Source: a virus. Taken from it: a stretch of 61,494 nucleotides of DNA. The first letter of the stretch is position 1. Each line of letters opens with the position of its first letter. A program made the translations under genes and the position numbers. The notes under the pieces were generated by a model. The model was not told where the DNA came from. It made no database searches and saw nothing but the letters and a program-made list of their open reading frames with translations. Location: IMG/VR virus record IMGVR_UViG_3300030099_003489, positions 1-61,494 of that record, one strand, 5' to 3'. Shown here in pieces: positions 1-61,494 of the stretch.

Positions 1-3000
1 GCATCATCAGCACCCACTCTATTGAAAGCAATACTCGCAACACTATCTCCATCGTTTGCGGCGGCTATCTGAGCAAACGTTGCATCTGATGTTTTTACAC
101 CATCTAGCGATACAGTCACTCTATCACTATGGTCTATTTTCATCACACCTGCACCATCATAGGTGAAAGTAGATTCTGCATTCATAGCATCTGCACCAGT
201 AGCAGTTAGAATACGATTGTTTGAACCGTTTGCCATAAAGTCAGATACATCTACATTGAAAGTGAGAGTATCAGTGTTGGCAGTTGTTGTGATATCAAGA
301 CCAGTTCCAGCAGATATTGTTAGGGTATCAGCAGAAGCATCAGCAACTATGTCATCTTGACCACTAACTGAGATTGTCTTGAATGTCTTGATTCCACCTG
401 CTCCACCATTGTCTACTGCGAAATCAGATAGATGTGCTAGTGAGATGTATGCCCATTCACCTGCACTATCATCCCATACAAGTAATTGGTCAGCAGTATT
501 TGCGGTTCTTTGTGCAGGGTTAGTAGCACTTCCATCTGCACCAGAACTCATCAAAGTGATGTTTGTGTTTACAGGGTCATCAATGCTGAATTCTGTACCA
601 CTTAACACTAGACCATTGTTAGACGCGGCGGTAAATGTTGTATCAGTAGATGCTATGGTTATTGCACCATTTGAAGCATTAGTAATACTAACATTGGTTC
701 CAGCAGTTAAAGTTCTATTAGAAAAAGCACCACTATCATCTGAGGTAATAATATGTCCTTGAGCAACATTGCTTAGAGTAACGTTACTCATTTCACCTAA
801 ACTATCTACTGTATCTACTTGAGCATCTACATATGTCTTTACTGCGGCAGAAGTTGGAACTAAAGTTGCTCCATTAGTTAACGTGGATTCAAATGCAGTA
901 ACTGTTATTGAACCATCAGATAAATTACCATATTGTACAGTTCCTCCTGTTGTTAATCCTCCAACCGTCAGAAGCCCACTACTAGGATTGTACGTTAGTC
1001 CTGTATCTGTTTCTGCTCCTTGTGTTCCTGTTTCTCCATCAACAAATAGAGGATAAACAGTCTCATCTGTAGAGTTATTTGCGCTTACTGTTACAGATGT
1101 TGCTAGTGTTGCGGTATCTGCGTTACCAGTAACATCTCCAGTTAAATTACCAGTAAAAGTACCTGCCTTCATTGAACCATAGTTTGAGCCTAATTTAAGT
1201 TCCAACACGTTACTAGCAGTTTGAAGAGTTATATCGTCAGAACTTCCTCCCTCAAATGTAAATCCAGTTCCATCTAGAACTCCACTTGCAGAGTTTCCAC
1301 TTGCTAATACTATGTTTTTATCTTCTACTGCAAGATTTGTAGTATCAAGAGTAGTAGTTGTTCCATTGACTGTAAGGTTTCCTGTTACTACTAAAGCACC
1401 AGAAGTTGTGAGAGTCACATCTGTTCCATCACCAATAGTTACACTCTCAGTAATATCAGTTAATCTAGAACGAAGATTTGTTTCTGATACGTTGACATCT
1501 GTGTTAGTTACTTTCGCATCATTCAGAGCGACTCTGTTTTCCAGTTTCCCGAATGCGGCTAGGATTGTGTCTGTTGCGGCTACTGTTCCACCACTACTAG
1601 TGTCGAGGTTAGTTAGAGCCTTGCCAGTTATCGCTGTAGCCGCAGTTGCGTTAGTTAGAGCAGTGGCAGTAGTGAAATCGCTATTGGTATTGCTGTAATT
1701 TGCAAGGTCATTGTCTACAGTAAATGTCAGGTCATACGGGTCAGCATCACTACCATCGCTTACATCCGTCCAGTTTATGTCAATCAAACCGCCTTCAACA
1801 AACTTGATTTCTTTGTCATTGGCAATCGTGAGTTCTGTGCCATCTCCATCTTCCAGTACAAATGACATTCCACCTACGCCACCGGGAATACTGTCTACAT
1901 ACGCCTTGACTGCCTTTGCAGTTACTAGTCCGGCGTGGTCATCAGTAATACTAGCAAGATTCTGCTCTAGTTGATTTATATCGCTTAGTCCTGTAACTGC
2001 TAGAGAAGTTAGATATGTATTAGTGTCTACTGTATAACTTCCTGCACCAGTTCTCTTCAAGAAACCATTAGATGTAAAATCACCATCCATCAATGCACCT
2101 GCCGCCGCTACATTAGTAGCATCAGTTACATCAGCAGAAGTTTCTATTCCAGATAGTTTGGTTCTCTCAGCAGAACTGATTACAGTACCGCTACCTAAAT
2201 CACTTAATCCACTTATTTTAGCAACAGTAACTTGATTGTTTCCTATGTGTGCAGTATCTATTGCTCCATCTACAATGTGTTCTGAGTCTATTGAATCATC
2301 AGCAATCTTAGCACTAGTGACGGCATCTGCGGCAATCTTAGCAGTAGTTACTCCTAGATTTGCCAACATCCCTGTTTCTACTGCTAGATTAGCAATAGTT
2401 AGAGTACCATCATTTGCAAGTGTAGCATCACCGGAAACAGCCACGTTGTTGTAATCAGTGCCATCTGCTACCATTATGTGAGTGCTAGTAACTCCTATTG
2501 AGTCATCAATAAAATCAATCTTTGCCCCTGTTACAGCGTCATCCGCAATCTTAGCAGTTGTTACTGCACTTGCGGCTAGTTTGCCAGTTGATATTGCTCC
2601 GCTATTTATTTTGCTAGTAATCACTGAGGAACTAGCCAACATACCGGAGGATACGGTTCCAGTATCTCCCGTTGTAACTATTGTACCAGTTACATCCGGA
2701 AGAGAAATTGTCCTATCTGCTGTTGGGTCAATTATACGAAGAGTAGTTTCATGGTCATCCGAAGTTGCTCCTTCAAATACCAAAGCATCTTGAACATTAA
2801 TTTCAGTCTGGTTTATTGTTGTTGTAGTTCCATCAACAAAGAGGTTCCCACGGACCCTAACAGTAGTATCATTGCCAGCGTCACCAATAAGAAGAGTGTC
2901 GCTCTCATCGAGAAGTCCAAGAGAAGCCACCACATTTGCTTTATCGGTAACATCTGCTTGTTCCTCGATTCCTGCTAGTTTATCAAATTGGTCGTCAGTC

Positions 3001-6000
3001 ATCAGACCATGAGCATCAGTTGTAGAATCTGGAATAGTGGCAGTAGTGGTAGTGCCATCTCTATGTGTCAAAGTTAGAGTTCCCTGATTGTATGATGCAG
3101 AGGCTACGTGCCCCTTACTTGTACTGTTAATCTGAATATGTCTATTAGTAGGGTCCACATTTAGAGAAATATCAAGTCCACCATCAATATCAATGAAATT
3201 TGTTAAATCACCTGTATTTTCTTCAAGTCTAATTTTAGCATTACCACTATTTTGTGCTAGTTTCAAATCGTATGACTTGATTTCTTGAGAGAAAATGTAG
3301 TCTTTTACTGCTCTAGCGGTAGGTATGTGTGAGTGACTTGATGAATTGTTAACTGCGGTAGTGAGACTTACGTTATCAGTTAAATCGGCTATTGCTACAG
3401 ATTCTAGTTTAGCATTCAATTGTGTTTGAATTGGTGATGTAACTCCGTCCAGATAACCTAATTCCGTTGTGGTTAATGTGCCTACAACACCATCTATTAG
3501 TTCTAATTCTGCTTCTGTTAGTGATGCATCACCTATTGTTATGCTACCTGTAAAAACTGGATTTGCAACAGGTGCTTTACTTGCTAGGTTTGAAACTAGG
3601 TCTGTCACTTTACTTTGAGCAATATTACCTGCTAGTTTTTGATTTGTTATTGATGAGTCTTTTATTGCTACATTACCACTATTCAATACAAAGTGGTCTG
3701 AACTAAAAGAGGCTACACCCCTATTACTACTGGTTGCTACCTCTGCATCTACAGTTAGAGTTCCCGCAGAATCATCATATGTTGTGGTAATTCCTTCTCC
3801 ATCTGTAATTAGAGCATTTACCCTATCATCTACCCTTTCATCAGTATAATATTTGTTGCTTCCTTCTGCGAAGTCATCTGTATCTAGAGTTAAACTTCCA
3901 CCTAAGTTTAACGTATTGCCATTCAATGTTACTCCTGAATTAACTAGTTTAGAGTTTGCAATGCTACCTGCAAGTTGTGCGTTAGTCACAGAAATATTAG
4001 TAACATTGCTACTCCAGTCAGCACCAACAGTAGCACTAGCGGCAATTCCATCAAGTTTCGTTTTTAGTGTGGACGTAAATACTTTGTTAGTCGTTCCATT
4101 AGCAATTTTGTCTGCATTGATTGCCGCAGTATTAGACACATCTGCATCTACTAATTTTGTCGCAGTAGCACGATAAGTAGCAGAAATATCTGGAATGTCA
4201 GAGGCAATCAACTTACTGAAAAGATTTGCTGGGTTTATTCTTCTCAACCCATTAGTAGCGTCATCGTACATTATGAAATCAGCACTTCTATCCATGCCGT
4301 TTTCAATTGTTAACCCATCAATATCTACTTTGAGAGTGGCATTAGTTCTATCTAAACCATCACCTATTGTCAGACTTGGCTCCTTACCACTCAAAGCACT
4401 AGTCAAACCACTAATCTTACTTTGAGCGATGGCGGCAGAGTTAGAGACTTTGGCATTGTCAATTGCTCCATTGTTTATCTTAGCGTTTGTTATTGCACTA
4501 TCAGCAATCTTTGCAGATGTTACTGCGTTGTTTGCTATAGTTGTCGCACCATCAGCACTTGAAGTGACATCACCACTATGGTTAGGGTGAACATACTTAT
4601 TCGCATCTGTTGCTCCTGTATATCCTAAATCTGCTAAAGTCAAAGTTCTCTTTGACATTGCTATAATGTGACCTGTATCATTTGTAGAAATAGCATCAAC
4701 TATTTCGGCTCCAGAAGTGTCAATATCCGTAGTGCCATGAAGAGGATGAACAAATGGGTTTGCTAATTCAGATGTTATAGGTAAATTATAGTAAGTAGTA
4801 CCGTCATTTGTGAATTCCCACCTATCACTACTTTCATTCCATCTGATATCTACGTTATTAGCAGAACCTCTCTCAATTGCTACTCCAGCGTTTTGAGAAG
4901 GAGTACCTGTAACGTCATTATTCAGTACGATTATGTTATCTCCTACTGCTAGAGTGTTGCTAGATATCGTTGTGGTCGTACCATTGACCGTTAGGTTTCC
5001 ACCAATTATCAAACCACCTGCAAATGTAGCGGTATGTGCCGCATTTGACCCGATTTGGAAGTTATCTCCCATATTGGAAGCGAGTCTAGTCTTGAGATTA
5101 GCAAGTGAGACATCAACATCAGTATTGGTATCCGTTTGATGAGTATCAATCATGCTTTTTATATCAGCAGGGGTAAATCTCTTGATAGCGGTAGAATTGC
5201 CCGCAGTTCTCTCAGCAGAGGAAACTTGAGGAACTCTATTATTGTAAGCAGTTTCTATTTCTGTGTCTGTTTGGTCAGCAGTTGCCCCATCTTCCGGGTC
5301 CGTTGACCAACTGTATAGAGTGTTGATGTCGGATTTTGTCTGGTCAGCAGTAGCATTTGCCTCTATGCCATCTAATTTTGTAATTTGAGTGGATGTAGCC
5401 AATCCTGTTTGACTTGCAGTAGCATTAGGTATGGCTGAAGTATATTCTATGTCTGATGTAAGCGCAATGGTTCCTGTCGAAGAAGGTAGAGTTAGAGTGG
5501 CTCCTCCCTTTGTTATTGTTCCTGCGGCGTTTAGTCTAACGGTTTCTGAACCAGAATTAATTATACTCAATCCTTGAGTAGTTTGGCTATGACCTAAGAA
5601 CTGCACTGGTCTATTTATTAAATCATCAGCACTATTTGCTACATATTTTACTATAGCAACAGGAATATCTCCTGCTGTTAAATTAGATACAGAAGCCGTG
5701 CTTCTTGTCTGTGCATCAACTCTTATTGCAAGAGCATTTGACGAGTTTACGACAATCATGGCATACCAGTCATTGCCGCTTCTAGGTCCAACTGATGTAG
5801 TCAGGGTAGCGTTTGATATGTCTACTAATAGACCATCACGGAATACTTTCCCTGCCGCAACTACATATTTAGTATAACTAACACTAGCATTGGATTGTGT
5901 TATGTTAAAACCACTTACTGTTCTATTACCTGCTGTAGCCTCATTTAGAGCATTTATAATTCCACTATGTATATTGTCAGTACCATCTACTATTCTAGCA

Positions 6001-6050
6001 TCGGGAGTAGTATGTAATTTTGAAATAAACCCCGGATTATCGTTCGACAT
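1..6050 (-). CDS. Giant tail fibre / receptor-binding protein (3' end outside window)
   Basis: The frame is open from an ATG to the window edge, so at least 2,016 residues are visible and the C-terminus is missing. The N-terminus (MSNDNPGFISKLHTTPDAR) is followed by a globular part of about 170 residues that may attach to the baseplate. After that the protein is low-complexity fibre: repeated AKIAD / TNAKINNGAI segments, three copies of a VNGTTTT...LAV.D..IVL unit (near 4.95, 2.8 and 1.35 kb) and phrases such as TLTLPSSTGTIALTSDI. These are typical of long trimeric fibres from marine tailed viruses and cyanophages. It should bind the host surface at the tail tip. The start overlaps the upstream stop as TAATG, so it is the last visible gene of the late operon. 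No chaperone domain can be assessed because the end is missing. Confidence 0.85.
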   Translation of the reverse strand, partial: MSNDNPGFISKLHTTPDARIVDGTDNIHSGIINALNEATAGNRTVSGFNITQSNASVSYTKYVVAAGKVFRDGLLVDISNATLTTSVGPRSGNDWYAMIVVNSSNALAIRVDAQTRSTASVSNLTAGDIPVAIVKYVANSADDLINRPVQFLGHSQTTQGLSIINSGSETVRLNAAGTITKGGATLTLPSSTGTIALTSDIEYTSAIPNATASQTGLATSTQITKLDGIEANATADQTKSDINTLYSWSTDPEDGATADQTDTEIETAYNNRVPQVSSAERTAGNSTAIKRFTPADIKSMIDTHQTDTNTDVDVSLANLKTRLASNMGDNFQIGSNAAHTATFAGGLIIGGNLTVNGTTTTISSNTLAVGDNIIVLNNDVTGTPSQNAGVAIERGSANNVDIRWNESSDRWEFTNDGTTYYNLPITSELANPFVHPLHGTTDIDTSGAEIVDAISTNDTGHIIAMSKRTLTLADLGYTGATDANKYVHPNHSGDVTSSADGATTIANNAVTSAKIADSAITNAKINNGAIDNAKVSNSAAIAQSKISGLTSALSGKEPSLTIGDGLDRTNATLKVDIDGLTIENGMDRSADFIMYDDATNGLRRINPANLFSKLIASDIPDISATYRATATKLVDADVSNTAAINADKIANGTTNKVFTSTLKTKLDGIAASATVGADWSSNVTNISVTNAQLAGSIANSKLVNSGVTLNGNTLNLGGSLTLDTDDFAEGSNKYYTDERVDDRVNALITDGEGITTTYDDSAGTLTVDAEVATSSNRGVASFSSDHFVLNSGNVAIKDSSITNQKLAGNIAQSKVTDLVSNLASKAPVANPVFTGSITIGDASLTEAELELIDGVVGTLTTTELGYLDGVTSPIQTQLNAKLESVAIADLTDNVSLTTAVNNSSSHSHIPTARAVKDYIFSQEIKSYDLKLAQNSGNAKIRLEENTGDLTNFIDIDGGLDISLNVDPTNRHIQINSTSKGHVASASYNQGTLTLTHRDGTTTTATIPDSTTDAHGLMTDDQFDKLAGIEEQADVTDKANVVASLGLLDESDTLLIGDAGNDTTVRVRGNLFVDGTTTTINQTEINVQDALVFEGATSDDHETTLRIIDPTADRTISLPDVTGTIVTTGDTGTVSSGMLASSSVITSKINSGAISTGKLAASAVTTAKIADDAVTGAKIDFIDDSIGVTSTHIMVADGTDYNNVAVSGDATLANDGTLTIANLAVETGMLANLGVTTAKIAADAVTSAKIADDSIDSEHIVDGAIDTAHIGNNQVTVAKISGLSDLGSGTVISSAERTKLSGIETSADVTDATNVAAAGALMDGDFTSNGFLKRTGAGSYTVDTNTYLTSLAVTGLSDINQLEQNLASITDDHAGLVTAKAVKAYVDSIPGGVGGMSFVLEDGDGTELTIANDKEIKFVEGGLIDINWTDVSDGSDADPYDLTFTVDNDLANYSNTNSDFTTATALTNATAATAITGKALTNLDTSSGGTVAATDTILAAFGKLENRVALNDAKVTNTDVNVSETNLRSRLTDITESVTIGDGTDVTLTTSGALVVTGNLTVNGTTTTLDTTNLAVEDKNIVLASGNSASGVLDGTGFTFEGGSSDDITLQTASNVLELKLGSNYGSMKAGTFTGNLTGDVTGNADTATLATSVTVSANNSTDETVYPLFVDGETGTQGAETDTGLTYNPSSGLLTVGGLTTGGTVQYGNLSDGSITVTAFESTLTNGATLVPTSAAVKTYVDAQVDTVDSLGEMSNVTLSNVAQGHIITSDDSGAFSNRTLTAGTNVSITNASNGAITIASTDTTFTAASNNGLVLSGTEFSIDDPVNTNITLMSSGADGSATNPAQRTANTADQLLVWDDSAGEWAYISLAHLSDFAVDNGGAGGIKTFKTISVSGQDDIVADASADTLTISAGTGLDITTTANTDTLTFNVDVSDFMANGSNNRILTATGADAMNAESTFTYDGAGVMKIDHSDRVTVSLDGVKTSDATFAQIAAANDGDSVASIAFNRVGADD

Positions 6051-6388
6051 TAACTCACCTCCAAACTAACTGTAAATGTAATCGTATCTGCCGAAGGGAT
6101 TACTCCTGTATTTGTGAAAGTAACTCTACTCAAGAGTTTATCCCCTGATGTCTTGAATATTCCCAACTCAGAAACACCTTGACTACCTACTTGTGCGCCT
6201 GTAAACTCAGCAGTCCAAACCAATTCTGAACCTATTACAGAAGGAGTTACTACTTTACTAGCAACCACAGCATCTAATTCCGTTTGACTGGCCGCAGTAT
6301 CCCCTCCTCCGTTTCCTATTTTTACTGTAGTGTATTGTGCCGCAATATACGCCAACGCAATGTCCTCACTTCCCTCATTAACTATCAT
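6050..6388 (-). CDS. Small tail-tip/baseplate-associated protein
   Basis: A 112-residue protein, mostly beta-rich (repeated short S/T/V strands, for example SELVWTAEFTGAQVG and DTITFTVSLEVS), lying between the tail hub and the fibre. It starts at an ATG eight bases after a GGAGGT ribosome binding site and overlaps the hub gene as ATGA. Size and position match small baseplate or fibre-connector proteins, in which a beta domain of about 100 residues links hub and fibre. I do not recognise the family, so the role rests on position only. Confidence 0.6.
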   Translation of the reverse strand: MIVNEGSEDIALAYIAAQYTTVKIGNGGGDTAASQTELDAVVASKVVTPSVIGSELVWTAEFTGAQVGSQGVSELGIFKTSGDKLLSRVTFTNTGVIPSADTITFTVSLEVS

Positions 6389-9300
6389 TCTACTGTACCT
6401 CCATAATCATCTTGTTCATAGAACTTGTCTCCATAACTCTTCTTAGTCACTGTACTGTGTTCAAACCCAACTTCTTCTGTAAAGCCTACCAAATCATCAA
6501 AACCCATGTTAGAATTATAGGACAATGCATTCGATGACCCTGTTACCACATAGGAAAGTCTTACGTTTTTTATATTAATAGCATCAGAAAGATGTTTACC
6601 TGCTGAAATCTTCATAGAATCCTTCTGAAATAAGGACGAAAAACCATCAGATTGCTTAGTATTCAACTCGCTTAGTCTTTCAGCAATTGACTTGTCAAAC
6701 GTACCCACTGTCATAGTCAAAACCCCCGTTAAAACATTAGTTATTTCAAATACTATGTAGTCATCATTTGGAATATCATGATTTGGGAAATTTAATCTAA
6801 CTATGTCTCCTGCTTCTAGTAATTCTAATCCTTGTTTATGCACTTTTATCGTAATTTTACGATGTTTCTTGTTGTGTAGTTTCAATAATTCAACTGCTCT
6901 AATTTCTGCATCAGTCTTCGTTTTTATTGTTGGGTCTACTTCTTGAATTACTCTAGTTTGAGTGTTTGTAGACCTCTCTAATTCATATTTTATCCTATCA
7001 CCTATGATGACTGCTTTGTTAGCAGTATCGAAAAGAGAAGTGTTATTTTCAACAGAAATAAGTCTATCCGATTCTGCGTATGATAGTGCATATTTGCGTA
7101 AACTACTCGTATCTTCTATGTTTCTTGCACTAAACTTACCGTTTCTAATGTTGTAGTCCAATCCGTTCTTAACCGCTAGAGCATTAATGGCAGTAAATAG
7201 GTTAACATCATCGAATTTTAACGCAGAAACGTATGTTTTCTTGTTTATCTTGATTAGTTCGTCATGTTGTATTGGAGTGAATTTTAAGTTAGTTGTGAAG
7301 GTTATAGTTTGAGAGGAAATACCCTGTATTTCACCTACCAAATGTCCATCATGTGTGTACAAAACATCTCCCGCAGAAATGTCTTCTGGGGTAGCCGAAC
7401 AGACTACTGTGTTAGAGGTCGCACTAGACACAATATTGCCTGTGGGTGTGATAAAACTACGTAAATCATCATATTCTAATCCTACTCCTTTGACTAGGTT
7501 TTCTATCTCATCGTTAACGTTTGAAGCAACAGTAAAACCTGTACCGATATGGCATTTTTTGATGTTTTTTAGTTTAGGTCGCCTACTTAGTGCAATATCA
7601 AAAACTTCACCGAATGACACTACACCATTGCCAAATAATTGCCCGTCAAATTTCATGCCCAAACCCGGTATTTTAGTGAAATTTATACTTGTATCGAAAG
7701 CAGTAGATGAATCTCTATCTAAGGGAAAGAAGTCTGTGAATGTTATATTCTTTACAGAGGAATTTAGGCCATCCGTGACGTTCATTGTCTTCTGAACCAA
7801 CGTGGTTCCGGTTCTCTTGAATTTGTGTGCGGCTTGAGTTGGCTCCCTCACATCAATAGTAGAATTATCATAGTTCATATGACCAGATTGTGTAGTATAA
7901 CCATCATTTGTCAAAGTATTTTCAGTCTGTGGGACTCCATCAACATCCAACAGTAAGAACATTTGATACAGGCTCTCTCTATAATGGTGTACTGCACCAG
8001 ATACGCTATCTGTATCTGCTCCAGATTCCCCAGTAAGGAAACTGCTTCTGGTAAACCTACTAACAGGCTCCATGACATTGAATCTGATGGAGTTTTCTTC
8101 ACCGTTGAACGTTACCTCTGATGGACGCATGAGTCTAAATTTGTGGGTTGAAGAGAAAATCGGTCTTAATGGTACATCTATCTTAATTGTGTGAGTTTCA
8201 TGATTACTTATTGTAGGTGCAGTTGAGACTGTATGTGACGTTATCCTAGTAATGGCTCTAGGGGCATCAATCCTAGTTGAGTTTCTCAAATCGCCGCCAT
8301 TAGCCTTAGACTCGCTAACTAGATAGTATCCTGTGAGATTTGGTAAGAAACTGAGGAAAGTGTGTTTACTGGAATTGTTCAAGGTAAATACCATAGTGTC
8401 TCCTATGCTTGTATTAGTTCCATTTGGAAAAGCCAAAGAGGTATCTGTAGCACCAACCACATAATTGCTTCCACCAGAAGTTGCCGCCTTTAGTTGAAAT
8501 ACTGGTTTTATTGCCATTTGTGCGGATACGACTAGTCCTTCATTGGCGGCATCAGATGCAAACTCAGTATGATGATTTTCTTGAGTATCTGTGGAAATTG
8601 CCTTCTTTTCGGATAGGAAATGTGATTCAGTTCTAGTTCCTATCATAGCAACTGTATTGTTAGCGTCATACTCCGCTACCTGCACGTTTCTATCATGTTG
8701 GTCTAGGTTAGCGTTAGTTGCTTCTGCCACGTAATCAACGTAATTTGCATTAGTATCCAACGCCAATGGTGCGCTAGTTATCTCTATCGTACCGGGGTCA
8801 ATCGTGTTGTCTGTCATTGCAACCTTTACGTCTTTGAAAACACCGATGCATCCCTCATATGGATGAGCAAATGGATATGTTCCATAACCTAGTCCGTATT
8901 TGTCTTGATGACTGATTGTGGTTCCTGAATCAGCACCGAATTTAGCACCTACAAGTGCATTTATCACTCTGGATGTATGAAGCCAATTAGTATTTTGATT
9001 TGCCCAATTATCCGGGTGATGAAATGGAGATATCTCTTTATTCTCATATGTAGAATCATCAGACAATTCACCTACGATTAACGGTAGAATTATGTTATGA
9101 GCGGAGAAAGCCTCTCCATTGTCTTCTAGATTCGCAAACTCAAATATTCCAGTATGAGTGAAAGGTCTAGTAATGTATACGTCAGTAAATCGGAAGTCAT
9201 GTCTTCGATTTGACCTATTCACAGTCATATGGTTAGTACTGGATGATGGTTTGCTTATCTTATCTAACAAGAAGGATTGGTTAGTATAGACATAGAATGG

Positions 9301-12300
9301 TTGAACACCGTAGTATTTTATCGTCCCACCATCATCATATCCATCAAATTGCCAAATATCATTGTATATTTCTGTGTGTCCGGTTCCGCTTAACGTTGAT
9401 GCATCTATGAGATTATTGTTACCAGAATCAGTATTGAAAGAACCAGAAGAACCGCTTTCCTTTACTGCTATGAAACCGTTTATCTGGTCTGGTGAACCAG
9501 TAAGTGTGGTGTGTTCTCTAAACGGATTTGACCCCATGTAGTCAGTAGTGTAGAACATATCTCCAAGTGTTTGTGTGGTAATGTTAGTACTAGACACATT
9601 CACATTCGCACCATCGGTTTCCCTTAGTTGAATTGTTTTACCAGTCAACTGGTCCGGGTTCTCAAACATTACATAATCAAAATACGGAATGGTGGGTATG
9701 GATTCTGATGCTAGTGTATTCTCCAAATCTACAGGATTAAAATGCCAGTCAAAGGTAGCCTCAACTAGTCTGATAACACCAAATCTAGAAATTTGATTAG
9801 TGGTTTGAGTTGCACTACTAATGCTTACAGATTCAAAGTTATTTTCAGATTTAGCAGTCTGTCTAGTAGTACCAACATATTCCTCATGTATGACAGTATC
9901 TCCTACTTCATCCTCATCCGACTCCAATAACATAGAGAAGTCTTCATAGTTTAGAGTATGATATCCAAGATTGTTATTTCTATTGTTAGAAGCGGGTAAT
10001 AAGTCACCAATGCCAAACCAATCGTAGTAGTCTGTTCTAGAGTCAATTTGTTCAAATGCTTCGTAATCAATATCGTATTCAAACGGGTCGCCTGTGTTCA
10101 AAGCATTAGGATAATACGATTTTATCAGGTTCGGAGTATCCGGAGTAGTAGACGAATCGTATGGTCCATAGAAATTACCAAGATAATTCCACCCATCTAA
10201 CGTATTGCTTCCATTTATTGGTCTATTAGTGTTTGAACTAGTGACGCTAATTGTTGAACCATCTGCTCTCACTCCATATCCTACTGCATATCCTTGTATC
10301 TTTTGAGGACTAACTCCAAAGTTATAGATTGAATCGTATTTTCTGTTTATCGTTCCGGGGTTTATCTTTTGGAAGTCCCAGTATCTTATGCAGTTACCAT
10401 CAATGTGGTCATTGTAGGAATTACCTACTCCTAATTTATGCACGAAGCCTCCAGTGTTCAAATTAGCATTTACGAAATACAATGAGCAATTTCCTCTTGT
10501 ATCAGAGGAATTAGATGCTACTCTTCCCATGACCACAGGGAAAGTAGGAGCAACACTGATAGTTGTTCCACCCTCTATCTTTTCATTTATCGTAACTACA
10601 TCAAAGGTTTCTTGCTTTACTGTACCAACGCTATTATGTGTGACACTAACACCATTTTCATTTCCTATTTTTATTGCAAAATTAGAGTCATTTGCATCTA
10701 TATTCTTGGGTGATGTAATGTCATATCCCAATGTTTTATCTTTGAGAACTCCACCAGTGTTTGATGTACCTACTAATTTGTCAGTAGTAAATGTGCTATT
10801 GGTATAATATGCATTAGCACTATCTGGAGAAATCAATCTAACTCCACCATCAAAGACTAGTCCTCTACCACTAACGGATAAGTCTGCAATACCATCTGTA
10901 ATATTTGGATTGCTACCAAGTGCCTTAGTCCCTGTAATGTATGTAGTGTGAGTAGTATCCGTGCTTAGATAAGTATACGGATGGTAGTATTTTAGGTTCA
11001 CACCTGAGTTATTGAAGGTAACTTGAGGCGGTCTGAATAGGGTAATTTCTTTGGGTGATGTAGTAAATGACTTAATTTCACCAACATACTTTCCATCGTG
11101 ATTCAGTAATATACCGAAAGGCTTGAGAGTTATACCACTAGTAGTTCCCCCGTAGGTTAGAACAGAACCATTTACACTAATAGTTCCAACAGAAAGTTCT
11201 GTTACGTTATTGACAATAGGGTCATGAGATGAGTGATGAATATCTGATAATACCGCAGTATTCTTATTTATTGTTTGTGAAATTAACTTGGATGTCTCAT
11301 CTCTGCCATTAATGGAGTAGGTAGTCATACCCATTTCTGTCTTACTGTTTGCATTTTCTATTATCCCATCAAATGCAGTATCACTTATAGCGTATCCTCC
11401 AGAGTAATAATAAAATCTATCTTTGGACTCATTGCTTCTTTGATAGAAAGTTCTTGTAGTATCTTGTATTTTAGCAAATTTGTTGTTTTTGTCCGTAATA
11501 TCTAGAAGATTATTGTGAGAAGTATTAGTGACAAAAACTAACCTAGCATCATTTAGTTTGGCATTGTTTTTATCAATAGTAACACCATCTATCGTAATTC
11601 TATCAGTAGTGTAGTCTATCTCAGTATCTGAAACTAAATCGTAATTCAAGACACCTGTGTATGGTGGAACAAAAAGTGTCTTCTGACTTATTGAATGAAC
11701 ATTAGAACTACCACTCCAAGTCGTTGCTGATTTTAACTTAGAATCTTTAACCTTTATTTTTTGAGTACCACCGGATTGAGCAAATACGGTGTGAACCACA
11801 TATAAATAACCATCAACTTCAATAATGTCATCAGTGCTTAATTTATGTCTAAGGTCAAACTCTTTGCTTATCTCCTTCATTTCTATGTTATCCGCAGTTC
11901 CAGTAACACTACTTGCCTTACCCTCTACAGGGTAATATTTCATGTTTGAATTGTATATGTTTCTTTGGACAAGTAATCTATCTTCTTCCTTTACTTTCAA
12001 GTGTGCTAGACCACTAGAATCCAACATAGAAAATGACGCTAATTGACTCATTTTATTTCTAGGGCTGTTTACATTAGCACTTTGCATCAAAGGTAACTTA
12101 TTATTCTTGAAATCACCCTTTTCAAATGTAATATATTTAGCAGGGCCAGTTAGATTTCCATCTAAACTATTAGAAGTATCACTAATCAAATTGCCAGTAT
12201 GTCTATGCATTCTAGGAAAACTGGTATTCCATTTATGTGCATCTGTAATTTCGTAATCATCTGTTTTGTTAGTATCTACAAGTACTGCATCTAACTTGTC

Positions 12301-13485
12301 ACTACCTAAATTTAGAATTGTATCATTAAATCTACTCTGAGTTCTAAACACTACATTAGTACAAGTCTTTCCTACTTTGTTAACTTGATTTCCAGAAAAA
12401 GGATTGATGGTTTGTCTAGCAAAATCAAGAAAAAATCTGTAGTCTGAACCACTAGTGTATTTTTGTTTTATATTTCCTAGAAGACTTCCATCTACATTGC
12501 TCCACAGTGATTGTCCTTCAACTAACTTTTCCCAATTAGTTTGTGATAATTGATAGTACTTGCTTGTGCTACCTGCTTCAAATTGTGCAAGTGTTCCAAC
12601 TATATCTGTGATACTAGTAGTGGTGTTTTCCCACCATCTCAAGTGAGTAGCGTTGTACTTGGTCATGTAATCTAATTGATTTTTCTCATCCAGTCTATCA
12701 TTATAGAAATACCAAGTAGGCAAACTACAAATATTTACTCTATCGTATTTAGGTGTAGTAGCACTAGTATCTCCTCTCAATCCATAACTAACAGCAACGA
12801 CACTTGTATCTGTTTTTGCTGGACCCTTGTATATCTCAAATTTGGTGTTCTTTGGTATGGCTGTAGGATATGATGGGCTAAATTCCAATCCATCTCCAAA
12901 TGTATCAAATGTGGTTATTCTAGTTATTTTAGCAAAGTGTGGTCTAACTTTATCATTACCTGCTTCAACTATCTGTGGATTAATTAGAATAAAATAATCA
13001 TAGTTTTCAACGTCTAGTCCTATCTCATCACTGTTAGGATAATTGCTAGTTGAATATATTAATCTTCTATTTGTCTCACTATTTGTTGTTGATATCTCTG
13101 AATCCATGACTTTTATTTTAAAGGCAGGAGTTTCTTCATTACAATTCGCATAACTTGCTAGGTTTTCGTTAGTAGGTAGAATTCTATTTCCTATCCTATC
13201 TGTTCCATCATTTGATATTGAGATAGCCCTAGAAGTATTTCTGATTTCCATAAAGTTAGCAGAATTTTTTAGAACGTCATGTCCTGTTTGATTATGTTGT
13301 ATGTTATTTTCATACTTTAGATTATTTTGAACAAAAGTAGGATTGACAGAGACACTAGTGTACGCTTTACTTTCATGAGCCGTGTGACTATCATAATCAT
13401 ATGTGCTTCCATCTACTATGATATCTTCATGTATACCTGAATTTAAAGGAAAAATTACTCGTCCAAAGTTTTCTTGCGTACCCAT
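6385..13485 (-). CDS. Giant tail tip / hub protein (Tal- or gpJ-like position)
   Basis: About 2,366 residues. I chose the ATG of MGTQENFGRVIF because GAGGGTTGA lies just upstream and contains the stop of the preceding gene; the frame itself opens two codons earlier. The last 250 residues look like the conserved part of siphovirus tip proteins: a run of L-x-x-H-N-K-K-H-R-K-I-T-I-K-V followed by LEAGDIVRLNFP, resembling the beta-barrel in hub proteins that defines a domain boundary and exit path. The middle (about residues 250-2,000) is long, rich in N, T, S, Y and D and mostly beta, suggesting carbohydrate-binding or adhesin modules. There is no clear peptidase or lysozyme motif. Its size is far above a typical hub (500-1,200 residues), so it probably combines hub and side-fibre functions. 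Hub role is inferred from order and the C-terminal part. Confidence 0.65.
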   Translation of the reverse strand: MGTQENFGRVIFPLNSGIHEDIIVDGSTYDYDSHTAHESKAYTSVSVNPTFVQNNLKYENNIQHNQTGHDVLKNSANFMEIRNTSRAISISNDGTDRIGNRILPTNENLASYANCNEETPAFKIKVMDSEISTTNSETNRRLIYSTSNYPNSDEIGLDVENYDYFILINPQIVEAGNDKVRPHFAKITRITTFDTFGDGLEFSPSYPTAIPKNTKFEIYKGPAKTDTSVVAVSYGLRGDTSATTPKYDRVNICSLPTWYFYNDRLDEKNQLDYMTKYNATHLRWWENTTTSITDIVGTLAQFEAGSTSKYYQLSQTNWEKLVEGQSLWSNVDGSLLGNIKQKYTSGSDYRFFLDFARQTINPFSGNQVNKVGKTCTNVVFRTQSRFNDTILNLGSDKLDAVLVDTNKTDDYEITDAHKWNTSFPRMHRHTGNLISDTSNSLDGNLTGPAKYITFEKGDFKNNKLPLMQSANVNSPRNKMSQLASFSMLDSSGLAHLKVKEEDRLLVQRNIYNSNMKYYPVEGKASSVTGTADNIEMKEISKEFDLRHKLSTDDIIEVDGYLYVVHTVFAQSGGTQKIKVKDSKLKSATTWSGSSNVHSISQKTLFVPPYTGVLNYDLVSDTEIDYTTDRITIDGVTIDKNNAKLNDARLVFVTNTSHNNLLDITDKNNKFAKIQDTTRTFYQRSNESKDRFYYYSGGYAISDTAFDGIIENANSKTEMGMTTYSINGRDETSKLISQTINKNTAVLSDIHHSSHDPIVNNVTELSVGTISVNGSVLTYGGTTSGITLKPFGILLNHDGKYVGEIKSFTTSPKEITLFRPPQVTFNNSGVNLKYYHPYTYLSTDTTHTTYITGTKALGSNPNITDGIADLSVSGRGLVFDGGVRLISPDSANAYYTNSTFTTDKLVGTSNTGGVLKDKTLGYDITSPKNIDANDSNFAIKIGNENGVSVTHNSVGTVKQETFDVVTINEKIEGGTTISVAPTFPVVMGRVASNSSDTRGNCSLYFVNANLNTGGFVHKLGVGNSYNDHIDGNCIRYWDFQKINPGTINRKYDSIYNFGVSPQKIQGYAVGYGVRADGSTISVTSSNTNRPINGSNTLDGWNYLGNFYGPYDSSTTPDTPNLIKSYYPNALNTGDPFEYDIDYEAFEQIDSRTDYYDWFGIGDLLPASNNRNNNLGYHTLNYEDFSMLLESDEDEVGDTVIHEEYVGTTRQTAKSENNFESVSISSATQTTNQISRFGVIRLVEATFDWHFNPVDLENTLASESIPTIPYFDYVMFENPDQLTGKTIQLRETDGANVNVSSTNITTQTLGDMFYTTDYMGSNPFREHTTLTGSPDQINGFIAVKESGSSGSFNTDSGNNNLIDASTLSGTGHTEIYNDIWQFDGYDDGGTIKYYGVQPFYVYTNQSFLLDKISKPSSSTNHMTVNRSNRRHDFRFTDVYITRPFTHTGIFEFANLEDNGEAFSAHNIILPLIVGELSDDSTYENKEISPFHHPDNWANQNTNWLHTSRVINALVGAKFGADSGTTISHQDKYGLGYGTYPFAHPYEGCIGVFKDVKVAMTDNTIDPGTIEITSAPLALDTNANYVDYVAEATNANLDQHDRNVQVAEYDANNTVAMIGTRTESHFLSEKKAISTDTQENHHTEFASDAANEGLVVSAQMAIKPVFQLKAATSGGSNYVVGATDTSLAFPNGTNTSIGDTMVFTLNNSSKHTFLSFLPNLTGYYLVSESKANGGDLRNSTRIDAPRAITRITSHTVSTAPTISNHETHTIKIDVPLRPIFSSTHKFRLMRPSEVTFNGEENSIRFNVMEPVSRFTRSSFLTGESGADTDSVSGAVHHYRESLYQMFLLLDVDGVPQTENTLTNDGYTTQSGHMNYDNSTIDVREPTQAAHKFKRTGTTLVQKTMNVTDGLNSSVKNITFTDFFPLDRDSSTAFDTSINFTKIPGLGMKFDGQLFGNGVVSFGEVFDIALSRRPKLKNIKKCHIGTGFTVASNVNDEIENLVKGVGLEYDDLRSFITPTGNIVSSATSNTVVCSATPEDISAGDVLYTHDGHLVGEIQGISSQTITFTTNLKFTPIQHDELIKINKKTYVSALKFDDVNLFTAINALAVKNGLDYNIRNGKFSARNIEDTSSLRKYALSYAESDRLISVENNTSLFDTANKAVIIGDRIKYELERSTNTQTRVIQEVDPTIKTKTDAEIRAVELLKLHNKKHRKITIKVHKQGLELLEAGDIVRLNFPNHDIPNDDYIVFEITNVLTGVLTMTVGTFDKSIAERLSELNTKQSDGFSSLFQKDSMKISAGKHLSDAINIKNVRLSYVVTGSSNALSYNSNMGFDDLVGFTEEVGFEHSTVTKKSYGDKFYEQDDYGGTVE

Positions 13486-13487
13486 GT

Positions 13488-16247
13488 TCAACCCTCAAAT
13501 TTGTAATAAAAAAGAATGTCACTATAACTTGGTGAAAGCGTCTTCAATGTTGTAGTGGGTATCTTGTTCTTAGTCATTGCAATTTCATATATCTCACCAA
13601 AGAATTGTTCCGCGTTAGAAGAACCCCTACCTATTTGACAATCACTAGCATCTAATTGCCATGTCGTTAATGTATGAGATTCCTTGACTAGTAGTTCATT
13701 ATCCATCCACAGTTCTATACTACCATTCTTGTGGTAAACTAGGCATATTTTATACATGTCCTCTAAGTAAAATGCTTCCTTTAGGTGGTCGGTGTATATT
13801 GTAGATGTAATATTAGTTGCAGGTGTATCTGTTAGAGCAATAGTAGTACCAGATACACTAGAAACGGTTCCAATCAATTTAGAAGAAGAATCGTATATCT
13901 TGTTTCCCTTTCCTATCTCTGAGGCTTCTCCTGAAGATACCTCTATGTCGTTGTTATTTGTTGCTGAGAAGTTACTAACTGAGGCTCCAGAACTTATTCC
14001 CGCTAAAGACATAACTGCACTACCCATAGCGGGTACATTTAATTTACAAGTCAAAACATTGCTAGAATCAGTTGTTATTATTGTGCCATTATGTCCATTA
14101 GTGCTATCTATTGCGACTTCTAGGTTTGCCGTTGTAGTATTGTTATCAGTCTCTCTCTTGAAATAGACATAACCATTTCCTGATGTTCCGTTTGCTCTTG
14201 TTGTGTCTGCTTTGTACTTCCTCAAAGTACCTTGTGAATCTGTTATTGAGATGTAAGCATCTGGTGTAGCACCATTGCTAAAATCAGTATCAGCGATGTT
14301 GGCTAAATTGTTTTGATTTATGCTAGTATTTCCGGCGGTTCCAGCAATATTTTGTGTTAGAGTTAATGTTCCTGATGAATTACTTACAAGTATGCTTCCA
14401 TTATGCCCATTAGCGTGTTCTATGGCCGTTTCTAGGTTAGCGGCAGTAGCAGTAGCATCTGCTCCTACTTGAAAGGCTACAGCCCCTGAAACAGACCCTA
14501 TTGTTTGAGTAGTAGCAGTAGCGATAGCATCTCCATTTGCTACAGGAACATACTTCTTTGTAACCGCAGAACCTGCCGCATCGGTCAACTCAATGAATGG
14601 AGTGTTTGTCTGATTGGCTTCATTCGTTCCTCCTGTAAAGTTACTACCAGAAATAGTAGCAACACTATCAGCAGTATTTGTTTTTGCTAGAGTTGCACTA
14701 TTGCCAGCAGTTCCTGTCAAATCATGGGTTAGCGTAATTACATTGTTAACTCTAGTTGCAGTAATTGTAGAACCATGCCCATTACCTGCATTTATTGCAG
14801 ATGTTAATGCCGCCGCCGCATTATTGTTATTACCACCCGAAGCCCATCTAAAATATCTTACAGAAACCGTACTTCCATCATCTAAGGTTCTAGTTCCTGT
14901 AGATGCAGTTGCTTGATTCGTGTTATCATGTGAAGGAAAGTAATTGCGAGTGTTTCCTGCACTATCTGTAATTGTAATATAATTGATGTTAGAATCAGCA
15001 GTATGCCCTGTAGTTTCACCCTGAATTAATTCATTTGCTCCACCACTTATCTGAACTCTAGTTATTTGGTTTGGTAAGCCGCTTCCTAGTGTAATATCAC
15101 CGTCTGCTCCTTTTCTGTTGGGCGCAGAACCAAATATGGCTCCAGTAAAACTAACAGTATTCGTAGGTGGAGATAGACTTGTATCAAATGGGTCTGCGCC
15201 AGCAGAAGCAGTACCTTTCCAACCATTGTCATATGCATTTATCGCATTTGCTAGATTAGTTACTAAGACCGATACATCAGTTGACCTTGTGTATGCTCTT
15301 GCACCTGCGGGCCAACTACCTCCTGTTAATGCGGCTCCATTCGTTGCTCCATCTACTGCAAACCACTTTGTCACAACTGAGCCATCTTCATTTGTTATCT
15401 GTATAAATTCAGTAGTATCAGTATGTGTAGCAGAATCAGGAATGGCTCCAAATTTGATGTGACCTCCTGTGCTTCCTGCCGGAAAAACATCGGTCTTGAA
15501 ATTAGCCTGACCTGCTATGGTTATCGTAGAAGTTGCTTGAATAGGAGAAACATAGTGAGTTGGTGTTCCACTGACCACTATTTGTCCAGTAGCCTTAACA
15601 TCTACGGGAAGATTATTGAAGTTACTTATTGTTATAGTTCCTTGCGGATTGCTACCTGTAGCACTAGTGGATACTCTTTGGTAAGATGTGCTTGCTATGT
15701 CATAATATGCAGAGGAATCATAGTAATTTCGTAGTGTTCCCACTGGCTTAATTACAGTATCAGATTGTATTATCTTTGTGACACCACCAGAAGTAACCTC
15801 TGCTACTATCTTGTATTCTGCGGGTTGGTTGTAAGAACTGCTAGTCGTGTTTTGTAAGTATAACTTTAGGTTGGTGTTGTGAAACAACATTAGTTTGTGA
15901 GTCAAATAAGCCGCAGATGTGCCTTCGCCTAGATATCCTACGCTTTCATATGTACTACTTCTATCGGATAGGGTATCGTTCGGATATGGTGGAGTCTTAG
16001 TAGAATCTAGAATGCCGTGCCTACCCGCAGTACCGCTTCCTATACCATTTACATCATATGGAGTAATTAGGGCTTCTAATGTAAATGTGTCTTTATGTGC
16101 CCATAGTGGTCTTAATCTCGCACTAGCGGCACTAGTGCTACTATCGCTACCTACAGTAACAGGTTCATCATGATTAATATTCAAGTAGCCCTTACACAAC
16201 AGGGGAAAAACCAATTTGTATGGTTTACCAACATATGCACTAACCAT
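13488..16247 (-). CDS. Tail adhesin with a LamG-like fold split by tandem repeats
   Basis: 919 residues, starting at MVSAYVGKPYK; GGGTGA upstream contains the previous stop. Residues about 45-130 (TFTLEALITPYDVNG...) and the last 95 (YKICLVYHKNGSIELWMDN ... DILFYYKFEG) look like the two halves of a concanavalin/LamG beta-sandwich. Between them is an insertion of about 600 residues with at least four repeats of the pattern [FY]-I-x-[IL]-T-[DN]-x-x-G-x-x-x-[KR]-x-[YF], each followed by an A-I-x-x-x-N-G-H-x-G segment. The fold suggests glycan recognition at the tail tip, and the repeats probably extend it outward. It sits between the hub and a small tail protein. Family recognition is by pattern only. 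Confidence 0.6.
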   Translation of the reverse strand: MVSAYVGKPYKLVFPLLCKGYLNINHDEPVTVGSDSSTSAASARLRPLWAHKDTFTLEALITPYDVNGIGSGTAGRHGILDSTKTPPYPNDTLSDRSSTYESVGYLGEGTSAAYLTHKLMLFHNTNLKLYLQNTTSSSYNQPAEYKIVAEVTSGGVTKIIQSDTVIKPVGTLRNYYDSSAYYDIASTSYQRVSTSATGSNPQGTITISNFNNLPVDVKATGQIVVSGTPTHYVSPIQATSTITIAGQANFKTDVFPAGSTGGHIKFGAIPDSATHTDTTEFIQITNEDGSVVTKWFAVDGATNGAALTGGSWPAGARAYTRSTDVSVLVTNLANAINAYDNGWKGTASAGADPFDTSLSPPTNTVSFTGAIFGSAPNRKGADGDITLGSGLPNQITRVQISGGANELIQGETTGHTADSNINYITITDSAGNTRNYFPSHDNTNQATASTGTRTLDDGSTVSVRYFRWASGGNNNNAAAALTSAINAGNGHGSTITATRVNNVITLTHDLTGTAGNSATLAKTNTADSVATISGSNFTGGTNEANQTNTPFIELTDAAGSAVTKKYVPVANGDAIATATTQTIGSVSGAVAFQVGADATATAANLETAIEHANGHNGSILVSNSSGTLTLTQNIAGTAGNTSINQNNLANIADTDFSNGATPDAYISITDSQGTLRKYKADTTRANGTSGNGYVYFKRETDNNTTTANLEVAIDSTNGHNGTIITTDSSNVLTCKLNVPAMGSAVMSLAGISSGASVSNFSATNNNDIEVSSGEASEIGKGNKIYDSSSKLIGTVSSVSGTTIALTDTPATNITSTIYTDHLKEAFYLEDMYKICLVYHKNGSIELWMDNELLVKESHTLTTWQLDASDCQIGRGSSNAEQFFGEIYEIAMTKNKIPTTTLKTLSPSYSDILFYYKFEG

Positions 16248-16249
16248 GT

Positions 16250-16960
16250 TCACCCATCCAAGAAATTGTCTGACAACACAACGGCCTCTTCAAATTCTAG
16301 ACTGAAACTAACATTAGGAAACTCAGCACCAGAAATATTAGTGCTAAATGAACGTATAAAACCAGTTAATCCTACAGTTCCGTCTATTGTTTCATCAGAC
16401 TCATTTACTGTAAATGGTGTGAAGAATTTTGCATTTGCACCAAGAGATGCAAAGTCGTTGTCATATCCCCTATTCTTGAAAGTAAATGGAATCAATGGCA
16501 ATACCTCTATGTCATCGTTCTCAGCAGTACCATTATGATAGGCAAAGTTCTCATCTACCCTACTAGGAATCAGAACAATTAATCTGTTTAGGTTCTGGTC
16601 ATCTTGAAACGTACTTGAATCTACATAGGAATGTATGAGTTGCGCCATTTCATATGCAGTTAACCTTACGTTATCCTTTAGGCTATTAGCATCCTTCTGC
16701 TTTGATATTCTTTGGTCCATCAGCATCCCACTTAGACTCAGGTTCTTTCCTGCTTGACCTACATCGAAAGCGAGGTTGAGAGACTCACCTCTAACTGCAC
16801 CAGAGAATGGAACACCTGCGTTTATCACAAGTTTAGATGTGGAGATACTGATGTTATCCACAAATAGAGGAATACGGTTAACGTGACCGCTTCCTATGTC
16901 ATTTCTTCTACCTAGTTCCAAGAAACACTTGAAGTTCTGACCCTTGAAACCCTGTGACAT
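16250..16960 (-). CDS. Distal tail-like protein
   Basis: 236 residues directly downstream of the tape measure gene (TAATG overlap), the usual place for the distal tail (Dit) or an equivalent tip-adaptor protein. The sequence is beta-rich (RIPLFVDNISISTSKLVIN; NVSFSLEFEEAVVLSDNF) with no transmembrane segment or coiled coil. A Dit-like ring would join tail tube and hub. I do not see a diagnostic motif, so this is a positional call; a baseplate spike or tube initiator would also fit. Confidence 0.5.
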   Translation of the reverse strand: MSQGFKGQNFKCFLELGRRNDIGSGHVNRIPLFVDNISISTSKLVINAGVPFSGAVRGESLNLAFDVGQAGKNLSLSGMLMDQRISKQKDANSLKDNVRLTAYEMAQLIHSYVDSSTFQDDQNLNRLIVLIPSRVDENFAYHNGTAENDDIEVLPLIPFTFKNRGYDNDFASLGANAKFFTPFTVNESDETIDGTVGLTGFIRSFSTNISGAEFPNVSFSLEFEEAVVLSDNFLDG

Positions 16961-18375
16961 TATGCAAACCTCACAGTTGAACTACTTGTTCTGTTGACCT
17001 GAGTGTTGATTTCCCTTGCGACCTTGTTTGCTATGTCTCGTATTTCCATGTCTGATGCTCCAACTCTTCCTGTTACATTCACATTGATGACAGTTCCACC
17101 CATTCCTCTACTAGCAAAGTTAGAATGAACTCTAGCCCCTCTTGGTAATGATACTAGTTCTGGTCCACCCTCACCGACTATTGCCATACCAGAATTTGCC
17201 ATTACTCCGCCACTAGCAAATGTGTTCATATTCTGTCCTGCGGCCATCCTTTGCAAGAAGTGATTTCCTTGAGAGGCTCTTATTCCTCCATAAATAAGAC
17301 TCCCTTGTGCTATTTTATCCAATTGGTTCAGCCTCTTCTTAACACCGGATGATTTTTCTCCTAGATATTTGTCTATGGCTAGTCCAATGTCCTCGGCTAA
17401 TCCACCACTTACAACATAATCCTTTAACTCTACAAATTTCTCAAGGGCAAATTGTCCAACTACCTTTAGTAGTGCCATTATTCCTTCTCCTATAGGTACG
17501 AGAACTTTAGTGAGGTAGATTTTAAGTGCTTCTATTGGTTTTCCTTCAAAGATAGCAATCATCAACTCCTTTACTCCGCCTAGAATAGTAATTATCCTAT
17601 CTCTAGCATTAGCAAACTTCTGTCTTTGCTCTGGTGTTAGATTACGTACATATCCTACACCCCAACGTAGGATTTTGAACAGTAATGGAGCCAGTAGAAT
17701 AAGCAAGCCGAAACCGAATAATAACTTACCAAACACCATTAATCCTTTGAACAAGAAACTCGGTAACGCTTTGAAGGCTTTTTTGATATTGTCAAATTGT
17801 CTAGCAATCTTACCCATAAACCCCTGTTCTTTGTATTTTTCTTCTTTGACGTATGCTTCTATTTGAGCATCTAATTGGTCTTGTTGTATCTTAATCATGT
17901 CATCAAATTGTTTCTTGGTTGCCTCCATTGCAGATAAACCACCTAGAGATGCACCGCCTTGTTTCAAACGTTGATTGAGGGCTAATCTATCCTGAAATTC
18001 CTTTCCTTCCATTATTTCTAATGCGGCTTTCTTTTCTTCTAATCCCGTTAAGGCAGAACCATCTCTTTTGAACAGGCCCGTTTCTGGTATTTTCTTTGAT
18101 ATTTTAACAAAGTCTTCTGAGGCTTTTGTTAATTCTTTTTGTCTGTCTAATGCTCTTTTTTGAGTATCATACATCAAGATAAAACCATCATTTATTCCCT
18201 TCAATTTGTTTGATATTTTCCAAAAAGGACTACCTACGAACAATCTGTTCATCATAATCCAAGTACGGCTTTTTGCAATCTGCTTGTTAAACGAAAATGT
18301 TAGTTTATCAGTAGAACCTGCTAAGGCTTCGTTAGCCGCCGCCATGTTGTAGATTTCTTTTGTCTCATCCGCCAC
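16960..18375 (-). CDS. Tail tape measure protein
   Basis: 471 residues with a GTG start; GGAGGGT lies six bases upstream and it overlaps the chaperone gene by 11 bases. The N-terminal half is helical and charged. Residues about 207-237 are a strong hydrophobic stretch (LLFGFGLLILLAPLLF), with a weaker one near 255-310, as expected for a protein that enters the host membrane. The C-terminus contains ASGGVMANSGMAIVGEGGPE followed by LVSLPRGARVHSN, a hallmark of tape measure proteins. It sets tail length and is ejected ahead of the DNA. At 471 residues it is short; by the usual rule of about 1.5 angstroms per residue the tail would be about 70 nm. No lytic domain is seen. Confidence 0.88.
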   Translation of the reverse strand: MADETKEIYNMAAANEALAGSTDKLTFSFNKQIAKSRTWIMMNRLFVGSPFWKISNKLKGINDGFILMYDTQKRALDRQKELTKASEDFVKISKKIPETGLFKRDGSALTGLEEKKAALEIMEGKEFQDRLALNQRLKQGGASLGGLSAMEATKKQFDDMIKIQQDQLDAQIEAYVKEEKYKEQGFMGKIARQFDNIKKAFKALPSFLFKGLMVFGKLLFGFGLLILLAPLLFKILRWGVGYVRNLTPEQRQKFANARDRIITILGGVKELMIAIFEGKPIEALKIYLTKVLVPIGEGIMALLKVVGQFALEKFVELKDYVVSGGLAEDIGLAIDKYLGEKSSGVKKRLNQLDKIAQGSLIYGGIRASQGNHFLQRMAAGQNMNTFASGGVMANSGMAIVGEGGPELVSLPRGARVHSNFASRGMGGTVINVNVTGRVGASDMEIRDIANKVAREINTQVNRTSSSTVRFA

Positions 18376-18936
18376 TCTTTACCCTCCGTTTGATATTGTC
18401 TAACTCATCTGCTTGCATTTTCTCCGCTTCCCCATGTATGAGTAACATGTCTATCAACAAAGGCAACGGTGTATGTCGCGCTTCATTGGGACTGATGTTG
18501 AATGTTCTACAGTAGGTATACAATAGAATCTGCATACCTACTTTCAAATCAGTCTGTCTGCCTTGTAATCCCTTACGGATTAGTTGGCTTTTTTTGTATC
18601 AGCCTCCATCATCTCACCAAAGGGATTCGGAAGAACTTCCTTCAATTGTGACCCAATATAGGGACTCAATCTCAGCATTTCTATGGGAGACAACGAAGGT
18701 TCTGTTTTCTCAACGAACTCTTCTATCATATAACGATACATTTTATCCATGTTGATGTCAAGTTGTTGATTACCATCAACTTTCATCAAGGTTCCAAGTG
18801 CTTGTTCCACTTGAAGCCATGTGGGTTCCTTCACCCACACTTTCAATATATCGTCTGAATCAGGGCTAACCCTCAATTCATGGCATTCGGTATCACTTTT
18901 GGCAAATAGCCTACTCTTATCTTCTACTACTTTCAT
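18365..18936 (-). CDS. Tail assembly chaperone, -1 frameshift fusion (gpGT-like)
   Basis: This is the extended product of the two chaperone frames. In the first frame the end reads GCT GAT ACA AAA AAA GCC AAC TAA. Slipping back one base on A AAA AAA (plus-strand T run 18589-18595) enters a frame that stays open to 18365, giving a product of about 190 residues. The second part (YTYCRTFNISPNEARHTPLP ... DELDNIKRRVKSGG) has the helical look of lambda T / phage 'GT' domains. As in lambda, the fusion would recruit tail tube subunits to the tape measure gene product, which is encoded immediately downstream. The second frame has only a TTG near its start and no good ribosome site, which favours frameshifting over separate initiation. 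Confidence 0.75.
18580..18936 (-). CDS. Tail assembly chaperone, short form (gpG-like)
   Basis: 118 residues, starting at MKVVEDKSRLFAKSD. I chose this ATG over upstream ones because AAGGTGG lies about eight bases before it; longer alternatives would overlap the tail tube gene. The body is acidic and helical (QVEQALGTLMKVDGNQQ; FVEKTEPSLSPIEMLRLSP), like G-type chaperones, and it lies between tail tube and tape measure as in most tailed phages. The last codons carry the slippery run described in the fusion entry. It acts in the cytoplasm during tail assembly and is absent from mature tails in known systems. Confidence 0.75.
   Translation of the reverse strand: MKVVEDKSRLFAKSDTECHELRVSPDSDDILKVWVKEPTWLQVEQALGTLMKVDGNQQLDINMDKMYRYMIEEFVEKTEPSLSPIEMLRLSPYIGSQLKEVLPNPFGEMMEADTKKAN
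18589..18595 (-). other. Programmed -1 ribosomal frameshift site
   Basis: Seven adenines on the coding strand, phased A AAA AAA G in the chaperone frame, six bases before its TAA stop. The -1 frame is open upstream to this point and downstream for 74 codons. This is the standard arrangement for the conserved tail-chaperone frameshift. I did not find an obvious strong stem just downstream. Confidence 0.72.
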
Positions 18937-19019
18937 GTTTCTTTCCACCTTCATAAAACCAACAAACAAACAATGTTGGTGGAAACTAATGGGTATTCTT
19001 TTGCTTTTTGAATACCCTC

Positions 19020-20663
19020 CTAATAATCTTGATTTATGATTGCCCACATTCCCTTGTACTTGCAAGAATGCAATGTTCTTGCTGATAGTGTTAGATTCAG
19101 TTCTACTGGTCCCTTGTCTTCTGGGAAGGGGAAATCTACTGATTGAGTTATGAAGTCCCTTAGTTCTATCTCTATGAAATCACCATCAGCAATGCCTACG
19201 TTCTCATCTGCTTGTAAGGTGTTGTCAGCATCCGAGTCAAACTCCAAATCCTTGCTGAATTTTAGTATTATCTTGTTGTCTGCACCTAGATGCTCTCCTT
19301 CCTGCCTAAGATAGTTGTAGATTTTCATGTCTGTTACAAGCATCGTGAAATTCAAATCGTAGGTTCTTTGTCCACCAATGTGTGCAGAAACCATGTCCTT
19401 GCTGTAATTTCCAATGTACCTGTGAGCAGTTAGGTTGTTATTGATAGTGAGACTTCCACTCTTTATCTTAGCCCAAGTTTGTCCATAAAGGGTGATTGTG
19501 CCGTCTGAGTAGAAATAAGGCTCTACGTTTCTATCTGGAGACATGGTGGCATTATCCCTGAAATTAGATAGTTTCTCCAGTTCATTCGTCTTACCGTTTC
19601 TAGGTGCGTATCCAGAGGGAACATCAAACAATCTTCTAGACATCAAATCCAGTGAACACTTGAGTTCCTGTCCTTCCTCAAAGTTCATGGTAAAAGTATT
19701 GATTTGACAACCCGTCACTATTCTTGTGAAGATATCTGCATATGGACTAGTATTATCTAGACCTCCTGTGAATCTTTGTGCGGCGGCTATATCCTCTTTC
19801 TCATAACTAACCTCGATTGCAAATGATGGAAGAGTTCCATCGTTTCTTTCGGTAAAGGTGTATAGCATGGCACTTGAACCCTCATCCGTGTCTAACTTCT
19901 CTAAGTCATTGTATGCCTCTAAAGCACCAGTCATTACTCCCTTAGTCCAAGTACTAGGGGCTGGAGGAAATATCTTGTTGCCTTCGATTCTGTATATTCT
20001 AGTGGTATCATGTGCGGGTACGGCAAATCCAGTGTATCCATCAGTAACTGCGGGTAAATCATCATCAGTTGTGTCAATGGATTCAATCCTACCCAATGCA
20101 TAATACAACCAAGCACCATGATTCATCGAGATATCCATTGATACACCTGTAACAGTGGAGCCTTTCTTGTATTGGTATGTGAGATTTCTAGTTCCGCCCA
20201 AAGCCAAGTTCATCTGTGCTATCTCAACTTCAAGTGAAGGAGGGGTGAAACTATTGACTAGACCTAGCCAATTGTCTGAGAGAAGAGAGGAAGTACCGTT
20301 TGTCGGGTTTACTGAGACACAGGGACTACCGTATGCTTCCAATGTAGCAGTTACACTAGTGGCATTGCCTGTATTTTCTCCCAATGCAACCTCTGCATTC
20401 TCATCAAAGGTGAAAGCAGTAGCAGTATTTGACTTAACCATGAAAGACATGGTTTTGCTTGAACCTGTGATTCTAATCATACAACCCTGATACAAATCTG
20501 GTACTAATACGTAGTTGTTAGTAAAATCTGCGTGAGGAGTCAATGTCGCTCCATCCAAATCTGCGTTGTTTCCCAAATATATGCTAGTTTCTGGAATGAA
20601 TGTAGCAGAAGCACCTGCACCCGACCACACCTCATTCTGAATTATACTGTTAGTTGTTGCCAT
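19020..20663 (-). CDS. Major tail tube protein
   Basis: 547 residues, located between the tail terminator and the tail chaperones, which is the standard position. The C-terminal half has the alternating strand pattern of tube proteins (SGSLTINNNLTAHRYIGNY; TYDLNFTMLVTDMKIYNYL; DFPFPEDKGPVELNLTLSAR). At 547 residues it is longer than a bare tube subunit (150-250), so extra surface domains are likely, perhaps in the N-terminal 200 residues. It overlaps the upstream gene as TAATG. It forms the DNA conduit of the tail. Whether the tail is contractile cannot be told; I see no sheath gene in the window, which favours a siphovirus. Confidence 0.75.
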   Translation of the reverse strand: MATTNSIIQNEVWSGAGASATFIPETSIYLGNNADLDGATLTPHADFTNNYVLVPDLYQGCMIRITGSSKTMSFMVKSNTATAFTFDENAEVALGENTGNATSVTATLEAYGSPCVSVNPTNGTSSLLSDNWLGLVNSFTPPSLEVEIAQMNLALGGTRNLTYQYKKGSTVTGVSMDISMNHGAWLYYALGRIESIDTTDDDLPAVTDGYTGFAVPAHDTTRIYRIEGNKIFPPAPSTWTKGVMTGALEAYNDLEKLDTDEGSSAMLYTFTERNDGTLPSFAIEVSYEKEDIAAAQRFTGGLDNTSPYADIFTRIVTGCQINTFTMNFEEGQELKCSLDLMSRRLFDVPSGYAPRNGKTNELEKLSNFRDNATMSPDRNVEPYFYSDGTITLYGQTWAKIKSGSLTINNNLTAHRYIGNYSKDMVSAHIGGQRTYDLNFTMLVTDMKIYNYLRQEGEHLGADNKIILKFSKDLEFDSDADNTLQADENVGIADGDFIEIELRDFITQSVDFPFPEDKGPVELNLTLSARTLHSCKYKGMWAIINQDY

Positions 20664-21211
20664 TACGCTACACCCCTACCCATTCGCTTCATCTCCACCG
20701 ATAACCTATAACCTAATAGTTTCTTTCCCCTATCATTTGCATCAGTTCGACTAGTTATTTTAATCGTATCGGCACTTTCTCTATATGTGGTTCCGCCTTC
20801 TGTAGTAGTTACCTGTGGTCGCAATGAATTGTTTTCTATGATATGCCTTACGATTCTATACAAATCTTGAAGCCTAGTTCTACCAGTAATCTTATTGCCA
20901 TCCGTGTTTACGAAGTCTCTACGGTATAGAACCCTTATGTGTACCGTAAAGGTAAACGTATCATTCCTGACTGAATGGTCAATAGTAGGGTAAGTGGTTG
21001 AGTTGCTATCCTCATAAATTACAATAATAGCACCACTATCCGCATCTGCTCTCCTTCCCTCATTTGCCTCAACTGAGCGTACATCAACGATTTGAGGAAC
21101 TGTTACTGCACCATGTATCTGATTAGCACTTGCTAACGCCACAGAGGAAGCAGACCAATTATCCTTGAGTAGCCTCACTAGAAAGGTTACTTCATCTAAT
21201 ATTACTACCAT
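20663..21211 (-). CDS. Tail terminator / head-tail completion protein
   Basis: 182 residues in the slot between the connector genes and tail tube. The pattern (long N-terminal helix, then NDTFTFTVHIRVLYRRDF, a helix RLQDLYRIVRHIIENNSL, then a final strand YRLSVEMKRMG) resembles lambda gpU-type terminators that cap the growing tail and join it to the head. It has a good GGAGAT ribosome site and overlaps its neighbour as TAATG. The call rests on secondary-structure pattern and order. Confidence 0.6.
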   Translation of the reverse strand: MVVILDEVTFLVRLLKDNWSASSVALASANQIHGAVTVPQIVDVRSVEANEGRRADADSGAIIVIYEDSNSTTYPTIDHSVRNDTFTFTVHIRVLYRRDFVNTDGNKITGRTRLQDLYRIVRHIIENNSLRPQVTTTEGGTTYRESADTIKITSRTDANDRGKKLLGYRLSVEMKRMGRGVA

Positions 21212-21477
21212 TATTTTATCTCCTTTACCTTTGGAGCCTTTGACATCTTAAATGACTGTATCATTTTCTTATTGGCTTCTAGCATCAATTCTTTAGATTT
21301 GATTAGGGATTGCCTTACTGCGCTTTCTATTACCTCACTATCTGTACGGTAGTAGTTTTCTAACCCATGCTCTTTCAGATATTCTTCCATATCCATTTCT
21401 CTTCTAATGATGTCTTTTCGTAGAGTATCAACATCTGCGGCTTTAGTCATTAGTGCATTTACTTCCTCTATTGACAT
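21211..21477 (-). CDS. Small helical neck-region protein
   Basis: 88 residues, starting at MSIEEVNALMTKAADV. The frame opens earlier but would run into the preceding gene; this ATG is just past that stop. The protein is almost entirely charged helix (LRKDIIRREMDMEEYLKEHG; KSKELMLEANKKMIQSFKMS), likely coiled coil. It lies between the adaptor and the tail terminator, so a role in the head-tail joint or as an assembly factor is possible. Family not recognised. Confidence 0.55.
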   Translation of the reverse strand: MSIEEVNALMTKAADVDTLRKDIIRREMDMEEYLKEHGLENYYRTDSEVIESAVRQSLIKSKELMLEANKKMIQSFKMSKAPKVKEIK

Positions 21478-21481
21478 AATA

Positions 21482-22609
21482 TCAGTCCACGAATACGATA
21501 GTCTCCTTCTTACCATCAATTATCTTATTCGCTTCCTCAATCAATATGTCATGTTTTGCTCGTAAGTCAATATTAGAGCCTGTCTCAGCAATTAGTATAG
21601 AGTTATCATCATGACGAATAACTTCTGCCGCTACAAATTTGGTTGCGGCATCATGAATAGAAGCAGGTACTCTAGCATCTCCAGCAACATAGGATACCTT
21701 CAAGGAATGGCTCCTACGGTATGGGTATTCTTGTCTGAATAGAACTATGCCCTCATCAGATAGTTTCCAGAAGTCTTCGTTTCTACCTTGATTCTCTATT
21801 GTGGAAAAGCCAGTTACCGTACCAAATGTAGAGGTCAAGACGTTATTCTTTCCGTCATCTCCCGGCAAGAGAGAAGTAATGCAAACAGTATCAGAATACT
21901 CTGTATCTACAGATGCATAGAAGAAATCAGACACATGGTAATTCTTGCCATTAACTACAATTGTACTGCCACTTGATGGGTCTACTGCTATGATAGATTT
22001 AGCACCATTCTCCATTGTAAATTTAGCAGTCTTTGCCGGAAACACTTCATTGATGCAATCAGCAATCTGACTTGCTGTTGTCTTAGGTCCGTAGTCATCA
22101 AAGAAATCTTGAACCGAAGATGTATTCTTCAAATCAAACCTTAACTTGGCAGGTAGCCCTACTGTCAATGATATTGTCCAATCGCTTGTTGTCGCTGTTG
22201 AGGGAACCTTTAGTTTAGCCGTCACACCTGCTAAATCTACGTATTCGCTTCCTTGCCAAGCCTCTAATCTCAATATTTTCTGTATCTTCCGATGTTGCAA
22301 TTTGATGAATCCTACGTAATCCTTCCACTCTCTAACAGGATAATGTGCCAGTCTGCCATAGTTGAAATCATGTACTTCATTATGATAAATAATAGGTCTG
22401 TAAGACATCTTGGTTTTCTCGTCTATCTTATCCTCTACTCTTTTGATTATCTTTCCTACTTCTGCCTTAGTAGGAGTTGTATTAGTGCCAAATGGGGCTA
22501 TTTGCAAGAGATTTGAGACATCTGTATGAGTAGTATAGAACCCATTACCCTCATCGTATTCTCCTGCGTTAATGTTTGTAAAATCACTAGGGGAACTAAC
22601 CTTGCCCAT
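21482..22609 (-). CDS. Head-tail adaptor (connector) protein
   Basis: 375 residues. ATG chosen after AGGTGATTAAG (MGKVSSPSDFTNINAG). The sequence PTKAEVGKIIKRVEDKIDEK near the N-terminus and a C-terminal helix bundle (SIHDAATKFVAAEVIRHDD ... ILIEEANKIIDGKKE) match the general architecture of gp6/gp15-like adaptors that dock under the portal. The middle 200 residues are an extra beta region, making it about twice the normal length. It is followed by small neck and terminator genes, as expected. It seals and extends the portal ring after packaging. Confidence 0.6.
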   Translation of the reverse strand: MGKVSSPSDFTNINAGEYDEGNGFYTTHTDVSNLLQIAPFGTNTTPTKAEVGKIIKRVEDKIDEKTKMSYRPIIYHNEVHDFNYGRLAHYPVREWKDYVGFIKLQHRKIQKILRLEAWQGSEYVDLAGVTAKLKVPSTATTSDWTISLTVGLPAKLRFDLKNTSSVQDFFDDYGPKTTASQIADCINEVFPAKTAKFTMENGAKSIIAVDPSSGSTIVVNGKNYHVSDFFYASVDTEYSDTVCITSLLPGDDGKNNVLTSTFGTVTGFSTIENQGRNEDFWKLSDEGIVLFRQEYPYRRSHSLKVSYVAGDARVPASIHDAATKFVAAEVIRHDDNSILIAETGSNIDLRAKHDILIEEANKIIDGKKETIVFVD

Positions 22610-22610
22610 C

Positions 22611-25001
22611 TTAATCACCTCTTCTGTTTCCTATTTTATCTATTAGTGATTTTAAGGTTTTGAGAGATTTATTCAATGTTAATAACAAAGTCTGATTCTT
22701 CTGTTGTAATGTTACTCTTCCTCTAGTTTTTGTTCTCTGTTGGGTAAATCTAGAAGTAGAACCTATGTCCCTTTGTAGTTCACCAGAAGGTATGGCCTTT
22801 ACTACAGCAATGTCCTGTTTGATTTGTTTGTCTATTCTTATTGCTACTACTCTTCCAGTCTGCTCAAAGTCTGCTTCGTATGGTGCAGTTTCCAAAAGAT
22901 GCTTGAATCTGTTCCAGAATCGTTGTTTGATTATCTTTATCTTTCTAACATATTGTTCTGGTGCTTCATCTGGATAATCTTGTATGTAATTTTGAAATAC
23001 TTCATCCGTAATGTAGGCTGTATCAGACATGTCAACAAGTCTAGGAGTAGTCTCATCTTCTGCATTATCAGATTCCTGACCTTCTTCCATTATGTTATCT
23101 AATTCTCTAGAATCAGACCTATAGTTACCTTCTAATTCGCTAGGATTAATATCAGTAACTTGACGTTGTTCTTCCTCTAATTCTTCGTCTATATCTGAGT
23201 CAAATACTTGTGAATACTGATAATCAGAAGCCTCTTCCAATCTTTCCTCTATTTCTCCCGGTTCTGTCTCATCTACAAATTTTTCATCAATCATGTATTC
23301 GTAGAATTTTATTGATGGTTTATCGAAATTAACTGATTCGTTATCACTAGTTATATCCTCAAGAAGTTCTCTATTCTTATTGGCTTCTACCTTTTCTTGG
23401 TCCTTTATTTGTTTACTCCTAACCTTAGTTTTTGAAGTAGTTCCTTGTGTGAAAAGATTCTTGAAAGTTAATGGGTCAGTCAAATTCTTAGTTACATTTC
23501 CAAGACTCATTTCATAATTCAAAGAGTACTCAAATATCAACACTCCTAAGTCTAATGTCATGTCTTTGGGCACTAGATATTCTTGTATCTCATAGTGATG
23601 TTCTGGTTTACTCAAGATATAACCGGACTCATCCCTTTCTCCAAAATTACCAGTTGTCTTTCTAATTGTATTTGAAATGAAAGCATCCTTGAAATTTTCA
23701 GATTGTTTCAATGAGTTCAGATAATTAATTATCTTTTTCAAATCATCGTAACTAGAATCTGGTTCATCGGTTGGCAAATCATATGTTTCTTTTTCCGCAA
23801 ATAGCCCAGTTGTTCTTATCTCACCTGATGCCTTATCTCCCATAATAGTTAATGAGTGTGTTCTAGGGTCACTAACAGTGAAATCTGTTGCCTTTGCACC
23901 ACGATAACTTTCTTTTCCATCCTGTCCCTTCTTTGGGTTTTGCACATAGTAAACATCAAAGAAACCAGATTCAGGGTCTTCCATTCTCTGAGTTTCATAC
24001 GCCATCAGTTCTTCTCTTTTGCTTTCTATTTTTCTTCTAGGAGTTCCATCTTCATTTTGTTCATTTGACGCTACATACTGTAGTCTGGGTTTTCCTTCTA
24101 TTTTGGTTCTTCTAATTCTTCTTGTCTTTTCATTTGTCTCTTTATCTGTAACTGTAGTTGACTTTAAATCCTTGAGTTTACCAAAACCATATTTCTCAAA
24201 CATCTTGTTCCAATACTCGTATGAATTAACAGTAACAACCATAGTAGGAGCATTATTGTTACCTTTTCTAGTCACACTAACGGATTGCCTGAGAATATCC
24301 TCATCTATAAGAGGACTTTCAGTAATAAAGAAGTTCATCATTTCTACTTGTCTTGACTCTTCGTCCTCCCTGCTCAATGCTGGTTTCTCTACTTGAGGTC
24401 CATAGGGTAGTCTCATTGTTCCTCTATCATAACTATAGCCAACTAATTGGCTTCTGTTTTCAATTAGTTCCTTTATGGACATATTGTCTAATGAGGGCAC
24501 ACCAGAATCAGATGATGTTATATTCATTTTTGACCTTAGATAGAACTTATCTCCATCTTCTACGTTAATCTGAAACTGTTGTTTTCTTTGCTCAAACTCT
24601 TCTCCATCTCGCACGACTTTAAATTTCTTGAGCAAGACATTCTCTCCGCCATCATCAGAATAAAGTGTCATATTTTCTATCTTATTTTGAAAATTCAATA
24701 AAGCCCTACGCCAAGCATCATTGGAAAACTTGTATTTTTCCGTATTCATTTCTGTAAATCTATGATTAAAGGTGATTCCTCGCATTGCTTTCTTAGCCTT
24801 TTTCATGGTGTTTGTTGGGTTTTGAGCCAAATCATGTAGAATGTATCCTACCATTAACTCAAAAATTCTGTTTCTTGTGTTTCCCTCTAGTAGTTCTAAG
24901 GCACTACGGTCCAATGCTCTTTCTGGAAGTGCTATTACTTCTTTGAGAGCATTAGGTATGGTGTTACCTTCCTCATCTACTAGTGGTATTCTGATGTCCA
25001 T
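22611..25001 (-). CDS. Large hydrophilic virion protein, unknown
   Basis: 796 residues between the Q-rich protein and the connector. The N-terminus (MDIRIPLVDEEGNTIPNALK) is followed by mixed alpha/beta sequence. Residues about 560-680 are very acidic (DSDIDEELEEEQRQVTDINP; RELDNIMEEGQESDNAED), and the last 60 are a basic, K/R/T/Q-rich helical tail ending in KSLKTLKSLIDKIGNRRGD. Such a split charge pattern suits an assembly or DNA-proximal neck protein, but I do not recognise a family. No enzyme motif was seen. Confidence 0.6.
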   Translation of the reverse strand: MDIRIPLVDEEGNTIPNALKEVIALPERALDRSALELLEGNTRNRIFELMVGYILHDLAQNPTNTMKKAKKAMRGITFNHRFTEMNTEKYKFSNDAWRRALLNFQNKIENMTLYSDDGGENVLLKKFKVVRDGEEFEQRKQQFQINVEDGDKFYLRSKMNITSSDSGVPSLDNMSIKELIENRSQLVGYSYDRGTMRLPYGPQVEKPALSREDEESRQVEMMNFFITESPLIDEDILRQSVSVTRKGNNNAPTMVVTVNSYEYWNKMFEKYGFGKLKDLKSTTVTDKETNEKTRRIRRTKIEGKPRLQYVASNEQNEDGTPRRKIESKREELMAYETQRMEDPESGFFDVYYVQNPKKGQDGKESYRGAKATDFTVSDPRTHSLTIMGDKASGEIRTTGLFAEKETYDLPTDEPDSSYDDLKKIINYLNSLKQSENFKDAFISNTIRKTTGNFGERDESGYILSKPEHHYEIQEYLVPKDMTLDLGVLIFEYSLNYEMSLGNVTKNLTDPLTFKNLFTQGTTSKTKVRSKQIKDQEKVEANKNRELLEDITSDNESVNFDKPSIKFYEYMIDEKFVDETEPGEIEERLEEASDYQYSQVFDSDIDEELEEEQRQVTDINPSELEGNYRSDSRELDNIMEEGQESDNAEDETTPRLVDMSDTAYITDEVFQNYIQDYPDEAPEQYVRKIKIIKQRFWNRFKHLLETAPYEADFEQTGRVVAIRIDKQIKQDIAVVKAIPSGELQRDIGSTSRFTQQRTKTRGRVTLQQKNQTLLLTLNKSLKTLKSLIDKIGNRRGD

Positions 25002-25002
25002 A

Positions 25003-25698
25003 TTATGCCAACCACTTCGCCCATGCGATACCCTTGCTCATTGCGTTTGCTAGACCAAGACCGCTTGACGGTGGGGTGTATGACATCTGACCAGTGTTAG
25101 GGTCAATCCAATACGGATTGTTCATGTTATCATAACCCGCAGGTGGTATAGGATATCCAGATTGATTATTGAAAGCCATCTGTTGTTGTTGCATCATTGC
25201 ATTCGCTTGAACAGAAGCGTTACCGCCAGTTATCATTGATGGGTCTACTCCACCGGGATTAGCAACAGGAGGTTGGCCTCCTCCTTGTGCTTGTGGAGAA
25301 GCAAAACCCTGAGATTCTAGATATTGTGCTTTAGCCATTCTTCTTTGCATTATCACTTCTGAGTTAATTGCAGAAGCAAGAAGCGTCTGTAAGTCTAGAT
25401 TTATGTTAGCCTCAGTTATTGAACCCATAGCGGCAACTGCATCTGGAGACATTGTTATGTCACCATTGTTATTTGTTACAAACGCTATTTGTGGTAACAT
25501 CTGACCCAATACCTTCTCTACAGTATCAGTCATCAACTGTGCTAGTGCGGCTAGAAACGCTTCTCCATGATACTGGAAGAAATCCTCTACGTGGTTCTCT
25601 TGCAAGGTCAACAGATTGTTCATTGTCTTGAACTGAGCCTGTTGATTACTTTGCATTGTATTCATTAAACTACTATTGCTTGTGCCAAATAATCCCAT
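25003..25698 (-). CDS. Q/N/P-rich virion protein
   Basis: 231 residues, starting MGLFGTSNSSLMNTMQSNQ (ATG just past the upstream stop). The first 130 residues are amphipathic helix with a FFQYHGEAFLAALAQLMTDT segment. The remainder is low-complexity G/Q/N/P (QAQGGGQPPVANPGG; MMQQQQMAFNNQSGYPIPP) ending in MSKGIAWAKWLA. It may be a flexible minor head or neck protein. Function is unknown. Confidence 0.55.
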   Translation of the reverse strand: MGLFGTSNSSLMNTMQSNQQAQFKTMNNLLTLQENHVEDFFQYHGEAFLAALAQLMTDTVEKVLGQMLPQIAFVTNNNGDITMSPDAVAAMGSITEANINLDLQTLLASAINSEVIMQRRMAKAQYLESQGFASPQAQGGGQPPVANPGGVDPSMITGGNASVQANAMMQQQQMAFNNQSGYPIPPAGYDNMNNPYWIDPNTGQMSYTPPSSGLGLANAMSKGIAWAKWLA

Positions 25699-25699
25699 T

Positions 25700-26377
25700 T
25701 TATTCACTTCCCTCTTCTTGTTCCTCTTCTATTCTCGCGCCTTCAGTCAATAAAACTTTCATTCTATCTCCTACTGCATTATGTTCTATGATTAATCTGA
25801 ACAACTCAGCCTCTTTAGTTTCTTCTGTTCCAGATGGAGGTTTGATTGTCCAACCCAATGCCGAGAGAGACTGTATATCTGATTCTTTCAGACTCTTTAG
25901 TGGCCCTGCTGACAACGGATTTAGCGTCTGCATAGTAGGAGCCTTTGGAATGTATGCGCTGAAAGACAGACCGTGTTCTTCTGCTAGTATCTGTTGCTCT
26001 AGCATTTCATACTGTCTGTGTATGGCGGCGTGTTTGTCACAATAAGTGCCTCTCATGGGATAGCCTTTACGTACCTTGTGTAATGGTAAAGGAGGTCTTA
26101 GATTATCACTAGCATCCCATACTTTGTGAGTACCGCATACTACACATCTATCTTTTATGTTGTATGCAAACTTGTATGGTACTTTCAGAAATGTCTTGTT
26201 TTCTGGTTTCAGCACCTTTACTATTTCTTTCAACTGTTTCTTTGGTTTTACGCTCTTGTACTCATATGTGGTAATCGGTCCAGAAGACCTTGCGGCATCT
26301 AGTTTATTCAGAAACACGGATGAAGCCGTTGGTGTTTCTGCCCCTATTAATGAGGGCATCTGGTATTGCATTGACAT
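25700..26377 (-). CDS. Zinc-finger-containing protein, unknown
   Basis: 225 residues. A single metal site is visible: C78-V-V-C81-G-T-H84 and, about 30 residues later, C113-D-K-H116. The N-terminus is basic (YKSVKPKKQLKEIVKVLKPE); the C-terminus is an acidic helix ending in EGARIEEEQEEGSE. It lies between the GTPase and the Q-rich protein within the neck part of the operon. It may be a structural zinc protein of the head or neck. Family not recognised. Confidence 0.55.
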   Translation of the reverse strand: MSMQYQMPSLIGAETPTASSVFLNKLDAARSSGPITTYEYKSVKPKKQLKEIVKVLKPENKTFLKVPYKFAYNIKDRCVVCGTHKVWDASDNLRPPLPLHKVRKGYPMRGTYCDKHAAIHRQYEMLEQQILAEEHGLSFSAYIPKAPTMQTLNPLSAGPLKSLKESDIQSLSALGWTIKPPSGTEETKEAELFRLIIEHNAVGDRMKVLLTEGARIEEEQEEGSE

Positions 26378-26389
26378 GTACTTCCCGTA

Positions 26390-27055
26390 TCAGTAGTCCT
26401 TTATCATTGTTAGGACACCCCTGTAAACCATCTCTGAGTCTGATTTAGCACTAACTATGTATTTGAAACAAGGTATTCCTTTGTCGTTTAACCTTTGCAT
26501 TCCATCTCTAAATGCAGAAAAAATTGGGTGTTTCTCTATTGGTCCATCGTAGTCATATCTGTCTTTCCACAAATCGTATTTGTTAGCCCATACTCCTACT
26601 GCTAGAGGATAGTCCGACTCTCTCTTCTTCTTTCTTTTACCGTTGGGTAGGCTCCATTCAGGTGAACAAATAGTATCTACTAGAAATGTCCAACATAACT
26701 GTTGTTCGATGTCATAGTGCTTGTTCATGTGCCTATCATCTATCATGAAAATAATGTATTTGACTCTACGACTTCTCATATCGTGTATCCAATCGTTCCA
26801 ATATGTTACTTGTCCACCGATATCAGCACTTTTTACAGTATGAGCATCACCATCTAGTTTGACATATTTCCTAGTTGCTCTACCCTTGCCGACTGTCCTT
26901 TCTCTAATATCAGGAACCTCACCTCTTGTTCTAAGTTGGTGATTCATTGTGGTTTTACCTGCTTGGGTAGCACCGTATATTCCAAAGTTAATTGCATGTA
27001 CCCTTTGGTATATTTTGTTTAGTCCCTCGACTATCAGAATAGCGAACCCTGCCAT
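26390..27055 (-). CDS. Arf/Ras-like small GTPase
   Basis: 221 residues from the internal ATG (224 if a TTG three codons upstream is used; numbering here from that TTG). All key G motifs are present: P-loop GATQAGKTT at 31-39 (G1), a candidate switch Thr57 in RERTVGKG (G2), DIGGQ at 81-85 (G3, the DxxGQ form of Arf, Rag and SRP-beta types), NKYD at 161-164 (G4) and SAK at 205-207 (G5). The first 20 residues (MAGFAILIVEGLNKIYQRV) form a hydrophobic or amphipathic helix that could associate with membrane, as in Arf proteins. Two membrane proteins are encoded directly before it. GTP binding is nearly certain from the motifs; the viral role is unknown. A small GTPase is an unusual cargo for a head-tail operon. 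Confidence 0.85.
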   Translation of the reverse strand: MAGFAILIVEGLNKIYQRVHAINFGIYGATQAGKTTMNHQLRTRGEVPDIRERTVGKGRATRKYVKLDGDAHTVKSADIGGQVTYWNDWIHDMRSRRVKYIIFMIDDRHMNKHYDIEQQLCWTFLVDTICSPEWSLPNGKRKKKRESDYPLAVGVWANKYDLWKDRYDYDGPIEKHPIFSAFRDGMQRLNDKGIPCFKYIVSAKSDSEMVYRGVLTMIKDY

Positions 27056-27068
27056 CACTGACAAGGTA

Positions 27069-27293
27069 TCACCACAGATGATTCCAGAAATCTACTGCTC
27101 CATTCCAAGCAATTGATAGAGTATTTATTCCTGCTATAGCAAATGCTTGTCCTAATACAAAACTAGTGAGAGATGCCACTCCACCCCAAAACCAGAATCT
27201 AGCCCTGAGAAACCAGATATCAGCAGAATGCGCCCTTTGTAAGTCATATGCGAGCGTAGACTCATCCATTCCGAATAGTATTTCGCTGACCAT
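27069..27293 (-). CDS. Small membrane protein next to the GTPase
   Basis: 74 residues. A charged N-terminus (MVSEILFGMDESTLAYDLQR) is followed by an aromatic-rich stretch and one or two hydrophobic segments (FWGGVASLTSFVLGQAFAIA at about 34-53), ending in VDFWNHLW. Its stop lies inside a GGTGAT upstream of the GTPase start, so the two are translationally coupled. It may anchor or partner the GTPase at the host membrane, which is inference. A holin-like role cannot be excluded. Confidence 0.55.
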   Translation of the reverse strand: MVSEILFGMDESTLAYDLQRAHSADIWFLRARFWFWGGVASLTSFVLGQAFAIAGINTLSIAWNGAVDFWNHLW

Positions 27294-27307
27294 ACATATT
27301 CCTCACA

Positions 27308-27718
27308 CTACTGTTCTACTGTCAAAAATGTTGGGTTAACACCTTGTGGTTCAGGTTCTAGGTTTGGTAGAGTGCTGTCACCGTATATGTTTGACATAGG
27401 ATTTGCTTGTTGGAATGACCTGATTGAATCCCTGACTCTCTTTCGGTTATCCTCTTCCCTAGCCATTCTCTGCCAATATGCGTCAATTCTTCTTTGAAGT
27501 AGCCATTCCTCTATGAAATCGTTGAGGAACAAATCAAAGAAGGCTTTGATACACATTATTCCTCCTACCGTCACTACTCCAAAGAGAAGCGCGTGTTCCA
27601 AATGTCCATAGGGAAATGAAATTCCGTATTGGGCATAGAAGAAAATATTCATTCCACTAATTGCACCAACAAATAGTATCGTCATTACTAGTCTTGTGTC
27701 TGTATCTATACTTGGCAT
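27308..27718 (-). CDS. Two-span membrane protein with cytoplasmic tail
   Basis: 136 residues, ATG chosen after GAGTGAGTAAT (MPSIDTDTRLVMTILF). Two transmembrane segments are visible, LVMTILFVGAISGMNIFFYA at about 10-29 and ALLFGVVTVGGIMCIKAFF at about 43-62, followed by a charged tail (RRIDAYWQRMAREEDNRKR) and a P/N-rich end. It forms a small membrane cluster with the next gene and the GTPase. Function is not recognised; host-membrane remodelling, lysis or superinfection exclusion are possible. Confidence 0.55.
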   Translation of the reverse strand: MPSIDTDTRLVMTILFVGAISGMNIFFYAQYGISFPYGHLEHALLFGVVTVGGIMCIKAFFDLFLNDFIEEWLLQRRIDAYWQRMAREEDNRKRVRDSIRSFQQANPMSNIYGDSTLPNLEPEPQGVNPTFLTVEQ

Positions 27719-27723
27719 ATTAC

Positions 27724-28026
27724 TCACTCAAAGGTTATGGAGACTTGGCCTGTTCCTGCAATTTGAACGAATAGACCACTTCCCGCTATTGCCCCATGTG
27801 TGTCAATCTCAAAGTTGAATCCTTCTCCAGTGGAATGATTTCCTTTCGTCTGTATTCTAAACATCTCTACTTTACCAGTAGTGGTCGAATTATTAGAATC
27901 CCATATTTTAACACTGAATGTGCTACTACTACAATCCGCTATCGTAGTAGCACTTATGCTCATTAGTTTATGCTTAGATGTACATACTACTGTGCTTCCA
28001 GTAAGGACTCCACTTGTTGCTACCAT
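27724..28026 (-). CDS. Small beta-rich protein, possible head decoration
   Basis: 100 residues, almost entirely S/T/G-rich beta strands (VATSGVLTGSTVVCTSKHK; AGSGLFVQIAGTGQVSITFE). It follows the SAP-domain gene with a GGAGGC ribosome site that contains that gene's TAG. It resembles small capsid surface or fibre-like beta proteins. The role is inferred from composition and neighbourhood. Confidence 0.45.
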   Translation of the reverse strand: MVATSGVLTGSTVVCTSKHKLMSISATTIADCSSSTFSVKIWDSNNSTTTGKVEMFRIQTKGNHSTGEGFNFEIDTHGAIAGSGLFVQIAGTGQVSITFE

Positions 28027-28028
28027 GC

Positions 28029-28499
28029 CTATGCCTCCGCTAGTCTCTCAATCAATTCTGCTTTTTTACCTTCCGTAGAAAGTCCTCTTTCCTCAAGTAG
28101 AGGTTTTAGTTGCTTTATGGTTAGTTTATCCAGTTTTGGAGGAAGAGGTTCTAACTTATCTTCCACCTCTGGTTCTGGTTCTGGTATTGCTTCCTTCTTT
28201 GGTTTGAGTTTCAATGTTGGCAGTTTCCTCTTAGCAACATTTCCACCTAGAAGTTTATCTACAACTTCATGGTAGTCCTTCAAACCAAACCACTTTACTA
28301 GTGATTTTTGTGTGGACTTTGGTGCGTTTACAATGTATTCCTTGTCGGATGCATCAAAAGTGGCTACCAAATCCTTGTGTCCGAAGACCATATCTATTAC
28401 CAACTTTGCTGGCATTTCTATTGTCTCGTCACGCCTCCACTTGTATGTTCCTCGTCCTAACTCCTTCGTTCCTATTCCTATATACTTCACTTTCGCCAT
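28029..28499 (-). CDS. SAP-domain protein
   Basis: 156 residues; the start at MAKVKYIGIGTKELG follows AGGTGAAACT, and the upstream extension of the frame crosses a hairpin and is unlikely to be coding. The N-terminal 70 residues resemble small head or tail adaptor domains in which a beta unit precedes YIVNAPKSTQKSLVKWF. A proline/glutamate linker follows. The last 35 residues form a SAP motif (LDKLTIKQLKPLLEERGLS followed by KKAELIERLAEA), a helix-extended-helix fold that binds DNA. SAP proteins in head modules of tailed phages are often rho-like or scaffold/connector-associated. The DNA-binding role is inferred. Confidence 0.65.
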   Translation of the reverse strand: MAKVKYIGIGTKELGRGTYKWRRDETIEMPAKLVIDMVFGHKDLVATFDASDKEYIVNAPKSTQKSLVKWFGLKDYHEVVDKLLGGNVAKRKLPTLKLKPKKEAIPEPEPEVEDKLEPLPPKLDKLTIKQLKPLLEERGLSTEGKKAELIERLAEA

Positions 28500-28516
28500 A
28501 GTTTCACCTGTCGTTA

Positions 28517-28532
28517 GGGGGTAGCAACCCCC
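28517..28532 (-). terminator. Hairpin between decoration and SAP genes (attenuator or mRNA processing)
   Basis: GGGGG-6 nt-CCCCC on the coding strand, in the 75-base gap between the decoration and SAP genes, with a shorter TTCC/GGAA stem outside it. There is no T run, so it may be a transcript-end stabiliser or attenuator limiting expression downstream of the capsid genes rather than a full terminator. Confidence 0.4.
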
Positions 28533-28574
28533 TTCCTGTTGCTCTAGGAAGAGGGCCACTACTTTATGTTTTAC

Positions 28575-28952
28575 TCAGATTAAACCGTAAACACGGATTC
28601 TCAGTGTTGGCTCAAAGTTATCACCAGAGACTACTTCTGTATTAGCACCAGAAGCACCCTTGATTGCCCTTATCACGAATGATGAGGTAGAGGTAGAAGA
28701 ATCATCAGCCAACTCATATGCACCGCTTTGTACGGCTAGTTGCACATGATATGTGTGTGGCAAATCTGCCTGTCCGGTAATCATGACGGCATTGATTCTG
28801 CTCAGTCCCAATTCTGCACCTGTAACTAGAATACCGTCATCATAGTCGGTGTTTCCAGTATCCATGTCTACTACTGCGTCTACGTAGTATTCGTCACCCG
28901 ATACTTTGGGTGTGGTCATACCTTTGTGGTCTGCTAGAATGGTAATCGCCAT
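28575..28952 (-). CDS. Head decoration-like protein
   Basis: 125 residues directly after the major capsid gene, the usual position of a cement or decoration protein. Beta-rich with a conserved-looking core (DEYYVDAVVDMDTGNTDYDD; YHVQLAVQSGAYELADDSS; PTLRIRVYGLI). It starts with a strong GAGGTGTTTAG ribosome site, consistent with high expression. It would bind the capsid surface after expansion. The call is from order, size and composition. Confidence 0.55.
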   Translation of the reverse strand: MAITILADHKGMTTPKVSGDEYYVDAVVDMDTGNTDYDDGILVTGAELGLSRINAVMITGQADLPHTYHVQLAVQSGAYELADDSSTSTSSFVIRAIKGASGANTEVVSGDNFEPTLRIRVYGLI

Positions 28953-28961
28953 CTAAACACC

Positions 28962-30410
28962 TCACGCACTCGTAATGTTGGTTATCTTTCCTTGTCCCTT
29001 GAAGAAGGAGCAACCAGTCTCACCGATGGTTCGGTACATGGCTTGGTTTCCTAGTTTCTTGACACCGAATGGGTTTCCACTATCAATACCATCCTCAAAG
29101 TACTGAGTAGGCTTGAGCATTGCAAGCCATAGATGGTCTGTATCTAGCATCAGTATGTCGCTTAGTTTGTTAGCGGCAGACTGTCCGGTCTGTGGCATAT
29201 CCTTGCATGGGATTAGGGGTATTCCGTAGTACGAAGCAACCCTGAAACCAACCTCAGAACCCTTGACACCCTTCACACCACCGTGTGTTGGTACTATTTC
29301 TGCGGTATCCATGAACCTCTCCTGAGACTGTAGTAGGTCCGAGATGTGCTGAATAGTATCATATCCAGTTAGCATAACCTTCGGGTTTCCACCGTTTAGC
29401 CTTATGTCGCGGATTACTGTGTTCAGAAGAGAGAGAGTTAGTGTCCTTCCCTGTGTTGAACCATATCCATCACCGAAGTTTACAACTGCATCCATGAAAG
29501 ATGGAGTTGCGGCATATCCACCGTCATTTCCAGACTGTAGGAACCTGTTTCCACTCTGTGTTTGAGTAGAGTCACCAGTTCTGTCATGAGAACCATAGAG
29601 CAGAGATAGTTTACTGTTTATGGTAGTATCAGTCGCGGAACTGTTGGTATCTTTGTCAAGGTGTATCATTCCACCTGCGTTAGCCATAGCCGCCAACTCA
29701 GCAGACGAAGAAACAACCTTCATGAGAGAAGTATAGTTCTTCTCCATCCCGTCAATACCGTTTATGTCGTAGTCCTCAAGAGGCATTAGTAGCATCTTGT
29801 TCTGCATCTCAGCATGGTGCTTTGCCATATCCTCACGGACAATAGCCCTAACATCACCTACACCGTCATCCATCTGTGCCATTTCTAGACCTAGTTCTGT
29901 GAACTCAAACATGTGAGCAACAGTCTTCGGACTCATGAACAGTTTGGTGTACTCTGGAGCAAGTGGCCTGAATCCATCGGACTCTAGAGCCGCATTCTCA
30001 CCAACACCACCAATGTGGTCTGGTCTGATGTTCTTTGCGTTAGCAGAAGTAAACGTAGAATCAAGAGCCTCGGTTCCTGTGGTAATCTTTGCACCTGAAC
30101 CACCTGCTGGCCTTGACTTTAGTATTCTCCAACCAGAAGAAGTGTAAGGTCGCTTAGAGAGCATTGCAAAAGCATTTACCTCTCTGTTTAGCATAGACCA
30201 AACTTTCTGTCCATACAGAACACCGTAAAGGTCGTTCAAACCTTCTGCGCCCGAAAACGCCGCAGACGTTACATCGTGTCCTATGCCATCGTAGTTTCCA
30301 CCGAAACCTCCAACGACACCTCCAGCCTTAAGAAGCGTATTACCGCTTCCCCCGCCAATCCCATAGGTTGCGGCTTCCAAATCTCTCATTGTCTTAATGT
30401 ATCCACTCAT
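28962..30410 (-). CDS. Major capsid protein (HK97 fold)
   Basis: 482 residues directly downstream of the protease/scaffold gene and just before the decoration gene. The pattern fits HK97-type capsid proteins: a glycine-rich N-arm (GIGGGSGNTLLKAGGVVGGF), a helical stretch (LNDLYGVLYGQKVWSMLNRE), a long beta/spine region, a central domain with LSLLNTVIRDIRLNGGNPKV and a C-terminal strand set (GVKKLGNQAMYRTIGETGC). The N-terminal region may be trimmed by the upstream protease. It overlaps no neighbour, and its AGGTGA site contains the previous stop. Confidence comes from order plus fold pattern. Confidence 0.85.
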   Translation of the reverse strand: MSGYIKTMRDLEAATYGIGGGSGNTLLKAGGVVGGFGGNYDGIGHDVTSAAFSGAEGLNDLYGVLYGQKVWSMLNREVNAFAMLSKRPYTSSGWRILKSRPAGGSGAKITTGTEALDSTFTSANAKNIRPDHIGGVGENAALESDGFRPLAPEYTKLFMSPKTVAHMFEFTELGLEMAQMDDGVGDVRAIVREDMAKHHAEMQNKMLLMPLEDYDINGIDGMEKNYTSLMKVVSSSAELAAMANAGGMIHLDKDTNSSATDTTINSKLSLLYGSHDRTGDSTQTQSGNRFLQSGNDGGYAATPSFMDAVVNFGDGYGSTQGRTLTLSLLNTVIRDIRLNGGNPKVMLTGYDTIQHISDLLQSQERFMDTAEIVPTHGGVKGVKGSEVGFRVASYYGIPLIPCKDMPQTGQSAANKLSDILMLDTDHLWLAMLKPTQYFEDGIDSGNPFGVKKLGNQAMYRTIGETGCSFFKGQGKITNITSA

Positions 30411-30415
30411 TTACT

Positions 30416-31696
30416 TCACCTTCCCTCCGTAATTCTGTGTATGTCATCCCATGACATATCAGCCGCTTCATCTAGCGTAGTTGGGAATCCTTCTGGAAGT
30501 TCAAAAGAAACTTCCTGTGTCTTGCGAATCTCACCATCATTTTCTGATAGTGACTTTCGGAGTTCTGCAAACTCTTCCTTTAGTAGAGAAACTTCGCTCC
30601 TTGCATCGTATTCTGCTCTCTCAGCAGATTCCTTTCTTACTTCTCTCTCAGCCTCAAACCTCTCAGCAAACTGCTTTTGCAGGTCATCGTATGCAATCTT
30701 CTCCAATTGCTCTGCCTTGAAAGCCTCGTAAGCCTTCTCCACATTCTCTACAGATAAGTTCAGAGTTGAGAAGTCTCCATCCTCAAATCCCTTTAGGGCA
30801 ATTGTGGATGCCGCAGGGGTTCCGCCACTTACGACTTCTGTACCTGCTTCATTCCTTGCACCTTCTTCATCAAGAGCCGCATTCTTGTCTGATGCGCCTC
30901 CTTCTCCTTTCTTATCATCGTCAGAATCATCTTTGTCCTCTTTGGCAGTATAGTCAGCATACTCCATGCTTTCCTTGTCCTCATAGTTCATGTTCATCTC
31001 ACGGTCATCTTTTTCAGGCATTTCCATGATGTCTTTCTCATCCATACGACTCATTTCCTTTGCCATCTCATCATTTCCTTCCTTACGAATCTCATTGACT
31101 TGACCAATCAAATCATTGAGTTCAGTAAGGGCTTTTTCCAGTTTTTCACTCATTTGTCTTTCACCTCCAACATCTTGTTTCAAAATGTCGAATTTTGCTT
31201 CGGGGTTAATTCCTTTTTCACAGATTGTTACTTCATGTAGTTCTAACTTGTCTATTTCGTTGTACGTTCCTAGACTGTCAGATGTTCTGCTTTTCTTAGA
31301 AATTGCTTGCCCTCCTATACTAAATGACCTAAGTGTCCCTTTTCGGATACCTCTAGAAATCTCCTTTGCCTTTTCTATGTCATCTCTCATCTTAATGACG
31401 ACATAGAAACCAACGTCATCTACACCAGTCTTGTGTAGTATACCGTTGTTATCTCGGTAGTTTTCTATTACCTCCCCGACTTGAACATTTGAATGGTTAG
31501 ACATTACATTCCTGTATTTTTGTTCTCCCATGTATTTGTTAACTGCATCATCTAGTGCTTCTAGTGTAATCAGGTCGTTCTGCTTGTCAACAACCTCTAT
31601 TGATGCATACCCTCCGATTACTAGTCCACTTGCTGATTTTAGTATGTCAAAAAATCCTTCACCACTCTTCAATAGTATTCCCTCGGAGGCTAACAC
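30416..31696 (-). CDS. Capsid maturation protease fused to scaffold, with W-tag at its C-terminus
   Basis: 426 residues, GTG start. Residues 25-135 are an XkdF/prohead-type serine protease domain: GYASIEVVDKQNDLITLEAL, then SNHSNVQVGEVIENY with candidate catalytic His68, and LRSFSIGGQA with candidate Ser124/126. An acidic linker (about 210-265) and a long charged helix (about 320-395) follow, the usual scaffold part. Two short tags are notable: GEGFFDILKSASG near the N-terminus and ADMSWDDIHRITEGR at the extreme C-terminus, matching the peptide shared by many small late proteins here. The scaffold would nucleate the procapsid and then be digested. No separate scaffold gene is seen. Confidence 0.8.
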   Translation of the reverse strand: MLASEGILLKSGEGFFDILKSASGLVIGGYASIEVVDKQNDLITLEALDDAVNKYMGEQKYRNVMSNHSNVQVGEVIENYRDNNGILHKTGVDDVGFYVVIKMRDDIEKAKEISRGIRKGTLRSFSIGGQAISKKSRTSDSLGTYNEIDKLELHEVTICEKGINPEAKFDILKQDVGGERQMSEKLEKALTELNDLIGQVNEIRKEGNDEMAKEMSRMDEKDIMEMPEKDDREMNMNYEDKESMEYADYTAKEDKDDSDDDKKGEGGASDKNAALDEEGARNEAGTEVVSGGTPAASTIALKGFEDGDFSTLNLSVENVEKAYEAFKAEQLEKIAYDDLQKQFAERFEAEREVRKESAERAEYDARSEVSLLKEEFAELRKSLSENDGEIRKTQEVSFELPEGFPTTLDEAADMSWDDIHRITEGR

Positions 31697-31735
31697 TCCC
31701 CGAAAATCTAAAGTTTTACTATATCAACGATTTGG

Positions 31736-34303
31736 TTATTCTGGAAATGGTAAAATAGCAAATCTATCTTTAGTAATGTCTCTCAATTCCTCATCTCCCT
31801 TATTTGTAAGCATATCCTGTTTCTTTCCTGTCCATGCTAACCAAGTTCTCTTTTCATTTACAGGTATCACTCTAAAGTGCATACGAGTCTTGAATTTATC
31901 ACCATCTAAACGATACTCATGATACCCTTCTTTCTGCATTCCAAACTTCAAGTCTCCCTCATCAATTGTAATCCCATCTCCCGTAGTCTTAGCAACTATT
32001 GCAGGATACTTACCAGACTTACCAAACAAGTCGTATATATCTGCTGATTTCTCCAACCTAATAGTCCATGCATTTGTGGAGTCGCCCAACTTGATAATGA
32101 AATCTAAATTACCATCCTCTCTTTTTTTTAGAATGAAAGTTCCCTCATCGGTTTCTTCTTTAATTATTATACCCTCATCGGTTTTGAAAGTCATATTCTT
32201 ACCATCAAAAACTAATCCGTGTTTATCTTGAGATTGTAGGAATTGTAACAATTCATTATCGTTACTCTCAAATATATCCTTAAATGGCTCTTCTAGATTT
32301 ATCTTTACCCAATCGAGTATTTCATTGAAATGCATGGGCTTATTTCCCTTTCTCCTAATGTAATCCATTACTCCAACTCTAAAATCCTCAGTAGCCTTTT
32401 CTAGCATTTCATCTAGTTGGTTCTTCCAGAGTTCAAGGTTGTATAGTGCGTTTTTCTGCATCAACTTATCGCCTTCAAATCCATATATCGTGTATCCTTC
32501 GTAATTGGACTTGAGAATTATTTCTGCCTCTCCATGTATGTTGTCTGTGATATAGAAGGACTTCTTCTCTTCCTTCCTATTTTTGAGTCCACTTCTAACC
32601 TTGAATGCCCTCCCTACATCTCTAGACAGTTCTGGTAGTTCAGTAACCAACGATAGTGATTTCTTTGTTTTCTTAGATAATTTCTCTAATGTTTCTATTT
32701 TGTCCGGTAGTTCTACTTCAGGTATCTCAATAAGTTTCGCAGAATAAAGACTGTAGCCGTCTTTTTTCTTCTTTACCTCATCTACTTTGACTCTGATGAT
32801 TGAACCTACCTGTACCGACTTCTTTGTATTGAGAGCCTTACCTACCACCAGATACTCTTCCCCATCTAGGACAACGGTATTCATTCCCTCCGCATCTTCT
32901 TCCATCAATGGTCCTATTCCCATAGTGTACGAATGCAGATTATTTCCCGTCTTACTCTTATCTAGGACTATTACATCCAAATCAACAAACTTCTTCCATT
33001 TAATCCATTTTGGATTCTTCTTGACTCCACGATAGTATGTGGATTCTATGTCCTTTATCACCACTCCCTCAGAAGCAGGTAGTTCCATTATTGCCTGTGA
33101 GTACTCTTCTACTTCATCAATAGAGTCAGCAATCCTAGTATCCTTTTTGGATGGGAAAGCCAAATCTTCTGATGAATGTTCTGCATATTGGTAGAAAAGT
33201 ATGTTGATTCTTTCTCTGAGAGTGTCCTCTATGATAGATTTGTCATCATGTTTCATTATGTCAAAAACGTGCGCTCTCAAATCACCATCGGTTCCTTTCT
33301 TGAATACGTGCTTGACTGTATCTGCTCTATGAAGAGGCTCACCATCCTTGAACAATAGTAGTTCTGCATCCAATATGCAATTTTGGAATGCCTTGTTCTT
33401 CATCGCCTCGACTTGCTTTGGGCATTTATCTGTGATGTCTTTCTCATTGAAGGAATATATCTTTATCTTGTCCTTTATCTTGTGAATCTGTATTCTCATA
33501 CCATCATACTTCTCTTGTACGATGAACTCTCCACTTAACCCCTTCAATGATTTCATGTCGTCAATCTCAAATATTCTGTACATCGGCTTATTGGGTATTA
33601 GGAAACCTAATTTCTCATCCTCTGATTTTTCTGCCTTAGCAACGTCCAACTGCACTAGATTCTTCCAGTCCTCTCCACCGTATTTCTCATTGAATAGTTC
33701 CTTCAAGTCCCTATACAGAGTCTTGAACTTGGATTTCAATCTCTTAGTGTCTTTGTCATCCCCATAGTGTTCTGAGATGTATAGTGGAATGTCCTTTGGT
33801 TCTAAGTCCAAACCCGGAACTCCCATCGTTATTTCATCGGGTTTGAAACCATGCTTATCCAATAGTTTGTCCGGTAGTGTGTTTGAATGAGAGCGTAGTG
33901 CATAGTGAATGAAGGAAATAAACAAGGAATCATTTTCAAGTAGTGCATCAACTACCTTGTCGTTTCCTATCTGCTTACCAAATGGGTCACTAACCTCATC
34001 TGATTTGAAACGCATCTCTTTGATTGCCTTGTATAATTTCTCAGCCTGTACACTTTCTGGATTCATGGCTTCCTTTTCAAAAGGCAGTTTTTCGTCTATG
34101 TACTTCTTTAGTTCTCTTGCGAAATCATTCAGAGAATCAAATTGCTTCTGTATTGACTTTACCGTTTCTCTCCACTTACTGCCATACTCAGCAGGGTCTT
34201 CCTTTGCGGAAAGATATGAGAATCTAACTTTCTCAAAAAACGTTAGTATACGCTTGGTTAGATGCTTGTCTTTCTTGTCAAACATTAAACCGGAACGTGG
34301 CAT
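31736..34303 (-). CDS. ATP-dependent DNA ligase with a C-terminal extension
   Basis: 855 residues. The nucleotidyltransferase core is clear: motif I EKYDGMR with catalytic Lys265, LDAELLLF (Glu314), EGVVIKD (412-418) and KWIKWK (432-437), followed by an OB-fold with VGSIIRVKVDEV. An N-terminal domain of about 250 residues is mostly helical. After about residue 560 there is a 290-residue extension; its end (YHEYRLDGDKFKTRMHF and RTWLAWTGKK) loosely recalls the 3'-phosphoesterase domain of LigD, but I would not assign it. The enzyme seals nicks in duplex DNA using ATP. Its place inside the capsid operon is odd: ligases normally sit with replication genes, so packaging into the virion or late genome repair is possible. 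Confidence 0.85.
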   Translation of the reverse strand: MPRSGLMFDKKDKHLTKRILTFFEKVRFSYLSAKEDPAEYGSKWRETVKSIQKQFDSLNDFARELKKYIDEKLPFEKEAMNPESVQAEKLYKAIKEMRFKSDEVSDPFGKQIGNDKVVDALLENDSLFISFIHYALRSHSNTLPDKLLDKHGFKPDEITMGVPGLDLEPKDIPLYISEHYGDDKDTKRLKSKFKTLYRDLKELFNEKYGGEDWKNLVQLDVAKAEKSEDEKLGFLIPNKPMYRIFEIDDMKSLKGLSGEFIVQEKYDGMRIQIHKIKDKIKIYSFNEKDITDKCPKQVEAMKNKAFQNCILDAELLLFKDGEPLHRADTVKHVFKKGTDGDLRAHVFDIMKHDDKSIIEDTLRERINILFYQYAEHSSEDLAFPSKKDTRIADSIDEVEEYSQAIMELPASEGVVIKDIESTYYRGVKKNPKWIKWKKFVDLDVIVLDKSKTGNNLHSYTMGIGPLMEEDAEGMNTVVLDGEEYLVVGKALNTKKSVQVGSIIRVKVDEVKKKKDGYSLYSAKLIEIPEVELPDKIETLEKLSKKTKKSLSLVTELPELSRDVGRAFKVRSGLKNRKEEKKSFYITDNIHGEAEIILKSNYEGYTIYGFEGDKLMQKNALYNLELWKNQLDEMLEKATEDFRVGVMDYIRRKGNKPMHFNEILDWVKINLEEPFKDIFESNDNELLQFLQSQDKHGLVFDGKNMTFKTDEGIIIKEETDEGTFILKKREDGNLDFIIKLGDSTNAWTIRLEKSADIYDLFGKSGKYPAIVAKTTGDGITIDEGDLKFGMQKEGYHEYRLDGDKFKTRMHFRVIPVNEKRTWLAWTGKKQDMLTNKGDEELRDITKDRFAILPFPE

Positions 34304-34312
34304 TCATTTCAC

Positions 34313-34528
34313 TCAGCCTTCGTTAATTTCTCCGGCTTGGGCTTTATTTGCATCTTTGGGAATCTTAGTCTTCTCTTCTTGCGCCTTTGGCCTCTTGACC
34401 TTTACAATCTCAGATTCATCCTTCACCATCATGCCATTATTCTCTCCTAGTTCAACTAGGAGTTCCTTTGCCTTAGCGATAGCCGCTTCTGCTAATTCCA
34501 ACTTTTTTGTGTTCTTTCCATAATCCAT
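34313..34528 (-). CDS. Small Lys/Glu-rich protein
   Basis: 71 residues, highly charged helix (KKLELAEAAIAKAKELLVEL) with a K/P-rich tail (VKRPKAQEEKTKIPKDANK). It begins at an ATG after AAGTGATAAG that contains the previous stop. Located among small tagged proteins but lacks the tryptophan tag itself. It may be an internal head or DNA-binding accessory protein; unknown. Confidence 0.5.
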   Translation of the reverse strand: MDYGKNTKKLELAEAAIAKAKELLVELGENNGMMVKDESEIVKVKRPKAQEEKTKIPKDANKAQAGEINEG

Positions 34529-34532
34529 CTTA

Positions 34533-34763
34533 TCACTTCAAATTTCCAGCCATCTTGTGTATTTCATCCCAAGACATTTCTCCTACGGTATCAGTAGTAA
34601 TGCCACTCGTAGGAGTGTTCTCTATATGTGGCTTTGGGCTTTCATGTACCACAAACCCTGACTTCATCAACAAGTTATCCTTGTTGTATACCGCTTGTTC
34701 TAGATTCTTCACCTTGTCTACTAGTTCCTTTAGTAGAATTAACATTTCATTTTGTTCTGTCAT
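34533..34763 (-). CDS. Small coiled-coil protein ending in the W-tag
   Basis: 76 residues. The N-terminal half is a short coiled coil (MLILLKELVDKVKNLEQAV), a disordered linker follows, and the C-terminus is VGEMSWDEIHKMAGNLK. That end is strikingly like the C-terminus of the protease/scaffold (MSWDDIHRITEGR). The protein could act as a small scaffold-like or bridging factor. Function is not known. Confidence 0.6.
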   Translation of the reverse strand: MTEQNEMLILLKELVDKVKNLEQAVYNKDNLLMKSGFVVHESPKPHIENTPTSGITTDTVGEMSWDEIHKMAGNLK

Positions 34764-34772
34764 CTTATCATC

Positions 34773-34976
34773 TCATTGTAGTAGTACGCTTACTTTTCCT
34801 AGTGCATCGCTAAGTTCTTTCATTTCCTCAGTGGACATTTCATCCAAATCGGTATCTTCCATCTTCATTTCCATGTCTTCTAGTTCCCGAATAACGTTAG
34901 CAATATCCACTTTTAAGTGACTTCTAGCGCGTTCTCTGGTTCCATCATATTCTTTCAAAATACCTTCCCAAGTCAT
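34773..34976 (-). CDS. W-tag protein (MTWEGILKEY)
   Basis: 67 residues. The frame opens six codons upstream, but GAGTGATAAG lies directly before the internal ATG and makes MTWEGILKEY the likely start; this also puts the tag at the true N-terminus. The rest is acidic helix (ADVIRELED-like: NVIRELEDMEMKMEDTDLD). It follows a 58-residue tagged gene by five bases. Unknown function; likely a virion or assembly accessory. Confidence 0.6.
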   Translation of the reverse strand: MTWEGILKEYDGTRERARSHLKVDIANVIRELEDMEMKMEDTDLDEMSTEEMKELSDALGKVSVLLQ

Positions 34977-34980
34977 CTTA

Positions 34981-35157
34981 TCACTCATATTCAAACCTCT
35001 TGTTTAACGCATCTTTTCTTCTGTCACAGCCACAGTCTTTACCTGTCTTTTCTGAGATATAATCAACTGCCTTCTTTATCCCTGTAGCAGTAGTAATTCT
35101 CTCGATGGTATCTCCTAAGCCTTTGTCGTCTTTTAGAAGTGCATCTTTCCAACTCAT
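34981..35157 (-). CDS. W-tag protein with a CGC motif (MSWKDALLKD)
   Basis: 58 residues, overlooked by a 60-residue cutoff. It overlaps the upstream gene as ATGA. After the tag come two helices (TIERITTATGIKKAVDYIS) and a terminal D-C-G-C-D-R-R segment. The Cys pair could bind metal or be redox active. It is part of a chain of small tagged genes with tight spacing, which supports it being real. Confidence 0.6.
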   Translation of the reverse strand: MSWKDALLKDDKGLGDTIERITTATGIKKAVDYISEKTGKDCGCDRRKDALNKRFEYE

Positions 35158-35474
35158 TTCTTTTCCACCTTCTTTTGCTTAGGATAAATTAGTTTTCTCA
35201 TTTGTTCGTACAATACTTCGTAGTCCTTACGCACCTCTGCGGCAGATGCAAGTATTTCTAGGTTCTTCTCTTCAAAGACTTCTATCTTCTTCTGTAGTCT
35301 TTCATCCTTTTTCATATCCAGACTCTTGAATTCATCCAATAGTGAAGATAACTTAGTCATGTCCTGCCCAAAGAACTCAGAGGGTTGTGATGCCTGTAGT
35401 AGTTTTTTTAATCTCTTTCTCTTCTTGGAATCAACCTTTTCCAAAACCGAAGACTTGAGAATTTCCTGCCACAT
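35154..35474 (-). CDS. W-tag helical protein (MWQEILKSSV)
   Basis: 106 residues: tag, then a basic stretch (KKRKRLKKLLQASQPSEF) and a long coiled coil (KKIEVFEEKNLEILASAAEV) ending in YPKQKKVEKK. Its AAGTGATATT ribosome site contains the previous stop. It may be an internal head or DNA-binding protein. Family not recognised. Confidence 0.58.
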   Translation of the reverse strand: MWQEILKSSVLEKVDSKKRKRLKKLLQASQPSEFFGQDMTKLSSLLDEFKSLDMKKDERLQKKIEVFEEKNLEILASAAEVRKDYEVLYEQMRKLIYPKQKKVEKK

Positions 35475-35478
35475 AATA

Positions 35479-35736
35479 TCACTTCAATGCGTTACTTAGC
35501 ATACCAATAGCACCCAAAACATCGTCTAACGGACTATATCCGTATCCAACGTTAGTTTCTGTTGTTGATTTAATCCCTTCGGATTTCATCTCCTGTAAAA
35601 TAGACTCTAGACCTCTTAATGCGGTTTCTATTTTCTTTAGTAAATCTGGAGATAATGGAGCCGCTTGACCTGCTTCACGCATAGCCGCAAAGTTCGGGTC
35701 ACTTTCTATCTTAGGCGGTACTCTCTGCTTAGTCAT
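35479..35736 (-). CDS. Small acidic helical protein
   Basis: 85 residues, no tag. Helices LLKKIETALRGLESILQEM and PLDDVLGAIGMLSNALK flank a short linker. ATGA overlap with the preceding 586-residue gene. No family recognised; position suggests a small head accessory. Confidence 0.5.
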   Translation of the reverse strand: MTKQRVPPKIESDPNFAAMREAGQAAPLSPDLLKKIETALRGLESILQEMKSEGIKSTTETNVGYGYSPLDDVLGAIGMLSNALK

Positions 35737-37493
35737 GTTTCTGTGCCTCGTTGTCTACTTTGCCAATTTTCTGGGTTTTCCAAAATAGTCCTAACTCTTT
35801 CAGATAACAAACCAGCAAATGAGTCTTCTAAATCAGCGTATGACATGTTATTCTGCCTCAAAATACTCGGAGAAACTTGTATATGATTTGACGGTTCTAG
35901 GTTCTCATTGATGTATTTTGCAATATATGCTAGTTTACCATAGAAATCTCCGACTTTCTGTAACGACTCATCTGCCATGTCCTTGCCTTCTTGAGTGATT
36001 TTGTTTTGTTGCACATCTCTATCAGTAGGCATCACATCTTTCTTGTTTCTATATGTCTTCTCAGTTAGGAATAGTAGTTGTTGTATATGTCTATGTGAAT
36101 CTGCACCAGTAATGTAATTTACATCATCATCCGGGTCATTACTTTCTAGAATTCTCTCTAATTCTATCATGTCCCTCTCCAATTTAGGAACCTCACTTCT
36201 TGCAGAGCGTATTCTCTCAAATGTGTCTGTCATCGGTTCTCTGACCTTTTGAGGCAACATGATGTCCTTTTCCCTTAGTATAGTTCTCAATATCTGCCAA
36301 CCGTTCTGCCCATTGGAGTATGTGTCTAACAATACCTTCCTATCCTTTTTGTCTAGTTTGATTCCTTTGAAAACAGGAATTCTGTTTCCTTCGCTGTCCA
36401 TAGCGGGACTATCACCATATTCCGTCTTTCTCTTTACTGCATTCAGATATTGTTCCTTCTTGCTTCCCCTGAAATACTTCCTTATCAATATCTTCCAAAC
36501 GGTCTGGTAACTTTGTCCTGTGGCCTTTGTCTCCAGAAGTGTTCTCATCAAACTAGGTCCATCTCTTTGTTGCAAGGTGCGAGAATCTTCCATCTCACCG
36601 GATTCTGTTCGGTCTATACTATAGATTACCTTACCAAATATCTGTTGTGCCTTCTTCAATTTCTCCAGTTCTTCTTTTAATTTAGGTAGGATTCTCTCTC
36701 TTCCCTGTACCTCTATTCCTTGAAACATAGGAGACTGATAGGTTTTAATTCGCTCTTGAGTATCTCTTATCTTATCCTGTATCTCACGATTTAGTGGCCT
36801 TTGTAATCGCCTAACAGTATCCCACTTTGTGACAGTTTGACTAAGAGTATCATTTAATCTAAAATCTAGCATTGTTCTTCTTGCTTGTTTCAACTCGTTT
36901 TTTTGACTCTCGGTAACTTTGCTTTCTAGCATATCATACAGGCTCATTTCCTGTCCATCTTCTTCTGGTTCTTGCTCTGGTCTTTCTCTAGGTTGACTAG
37001 GAGGATTCATTTCTTGTATTGTTTCTAACTGTTTTATTGCATCTCTCACCGCTAACAGATTAGCATACTTTTGTTTTTGTGTTTTGCTTAACTTACCACT
37101 AGATATTTTTTCCTCGTAGAATGCATCTGGTTTTCTGAATCTAGATACTTCCTTCTTGTAATAATCTAGTCTTTTTTCAACTAATGCTAATACTCTTTCT
37201 AATGGTACTGACGTTGAGACTCTTTCTTTAGTTCCTAAAGGTTTAGTTCGTAGTCTTGTCGAAGATGACATTGGGGTTTCAAAAAACTCCTCCCTCTTCT
37301 TATCATAGAATTTCTGTTCTTCTTTTGTTCTCTTTTTACTGGGAACCCTTGTTATCTTTGGCTTTGGATTTTCTTTCTCTTTTTCTTCCTTTGTTCTCTT
37401 GACGTATTCTTCACTACGCTTTCTTCGTCCCTCCAAATACTCGTCAAGTTCCTTGTACTTGAGGATATCAAAGAAGGAGTCCTCTAAAACCAT
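35733..37493 (-). CDS. Large charged helical virion protein with FFDILK tag
   Basis: 586 residues, starting MVLEDSFFDILKYKELDEYL after AAGTGAGATAC. The tag FFDILK near the N-terminus is the phenylalanine form of the W-tag and also occurs in the protease/scaffold. The body is very rich in K, R, E and Q, mostly helix (EEYVKRTKEEKEKENPKPK; ERILPKLKEELEKLKKAQQI), with no enzyme motif. It lies beside the portal. An internal core-like or portal-associated protein is plausible; function unknown. Confidence 0.55.
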   Translation of the reverse strand: MVLEDSFFDILKYKELDEYLEGRRKRSEEYVKRTKEEKEKENPKPKITRVPSKKRTKEEQKFYDKKREEFFETPMSSSTRLRTKPLGTKERVSTSVPLERVLALVEKRLDYYKKEVSRFRKPDAFYEEKISSGKLSKTQKQKYANLLAVRDAIKQLETIQEMNPPSQPRERPEQEPEEDGQEMSLYDMLESKVTESQKNELKQARRTMLDFRLNDTLSQTVTKWDTVRRLQRPLNREIQDKIRDTQERIKTYQSPMFQGIEVQGRERILPKLKEELEKLKKAQQIFGKVIYSIDRTESGEMEDSRTLQQRDGPSLMRTLLETKATGQSYQTVWKILIRKYFRGSKKEQYLNAVKRKTEYGDSPAMDSEGNRIPVFKGIKLDKKDRKVLLDTYSNGQNGWQILRTILREKDIMLPQKVREPMTDTFERIRSARSEVPKLERDMIELERILESNDPDDDVNYITGADSHRHIQQLLFLTEKTYRNKKDVMPTDRDVQQNKITQEGKDMADESLQKVGDFYGKLAYIAKYINENLEPSNHIQVSPSILRQNNMSYADLEDSFAGLLSERVRTILENPENWQSRQRGTET

Positions 37494-37502
37494 GTATCTC
37501 AC

Positions 37503-37727
37503 TTAATAAAACGGTATATTTTCTCGATTGCCCTTTTTCTTTCTTGGGTTTATTCCAACGTTAGGGACTTCTTTGGGTGCTACTCTCTTTTCCTCGGTCT
37601 TCTGTGGAACTCCAATTGCAAAGTCCTTGCTAACTGTAATGTTAGAGTTATTTGCCCGTCTTTCTTCCATTCTTGCTTTATTGAGTTCTGCTCTCAATTC
37701 TTTTACTCCTCTCTTTTCTTCACTCAT
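37503..37727 (-). CDS. Small basic/disordered protein
   Basis: 74 residues: KELRAELNKARMEERRANN helix, then a Lys/Pro-rich tail (NVGINPRKKKGNRENIPFY). It overlaps the EF-hand-like gene. No tag and no recognised family. Confidence 0.45.
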   Translation of the reverse strand: MSEEKRGVKELRAELNKARMEERRANNSNITVSKDFAIGVPQKTEEKRVAPKEVPNVGINPRKKKGNRENIPFY

Positions 37728-37839
37728 CTTTTTTCCTCCTTAGTTCTTGGAAATCCTTTGCGTCAATGTCTCCATCATCATCCACATCAAGATTTTTCTT
37801 TTGCTTTTCTGTCAACTTCAATATTTTTTGCCATTCCAT
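37720..37839 (-). CDS. 39-residue W-tag protein with an EF-hand-type loop
   Basis: MEWQKILKLTEKQKKNLDV begins with the shared tag and runs into DVDDDGDIDAKDF, a textbook calcium-loop pattern (D-x-D-x-D-G-x-I-D-x-x-D). It ends LRRKKDE and its stop overlaps the next gene. It is too short for a paired EF-hand domain, so one loop per chain would need dimerisation or a dockerin-like use. The tag and the loop make coding likely in spite of its size. Calcium binding is inferred from the motif. Confidence 0.6.
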   Translation of the reverse strand: MEWQKILKLTEKQKKNLDVDDDGDIDAKDFQELRRKKDE

Positions 37840-37940
37840 ATTCCTTCCTCCACGAATAATCTGATTCTCTCATCTGTCTCTGCATTCAATTTGTCAATCT
37901 CTTCTTTCCATTTCCTTGCTATCTCAAGCAGTCTGCTCAA
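37818..37940 (-). CDS. Possible 40-residue helical peptide after the portal
   Basis: A TTG start overlapping the portal stop as TTGA would give SRLLEIARKWKEEIDKLNA followed by ETDERIRLFVEEG, a clean amphipathic helix. It fills the gap between portal and the EF-hand-like gene in the same overlapping style as its neighbours. The TTG start and small size make this uncertain. Confidence 0.35.
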   Translation of the reverse strand: MSRLLEIARKWKEEIDKLNAETDERIRLFVEEGIWNGKKY

Positions 37941-39643
37941 CCAACCCGCCTCTCAGTTCTTCTGTCCACATTCTCATTTCCTGCTTCTCTTGGTAATCCT
38001 GTAAGTCTTTTATCTGGACCAACACTCATACTTGGTTTGGCTCTAGCGGCAGGTGGGTTTTCTTGAGGTTTTCCTTCACCCTCTCCTTTTACCTTAGCAG
38101 GTAGTCCCTCTTCCTCTAGAGTTGTATTTCTCTGTCCTGCCTCCATCATTTCTCCTAATCTAGATTGGTCTATGTTCGTACCTGCGTATGGGTCTGGTTT
38201 GAAATCTCCACCTCCACCTGCATCGGAACCCATTGCACCCTGTGCCTTACCTTCTCCTTCTGGTCTTTCCTTTGTAAAGATGAATCTACCCTCATCATCC
38301 ATATCTACCTCAAACCCTAGATTCTTTATTTGTCCTGCAATACCCACTTCGATTTCTCTCAGTCTCTTCTCAGCAACTTGGTCTTCTTCTTCTGATGGTG
38401 GTAGTTGTAGTTCCCAATCTGTTATTCCGAATTGCTCTGTGACAAATGGAAACACGTAATTATTCCAGATGGTCTGTGCCATTTCTACTGCTCTGTTTGT
38501 AACTAGAATCTGTAGTCCTTCGTTGTTTAACCCACCACTAGTGGATGGGTCATTCTGGAATATCTTACTAACACCATAGAATGCAGAAATCCTGTCTCTC
38601 AGGTCTTCCTTGACTGCAATGTAATCCATTTCCTTGATGCTATCCATGAAGTTGACCCACTCAACTGAACCTTTTCCTCCTTCTGCTTCTATACCCATTA
38701 CAGGAATGAAGTGTGGGTCTTGCTCCATTTTCTCCTTGACGCTACGCCAAAATGATTTCATCGAATCCATATTTCTAGTTTGAACCGCAAGCAATCCTCT
38801 AGGCATACGTGCTTTGGTGTATGATGAATTGACGTAGTTCTCCATTGCAATTAGAGTAGTAATGTGATTCCACAGTGTTAGAACAGGAGATTGCCCATAG
38901 AGCCTACTTGGTGAGTACTTGCTGAAATGCAATACTTCTCCCTTGATGAAATATTGGTCATCTCCCTTTGCTCTATTGACATAATGAACAGGATGTAGTC
39001 TGCCTTGACATTCTTCACACATGCCACCTGCTTCTTCGGAGAAATAGTTTCTGTGTCTGAGACAAGTGTATCCATTAACACCCTTCTGTCCCAACTCATC
39101 AGCAAAGATATGCATAGTTACAGGGTCGCCTCTGTATATCTCCTTGATTCGATGCATCTTGATTTCACTATCACTATCCATGAAGTATTCCTTGACTAAA
39201 ACGAGATAAGCATCATCCATGATGTTCAAGTCATCCTCTAGTTCCTTCAATACGTCTATGAATAACTGCTCGGATTTGTTTACGTACCTCTCCATGAACT
39301 TATGAGCGTAAGTCAATTGTTTCGGGTCCGGTTTCTTTAGATTAGTTGAGCCACAGTCAATACATTGCTTAGTAGCACTTTTGTGTTCCTTACCACAGTC
39401 TGCACATTTGACCGTGAATTTCTCTTCCCACACGTAACCTCTTCTGAATATCTCATTCTTCAACTGCGTAATACAAGTTCTCAGAATTACGGACTGAGTT
39501 GACATATGAAACAGAATCGGAGCCGTAATCATATAGTTCGTGCTTCTTTCCTGTATTCCGGGATTGTACACGTTTCTGTCTACAGGTTTAGGAGTTGTTC
39601 TCCTAAACAGGTTAGTTATGCTAAATCGTCTTTTTTCTACCAT
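37937..39643 (-). CDS. Portal protein with inserted zinc sites
   Basis: 568 residues. The core is portal-like: N-terminal wing (TAPILFHMSTQSVILRTCIT), a clip/stem region with DRISAFYGVSKIFQNDPST and GLNNEGLQILVTNRAVEMAQ, and a disordered P/G/E-rich C-tail. Two unusual metal sites are present: C80-x2-C83 ... C94-x2-C97, a zinc ribbon, and C194-x2-H197 ... C209-x2-C212. The gene sits between the LAGLIDADG protein and the head assembly genes, downstream of the large terminase. It forms the dodecameric DNA gate of the procapsid. The zinc sites probably stabilise wing loops; this is inference. Confidence 0.85.
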   Translation of the reverse strand: MVEKRRFSITNLFRRTTPKPVDRNVYNPGIQERSTNYMITAPILFHMSTQSVILRTCITQLKNEIFRRGYVWEEKFTVKCADCGKEHKSATKQCIDCGSTNLKKPDPKQLTYAHKFMERYVNKSEQLFIDVLKELEDDLNIMDDAYLVLVKEYFMDSDSEIKMHRIKEIYRGDPVTMHIFADELGQKGVNGYTCLRHRNYFSEEAGGMCEECQGRLHPVHYVNRAKGDDQYFIKGEVLHFSKYSPSRLYGQSPVLTLWNHITTLIAMENYVNSSYTKARMPRGLLAVQTRNMDSMKSFWRSVKEKMEQDPHFIPVMGIEAEGGKGSVEWVNFMDSIKEMDYIAVKEDLRDRISAFYGVSKIFQNDPSTSGGLNNEGLQILVTNRAVEMAQTIWNNYVFPFVTEQFGITDWELQLPPSEEEDQVAEKRLREIEVGIAGQIKNLGFEVDMDDEGRFIFTKERPEGEGKAQGAMGSDAGGGGDFKPDPYAGTNIDQSRLGEMMEAGQRNTTLEEEGLPAKVKGEGEGKPQENPPAARAKPSMSVGPDKRLTGLPREAGNENVDRRTERRVG

Positions 39644-40998
39644 TATGCTATCACACCTTCAAGTCTATCCATTTCTACCATCTTGGAATTCCCATGCAAT
39701 TTTGCAACGGTGTCAATGTTAATGTCATATTGTGAAAAGTCGTATCCCACATGGTCCTTGTGGTTTTCGTATTTCATCAATTTGAATAGTTCGTCCTTTC
39801 TCTGGTCATACCACTCTGCCTTCTTATGGGATTTCTTCATTCGTATGAGTTCTAGAAGAATCTCAGCATTTGCCTTCTTCATCTTGAAGTGAGGTAAGCA
39901 CTTTGTTAGTAGTTCCTTTACGTCATCCATAGCATAGAAGTTCAATCTGTTTACTGGTCTTGTGTCCTGTGGTGATTTCTGGTCTAAATGCAGTCTGCCT
40001 ACTCCAAGAGACTTATGCATCTCCGTCATGAATGCCTTTCCTCTATCTCCAGTAGCAACAAGACCAACTCTAGGATTGTAGTTCTTGTCCATTGTGATGT
40101 ATCCGTCTGAGTCAATGAATGCGGCAGTATAGGCATAGATATCTTTCTTTATTTCATCGCTAAATTTGTACAATTGTCCTCTAACATTCGTGATGTTTTG
40201 ACTAGTAGCCATTTTGGATATGATAGTGGGTGATGTTTTCTTTTGTAGGGGTCTGGGTAGTCTGTCATGTATCTGCCTGACTGAGATACCGGGGTCATCA
40301 CAAACGTAAGTGAGAATCTGTTTCTTAATCTCATCTTTCTCAGACCAGTTAGCAAGATATTTCTTCTGATTCTTGAGTATTTTCTTGAATTCCTTCTTAG
40401 CCGATGTCATTTCCTTCGTCAATACACTATGGTCATATCCATATCTCAAACCACTACGGTCAATCTTGGCTTCCCAATACTTACAAAGAGTATCTATCAC
40501 TTCTCTCCGAGTATCTTCATCATCTATCTTAGATAGAGAGAGTAAGTTATCCTCTGAGCAAACCATGTCTTGCACTATTGGCTTGTACTTCTTGACCCAA
40601 TATATTTCATCAATGCTCTTACTCAAATGGTCACTGTATGCGTCAATGAGATTGTCAATTGACTGTGTAAATTCTACTTTTGTGTCACCTTTTAGAGTTC
40701 TTCTGTGGTATCTGAGGTCTTTCACGATATCTGGAATTGACTTGTCCTGTATCGTGTACTTAACCAACGGACTCTCTAAGGCTTTACGAGCCTCAGAGAG
40801 AGAAACCTTGTTTTCTCTAGCATAGTTTTTCTCGATGTCAAAATGACTACTGAGTGGTTGTTCTCCTAACCAATTTAAAATCATTAAATCCTTAGCCTTT
40901 TGTTGAGCCTTTTCTTTTTCATTATCAAACTCTTCAGCATTTTCTGCCAAATCACCGTACCTTTCTGATAAATCTCTAAGTTCATCGGCTTTTGACAT
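39643..40998 (-). CDS. Winged-helix protein with a LAGLIDADG endonuclease-like domain
   Basis: 451 residues, starting MSKADELRDLSERYGDLAEN after TTGGTGATGAAA; that GGTGA contains the terminase stop. Residues about 225-280 look like a winged helix (QILTYVCDDPGISVRQIHDR ... SKMATSQNITNVRGQLYKF). The C-terminal 160 residues contain AAFIDSDGYITMD at about 292-304, the LAGLIDADG signature with both acidic residues, followed by NRLNFYAMDDVKELLTKCL and a helix typical of the fold. There is no intron or intein boundary nearby: both flanking genes are intact. It could be a domesticated homing endonuclease serving in genome processing or packaging, or a free-standing homing gene. Confidence 0.7.
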   Translation of the reverse strand: MSKADELRDLSERYGDLAENAEEFDNEKEKAQQKAKDLMILNWLGEQPLSSHFDIEKNYARENKVSLSEARKALESPLVKYTIQDKSIPDIVKDLRYHRRTLKGDTKVEFTQSIDNLIDAYSDHLSKSIDEIYWVKKYKPIVQDMVCSEDNLLSLSKIDDEDTRREVIDTLCKYWEAKIDRSGLRYGYDHSVLTKEMTSAKKEFKKILKNQKKYLANWSEKDEIKKQILTYVCDDPGISVRQIHDRLPRPLQKKTSPTIISKMATSQNITNVRGQLYKFSDEIKKDIYAYTAAFIDSDGYITMDKNYNPRVGLVATGDRGKAFMTEMHKSLGVGRLHLDQKSPQDTRPVNRLNFYAMDDVKELLTKCLPHFKMKKANAEILLELIRMKKSHKKAEWYDQRKDELFKLMKYENHKDHVGYDFSQYDINIDTVAKLHGNSKMVEMDRLEGVIA

Positions 40999-41003
40999 TT
41001 TCA

Positions 41004-42443
41004 TCACCAATTAAGACCGAATATACCTTCGGCTACGGGTTTCGGAGATGGAGGGGCTTCATCAAAGATTCCCATGTCATCCAACAAAACAAACTGTTCT
41101 GATGGATTTTGTGTGGCGGCATTAGCAAGTGCTAAACTCATCACCAAATCGTCATGTGCGCCAACTCCCTCAAACTTTCCAGATTGGGTAATTGAGAACA
41201 TGGACAACTCTTCGATTAGTTTGTTCATTACCCTCCTACTAGCCTCATCCCCATAGGGGAACCTCATTTTACCATTCTCGATATTCATCTGGAGATTGAG
41301 AATTATCTCCTGTTTCTTCTTTCTAGTGGTATTGAAATCATGTATGTTCAAATCGGAGATGTTCCTCAGTTCTTGAGTGAATGCCTTAGCGAACGTATTA
41401 GTCTCATAGAATATTGCCTCTGGTTGGAATATCTTACCTATCAGTCTAATCTTATCCAGATTCTCTCTGAACTCAACATTCTTAGCACGGTCAATATGAA
41501 CGATAGTCTTGTTCATCTCGGCATCTACCTCAATGACCGTTATCACGTTATAGTCACCATCGGTTGAGATAGCCGGGTCAACTCCGACATAGTATTTGTA
41601 TCCCTTATCCTTCCTATGTCCTAGTTTTAACACGTAGTCCTTGTTCTTACAAGCCTCTACGAAATCTGGATTGAACAAAGATGTCCCGGTAGAGATGGGA
41701 ACACATAGGTATTCTCTTGTAAACTTGAGAGAACCTATCTCTGCTTTTCTCTGCATGAGTGCATCGTAGTCCCATCTATCAGGCCATAGTGGTTCATTCA
41801 ATGCGTTCAAACATGGGTATCTTCTAACTGTATATGCAGGGTTTTCCTCTAATTGTGCGAAGATGTCGGTATATGTGAATGGCGTTCCTATCATCCTTAG
41901 ATTAGCCGTATGATGTAGAGTGGGTATCATATCCCCGAAGAACCAATCCGTCACTCTTTGAATAGCAACAAGGCTGAACTCCTTCAAAGGGTCGTCAATG
42001 ATAATCTCCTGTGGGTGAAGACCACGAATCTGAGAACCTACCGACCTCTCAAGAACTGCATTACCATTAGTCAGTTGAATGTTACCGATAGCCCATCCAC
42101 GACTAGGTTTAAATTGCTTTAGTGCCGGATGATTGAAGTATCTGTCAATCTCCCTCATGTGAACTAGTGTCTGCTTCTGGTTAGATGAGATGTATAGCAT
42201 CTGATACGGTGGTTCTTGGAATATTAGATTCCACACTACCCAACTGTGCATGAATACTGATTTTCCGTGGTCACGACTACAAACTATAACAGTCCTGTCA
42301 GTGGAACTCATTGTATCCAACCATTCTTCCATGTATTTCGGAAACATCATTCCGAGTACGTTCTGAAAGAAATATGGGAAGGAGGTCTTGGATATCTCCA
42401 TATCCATCTCAGACATGAAATCCATGCCTTCTAACTCAACCAT
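41004..42443 (-). CDS. Terminase large subunit
   Basis: 479 residues. ATPase: Walker A-type CSRDHGKS at 55-62, motif near LYISSNQKQTLVHMREIDRY, Walker B IIIDDP at 147-152, coupling motif near IGTPFTYTD. RNase H-like nuclease: YYVGVDPAISTDGDYNV with Asp289, and a C-terminal HDDLVMSLALA. The protein pumps DNA into the procapsid and cuts concatemers. CGGTGAATCTAT upstream holds the previous stop. Length and domain order match the family. Confidence 0.93.
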   Translation of the reverse strand: MVELEGMDFMSEMDMEISKTSFPYFFQNVLGMMFPKYMEEWLDTMSSTDRTVIVCSRDHGKSVFMHSWVVWNLIFQEPPYQMLYISSNQKQTLVHMREIDRYFNHPALKQFKPSRGWAIGNIQLTNGNAVLERSVGSQIRGLHPQEIIIDDPLKEFSLVAIQRVTDWFFGDMIPTLHHTANLRMIGTPFTYTDIFAQLEENPAYTVRRYPCLNALNEPLWPDRWDYDALMQRKAEIGSLKFTREYLCVPISTGTSLFNPDFVEACKNKDYVLKLGHRKDKGYKYYVGVDPAISTDGDYNVITVIEVDAEMNKTIVHIDRAKNVEFRENLDKIRLIGKIFQPEAIFYETNTFAKAFTQELRNISDLNIHDFNTTRKKKQEIILNLQMNIENGKMRFPYGDEASRRVMNKLIEELSMFSITQSGKFEGVGAHDDLVMSLALANAATQNPSEQFVLLDDMGIFDEAPPSPKPVAEGIFGLNW

Positions 42444-42449
42444 ATAGAT

Positions 42450-45230
42450 TCACCGGAAATTTCCCTTGACATAATAGACAACCTCAGTTGGAACACCGTA
42501 TGCCTTGCTTATGCTTTCATGGGAATCCCTTTCATCTACTATGCCTTCGATTTCAAAAGGAGTAAGATTGACCTTGAATCTCTTCTCGATTTTCTCTATG
42601 GTCGAATTGACATGGTTGAAGTTATCCACCTTTCTGGTATTGTAGTATATCGGTTGGTCTGCCATTTTGCGTATTGCATCATGTGCATCTAATAGTTTCA
42701 AGTCTATCTCTGCCTTAGCGATATTCAAATCACGTATTGCAGACATGAATCTCTTGTGAACTTCGTTATCTGCATCTTTGGAACCTGCATCTTCTGCCGC
42801 GTATTGAATTGATTGTACTTGTGTGATAACTGCTTCCAATGGTAGGAGAATCGTGCCTTTCTCGGTATCGCTCGCTTGCTTGGGATACAAATCATCGAAC
42901 ATTTCCTTCCACTCACTAGTGGGTCTACCATTGAATACTATCTCCTTTCTGATATTATTCAATCTTAGGTTCTCGTCTAGAGAAGCACCCATTTCTATAT
43001 TCGCTTGCCTAGTAACATCGCCAACAGGACCAAACAACTCAACTAGAACGCTCACTACTTCCTCATACTTGTCTACTACGTCATCCAAGTCTTCATCGAG
43101 GTCTTCTTGAGCCAGTTCCTCTAATACTCTAGTTATATCATTCAATGCGTATTCGTCTACTGCTTCGTAGGCAGATTCAAGGTCTAGCATCAACATTAGT
43201 TTCAACGCATCAGCAAATTGCTCTTGAGAGTCATCTCTCTTGTAGGCTAGGAAGGAAGAATATGAAGCACTAGCCCACTTTGGCATATCTCCATCAAAAG
43301 GTAATAGTCTACTACGGTTAGGTGTAATGTAATATGATACCACTACTTTTAGTAAATCTCTAAATGCACTCACGAAATCCTTCAAGTCTTCCTTGACTTC
43401 ATCCGCTTCTGCTTCATCTATCAAATCTCTTGCACGACCTTCTATACCGGGAGCAACGTGATGTCTAACTGGAGTACCACCAACTATTGATTGCTGTGGA
43501 TTGACAAGAGTTGGCTTCCTAGATTTATCTGCTCTCTTACCCCATTGCAAGAAATCCTCTATTGCCTGTAGATACTTAGAGATACTAGCGTCATTATCTG
43601 CATAGTTCATTCTAGGGTTAGCATCCATTACCTCAGTTTTCAGTTTCTCAGTCAGAGGCAAATACAGATTCTCAGATTCATATGAATAGTCCTTGACTAC
43701 CTCATCGTTTATCTTCTTTAGGTGACGTTTCAAATCCTTCATTCCAGAGTCATTCTCAAACTTAGTTAGTCCTCCTACCTTAGCATAATAGTACACTTCA
43801 TTCTTTATTTTGTTCCAATTCTGTAGAAAGACAGCAGATTTCTGAAATAACTTATCGTTCTGATTATAATAGATATAGAAGAACAATGGGTCAGCAACTC
43901 CAGTACCAAATTCCTTTATCTCTTCGTCCAAGTCTTCGGAATCTGGTGCTTCATTACCATAGTCTATCTGCCCAACCTGCCCTACCCTTTGTCCATCCTC
44001 TATCTGTTCGTATCCGGCTAGTTCCTCTCCTTCACGGAAAGAGTCCTGTACCATCCGAGGAGTCAATCCCTCAGACTCTGCAAAGGTAGAGATATCATCA
44101 CTTCTATCTATTTTCATGTACTGTGCAAGTATCTTATGTGCCATTTCTGTGTCATCATCAATTGTCTTGATTTGGAATTTCTTCTTGTATTGTGCAGTAT
44201 CCGTATCAAATTTGTGAATGTACGAGAATTTATTCTGAGTAATTGTAGAATTGTGTTGAGCCTTGTAGTTCTCTATGGCCCTCTTCATCTCAGAATCTAG
44301 AAGACCATTCAATATTGAATCTGGAATTGAATCAGCCAAAGCGTAGAAACGTTCTGCTTTCTGTACCAAATCAGATTCAAGATTCTTCTTGGTGTTCCAA
44401 TAAGTGTAGATTCTATCTCTACGAGCATATTTCTTCAAATCCAATTTAGCGATGTACTCATCCACTTCCAATACGGTCATTCTTGATTTGCCCTTAGCCG
44501 ATAGCGCAGTTAATCTAGCCACTAATGGAGACAATTGTGTCCTACTTCCATAGGTATCCATGTACTCTTCGATTTCCTTTTTCATCTCTAAGTACTGTTC
44601 ATCGGTTTTTAGTCTAGCAGGGTCTATCTCACTAGCCTTGATGTTCATGGGTATTTTTTCTGGTGTCTTTACCTCTTTTCCTCTAAACAAAAACTCCGAG
44701 AGAATCGGTCTTAATGAATCAGTAGCAAGACCTCCTTCCATAGTTACTTCTTCATCTGAAACACGACCAAATCTATCAAAACCCGGCAATGTCTTGATTT
44801 TCTTAATCAGTCTGTTAAAGAGAACCTGCTTTGCATTTTGTGGGGTTCTGGTATCTCTAGAGGTAAACAATACAAACTTGTTCTCTAGCCAATTTCTAAT
44901 TGATTCAGGGTTGATTTTCTTAACAGAACCGTGAGATGAACTAGTAAATTGGTAGATATCCTCTTTACCAGCACGATAGAATAGAAAATCAGGGCTATTT
45001 ACTTCTGGTCTAGTTTCTGTAGTAGACATCTCAATTATCATTTCTATAATATCATCTTGTAGTTGTGAATTAGTAGCAACTCCTGTCAAATACTCTTCTT
45101 GTAATCTATCACTAGTTACTTCCCTTTCAGCGTCACTTATGTCTCCGTAATCATAGTCGTACTCATAGTAGTCGTCAACTCCCTCGGACCCTTCTTTGAT
45201 GAAAGCCTCATTCAGTTTCGCTGTTGTCAT
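42450..45230 (-). CDS. Very large hydrophilic protein, unknown
   Basis: 926 residues, ATG after GGAGGAATACTGA, overlapping the previous gene by 23 bases. The N-terminus is strongly acidic and Tyr-rich (DDYYEYDYDYGDISDAERE). The body is almost all charged helix with many D/E/K/R, for example RVLEELAQEDLDEDLDDVVD. No enzyme motif, transmembrane segment or W-tag was found. With the neighbouring 593-residue gene it occupies the place where many large viruses encode internal core or packaging accessory proteins. Function is unknown. Confidence 0.55.
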   Translation of the reverse strand: MTTAKLNEAFIKEGSEGVDDYYEYDYDYGDISDAEREVTSDRLQEEYLTGVATNSQLQDDIIEMIIEMSTTETRPEVNSPDFLFYRAGKEDIYQFTSSSHGSVKKINPESIRNWLENKFVLFTSRDTRTPQNAKQVLFNRLIKKIKTLPGFDRFGRVSDEEVTMEGGLATDSLRPILSEFLFRGKEVKTPEKIPMNIKASEIDPARLKTDEQYLEMKKEIEEYMDTYGSRTQLSPLVARLTALSAKGKSRMTVLEVDEYIAKLDLKKYARRDRIYTYWNTKKNLESDLVQKAERFYALADSIPDSILNGLLDSEMKRAIENYKAQHNSTITQNKFSYIHKFDTDTAQYKKKFQIKTIDDDTEMAHKILAQYMKIDRSDDISTFAESEGLTPRMVQDSFREGEELAGYEQIEDGQRVGQVGQIDYGNEAPDSEDLDEEIKEFGTGVADPLFFYIYYNQNDKLFQKSAVFLQNWNKIKNEVYYYAKVGGLTKFENDSGMKDLKRHLKKINDEVVKDYSYESENLYLPLTEKLKTEVMDANPRMNYADNDASISKYLQAIEDFLQWGKRADKSRKPTLVNPQQSIVGGTPVRHHVAPGIEGRARDLIDEAEADEVKEDLKDFVSAFRDLLKVVVSYYITPNRSRLLPFDGDMPKWASASYSSFLAYKRDDSQEQFADALKLMLMLDLESAYEAVDEYALNDITRVLEELAQEDLDEDLDDVVDKYEEVVSVLVELFGPVGDVTRQANIEMGASLDENLRLNNIRKEIVFNGRPTSEWKEMFDDLYPKQASDTEKGTILLPLEAVITQVQSIQYAAEDAGSKDADNEVHKRFMSAIRDLNIAKAEIDLKLLDAHDAIRKMADQPIYYNTRKVDNFNHVNSTIEKIEKRFKVNLTPFEIEGIVDERDSHESISKAYGVPTEVVYYVKGNFR

Positions 45231-46989
45231 TCAGTATTCCTCCTTCATCTTCTAACCATTTCTTAGTAGGTGTACCAACAGTCTTAGATTCCTCTACCAT
45301 AACTTCTTTAATAGCGTTTATGAAAGACTTACGAATTCTATCATAGTTTTCTTTTACTCCCTTTAGTAAAGTATCAATGCCATCACTAAATGTAGGTTGT
45401 CTTCTCATGTTAGACATAACCATGTTCAGAGAATTAGTACCAGTATAGGCATACTCTATTTCACGTAATAGTTCTATTACATCTTCGACTCTCAATCTGT
45501 TAATATCGTATTGCTCATCTTTTAGAAGATGAAACAGGGTTTTTAGTTTCAATGATGCAACAGTTGACCTTTCATCACCATACTTCATTGAAAGCAAATC
45601 TTTCATCTTACCCGCCCTGAAAAATAAATCCTGTAGTATCTCCGTGCTATCTGGTGTTGCTCTCCTTGTGCCATCATTCAATTCCTTCATGTTAGAGAAT
45701 GCCGCCCTTCTTGTCTCATCCTTGAAGAAATTTCTAACATCCTTCGTGCTAGTTAGATTTCCAATTGGCAAGGCACTACGAATGTCTGCATCTGCTTGTC
45801 TTCTTTCATCTCTCCTATTGGGGTCATAATGTATGGTTTGCCAATCATTCAGCGAGTTCCACTTGTCACTAGATACCTTAGATTTTCCAGTTACATCAAA
45901 GGACTTTATCCAATTATTCCAATTTTGCTTGAGTTTTCCGGGATTACCATCTTTATCTTCATCGTTCTCTATTTCCTCAAAGAACTTACTTAGGTTTCTT
46001 GTTCTACCTACGGTTGGTATAGCCTTTGAACCAGTTTTTCTATAACCCGACTGTACCTCTACAAGTTCGTTGAATTTTTCTTGTACATTAGCAGGAACTT
46101 CAGCAGAAGTAGTACCACTCATTGCCCTTTTCTTTCTTCGCTCCTCATCACCTAATACACCGATTTCCTTAGTTGCTTCTTTTCCCGCATCGGTTATCTT
46201 TCTGAATGCTAAGTCCCGTATTGCCATTGCTTGTTGCGTTGTTCCCTTTACCTCGATATTGAAATCATCACTATCTAAATCGAAGTCCTCCTTATCTAGA
46301 ATGTAGTTTAACGCAGGTGGCATTCTGATTGTAGATTTCTGCGTAATAGACTTCAACGGCTGATTCTCAAAGGTCTTAGGGAACAGTTCTCTTCTTTGCT
46401 TTCCAGAAAACTGCTTATCTAGAATAGTAAATTTGAAGAATTTTATGGCTTTTTCTGCTGTGATTCTATCTGGACTAGTCTGAGGCTCCATCTCTGATGG
46501 AGGTTTGAAATCTAAAACTTGTCCTACTACACTAGAATGTAATGAAGGGTTATCCCTAACGTAAGCATATATTTTTTCTTTCAAGTTTAACTGTCTAATC
46601 ATATTCTTGAATTTTCTCCTATTCTCAAAGGTCTGCGCTCTCTGAGTATTCTTACCAGCAACTAGGTCTTCTAACGGTTGGTGTTCTCCTTCTAGATACC
46701 GATTGATGAATTGAGCAACTCTATCTCTGTTGATATCTCTTTGACGATATCTTCCTTCATCTTCCAATTCCGTCAATACCTGTTTCGCTCTAGCGATGAT
46801 TGGTGAGTACATTTGCTCATCAAGCCCAGTTGAAGGCCAATCAAACTCCACAATTTTCTTCATTGCGGTTTTTACTGGTCGTGCTTTTCTTTGATTGTTC
46901 TTAACATCCTGAATTAGTTTGTCCTTTATTTCATCCGTAGCAACATCTGTTGTGTTTGGATAACTTGCTTTCAAGATTTCATGCCACAT
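45208..46989 (-). CDS. Large W-tag protein (MWHEILKASY)
   Basis: 593 residues. It begins with MWHEILKASYPNTTDVAT directly after GGGTGATAGT, which contains the stop of a zinc-ribbon gene. The remainder is charged and mostly helical (RKFKNMIRQLNLKEKIYAYV; EKFNELVEVQSGYRKTGSK), with no recognised fold. It shares its tag with the small proteins upstream, suggesting a common destination, possibly the capsid interior. Function unknown. Confidence 0.58.
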   Translation of the reverse strand: MWHEILKASYPNTTDVATDEIKDKLIQDVKNNQRKARPVKTAMKKIVEFDWPSTGLDEQMYSPIIARAKQVLTELEDEGRYRQRDINRDRVAQFINRYLEGEHQPLEDLVAGKNTQRAQTFENRRKFKNMIRQLNLKEKIYAYVRDNPSLHSSVVGQVLDFKPPSEMEPQTSPDRITAEKAIKFFKFTILDKQFSGKQRRELFPKTFENQPLKSITQKSTIRMPPALNYILDKEDFDLDSDDFNIEVKGTTQQAMAIRDLAFRKITDAGKEATKEIGVLGDEERRKKRAMSGTTSAEVPANVQEKFNELVEVQSGYRKTGSKAIPTVGRTRNLSKFFEEIENDEDKDGNPGKLKQNWNNWIKSFDVTGKSKVSSDKWNSLNDWQTIHYDPNRRDERRQADADIRSALPIGNLTSTKDVRNFFKDETRRAAFSNMKELNDGTRRATPDSTEILQDLFFRAGKMKDLLSMKYGDERSTVASLKLKTLFHLLKDEQYDINRLRVEDVIELLREIEYAYTGTNSLNMVMSNMRRQPTFSDGIDTLLKGVKENYDRIRKSFINAIKEVMVEESKTVGTPTKKWLEDEGGILNDNSETE

Positions 46990-46993
46990 ACTA

Positions 46994-47155
46994 TCACCCT
47001 ATCACTTGTCTGAAACCACATTCAGAACATTCATACTTTGCCCTTCCTGTTTTTTTCGCTCTGTTAGAATAACTTCCCGGTTTCATACTAAAAGTTCCTT
47101 TGGCCCCACACTTAGGACAATTCAATCCTTTTCTTACTCCCTCAAACCAACTCAT
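46994..47155 (-). CDS. 53-residue W-tag zinc-ribbon protein
   Basis: MSWFEGVRKG is followed by CPKC and, about 26 residues later, CSEC, a four-cysteine zinc ribbon (ending GFRQVIG). It overlaps the upstream gene as ATGA and is coupled to the downstream gene, so the frame is well supported although it is short. Such ribbons often bind nucleic acid or bridge proteins. Confidence 0.68.
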   Translation of the reverse strand: MSWFEGVRKGLNCPKCGAKGTFSMKPGSYSNRAKKTGRAKYECSECGFRQVIG

Positions 47156-47415
47156 TCTCTCTTCTCCTCTAATTGAGGATGAAACTTCAAAGTCACCTTC
47201 TTAGCATCCTTCTTGATAGATTTACCATCAACTAGAACCTCAACTGGATATGGCTTATGCTTGTCATACCAATATGCAACTTCATAACCTCCATTTTTCA
47301 AAAGTTCAACAAGTAGTCCTCTATCATATTCTTTATCTTCTGCTTGTAGGACTTTCTGAGTTCCTCTTGGTAGAGTTAAATCAGATTTTTTCTTAATGAT
47401 AGATTCCCAACTCAT
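47152..47415 (-). CDS. W-tag protein (MSWESIIKKK)
   Basis: 87 residues: tag, then a small alpha/beta domain (RGLLVELLKNGGYEVAYWYD; PYPVEVLVDGKSIKKDAKK). ATGA overlap on both sides. It looks like a compact ferredoxin- or ubiquitin-sized fold, but no family is recognised. Confidence 0.58.
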   Translation of the reverse strand: MSWESIIKKKSDLTLPRGTQKVLQAEDKEYDRGLLVELLKNGGYEVAYWYDKHKPYPVEVLVDGKSIKKDAKKVTLKFHPQLEEKRE

Positions 47416-47897
47416 TGCATCTTCTCCTTCATTTTCTCAGCGTGTTGTATTCTCTCTTCGTTTGAATAGAACTGTGCAGTAGTTTCCATTAATTGATTAA
47501 ATTGTTCAGGTGAAGCGTAGTTAACCCCATCACTCGTAAAGTCATCATAACCGACAAACTCTAGTTCTCCAATCAATTCATCTATTGCTTCCTTAACTTC
47601 TTTATCCGAAATCAAAGTATAGTCTAACTTACCCATACCCGCCATTGTTTTTTCAGGGTCATCTTTCAAGTCAATGTCTTCTTCGGTTTCTTTTGCTTGC
47701 TTTATTGTAGGTTTTCCTATATCTTTCATAGGTCTTTTTGTATTGGCCTCCGAACCGTAGACAGCATAAACTACGGCTTGATTAAAGTAAGGTGTCCAGT
47801 AGCCCGTATCTTCTTCTGATTGGCTTCCTTGATATAAAAAGGGAGTTTCTGTTCCACCAACGGAATATGGCTTCTTCAATATGGTTTGCCAACTCAT
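47412..47897 (-). CDS. W-tag protein (MSWQTILKKP)
   Basis: 161 residues. The true start is the internal ATG, which overlaps the small terminase stop as ATGA and puts the tag at the N-terminus. The middle is acidic and disordered (KQAKETEEDIDLKDDPEKT); the end is a helical domain (KEAIDELIGELEFVGYDDF ... MKEKMQ). Unknown function. Confidence 0.55.
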   Translation of the reverse strand: MSWQTILKKPYSVGGTETPFLYQGSQSEEDTGYWTPYFNQAVVYAVYGSEANTKRPMKDIGKPTIKQAKETEEDIDLKDDPEKTMAGMGKLDYTLISDKEVKEAIDELIGELEFVGYDDFTSDGVNYASPEQFNQLMETTAQFYSNEERIQHAEKMKEKMQ

Positions 47898-48550
47898 TGC
47901 ATCTTTTCCTCCATTTGCTTTCTGATATCTAGCCAAACATCCGGATGGTTTTGTGCTAGAACCTCCTTGATAACTTGCATCTGATGCACGACAATTGTGT
48001 CTTGTCTCTTATGCACCAGTTTACCCTTGAACTCCATTAGATATTTCAAACTCTCTCTAACCTCTTTCGCTAGTTTGGTAAGTGAGTCTATTGCCTTTGG
48101 ACTCATATCATCATCATTCATTAGAACGTCCAACTTGGAATTCAAGTGACCTATGTTGTGACTTAGGGTATCTATCTCATTGACTTCCCTAGTTGCAATC
48201 AAGTTCGCCGCAGATTGTTGTACTAGGGGTTGAAGATGCTTCTTCGTATGACGTAGAACCTGTTGCTCGGAACAACCCAACATCTCAGAAACCTCAGTTG
48301 CGGAAATCTCACCTTCGTACAATGACTTCTCTAGTTGCAATCTGTTAGGATGCGTACATAGAACACACCTAGTGTTTGAGGAATCAACATAGTGTCCCAT
48401 GTGGTTTCTCTGGTGTTTGGCAGAAGTTCCACTAGGCCAACCCATCTGCCTGTCTAATTCCTCACAAGAGATGTTCATATCCTCGATGTCCTTCTCAAAT
48501 ATCTCCCTGTCCTCATGTGTGCAAAGTCTGCATCTCTTTCTGATAATCAT
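47894..48550 (-). CDS. Probable small terminase subunit with two zinc/HTH repeats
   Basis: 218 residues from MIIRKRCRLCTHEDREIFEK; this ATG overlaps the previous stop as ATGA. Two tandem units share C-x2-C-T-H, a helix-turn-helix core and a distal pair of histidines: CRLCTHEDREIF...KHQRNHM and CVLCTHPNRLQL...RHTKKHL. The C-terminal 100 residues are helical (DSLTKLAKEVRESLKYLMEF), suited to ring formation. A small terminase recognises the packaging site; HTH plus an oligomerisation helix and proximity to the large subunit support it. A plain regulator cannot be excluded. Confidence 0.6.
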   Translation of the reverse strand: MIIRKRCRLCTHEDREIFEKDIEDMNISCEELDRQMGWPSGTSAKHQRNHMGHYVDSSNTRCVLCTHPNRLQLEKSLYEGEISATEVSEMLGCSEQQVLRHTKKHLQPLVQQSAANLIATREVNEIDTLSHNIGHLNSKLDVLMNDDDMSPKAIDSLTKLAKEVRESLKYLMEFKGKLVHKRQDTIVVHQMQVIKEVLAQNHPDVWLDIRKQMEEKMQ

Positions 48551-49311
48551 GACGAAGCCTCCAGTATCTTCTTCCATTGTTCTCCCATTCTCTTTTGTTC
48601 AGGGTCTGTAGTAGAAGATTGTAGGACATCAACCCATTCTGCAATCTTTGCTTTGTTATTGATAGGTTTACCCTCCATCATATTCTGTTGGGCTTCTGTT
48701 AGCATCATGTTTACTTTTGCCGCTATTACCGCTTGTGCTTCTGGATACGCAGAACTTGATGGTGGTTTGTAATTAACCGCGCTTTGAATTACTGGTTGTA
48801 TTGCTTCTCCTGCTACGTCCTTTACCTTTTTTGCTCCCGACACTACTTTGTCTTTAGCACCCTGTATTTTTTGTTGTAGGTTAGTGACTTCTCCATATCC
48901 TTCTCTATCACGTAATCTTGGGTTGCTAATGTCCGGCTTTCCTTCTAATCTTCTTCGTTTGAGGTCTGGACTATCTCCAGTATCGTATTTGTCATACTCA
49001 TCTAGTATTTCTTGGTCTGTTCTCTTTTTCTTCTTGCCTGATGTTTCCTTTGTGTTACCTTCATCTCTCTCTATTATAGGACCGAAAGTACTTGATAGAT
49101 TACCCAATGATGCTTCTCTTCGTTTAGTTCGCTTTTCAGCAAATTCCGCATTTTCCTCATTTTCCTCTGCTAACCTTCTTTCAGCCTCAGACACCCCATC
49201 GTCTACCTGCTGTTCTACATCCCTACGTATATTCTCATCAAGAAGGTCATCCTCATCCTCATTCTTGAGAACTCTAACCCAAGAGCCATCATCCCAAGAA
49301 GAAAAAGACAT
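48547..49311 (-). CDS. Acidic protein with W-tag-like ends
   Basis: 254 residues, starting MSFSSWDDGSWVRVLKNED and ending EQWKKILEASS, so tag-like W-x-x-[IVL]-L-[KE] peptides occur at both termini. The middle is low complexity and charged (EQQVDDGVSEAERRLAEENE; GAKDKVVSGAKKVKDVAGE). The AGGAGGGATAG ribosome site contains the previous stop. Possibly a minor scaffold or linker; function unknown. Confidence 0.52.
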   Translation of the reverse strand: MSFSSWDDGSWVRVLKNEDEDDLLDENIRRDVEQQVDDGVSEAERRLAEENEENAEFAEKRTKRREASLGNLSSTFGPIIERDEGNTKETSGKKKKRTDQEILDEYDKYDTGDSPDLKRRRLEGKPDISNPRLRDREGYGEVTNLQQKIQGAKDKVVSGAKKVKDVAGEAIQPVIQSAVNYKPPSSSAYPEAQAVIAAKVNMMLTEAQQNMMEGKPINNKAKIAEWVDVLQSSTTDPEQKRMGEQWKKILEASS

Positions 49312-49315
49312 GCCT

Positions 49316-49492
49316 CTATCCCTCCTGAAACCTTCTGCATTGTCCTCTATTGTCTACTGTAACTTCAGGTAATGTGCAATTTCTGTTTTCATTCTGTATG
49401 CAAGACGTAGCCTCACACAATGATATCTTGCATTCTGCCTCTCCTACTGGAAACATAGGCCCGACTTTTCTAATCCTATCTTCCCAAGTCAT
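49316..49492 (-). CDS. Cys-rich W-tag protein (MTWEDRIRKV)
   Basis: 58 residues. AGGTGATAAA directly precedes this ATG, so it is preferred over an upstream one; that site contains the stop of the previous gene. After the tag come four cysteines in KISLCEATSCIQNENRNCTL and QCRRF, suggesting a small metal or disulfide fold. Unknown role. Confidence 0.58.
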   Translation of the reverse strand: MTWEDRIRKVGPMFPVGEAECKISLCEATSCIQNENRNCTLPEVTVDNRGQCRRFQEG

Positions 49493-49496
49493 TTTA

Positions 49497-49853
49497 TCAC
49501 CTAAACTCAAAATATACTATTGGCGTTTCATCTGATTTATCCTTATAGACACTATCGGGTATAAAATTACCAAAAGCAAATGCTTTTCCAGATACATCTG
49601 TCTGAATTTCATCGTCAAACACAGTACCATCGTCAAAAATAATCCTTGCTACTCCTACACCCATTTCTCTAATGTGATTTTCTCTAGGGACTACTTGAAA
49701 ACTCCAATTAATCATACATTGTCCATCTCTTTCAGTTCCATCTTTTTCTTCCCATCTTAAAATTTCTACTCTACTTTCAAAACCCTCTATAGTGACTACT
49801 CCACCGTTTTGCTTTACCTCTAGACTTTTTCTAACTATATCTTCCCAAGTCAT
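49497..49853 (-). CDS. W-tag protein (MTWEDIVRKS) with a beta domain
   Basis: 118 residues: tag followed by a beta-rich domain (GGVVTIEGFESRVEILRWEE; GVGVARIIFDDGTVFDDEI) ending PIVYFEFR. The final AGG TGA forms the ribosome site of the next gene. No family recognised. Confidence 0.55.
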   Translation of the reverse strand: MTWEDIVRKSLEVKQNGGVVTIEGFESRVEILRWEEKDGTERDGQCMINWSFQVVPRENHIREMGVGVARIIFDDGTVFDDEIQTDVSGKAFAFGNFIPDSVYKDKSDETPIVYFEFR

Positions 49854-49857
49854 TTAA

Positions 49858-50112
49858 TCACCTAAATAATTCTGCAAGAATTTCAAGATTGTCAATCATC
49901 TCTCTATCAGCAATTTTTACCAATCTTTTTTCATCATCTTCTATGCGTTCCAATACTGATTCAGTAAGTAATTCATGCCCCTCAACTACTGCCGGGGAAA
50001 AACCTTCTTCAATAGCCATCTTTATTTCTCTTACAATTTCAGCCGCCAACATTAACTTGTTGAAGCCTTCATTACTTCCAAAAGAATCCTTGAGTAAATT
50101 TTCCCAACTCAT
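49858..50112 (-). CDS. W-tag helical protein (MSWENLLKDS)
   Basis: 84 residues, all helix after the tag (FNKLMLAAEIVREIKMAIEE; VLERIEDDEKRLVKIADRE). The start overlaps the previous stop as TGATG and its own AGG TGA end sets up the next gene. Unknown role. Confidence 0.55.
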   Translation of the reverse strand: MSWENLLKDSFGSNEGFNKLMLAAEIVREIKMAIEEGFSPAVVEGHELLTESVLERIEDDEKRLVKIADREMIDNLEILAELFR

Positions 50113-50915
50113 CAGAAATCCCCTAATCCTGTTTGCTTCTTACCACGCATCTGTCTTTCTCTTTCTGCAATCTCTCTTCTAGTCCTGTGATACTCAGCAT
50201 TCTCTGGTGTAGAAGCCTCAGTAGTTGCATCTCTTGATGGTTTTAACATACTTCTTTTTGCATTTTTTTCTCTTGCTTCTCTCTCCAGCGTTTCAGAATC
50301 TTTTAGTTGTCTCACACCGTTCACTATCATGTATGGGTCAAGTCCATGTCTACTAGCAAAAGCGGCATTTTCATTCCTACTCATTAGTTTCTCCCTGAGT
50401 TCTCTCTCTTTTGGGTCTGTCATAGTTCTCTTAGTTGCCTCTGGGTCTTGACCTGTAGAACGAGTCGTACGCATTCTCTTCATTCGGTCATCTTCCTTTT
50501 GCAATACTGCTTTCCACATATTCTCTATCATGTTATTTCCTGCCTTCTCATTATCTCTTTCCAACTGTATGTCATCCAGATACGCCTCAAGGTTATCCCA
50601 ATCGGAGTCGAATTCCTCCTTGAACCATTCTGCGAATGAGTGTTCTGATAAGTCGTCTTCTATTCTATCGTTCGTGTAATGCTTCATATCCAGAGTTCTA
50701 CGAAAGACATCATACTTGTCTTGCCACATTTCTGGTTCTTGAAGCATTATGTCGAAGAACTTAGCCTGTTCCTTCTTGCTCCAATTATGAACGTCAAATA
50801 AAATCTGTATGAACTTGGCAGTATCCTTATCGAGTGTTGACTTCCACCCATTCTTCTGCCTCTCTTTGCTACCCTTGAATGGAAAAGAGTTAGTTGCATC
50901 AGCCTTTTTCATCAT
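50112..50915 (-). CDS. Charged protein with an internal W-tag-like peptide
   Basis: 267 residues. Near the middle is MIENMWKAVLQKEDD, close to the tag consensus and following Met residues, as if a tagged gene had fused to an upstream one. The N-terminal part contains many aromatic and acidic residues (SFAEWFKEEFDSDWDNLEAY); the C-terminal part is basic and repetitive (REIAERERQMRGKKQTGLG). The ribosome site ATAGGTAATT contains the previous stop. Unknown. Confidence 0.52.
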   Translation of the reverse strand: MMKKADATNSFPFKGSKERQKNGWKSTLDKDTAKFIQILFDVHNWSKKEQAKFFDIMLQEPEMWQDKYDVFRRTLDMKHYTNDRIEDDLSEHSFAEWFKEEFDSDWDNLEAYLDDIQLERDNEKAGNNMIENMWKAVLQKEDDRMKRMRTTRSTGQDPEATKRTMTDPKERELREKLMSRNENAAFASRHGLDPYMIVNGVRQLKDSETLEREAREKNAKRSMLKPSRDATTEASTPENAEYHRTRREIAERERQMRGKKQTGLGDF

Positions 50916-50917
50916 AA

Positions 50918-51139
50918 TTACCTATCCAAATCATCTAAAAAATCTAAATTAATATGGCCGTAGCCTACTTTCTTCAACGCATTACGAATGAAAGATTTTT
51001 TATTTTTAATTGAACCCTTGCTTGAAGCGAATTCATGCAATAGTTTAGCGTAGTGTCTTGCTTTACCTAAACTATCTTGCATTCCTAATTTATCCCATTG
51101 AGGATATTTTTTTGATTTGACTATTTCCTGCCAACTCAT
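50918..51139 (-). CDS. W-tag protein (MSWQEIVKSK)
   Basis: 73 residues; after the tag a compact, basic helical domain (ARHYAKLLHEFASSKGSIK; FIRNALKKVGYGHINLDF). ATGA overlap with the previous gene. No family recognised. Confidence 0.57.
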   Translation of the reverse strand: MSWQEIVKSKKYPQWDKLGMQDSLGKARHYAKLLHEFASSKGSIKNKKSFIRNALKKVGYGHINLDFLDDLDR

Positions 51140-51462
51140 TCTTCATCACTTAGTTTATCTTTCCTCGGTTTAATAGTATAATTACCTATGAATTTTTCAT
51201 CAGCCCGCTTACCACGTGCATCACCATATTTGGCTTCATTCTCTAACTCATCGTCTATTTTATCCAATGCCCTTCGGATATTTTCCATAAGATAGTCTGT
51301 GTTCACTGGCAGGTCATCTAAATCAGCCAATTTCTTTTCTAATTCGTTAAAATGATAGTATACTTCTTTTAAGCGCGTAGGTGTCAACATTGTAGCATAT
51401 CTACTCATCTCCGATGGCGGTCCCTGATATTTTGCTTTCTTTATTTCTTTTTTCCAACTCAT
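51136..51462 (-). CDS. W-tag protein (MSWKKEIKKA)
   Basis: 108 residues: tag, then a helical pair (RLKEVYYHFNELEKKLADL; MENIRRALDKIDDELENEA) and a charged tail. ATGA overlaps on both sides. Unknown. Confidence 0.57.
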   Translation of the reverse strand: MSWKKEIKKAKYQGPPSEMSRYATMLTPTRLKEVYYHFNELEKKLADLDDLPVNTDYLMENIRRALDKIDDELENEAKYGDARGKRADEKFIGNYTIKPRKDKLSDEE

Positions 51463-51641
51463 TCTTTCATCGCCTCAATTTTAGCCTTCAATTTTTCAAG
51501 TTTATCTAGCGTTTTTTGATGTATTGAGTTAGGAACTTTCCCGTATGCGTTAACAGGAATTTTGTATCCATCTACCGTTATATGTCTAACGACCTTCTCA
51601 GGGTCAGGCTCTTGTTTGTTCAGTTTTTCTTTCCAACTCAT
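51459..51641 (-). CDS. W-tag protein (MSWKEKLNKQ)
   Basis: 60 residues: tag, a short beta region (VVRHITVDGYKIPVNAYGK) and a helix KTLDKLEKLKAKIEAMKE. ATGA overlaps at both ends. Unknown. Confidence 0.55.
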   Translation of the reverse strand: MSWKEKLNKQEPDPEKVVRHITVDGYKIPVNAYGKVPNSIHQKTLDKLEKLKAKIEAMKE

Positions 51642-51736
51642 TTTTCATCACTCCAATTCCGATAACAGTAGGGGCAACCTGTTGGCGCACCTACGTTATT
51701 ATTATCTAAACTTATTCCAGCACCACAACAACTCAT
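51638..51736 (-). CDS. 32-residue Cys-rich microprotein
   Basis: MSCCGAGISLDNNNVGAPTG is followed by CPYCYRNWSDEK: two adjacent cysteines and a CxxC, a likely single zinc site. It overlaps both neighbours as ATGA, which is the main support for translation. No tag in the usual position. Function unknown. Confidence 0.5.
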   Translation of the reverse strand: MSCCGAGISLDNNNVGAPTGCPYCYRNWSDEK

Positions 51737-52905
51737 CTTACCAACACCGTTCTCCAATCCATCTTAGTAGTTGTATCTGGTGCTTCCTCAACCATTCCTT
51801 GTGTCTGTGCCGTAACCTCTTGCTCTTCGTTCCTCTGGAAACCTGCCATATTAGCAATCTGATTGATTTGGTTCTTGGGTATTGCTAGGTACACGGACCT
51901 TACACCTACTGGATAATCTGCATTGACTGATTCCATTATTCTCAACATCAATTGGCTATCTCCCTCATCCTGTAGGTCTACTTTGTTCTTCAAGAAGAAA
52001 TTCCTAGCCTTAGTCGCTGAGAAGTTACCTGCCGAAGTTCGATAACTACTATCCTGTACTGCTCTTGTGAACCAATCTCTAACAGGTTCTAACTCATTGA
52101 ATATTGCCTGTGCCGCACCTAGACCCTCAATGGCTATTGGTGTAGATTCAAGAACATCCATGACTCCTTCAACTTCAAGTGCATCAGTAACGATAGTCAA
52201 TAGAGAATCTCCAACACCCTCAAACAACTTGTCTCCATCACCATACAATGCTTGCCACATAGGGGGTTCTGCCGTATCTGGTTGGTCGCTGTACCAATCA
52301 GAATTCACAGCATCCATCTCAGCCTCTTTTCTCTTTATCTCTCTCCTATAGTCAACATAGGTCTGAGTTCTGTAATGCCCATAGATTACACCCTTTCTGG
52401 TTCTGTGTCTGGGATTCCCGTCTTTGTCAACTAGAACCTCGCCATCTTTTTCCATAGGACTTGGATTCCAACCTTTGATGTCACTTTGCCAACTCATGTT
52501 TCTGGGGTTCATCTTACTACCATCTGCACCCTCATTATCCATCACGTTCTTTACTGACTGTAAGAGTTCCTTAGTCTGTGGTCCCATGTCTCCCCCGAAA
52601 ATGGTTTCACAAGCAGGTAGCAGATACGAGCCGCCCTGCCCCGACTTCTTCTGCTCTGCTTCTCTTGCTTCTCCCCCCTTACCATATACGATTCTCTTAC
52701 TGTTGCCATGTTTCAGAAGACTGTCCCAAAGACTAGTTTCCTCTCTCATTACACCTATGTCCTCACCAGACAATTCCTCACAACGGTCCTTCCAATTGTC
52801 ATACCTCTCCTTGACATTACTGTAGTCAAAGTTAACTTCAACATTGTATGGACCAACACGATAGGTATTGTCTTTCTTAACCATGATTAATTCCCAAGCC
52901 CCCAC
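51733..52905 (-). CDS. Protein with several internal W-tag-like peptides
   Basis: 390 residues if the GTG start is used (MGAWELIMVKKDN, itself tag-like); 383 from the next ATG. Tag-like peptides recur inside: SLWDSLLKHG, NMSWQSDIKGW and PMWQALYGDG, and the C-terminus is MDWRTVLVR. The C-terminal 150 residues contain a beta-alpha region (LLTIVTDALEVEGVMDVLES; RSVYLAIPKNQINQIANMAG). This is the clearest case of the tag used repeatedly in one chain. It could be a hub that gathers or mimics tagged cargo; no family is recognised. Confidence 0.55.
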   Translation of the reverse strand: MGAWELIMVKKDNTYRVGPYNVEVNFDYSNVKERYDNWKDRCEELSGEDIGVMREETSLWDSLLKHGNSKRIVYGKGGEAREAEQKKSGQGGSYLLPACETIFGGDMGPQTKELLQSVKNVMDNEGADGSKMNPRNMSWQSDIKGWNPSPMEKDGEVLVDKDGNPRHRTRKGVIYGHYRTQTYVDYRREIKRKEAEMDAVNSDWYSDQPDTAEPPMWQALYGDGDKLFEGVGDSLLTIVTDALEVEGVMDVLESTPIAIEGLGAAQAIFNELEPVRDWFTRAVQDSSYRTSAGNFSATKARNFFLKNKVDLQDEGDSQLMLRIMESVNADYPVGVRSVYLAIPKNQINQIANMAGFQRNEEQEVTAQTQGMVEEAPDTTTKMDWRTVLVR

Positions 52906-53624
52906 TCTATCTCAATTTCATGTGTCCAATCCTTTGGTTCTGTAGAATTATGGCAGTCAATTATGAATTCATCCACTTCATTGACATTAATCCTATAATT
53001 ACCTGAGTTTACGCTATTTTTTATTTTCAGCGCATCAGGTTTTGTGGCTTCTGTAGTGTCAACTCTCAATCTTATGTCCAAAGGAGAATAATCCCTGTCT
53101 GTCATTCTGTAAGACTTTGGGCCACCTTGCTCATAGCCTTGACCCGGATTATATTTTTCACCAAAATTATTATGCTCATAATCTATGTTAAAATCATAAG
53201 TCATACTTGTGATAGTCGTATAGACATCAATTGGGGCCGTCTGACCTTTTCCACTAGTATCTATTGTAACATTGCCTTTCAGAACAAGATTAGTGATAGT
53301 CGTATCGTCTTCTACGGAGTCAAATCTGCTAGGTTTATCTTCACCGGGTTCCTCTCTATACCTTCTACTCCATACTTCTGGAATATTTTTCATCTCAACA
53401 CTAAAGCGCGGTTTATCCATGTCAAATTCTACTGGTTTACCCTTCTTGTCTTCTAAGTCATCAAAGATGTCTCTCTTCTTCACCTTATGCTCAAACAAGT
53501 AGTCTGATGCATCATCAACGGAACTCCACTCATGCTCAGACAAATCATAATTATCAGCAACTTCCTCAAGGTCATCTATAGCCTCATCTACAGGCTCTTT
53601 CTTGAACAAATCAAACCATTTCAT
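52887..53624 (-). CDS. W-tag beta-rich protein (MKWFDLFKKE)
   Basis: 245 residues. Tag MKWFDLFKKEP, an acidic helix (AIDDLEEVADNYDLSEHE), then a long beta domain (TITNLVLKGNVTIDTSGKG; RINVNEVDEFIIDCHNSTE). ATGA overlap with the first gene of the operon. Unknown. Confidence 0.57.
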   Translation of the reverse strand: MKWFDLFKKEPVDEAIDDLEEVADNYDLSEHEWSSVDDASDYLFEHKVKKRDIFDDLEDKKGKPVEFDMDKPRFSVEMKNIPEVWSRRYREEPGEDKPSRFDSVEDDTTITNLVLKGNVTIDTSGKGQTAPIDVYTTITSMTYDFNIDYEHNNFGEKYNPGQGYEQGGPKSYRMTDRDYSPLDIRLRVDTTEATKPDALKIKNSVNSGNYRINVNEVDEFIIDCHNSTEPKDWTHEIEIEWGLGN

Positions 53625-54130
53625 CGTCTTGTCACTCTCGCTCCACTAACACTATCACCATCATCTAAATCTGGACTGGTTAATATTCTTTCTACATAAT
53701 CCATATTTAGAGGACTTGGAAAAGTCAATTCTCCTTCTCTTCCTCTAAAGTAAGGGTTATTTGGAAATTCACTCTTTCTCTGGTCATACAGTTCCATAAT
53801 ATTTCTTTGCATCGCTTTCCAATCAAAGCCCATCAACCATTCTCTGACTCCCTTTGCAATTGCACTATTGGGGATTCTCTTGTCCGTCACTAAATTGGTT
53901 ATTTTTCTCGTATAATCATCTAAATTCTCTCTGTATTCCTTAACTGATGTGTAAATTGGACCCCATTCTTCAGGTACGGATGAAAATTCCTTAGTGCGTG
54001 AATCTCTTTTTGGTGTAAACACTAATTTCTCTCCAAAATTAACCATTGAGTTAAGATAATCGCCTATATCGTTTAACACATTGAATAATTCTAAGGATGA
54101 GTCTACTTTCACTATGTCAAACCATCCCAT
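53621..54130 (-). CDS. First late gene; W-tag protein (MGWFDIVKVD)
   Basis: 169 residues and the promoter-proximal gene of the late operon. After the tag it is helical (LFNVLNDIGDYLNSMVNFG; WKAMQRNIMELYDQRKSEF). It lies about 95 bases downstream of the proposed TATA box and overlaps the next gene as ATGA. Being first, it should be strongly transcribed. Family not recognised. Confidence 0.57.
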   Translation of the reverse strand: MGWFDIVKVDSSLELFNVLNDIGDYLNSMVNFGEKLVFTPKRDSRTKEFSSVPEEWGPIYTSVKEYRENLDDYTRKITNLVTDKRIPNSAIAKGVREWLMGFDWKAMQRNIMELYDQRKSEFPNNPYFRGREGELTFPSPLNMDYVERILTSPDLDDGDSVSGARVTRR

Positions 54131-54192
54131 GACCCATCCAAACGAGTCTAACTAAAAGTCCTTGCGAAAAAACCGGACTCAAAAACGAAAAG

Positions 54193-54209
54193 AAACCGTC
54201 CAACGGTTT
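54193..54209 (-). promoter_or_regulatory. Operator-like hairpin just downstream of the late TATA box
   Basis: AAACCGT-3 nt-ACGGTTT, a perfect 7-bp inverted repeat lying where the transcript of the late operon would begin. It could be a repressor site or a 5' mRNA hairpin. Confidence 0.4.
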
Positions 54210-54216
54210 GTAACAA

Positions 54217-54226
54217 TTAATTTATA
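54217..54226 (-). promoter_or_regulatory. Candidate late promoter (TATA box)
   Basis: On the minus strand an A-rich stretch (GAAAAAGAAGG) is followed by TATAAATTAA, like an archaeal BRE plus TATA box. It is the only such element in the 500-base gap before about 54 kb of uninterrupted leftward genes, and it lies about 90 bases before the first ATG. Confidence 0.5.
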
Positions 54227-54311
54227 CCTTCTTTTTCAAAAAATGGGCTGGAATTTTTTTACCACTAGCGAAATTCTTTTTTTTGGTTTTTTTCCATTCC
54301 CAGAATAAAAT

Positions 54312-54485
54312 CCACAGGGGGTATACTAGGGGGTATCTCCACAGGGGGGTACTCTAGACACCTCTACAGGGGGTATTCCTAGCGCACCCGGCGGAAAATA
54401 GTGCTTTTTGTAGTCCCACAGGGGCAAAGTGGGGGTTATTATCCCCCTACAGGATACTCAGGGGAAACAACACCTGTAGATACCC
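54312..54485. repeat. ACAGGGGGTA repeat array in the late control region
   Basis: At least four strong copies: CCACAGGGGGTATAC (54312), CTAGGGGGTATC (54326), CCACAGGGGGGTACTC (54339) and CTACAGGGGGTATTC (54364); weaker copies near 54417 and 54446; and an inverted copy GGGTATCTACAGG near 54471-54485 on the minus strand. A GGGGG-7 nt-CCCCC hairpin lies at 54431-54447. Placed upstream of the candidate late TATA box, the array could bind a late activator. Confidence 0.55.
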
Positions 54486-54518
54486 ACAAGTTAATTTTCT
54501 GTGTAAAACAAATTTTTT

Positions 54519-54556
54519 GTCCTAACGGACCATATGGTGTGAGACTTTGTGTCACA
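54519..54556. repeat. Double-hairpin element, copy 1
   Basis: Core ACCATATGGT at 54529-54538. Left stem GTCC/GGAC is short (54519-54530); right stem TGTGA/TCACA (54538-54556) has a loop containing ACTTTG. The most degenerate copy together with copy 7. It lies between the late control region and the 3' end of a leftward gene. Confidence 0.6.
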
Positions 54557-54630
54557 GTGAGAGGAACTGGTTCATGGGGTGGGAGGAGTCTTGGGTCATC
54601 GGAGATGAGGTGTAAGACCCTCAAATCCGC

Positions 54631-54906
54631 TCAACGATAGTTATCATCTACATACTTCTCGATAACTTCGTATGCTCCCTCTGACATTCTCCTGATTTTC
54701 CTCATTGCCTCCTGTCTAGCAGGAGAATTCGGAGTCAACCAACCATTCTTCCTCAACCATTCTCCTAAAGGAATGGCATCCGACATATTGTACTCTGCGG
54801 CTACTCTATCGGCTTTCTGTTTGTAGTGGAAATATTCCTCTTCGGTATACTCATGTTCCTCTACATACTGTTCTTTCTTTCTTACTATCCATACACTTCT
54901 TGCCAT
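54631..54906 (-). CDS. Small protein, unknown
   Basis: 91 residues from MARSVWIVRKKEQYVEEHEY (a GTG seven codons upstream is an alternative). Charged and helical (EEEYFHYKQKADRVAAEYNM; AMRKIRRMSEGAYEVIEKYV). It faces away from the plus-strand pair, with a double-hairpin element between them. Looks like a small regulatory or anti-host protein; no family recognised. Confidence 0.5.
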   Translation of the reverse strand: MARSVWIVRKKEQYVEEHEYTEEEYFHYKQKADRVAAEYNMSDAIPLGEWLRKNGWLTPNSPARQEAMRKIRRMSEGAYEVIEKYVDDNYR

Positions 54907-54947
54907 AGTATCCGTGGAGCAAACCACCTAAATGTAAAGGATAGTGG

Positions 54948-55014
54948 GGTCGGGGCTATCGCCCCTTCGTCACTTCGTTCCGACCATATGGTTGCAGACG
55001 CTAGTACTACAACC
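54948..55014. repeat. Double-hairpin element, copy 2
   Basis: Left stem GGTCGG/CCGACC (54948-54953 with 54980-54985), ATAT, right stem GGTTG/CAACC (54990-54994 with 55010-55014). The right loop contains ACGCT. It occupies the divergent gap between a leftward and a rightward gene. Confidence 0.75.
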
Positions 55015-55043
55015 CTATATGATTAGGTAACTGAGGTACAGGC

Positions 55044-55358
55044 ATGAGTGAAGAAATAGAATGGGAGACTGTAAAGGGCGTAGACTTGAAGGATGCTGAT
55101 GGGGGTCCATTGAGAACTAGGATAGTGTACACCCATAGTGAGGACTCCTTAGAAGAATTAGTTGGGTTCTTTGGAATAAGAGCGCAAGAGGCATTGTGGA
55201 AGTATAGAGACACGACCCTACCTGATATGGAGAGCGTGAAGATGGGACATAACAGCAAGGAAGAGGTAGAGGTAATTCAGATGGCAATGAACATCACATG
55301 GCAGATGGAGAGATTCCTAAGATTACCTAAGTATCCTAATGAGAGGTGGGAACCATGA
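55044..55358 (+). CDS. Small plus-strand protein, unknown
   Basis: 104 residues with GAGGTACAGGC before the ATG. Starts MSEEIEWETVKGVDLKDADG; contains a helix EELVGFFGIRAQEALWKYRD and a C-terminal helix with MNITWQMERFLRLPKYP. It overlaps the next gene as ATGA, so the two are co-translated. Family not recognised. Confidence 0.6.
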   Translation: MSEEIEWETVKGVDLKDADGGPLRTRIVYTHSEDSLEELVGFFGIRAQEALWKYRDTTLPDMESVKMGHNSKEEVEVIQMAMNITWQMERFLRLPKYPNERWEP

Positions 55359-55528
55359 CAACATACAAGATAATACGATTCAGGTTTGAAGGGAATGACA
55401 GAGTTATCAAGAGAGGACTTACTCTTGAAGAGGCTCAAGAGCATTGCAAAGACCCGGAGACATCCGGTAGTACTTGCTCAGACTTGAAGAAGCGTGGTCA
55501 GTGGTTTGATGGCTACGCGGAAGAGTGA
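55355..55528 (+). CDS. Small conserved phage protein (YKIIRF...WFDGY family)
   Basis: 57 residues, starting MTTYKIIRFRFEGNDRVIKR after AGAGGTGGGAACC. The signature blocks RGLTLEEAQEHCKDPETS, STC and GQWFDGYAEE match a small protein of unknown function that I recall as common in actinobacteriophages. It has two conserved cysteines. Finding it here suggests exchange between bacterial and archaeal virus pools, or a host different from my guess. Role unknown. Confidence 0.7.
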   Translation: MTTYKIIRFRFEGNDRVIKRGLTLEEAQEHCKDPETSGSTCSDLKKRGQWFDGYAEE

Positions 55529-55575
55529 ACTCAAAGGACGGGAGGGCATGCCATAGGCTCTCTCGTCCCACATGG

Positions 55576-55634
55576 GGTACTTTTACTAGAGTCTAGTACC
55601 ATATGGTTCCAGCACTTTGTAGCGATAAAGAACC
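55576..55634. repeat. Double-hairpin element, copy 3
   Basis: Left stem GGTAC/GTACC (55576-55580 with 55596-55600), ATAT, right stem GGTTC/GAACC (55605-55609 with 55630-55634). The right loop has GCACTTTGTAGC. This copy lies between two convergent genes, so it cannot be a promoter for both. Confidence 0.75.
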
Positions 55635-55648
55635 TTGATATTTGGTTT

Positions 55649-55764
55649 GGAGATACCATGCTATGAGTTTATGCTATTTTCTGTTTTATTTAGGGGGTAG
55701 TGGCAAAATACCCATAATGTTGTAGTTTGTATTTTCATTATCTCCTATTTAGCATGGTATCTCC
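55649..55764. repeat. Perfect 15-bp inverted repeat around an 86-base spacer
   Basis: GGAGATACCATGCTA (55649-55663) is exactly inverted at 55750-55764. The spacer has no gene and includes TTTAGGGGGTAGTGGC. It lies between convergent genes. It could be a bidirectional transcript end, a small RNA or a decayed small mobile element; no flanking duplication is evident. Confidence 0.6.
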
Positions 55765-55767
55765 CTT

Positions 55768-55788
55768 CACTTGATTGACGGTCAAGTG
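55768..55788 (-). terminator. Hairpin downstream of a leftward gene
   Basis: CACTTGA-7 nt-TCAAGTG, about 65 bases past the stop of the 219-residue leftward gene. No strong T run; possible transcript end. Confidence 0.35.
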
Positions 55789-55853
55789 GTCTGTGAGTCT
55801 GAATGTGCCCGAAAGGGTCGGAATGGAGTCATTCAGTCAGAGAAGTTCCAGTA

Positions 55854-56513
55854 TCAGTTGGAACCTCCCCTTGTTGGTGCAGGTGTGTAGGTGGTTGCCA
55901 TCACCATTACACCGTCTATTTCGGTCAGCGTTATGTCGGACCCGTTGTTCTTTGGGTCTGCGGTTACTAGGTATCCGTGTGTTGCCTTGCCACTAGCAAG
56001 TTCGGTCCAAGTTCTCTTGACTCTCCCCACGTATGAGTCAGTTTCTTTCTTAGCAAGGACTGCGATAGCCGCGTCTTCGTCCTCGTAAGTGGATAGTTGT
56101 ACTCCCTTCTTGTCGTGATTATGGGTGAGTAGGTATCGGTTGTTTGATATGAACTCTACCCAGTTATCGTATCTGCTCTGTATAGAGCGAACCGACTGGT
56201 TTACTGCGTTTGGTAGGTTGGAAACCTTACCCATTACTCTACTGCATAGTCCACCAAGAACAGATTGCGTCTTGGGAATTACAGATAGGGTGTTCTCCAA
56301 CTGGTCTACAGCAAAAGTTAGATTCATTCTCTGCGAATCGTCTGCTTTCTTGAGGTCTGCATCTACTGCCTCCCAGTATTCTTCCAACCTGTTGAGTTGT
56401 TCCTTTGCTGAACGGTGGTAAGGGTCATCTTCGTTGTACTCTCCCTTAGCCAACCATTCGTTCGTCTGGTTAATCCTGTCTTCTATTTTCGTTAATTTAC
56501 TTTCATCAATCAT
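55854..56513 (-). CDS. Helical protein, unknown
   Basis: 219 residues from MIDESKLTKIEDRINQTNEW, chosen because the upstream part of the frame crosses a double-hairpin element and has poor coding character; ACGGAGAACGATAAC gives a weak ribosome site. N-terminal half is coiled coil (AKEQLNRLEEYWEAVDADLK); C-terminal 80 residues look alpha/beta (VLAKKETDSYVGRVKRTWTE; SDITLTEIDGVMVMATTYT). Function not recognised. Confidence 0.55.
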   Translation of the reverse strand: MIDESKLTKIEDRINQTNEWLAKGEYNEDDPYHRSAKEQLNRLEEYWEAVDADLKKADDSQRMNLTFAVDQLENTLSVIPKTQSVLGGLCSRVMGKVSNLPNAVNQSVRSIQSRYDNWVEFISNNRYLLTHNHDKKGVQLSTYEDEDAAIAVLAKKETDSYVGRVKRTWTELASGKATHGYLVTADPKNNGSDITLTEIDGVMVMATTYTPAPTRGGSN

Positions 56514-56592
56514 GTTATCGTTCTCCGTTGTTTGTGCCTCCAGTCCGACCCTATCGAACACCTGTAGAGCCAACAACCCAAATATAAAGCGA

Positions 56593-56673
56593 GGTCTGTT
56601 ATATGGCTTACAAAGTAGCCAAGAGTATGCTTCGCATACGACCATATGGTTGTAAAACGCTGTACGTACAACC
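56593..56673. repeat. Double-hairpin element, copy 4
   Basis: Core ACCATATGGT at 56641-56650. Left stem GGTC/GACC encloses two inner hairpins (GGCT...AGCC and GTATGC-TTC-GCATAC). Right stem GGTTGT/ACAACC (56648-56653 with 56668-56673) has ACGCT in its loop. It is followed by CCCCCCGGAGGG, as in copy 6. Confidence 0.72.
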
Positions 56674-56683
56674 CCCCGGAGGG

Positions 56684-56718
56684 CGGAGAGGTGGTCGTGG
56701 CATACCTTCACCTCTCCG
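56684..56718 (-). terminator. Strong hairpin past a leftward gene
   Basis: CGGAGAGGTG-15 nt-CACCTCTCCG, a perfect 10-bp stem about 85 bases past the stop of the 70-residue gene and just upstream (in transcription) of double-hairpin copy 4. Probably a transcript end or processing signal. Confidence 0.45.
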
Positions 56719-56804
56719 TTTCACCTTGTCGAAGGCTACTTCCTCCTTTGCTTCACTCTAGGTTTTCTTTGTCCTCCGGTTGTGGACTACCTAGACCGTG
56801 CGAC

Positions 56805-57017
56805 TCAGATACTGGCTAGATACTTGAGATAAGCACCGTGCCACCTGTTGTGTTTGAATGCTTCGTTGGTGTTCGCTAATTCCCAACCAATCAAACCTAT
56901 CTCCACTGGTGTCAATTGTCTTCCTGTAATTTCTGTGAGTTTCACAGTGAGAACCCAGTTCAGATATTCAAACTGACATCTTGTTAACCTCGGATGGTCT
57001 TGCGGGTACTCGGTCAT
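56805..57017 (-). CDS. Small protein, unknown
   Basis: 70 residues from MTEYPQDHPRLTRCQFEYLN after GGGAGGTACAGTAGA, which holds the previous stop. Helical, with VEIGLIGWELANTNEAFKHN and WHGAYLKYLASI. Last gene of a four-gene leftward cluster. No family recognised. Confidence 0.52.
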   Translation of the reverse strand: MTEYPQDHPRLTRCQFEYLNWVLTVKLTEITGRQLTPVEIGLIGWELANTNEAFKHNRWHGAYLKYLASI

Positions 57018-57018
57018 T

Positions 57019-57324
57019 CTACTGTACCTCCCTAAGATGGACATTGATTGAACAACCCTTCTCCCCGTCATTGTTGATAATAAGATAAAGCCGCATCAAG
57101 TCCCATACTTTCTTCTGACCTATCAGTTGATTCATTTGGACAAACTGAGTTTCTTTCGTCATGTTTACGTCCGTCCCATAGTTAACAAAAATGGCATCGA
57201 GTTTTTTCTGTGTCTTTTCAATATCCTCTTGTACAATCACCATCAAATCGTCATGTGCATCACGGTATCCCTCTTTGTACCCCTTTTCTTGGTAGTATTC
57301 ATATTCTTCTTTACTGACCATCAT
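57019..57324 (-). CDS. Small charged protein, unknown
   Basis: 101 residues: KEEYEYYQEKGYKEGYRDA then VIVQEDIEKTQKKLDAIFV, helical; ends in a short beta part (GEKGCSINVHLREVQ). ATGA overlap with the previous gene. Unknown. Confidence 0.52.
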   Translation of the reverse strand: MMVSKEEYEYYQEKGYKEGYRDAHDDLMVIVQEDIEKTQKKLDAIFVNYGTDVNMTKETQFVQMNQLIGQKKVWDLMRLYLIINNDGEKGCSINVHLREVQ

Positions 57325-57536
57325 TCTTCCTCCTTGAATCCTGCGGGTATCGTGGTTATGTCATCAAGATGAAAGAGAATACTTTCAGGGTGTCGAGAAC
57401 TTATGCTATTCTTTAACAACCACATTAGAATATTTATCTGTCCCATGCAATAAGTCATGTGAGATATTCTCTCTTCATCACGGTATTCGTCTGCTTTCGC
57501 TTCTATTTCTTCTATCTTATCTAGTAATTTTATCAT
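57321..57536 (-). CDS. Small helical protein, unknown
   Basis: 71 residues, start ATG (or GTG one codon upstream) after a strong AAGGAGG. Helices KLLDKIEEIEAKADEYRDE and MGQINILMWLLKNSISSR. Unknown. Confidence 0.5.
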   Translation of the reverse strand: MIKLLDKIEEIEAKADEYRDEERISHMTYCMGQINILMWLLKNSISSRHPESILFHLDDITTIPAGFKEEE

Positions 57537-57548
57537 CACTTTTCCTCC

Positions 57549-57695
57549 TTAATTCCCATTGTTTTCCTTAATGCGCTCAACTAGTGAGACAGCAAAGCAT
57601 CTTCTGCAAATGTGGTTATCATGTGGGAACGTAACTGAGAACTCTCCCTTGAGCCAGCATGCATCACATATTCGTGGTTCTGGGTCTTCTTTCAT
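57549..57695 (-). CDS. 48-residue zinc-binding protein
   Basis: MKEDPEPRICDACWLKGEF ... HDNHICRRCFAVSLVERIK: two CxxC pairs about 26 residues apart, a compact zinc ribbon. It is followed by an AAGGAGG ribosome site for the next gene. A small nucleic-acid-binding regulator is plausible. Confidence 0.6.
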   Translation of the reverse strand: MKEDPEPRICDACWLKGEFSVTFPHDNHICRRCFAVSLVERIKENNGN

Positions 57696-57726
57696 GTCAA
57701 CCCCTAACAAAACCCAAACTTAACCG

Positions 57727-57786
57727 GGTAGTCTATACGAAAGTTCTTGCTACCATATGGTTCGGCACTTTGTAGCCAAAGGAACC
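57727..57786. repeat. Double-hairpin element, copy 5
   Basis: Left stem GGTAG/CTACC (57727-57731 with 57750-57754), ATAT, right stem GGTTC/GAACC (57759-57763 with 57782-57786). Right loop GGCACTTTGTAGCC forms its own inner stem, like copy 3. Confidence 0.75.
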
Positions 57787-57802
57787 CCAGAGGACAGGAT
57801 TT

Positions 57803-58009
57803 TCACCTGCGCCTCTGTAGTTTCTTGTATCTGATGTGCGCCTTGCGTATCTCCTTCTGAATTCTACCCACTGAATGTCTTTTCAGGGTGGGGGTCTTAT
57901 CATTAGGGTGGTTTTCGATGTGTTCTCGTATCTTCTGATTGAGATTGGCTCTTTCAGTCTCATCTCCTATGTGAATCCTGATGTTTTTTGCTGTTCCTCG
58001 ATTCGTCAT
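57803..58009 (-). CDS. Small basic protein, possible DNA-binding
   Basis: 68 residues, rich in K, R and H (HPNDKTPTLKRHSVGRIQK; EIRKAHIRYKKLQRRR). Starts directly after the previous gene's TAG within a GGTGATGAGTAG site. Likely nucleic-acid-binding; no family recognised. Confidence 0.52.
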   Translation of the reverse strand: MTNRGTAKNIRIHIGDETERANLNQKIREHIENHPNDKTPTLKRHSVGRIQKEIRKAHIRYKKLQRRR

Positions 58010-58207
58010 CTACTCATCACCTGCAATAATAGCGTCAAGTCTCTTGAGCATGGCTTCAACAATCTGTAAAGTCTCTACAGGGTCATCACTGTGTACTTTC
58101 ATACTCTTGATTATCAAAACATGGTCAGAACCGGACTTAGAATGTCCGATGTCAATAGATGTCTTGTACGGTCGTAGTTCTTGCGTGGCTTGGGGTGTTA
58201 TCTCCAT
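58010..58207 (-). CDS. Small protein, unknown
   Basis: 65 residues from MEITPQATQELRPYKTSIDI. Earlier ATGs in the frame lie within or beside double-hairpin copy 6 and lack ribosome sites, so I favour this start, though it also lacks a clear one. Contains a short alpha/beta pattern (SDHVLIIKSMKVHSDDPVET; VEAMLKRLDAIIAGDE). Unknown. Confidence 0.48.
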   Translation of the reverse strand: MEITPQATQELRPYKTSIDIGHSKSGSDHVLIIKSMKVHSDDPVETLQIVEAMLKRLDAIIAGDE

Positions 58208-58236
58208 GCCCATATCCCATACAACCCAAATATGAG

Positions 58237-58295
58237 GGTACATTACGCTCAAAGTGCTAGTACCATATGGTTGTTGAACGCTCGTATTAACAACC
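58237..58295. repeat. Double-hairpin element, copy 6
   Basis: Left stem GGTAC/GTACC (58237-58241 with 58260-58264), ATAT, right stem GGTTGTT/AACAACC (58269-58275 with 58289-58295). Left loop holds CTCAAAGTGC (inverted form of GCACTTTG), right loop GAACGCT. Followed by CCCTCCGAGGG, as in copy 4. Confidence 0.75.
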
Positions 58296-58364
58296 CTCCG
58301 AGGGTCGAGGGTCTGGGGATTAACCCAGATAAAACACTCCGGTATCCAACCCGGAAAGAGAATT

Positions 58365-58395
58365 TTAAAAATTGGTACATTTTGTACCAAAAAAG
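58365..58395 (-). terminator. Hairpin plus T run after a leftward gene
   Basis: On the minus strand, TTGGTAC-5 nt-GTACCAA (58372-58390) is followed by TTTTTAAAATT, about 75 bases past the stop of the 153-residue gene. The best terminator candidate in the window. Confidence 0.5.
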
Positions 58396-58464
58396 ATCAT
58401 TGGGTGAACTAAACCCTTTCTCTTTGCTGTGTCCCTCGTTAGTTTGTGTGGGGGGTCAACCTGT

Positions 58465-58926
58465 CTACGACTTGTCTTCCTCCCCGGCTACTCTCTTAGC
58501 GCGGTTTATGAGTATGTCAAGAACTTGCTCCCCCGTTAGTTCCCTCCCGGCTTCTTTCGTGCCGTCTTTCTTGGTCTTCGTGTTTGCCTTGAGGAATCTC
58601 TTCCCCTTCGCATCTGAGTCATTGTATGCGGAAACATCGAAGCAAGCGTTCAGTAGTTCAAGCAATCCTGAGAAGTCAGTATTGATTTTCTCAGAATTGA
58701 ATGCTGGAGGCTTGTAAGAGAACAGAGGAATATCCTTCTCGTCCTTTAGGAGTTGGTTGCACACGTTCAGAACGTGCTTGGTTATTCCTTCCTCTATCTT
58801 CAAGGTGAAGTATAGATACTCTTCCTTCCCCTTTACCCCGGCTACCTTGTGTGTGGCTAGGAAAGCACTGAAGGCCGCAATTAGCCCCAATGCTTTCTTA
58901 TCGTTTTTTGGTTCGTATTCTGTCAT
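58465..58926 (-). CDS. Protein of unknown function, early region
   Basis: 153 residues from MTEYEPKNDKKALGLIAAFS; GGAGCGATAACA precedes the ATG. A helical N-terminus (IAAFSAFLATHKVAGVKGKE), a core with YFTLKIEEGITKHVLNVCNQ and a basic C-terminus (LKANTKTKKDGTKEAGREL; EQVLDILINRAKRVAGEED). It is the rightmost leftward gene. No recognised family. Confidence 0.55.
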   Translation of the reverse strand: MTEYEPKNDKKALGLIAAFSAFLATHKVAGVKGKEEYLYFTLKIEEGITKHVLNVCNQLLKDEKDIPLFSYKPPAFNSEKINTDFSGLLELLNACFDVSAYNDSDAKGKRFLKANTKTKKDGTKEAGRELTGEQVLDILINRAKRVAGEEDKS

Positions 58927-58993
58927 TGTTATCGCTCCTGTCGCTGTGGTTTTACCCCCCACAACAAATATTACCCTAAGTGCCTAAATGTAA

Positions 58994-59047
58994 GGTCACT
59001 GTGTACTAGAGTTTTGAGTGACCATATGGTACGATACTTCGGAGTAT
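58994..59047. repeat. Double-hairpin element, copy 7
   Basis: Left stem GGTCAC/GTGACC (58994-58999 with 59018-59023) is perfect; core ACCATATGGT at 59021-59030. The right side has only an inner ATAC/GTAT stem. It lies upstream of the 153-residue gene, at the start of the large non-coding region. Confidence 0.68.
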
Positions 59048-59640
59048 GAGAATTCTAATCGGGAAGGCCGTTTGAAATCGCCGGACTCCCTTTAAGTTTG
59101 GGCGGCGGGTTCTCAGGCTGTAGAAAAGTCACTTCAAACGTGTTTATTTTCTAGCCATAGTTTAAACATCAACACACAAAAGTCACAATTAGTTGTTTAC
59201 TCAAATGGCAACCTTTACTAATGAGCCTAGTCGTTCATCTCATATTAATATAATATTAGTATAGAATTGAATATCAGTATCAGTATTCGATAATCAATAT
59301 CATTAGCCAGTCAAAGAGTGAGTCAATATGACTCACTTTCTCAATATTCTCATCGAAGTGAGAAAATAGGAGGTGGGCGTAGACGGACAGAAGGGACGAA
59401 TTAAAGAAGAAAAATGATATAAAATATCATATATTCTCATATTCTCATATTCTCTCTTCTTCTACTACCCCTCTCTTCTTCTTCTTCTTCTTCTTCCCCT
59501 GAGAGGGGTGAGAAAATGAGAAAATGAGAAAACCAACAAATCTGAGAACTGAAAATGTGGAGCAGTATTTTGTTTCCCAAAGTGTTCTCAGTATTCTCAC
59601 TGGGTGAGAAAACCACCCAAATGAGAATATTAACTATAAT
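59048..59640. other. Non-coding AT-rich region with TGAGAA iterons; candidate replication origin
   Basis: No gene is seen. It contains 15 copies of TGAGAA or TTCTCA counting from 59047, 13 of them within 59338-59627; an AT-rich zone at 59240-59310 with a TAATATAATATTA palindrome; a perfect inverted repeat AGTGAGTCA-ATA-TGACTCACT (59317-59337); and CCCCTCTC/GAGAGGGG arms (59468-59475 with 59501-59508) around a (CTT)n run. AT-rich DNA beside iterons and next to a helicase gene fits an origin; this is inference. At 59053-59220 only small GC hairpins are seen. Confidence 0.45.
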
Positions 59641-60700
59641 TCTCGCTAGGACATCGAAGACAGAAGTAGCGGTACTTCGTAGATGACCTATCGTTCAATG
59701 AGGTTTTAGACCTGAATAAAAATGTGAAAAGATACCGGAGTTGTTGCAGGTAGTTTAGTGACTACCGAAGAGAGAACTTGCTTGATTCTGAATGGTTAAG
59801 CAACTGTGCGCTATAAAATGGATTCAATCCCATCAGTAGTCGTTCTCTACACATGAAAGAGTAACAAAGTCACGGACCCTTCTCTTCGGAGCGGGCTGTA
59901 AGTAGTGTTTCTTCCTACCAGAAGATATTGCGAAAGCATATGTCTACTATGGTTACTGTTTGCAAACTGTATAGTCGGAAGCAGTTCATTCCCTCCAGTG
60001 GTCAGGGGCATAGCACCCAAGCATTCCTCATGAAATATTTATCTAACATTCATCCCTTCGGGGATAATGGAGGTATGCTAGGTAACAAGTTCTGCTTGTT
60101 TCAAAAACGGATAATTCTTCGTTGTTTCTGTATTGCTACGCATTGACTACCTACTAGCATTTGGGGTTCGTTACCCATCCGTTGCCTCCACTCACACTCT
60201 ACCCCTAGAGTCGGGTTTGTCAAATAAAAAAACTGGAAAGTGTACATCATCAATCATATTACCGTAGACAAAGGGAGTTTCGTTTTCTTCCTCCAGTTCC
60301 CGATTTCTAAGGATATCACAGATGCTTTGCATCGCCACTTAATATAGTCTCGATTACATTATACTCATAAGTCGGTTTGAATCCGACAGAGTAGGAGTTT
60401 TACAACGAATAAAAAAAGACAAATTCTTCATACACTAGTTGTTGAGGGGTTCTGGGTTACCTCAAGTCTTTTCTCTTACTAATCACACTCAAAGTCGGTT
60501 TATCACAAGTCTTTGACATATTTTCCGACCGACTAATCAAATTGAGCAAGGTTGTATCAACTATGATGGTAACATCGTAGTAAAAAGACGAACTGCGTTG
60601 AGACATTTTCTTAGCAATCAAACTCCGCAGGAAAGACACTGGCCTGTTTTTCGATACAAGGTACTACCTGTCTTCCTTGCTAATCACACTCCTATTACGG
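59641..60700 (+). ncRNA. Candidate large structured RNA (or long structured leader)
   Basis: No credible gene, but a dense series of hairpins with RNA-like loops readable on the plus strand: GAAGTA/TACTTC (59663-59678), GGTAGT/ACTACC (59749-59766), TTGCTT/AAGCAA (59778-59803), GC-GAAA-GC near 59930, ATCCC-TTCG-GGGAT (60052-60065), AACAAG/CTTGTT (60084-60100), GATGC/GCATC (60321-60333), GTCGG-TTTGAAT-CCGAC with a T-loop (60371-60387), TTGAGG/CCTCAA (60442-60465) and a 9-bp ACTATGATG-GTAA-CATCGTAGT with a U-G wobble (60560-60581). Longer pairings ATGCTAG/CTAGCAT and GGTAAC/GTTACC cross, as in a pseudoknot. Tetraloops of UUCG and GNRA type and the wobble favour plus-strand RNA. Length and style recall large ornate phage RNAs such as GOLLD or ROOL, but I cannot assign a family. 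Exact ends are unknown. Confidence 0.5.
60465..60691 (+). repeat. Four imperfect CTAATCA repeats
   Basis: Units centred on AATCACACTC (60481), AATCAAATTG (60534), AATCAAACTC (60616) and AATCACACTC (60682), each preceded by a pyrimidine-rich TTTTCYT-like stretch. Spacing 53-82 bases. They lie in the last part of the structured region, just before the helicase ribosome site. Confidence 0.5.
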
Positions 60701-60713
60701 AGGTAATAAAAAT

Positions 60714-61494
60714 ATGAATGGAACACAAGAACAGAAAGAAATATGGAAAGAAATGGAAAATGGTAATGACCACATGATGGTGTATGCTGGAGCCGGAACA
60801 GGCAAAACGTATACCATTGTTGCAGGTGCGAAACTAGTTGATGGAAAGAAGGGTTTTCTTTGCTTCAACAAGTCAATCCAAACTGAACTAGATGCTAAGT
60901 TGCCTGATGATTGTGACGCAATGACGTTTCACAGTCTAGGTTACTCAGCAGTTAGAATGCACAAGAGAAACTGCCGAATGGATGGTAGGAAGACTTGGAA
61001 TATCGTCAAGGATATTCTAGGTGAGAACTACCAGTCGGTATCTCAGGTGGTCAAACTAATCAGTCAACTGAAGAGCAGTATGGCAGATTGGGAAGACAGG
61101 GATATGATTGAGTATATCCTTGAGAGATTTGACATAGAGTTTGATAGTGTCATTGACAAGAATGAGGCGATTGCCCTACTACCAATACTCAAGGAGTCAT
61201 GCAAGGATGCAACCACAGTTGATTTTGATGATATGGTTTGGCTACCAGTCGAATTGAATCTACCAGTGAAGCACTACGATGTTGTCTTTGTTGATGAGGC
61301 TCAGGATTTCAATGAGGTTCAGCGAAGATTAATTCTCAAGGCTTGTAATGGTGGTAGAATGATTGTAGTCGGTGACCCGAAGCAAGCAATCTATGGTTTC
61401 CGTGGAGCAGATTCTGCTAGTATGGATTTGTTCAAGAGGGAACTTGAGAACAGTAGCAGGAGTGTATCTAACTATACTCTATCCATTACATGGA
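60714..61494 (+). CDS. UvrD-like SF1 helicase (3' end outside window)
   Basis: 260 residues are visible from an ATG after GGAGGTAATAAAAAT. Motifs: an N-terminal EQKEIW helix; motif I AGAGTGKT; Ia TFHSLGYSA; motif II VDEAQD; motif III VVGDPKQAIYGFRGA; and the beginning of motif IV (YTLSITW) at the edge. These define a UvrD/Rep/Pif1-like superfamily 1A DNA helicase that uses ATP to translocate 3' to 5'. The C-terminal half lies outside. It is the only long plus-strand gene and probably begins a replication or recombination module. It may be regulated by the structured region just upstream. Confidence 0.92.
   Translation, partial: MNGTQEQKEIWKEMENGNDHMMVYAGAGTGKTYTIVAGAKLVDGKKGFLCFNKSIQTELDAKLPDDCDAMTFHSLGYSAVRMHKRNCRMDGRKTWNIVKDILGENYQSVSQVVKLISQLKSSMADWEDRDMIEYILERFDIEFDSVIDKNEAIALLPILKESCKDATTVDFDDMVWLPVELNLPVKHYDVVFVDEAQDFNEVQRRLILKACNGGRMIVVGDPKQAIYGFRGADSASMDLFKRELENSSRSVSNYTLSITW

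Follow-up and report, generated by a model that had tools for sequence, protein, structure and literature searches.

Analysis of a 61,494-nucleotide viral sequence (the window, IMGVR_UViG_3300030099_003489) and its relatives revealed an eight-residue N-terminal tag, roughly M-S-W-x-x-I-L-K, on otherwise unrelated head-module proteins. We consider it likely that magrovirus-like archaeal tailed viruses use the tag as a capsid-targeting sequence, which would dock cargo inside the procapsid, probably at the site used by the scaffold, and probably be cut behind lysine 8. Altogether, 762 distinct tagged proteins were collected, with 5-17 tagged genes in each genome. The bodies behind the tag form 344 sequence clusters, in agreement with the earlier note, which had described the tag as something other than homology of whole proteins. 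Metagenomics is the sole source of knowledge on magroviruses, which are highly abundant in the ocean; for the greater part of their head-module genes, no function is known. Neither the magrovirus paper (PMC10160649) nor a wider literature search yielded a description of the tag.

The window belongs to a magrovirus-like tailed virus with 190 portal relatives. Magrovirales are defined by long tailed-virus genomes from marine archaea, their own PolB split into NTD and CTD, an ATP-dependent ligase and a major capsid protein (MCP) related to that of Druskaviridae (PMC10768690). Judged by its genes and those of its relatives, the virus appears to fit this definition in genome size, split PolB, ligase and MCP relation: the contigs of relatives measure about 80-101 kb, PolB was seen in 9 of 10 relatives, mostly as two separate matches, the ligase is encoded, and the MCP is 25% identical to those of HVTV-1/HCTV-1. 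No Cpn60 was found in 10 relatives; GroEL, reported for the type virus, is an auxiliary gene and not a required one.

The positional profile of the tag was taken from 326 genes picked by M-x-W alone. Position 6 is I, V, L or T in 89% of these genes, position 7 is L, I, V or M in 97%, and position 8 is K or R in 90% (295/326). The motif ends sharply at residue 8, with no strong preference beyond it.

Start sites in the window were inspected on the DNA, giving 16 solid N-terminal tags, all on the minus strand. In descending order, the first two are MGWFDIVK (53621-54130, 169 aa, start 54130) and MKWFDLFK (52887-53624, 245 aa, start 53624). They are followed by MSWKEKLNK (51459-51641, start 51641), MSWKKEIKK (51136-51462, start 51462), MSWQEIVK (50918-51139, start 51139), MSWENLLK (49858-50112, start 50112), MTWEDIVR (49497-49853, start 49853) and MTWEDRIRK, with a weak DUF1540 match (49316-49492, start 49492, Shine-Dalgarno sequence aggtgat). 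Further on lie MSWQTILK (47412-47897, start 47897), MSWESIIK (47152-47415, start 47415), the zinc-ribbon protein MSWFEGVR (46994-47155, start 47155) and the large, 593-aa protein MWHEILK (45208-46989, start 46989). The remaining four are MEWQKILK, a 39-aa dockerin/EF-hand peptide (37720-37839, start 37839), MWQEILK (35154-35474, start 35474), MSWKDALLK on a GLGD..DCGC-domain protein (34981-35157, start 35157) and MTWEGILK (34773-34976), for which two starts earlier than the ATG at 34976 are also possible. The earlier note had taken the starts to be fixed by ribosome sites or ATGA overlaps. Most tagged ATGs indeed have a Shine-Dalgarno match of at least 5 bases, whereas those at 54130, 53624, 51462 and 50112 score only 3-4.

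That note had counted some nineteen tagged genes. Besides the 16, an F-type variant, MVLEDSFFDILK (FFDILK), on a large protein stands as well (35733-37493, minus strand); its relatives start MSFMDILK, MNFFDLLK or MDILRK. Two other candidates fared less well. The GTG start at 52905 (MGAWELIMVK) is doubtful, because most members of its family carry the tag at the C-terminus instead; the window's copy, a large head-module protein (51733-52884, minus strand), ends in MDWRTVLVR at 51736-51762. The FFDILK of the protease lies at the edge of its S78 domain and is not a cargo tag. One more variant, on the minus strand at 48547-49311, has SWVRVLK at residues 11-16 and ends in WKKILEASS; like the tags at C-termini and the tail of the scaffold described below, it was absent from the earlier account.

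The tag is confined to the head module, around the portal and TerL genes. Within the window, a loose pattern matches 13 of 33 late genes and none of the 28 other called genes. Among the genes of eight long contigs from relatives, the tag starts 83 of 280 in the head module and 3 of 626 elsewhere, bearing out the shared tryptophan tag on unrelated late proteins; p-values for this comparison are nominal only, since these are related genomes and the tags had been seen before the module boundary was drawn. Early and tail genes served as the background control and are nearly tag-free (3/626), leaving no room for the equal frequency in early genes that the earlier note had entertained. The strict N-terminal tag occurs in 0 of 555 TerL, TerS-like, portal, HNH, ligase, MCP, protease and 926-aa genes. 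No reading by chance plus misread start sites survives, and its probability is negligible: the few bacterial-phage matches to the DNA pattern, which could be held in its favour, all belong to a single unrelated family (MSWKEIFKDSND), while against it stand an internal-methionine control of 11/4632 in the eight relatives and the density of tags, which reaches 18 of 24 genes within 14 kb in the contig L162.

The codons tell whether the motif was selected as DNA or as protein. Within the tag, leucine is written by six codons, isoleucine by three and lysine by two, in proportions roughly like those of the gene bodies, and this diversity indicates selection at the protein level. A cause at the nucleotide level, that is, a shared translation-boosting start cassette or a single gene start that duplicated recently, might be suspected from the AGT codon at serine 2 in 345 of 374 tagged genes; untagged genes, however, also favour AGT there (159/234). 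A shared DNA cassette or duplication was rejected on the codon diversity and on the occurrence of the motif at C-termini, and is very improbable.

The tag behaves as a portable element. The GLGD..DCGC domain carries it in 10/10 magrovirus copies and in 0/70 copies elsewhere. In the family of 35154-35474 (n=84), 69 members are tagged by the loose pattern, so that orthologues in related magroviruses mostly keep the tag, where the earlier note had allowed that they might lack it; one clade retains just M-[ST]-W plus a displaced ILK-like stretch. Pfam and NCBIfam searches with 127 cargo representatives gave scattered single matches only, and the cargo types seen include zinc ribbons, a GNAT, a PAP2 phosphatase, dockerin-like calcium loops and many orphans. 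Outside this group, the head genes of HVTV-1 and vir519, whose MCPs are relatives among haloviruses and methanogen viruses, are untagged, and the tag as a general feature of archaeal tailed viruses was thereby ruled out. A scan of genome contigs for the tag returned three contigs (one MAG labelled Maricaulis, probably a misbinned virus).

The tag core reappears at the end of the protease gene. This gene (30416-31696, minus strand) matches Peptidase_S78/S78_2 in Pfam (residues 26-174 to profile positions 15-157 of 165), with no match of the window's protease to the T4 type. A 245-aa scaffold-like ORF is nested within it (30416-31153, minus strand), led by a conserved internal Shine-Dalgarno sequence and ATG: the Shine-Dalgarno score is at least 5 at 55/55 conserved internal methionines, versus 72/647 other internal methionines of the same genes, and relatives without ATG have TTG, GTG or ATT behind gaggtga. 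A long helix is predicted at residues 316-394 of the full protease-gene protein. The nested ORF showed no PHROG match and no sequence relation to the lambda Nu3 type. Its C-terminus, MSWDDIH at 30437-30457 in the window and MSW-x-[DE]-I-[HN] among relatives (W, D/E and I/V/L each in 49/49), is the top non-N-terminal match when a profile built from N-terminal tags only is run over 214,428 positions. Because the nested ORF ends in MSW-x-[DE]-I-H, the cargo tag resembles the tail of the putative scaffold. A similar scaffold-like tail, MSWDEIHKMAGNLK, ends a 76-aa putative coiled-coil protein (34533-34763, minus strand, motif at 34557-34577).

Taken together, these features allow us to propose a pathway. 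The short amphipathic core [ST]-W-x-[DE/N]-[IV]-[LIV] would dock cargo within the procapsid during assembly, probably at the site bound by the MSW-x-[DE]-I-[HN] tail of the scaffold made from the nested start. Once assembly is done, the S78 prohead protease would probably cut behind lysine 8 (...I-L-K|x), freeing the cargo in the head for delivery along with the DNA. We strongly infer the targeting step from the motif and its distribution, while tag removal and delivery into the host are each plausible. The procapsid loading proposed in the earlier note gains support from the M-S-W-x-D-I core of the scaffold tail and from untagged TerL, portal, ligase, HNH and MCP. Alternatively, the tag could bind outside the capsid interior and organise late proteins at the portal, packaging motor, neck, virus factory or membrane. 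In its favour, tagged genes flank portal and TerL; however, portal, TerL and tail genes are without the motif, which does sit on the 76-aa protein and on the scaffold-like ORF, and it is hard to see why a motor or neck should require 5-17 unrelated proteins in each genome, which makes this reading unlikely.

Whether targeting involves a cut is the closer question. A lysine 8 that is simply part of the docking helix, with no cut at all, has a real though lesser chance: C-terminal copies have the W-x-x-phi-phi core with nothing to remove, and the FxILK stretches beside the S78 domain (31637-31651 and 31178-31192) may be structural strands. These stretches lie within the usual Pfam S78 boundaries and were demoted as proof of protease cutting. 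Against an uncut tag, K/R fills the lysine place in 295/326 N-terminal tags but is relaxed to 11 of 21 distinct copies at C-termini; the tail of the scaffold lacks a lysine there. In addition, L-L-K is near-invariant in the flexible, glycine-rich N-terminal linker of the MCP (28962-30410, minus strand), with K28 in 39/39 (L26-L27-K28 at 30327-30335 in the window), a candidate maturation site. Cleavage behind lysine 8 is plausible. A structure model of the MCP was too poor to place K28 (pLDDT 42) and was set aside.

We tentatively go one step further, at somewhat short of even chances, and suggest that the tag is an address code common to the scaffold and hundreds of fast-changing and mutually unrelated cargo proteins: a copied coat-binding tail with release at lysine 8, bringing an open-ended range of swappable proteins into Poseidoniales cells. 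Should the tag prove to be a capsid address, the proteins inside the virion could be read straight from sequence, yielding a long list of candidate effectors ejected into Poseidoniales and a short portable tag for capsid loading. Archaeal tailed viruses would then have come separately to protein loading via a short cleavable peptide, scaffold mimicry being the mechanism. The nested scaffold-like ORF with its tag-like tail, the C-terminal tag family and the L-L-K of the MCP linker are new beyond the earlier note.

Several phages load proteins into their heads. The giant Salmonella phage SPN3US has a large number of internal proteins; from several of these a prohead protease removes an N-terminal propeptide, and the protease also loses a C-terminal propeptide of its own (PMC10052503). 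Unlike the magrovirus tag, most propeptides of SPN3US are long (20-254 aa), with cutting after A-x-E. In phage P1, an N-terminal segment likewise sends DarB into the head, 30 aa being enough and 9 not, but a BLAST comparison of the Dar proteins revealed no N-terminal consensus among them (PMC9024508), whereas the consensus here is explicit.

The comparison with T4 internal proteins drawn in the earlier note holds in form. In the T4 capsid-targeting sequence (CTS), residues 4 and 7 are credited with targeting, residues 8 and 10 with processing, and both termini of Alt are propeptides (PMC9026906). As in IPI-IPIII and Alt, a short N-terminal peptide is common to different cargo, with an aromatic residue at i and hydrophobic residues at i+3/i+4 (Y4, F7 and I8 in T4, W3, I6 and L7 here) and a targeting half before a processing half, the latter only plausible here. 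In contrast, the sequence differs (IPII/IPIII begin MKTYQEFIAEA), the protease is of another family, and hundreds of cargo clusters with 5-17 tagged genes per genome stand against a handful in T4; moreover, the scaffold C-terminus has the same core here, and the host group is archaeal. The magrovirus tag thus appears CTS-like in its working and not by descent; it is not homologous, because the protease is S78 and not of the T4 type. The closest parallel to the scaffold arrangement is lambda C/Nu3, in which the scaffold is translated from an in-frame internal start within the protease gene. Shine-Dalgarno statistics point to such an in-frame internal ribosome site and start here too, for an ORF whose scaffolding role is putative, and the C-terminal tryptophan tail that the cargo tags resemble is new here.

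The window (61.5 kb) represents a tailed virus. Between 54 kb and 6 kb, its minus strand encodes a prohead protease of the S78 family, a major capsid protein (MCP) of SU10-like type, the portal and the large terminase, together with tail proteins and an ATP-dependent DNA ligase. A portal search of viral contigs returned 190 relatives, the longest of 101 kb. Family B polymerase is present in the relatives, in most cases found as two distinct matches; this is the PolB-NTD/CTD arrangement given for the magroviruses of Poseidoniales (PMC10768690). The window MCP shares 25% identity with those of HVTV-1, HCTV-1 and HCTV-5. On this basis, the virus is, as judged from its sequence, a magrovirus-like archaeal virus. 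An open-ended giant ORF (1-6041, minus strand), tail or adhesin-like, matches relatives of 1376-3414 aa and seems to continue past the left end; the plus-strand ORFs listed in that region are therefore probably spurious. The HNH endonuclease-like gene between TerL and portal (39643-41010, minus strand) recurs in relatives (85 members) and is unusually stable for a homing-type gene. Three magrovirus contigs (L245-L247) have been placed in a GTDB MAG under the name Maricaulis sp., which is probably a binning error.

The earlier note described a shared N-terminal tryptophan tag on late proteins, which is confirmed: 16 genes of the window clearly start with it, most with a Shine-Dalgarno (SD) match of at least five bases at that very ATG. 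For MTWEDRIRK (49492) and MTWEGILKE (34976), the tag requires an internal start, which is present in each. Two more genes bear variants, FFDILK in 35733-37493 and SWVRVLK in 48547-49311. MGAWELIMVK (GTG start), listed among the N-terminal tags, is doubtful, since most family members are tagged at the C-terminus, the window gene among them (MDWRTVLVR*).

The pattern ^M.{0,3}W..[ILVMT].[KR] was counted at gene starts in eight long contigs of relatives, which have 906 called genes: it starts 83 of 280 head-module genes (portal strand, -25 to +10 kb from the portal) versus 3 of 626 others. The nominal p of 1e-42 is overstated, since the genomes are related and the boundary was set once the tags had been seen. 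The same pattern follows internal methionines in 11 of 4632 cases, and its strict form is absent from the 555 proteins of the TerL, TerS-like, portal, HNH, ligase, MCP, protease and 926-aa families encoded in the loci. In one contig (L162), 18 of 24 genes within a 14-kb stretch are tagged. Tandem arrays of tagged paralogues in G011 (L098; 11931-14500), L162 and L237, with motifs MWFxILKNRLLIKPKTQLRVQDN, MxWxxILKNIQISS and MWEDIIKVQVS, suggest local amplification of genes for tagged (cargo) proteins.

Selection acts on the tag as a peptide: across 762 distinct tagged proteins, Leu 7 is encoded by all six codons, Ile 6 by all three and Lys 8 by both; an AGT bias at serine 2 is common to tagged and untagged genes. 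In 326 genes picked by M-x-W alone, position 6 is I/V/L/T in 89%, position 7 L/I/V/M in 97% and position 8 K/R in 90%, with no dominant residue beyond. The tag-stripped bodies form 344 clusters (238 singletons), and alignment of 127 of them yields MSWxxILK, then almost nothing. The window also encodes a 58-aa GLGDTIE..TGIK..GKDCGC small-domain protein (34981-35157, minus strand), whose domain occurs in numerous viruses unrelated to one another. Its copies in ten magrovirus contigs are prefixed by MSWKx(x)LLKEDK or similar, with adjoining genes tagged too, whereas no such protein in 70 other contigs starts with M-x-W, the typical start being direct (e.g. MKSKGLGDT). This natural experiment shows the tag to be a portable prefix. 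The domain itself, 45 aa long and common among the unrelated viruses (L250-L329), weakly matches phrog_27568. One clade of the 35154-35474 family (L126, L135, L165, L177, L221, L224, L226) has M[TS]WDYYxEGxxFxI/L-K in place of the tag, so that the tryptophan part stands apart from the ILK-like one.

The protease (30416-31696, minus strand) has W-x-[DE]-[IVL]-[HN] at its C-terminus in 49 of 49 aligned proteins, nearly always preceded by [ML]-[ST]. Directly behind its protease domain, an in-frame methionine at 31153 with a strong ribosome site opens a nested ORF (30416-31153, minus strand); the SD score there reaches at least 5 in all 55 relatives, against 72 of 647 for the other methionines inside these genes. 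Its near-perfect SD, ggaggtga, is kept across magrovirus relatives, and those without ATG use TTG, GTG or ATT (two near-identical cases) behind gaggtga. AlphaFold predicts a long helix at 316-394 of the protease protein (pLDDT mostly above 70). The nested ORF looks like a Nu3-type scaffold gene, as in lambda, where Nu3 is itself nested in a protease gene. A profile built from N-terminal tags alone and run over 214,428 positions found its best non-N-terminal match at this protease/scaffold C-terminus, and a 76-aa protein (34533-34763) has the same type of ending in 70 of 86 relatives. From these observations we propose that the cargo tag may copy the docking tail of the putative scaffold.

Members of the 51733-52884 family carry the tag at the C-terminus (e.g. 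SWNEILK, DWRTVMK, SWHEYLW, SWKMIL*). The tryptophan and two hydrophobics are kept there, and K/R at position +5, the lysine place, occurs in 11 of 21 distinct peptides versus 295 of 326 N-termini (p 2e-5); the scaffold tail likewise lacks the lysine. This sets a docking core apart from a lysine that only N-terminal tags need, which is what cutting by the protease behind that lysine would predict. Residues 26-28 of the MCP, flanked on both sides by glycine-rich stretches, read L-L-K, and all 39 of 39 sequences have K28. FxILK, almost fully conserved at both S78 domain edges, may represent fold strands and is therefore weak evidence for cutting. Tag cleavage is plausible from these sequences, and the chances of removal at lysine 8 are roughly even.

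Few cargo proteins have recognisable domains (PAP2 phosphatase, GNAT, dockerin-like calcium loop, zinc ribbons, one weak metalloprotease match), which fits fast-evolving internal or ejected proteins and proves nothing about function. Head-module confinement, portability and the scaffold-tail match support and extend the earlier reading of the tag as a capsid-targeting signal, which we consider quite probable; delivery of cargo into the host is plausible only.

The tag was not found in HVTV-1 and vir519, though their MCPs are related, and no published description of it was found within the openly licensed literature. In the halovirus HVTV-1 (L123), gp113, gp115 and gp116 are among several head proteins with another short repeated module, VYxxSPDEAPEG...GGxxYY. 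P1 DarB also carries a signal at its N-terminus, for which there is no shared consensus (PMC9024508). T4 IPII and IPIII start with MKTYQEFIAEA; mutagenesis of this capsid targeting sequence (CTS) assigned targeting mainly to residues 4 and 7 and processing to 8 and 10; in T4 Alt, both termini undergo processing (PMC9026906). The CTS and M-S-W-Q-E-I-V-K share an aromatic and two hydrophobics at equal i, i+3, i+4 spacing. Since the protease here is of the S78 type and the peptide sequence differs, the tag is no T4 CTS by descent, though it would work like one.
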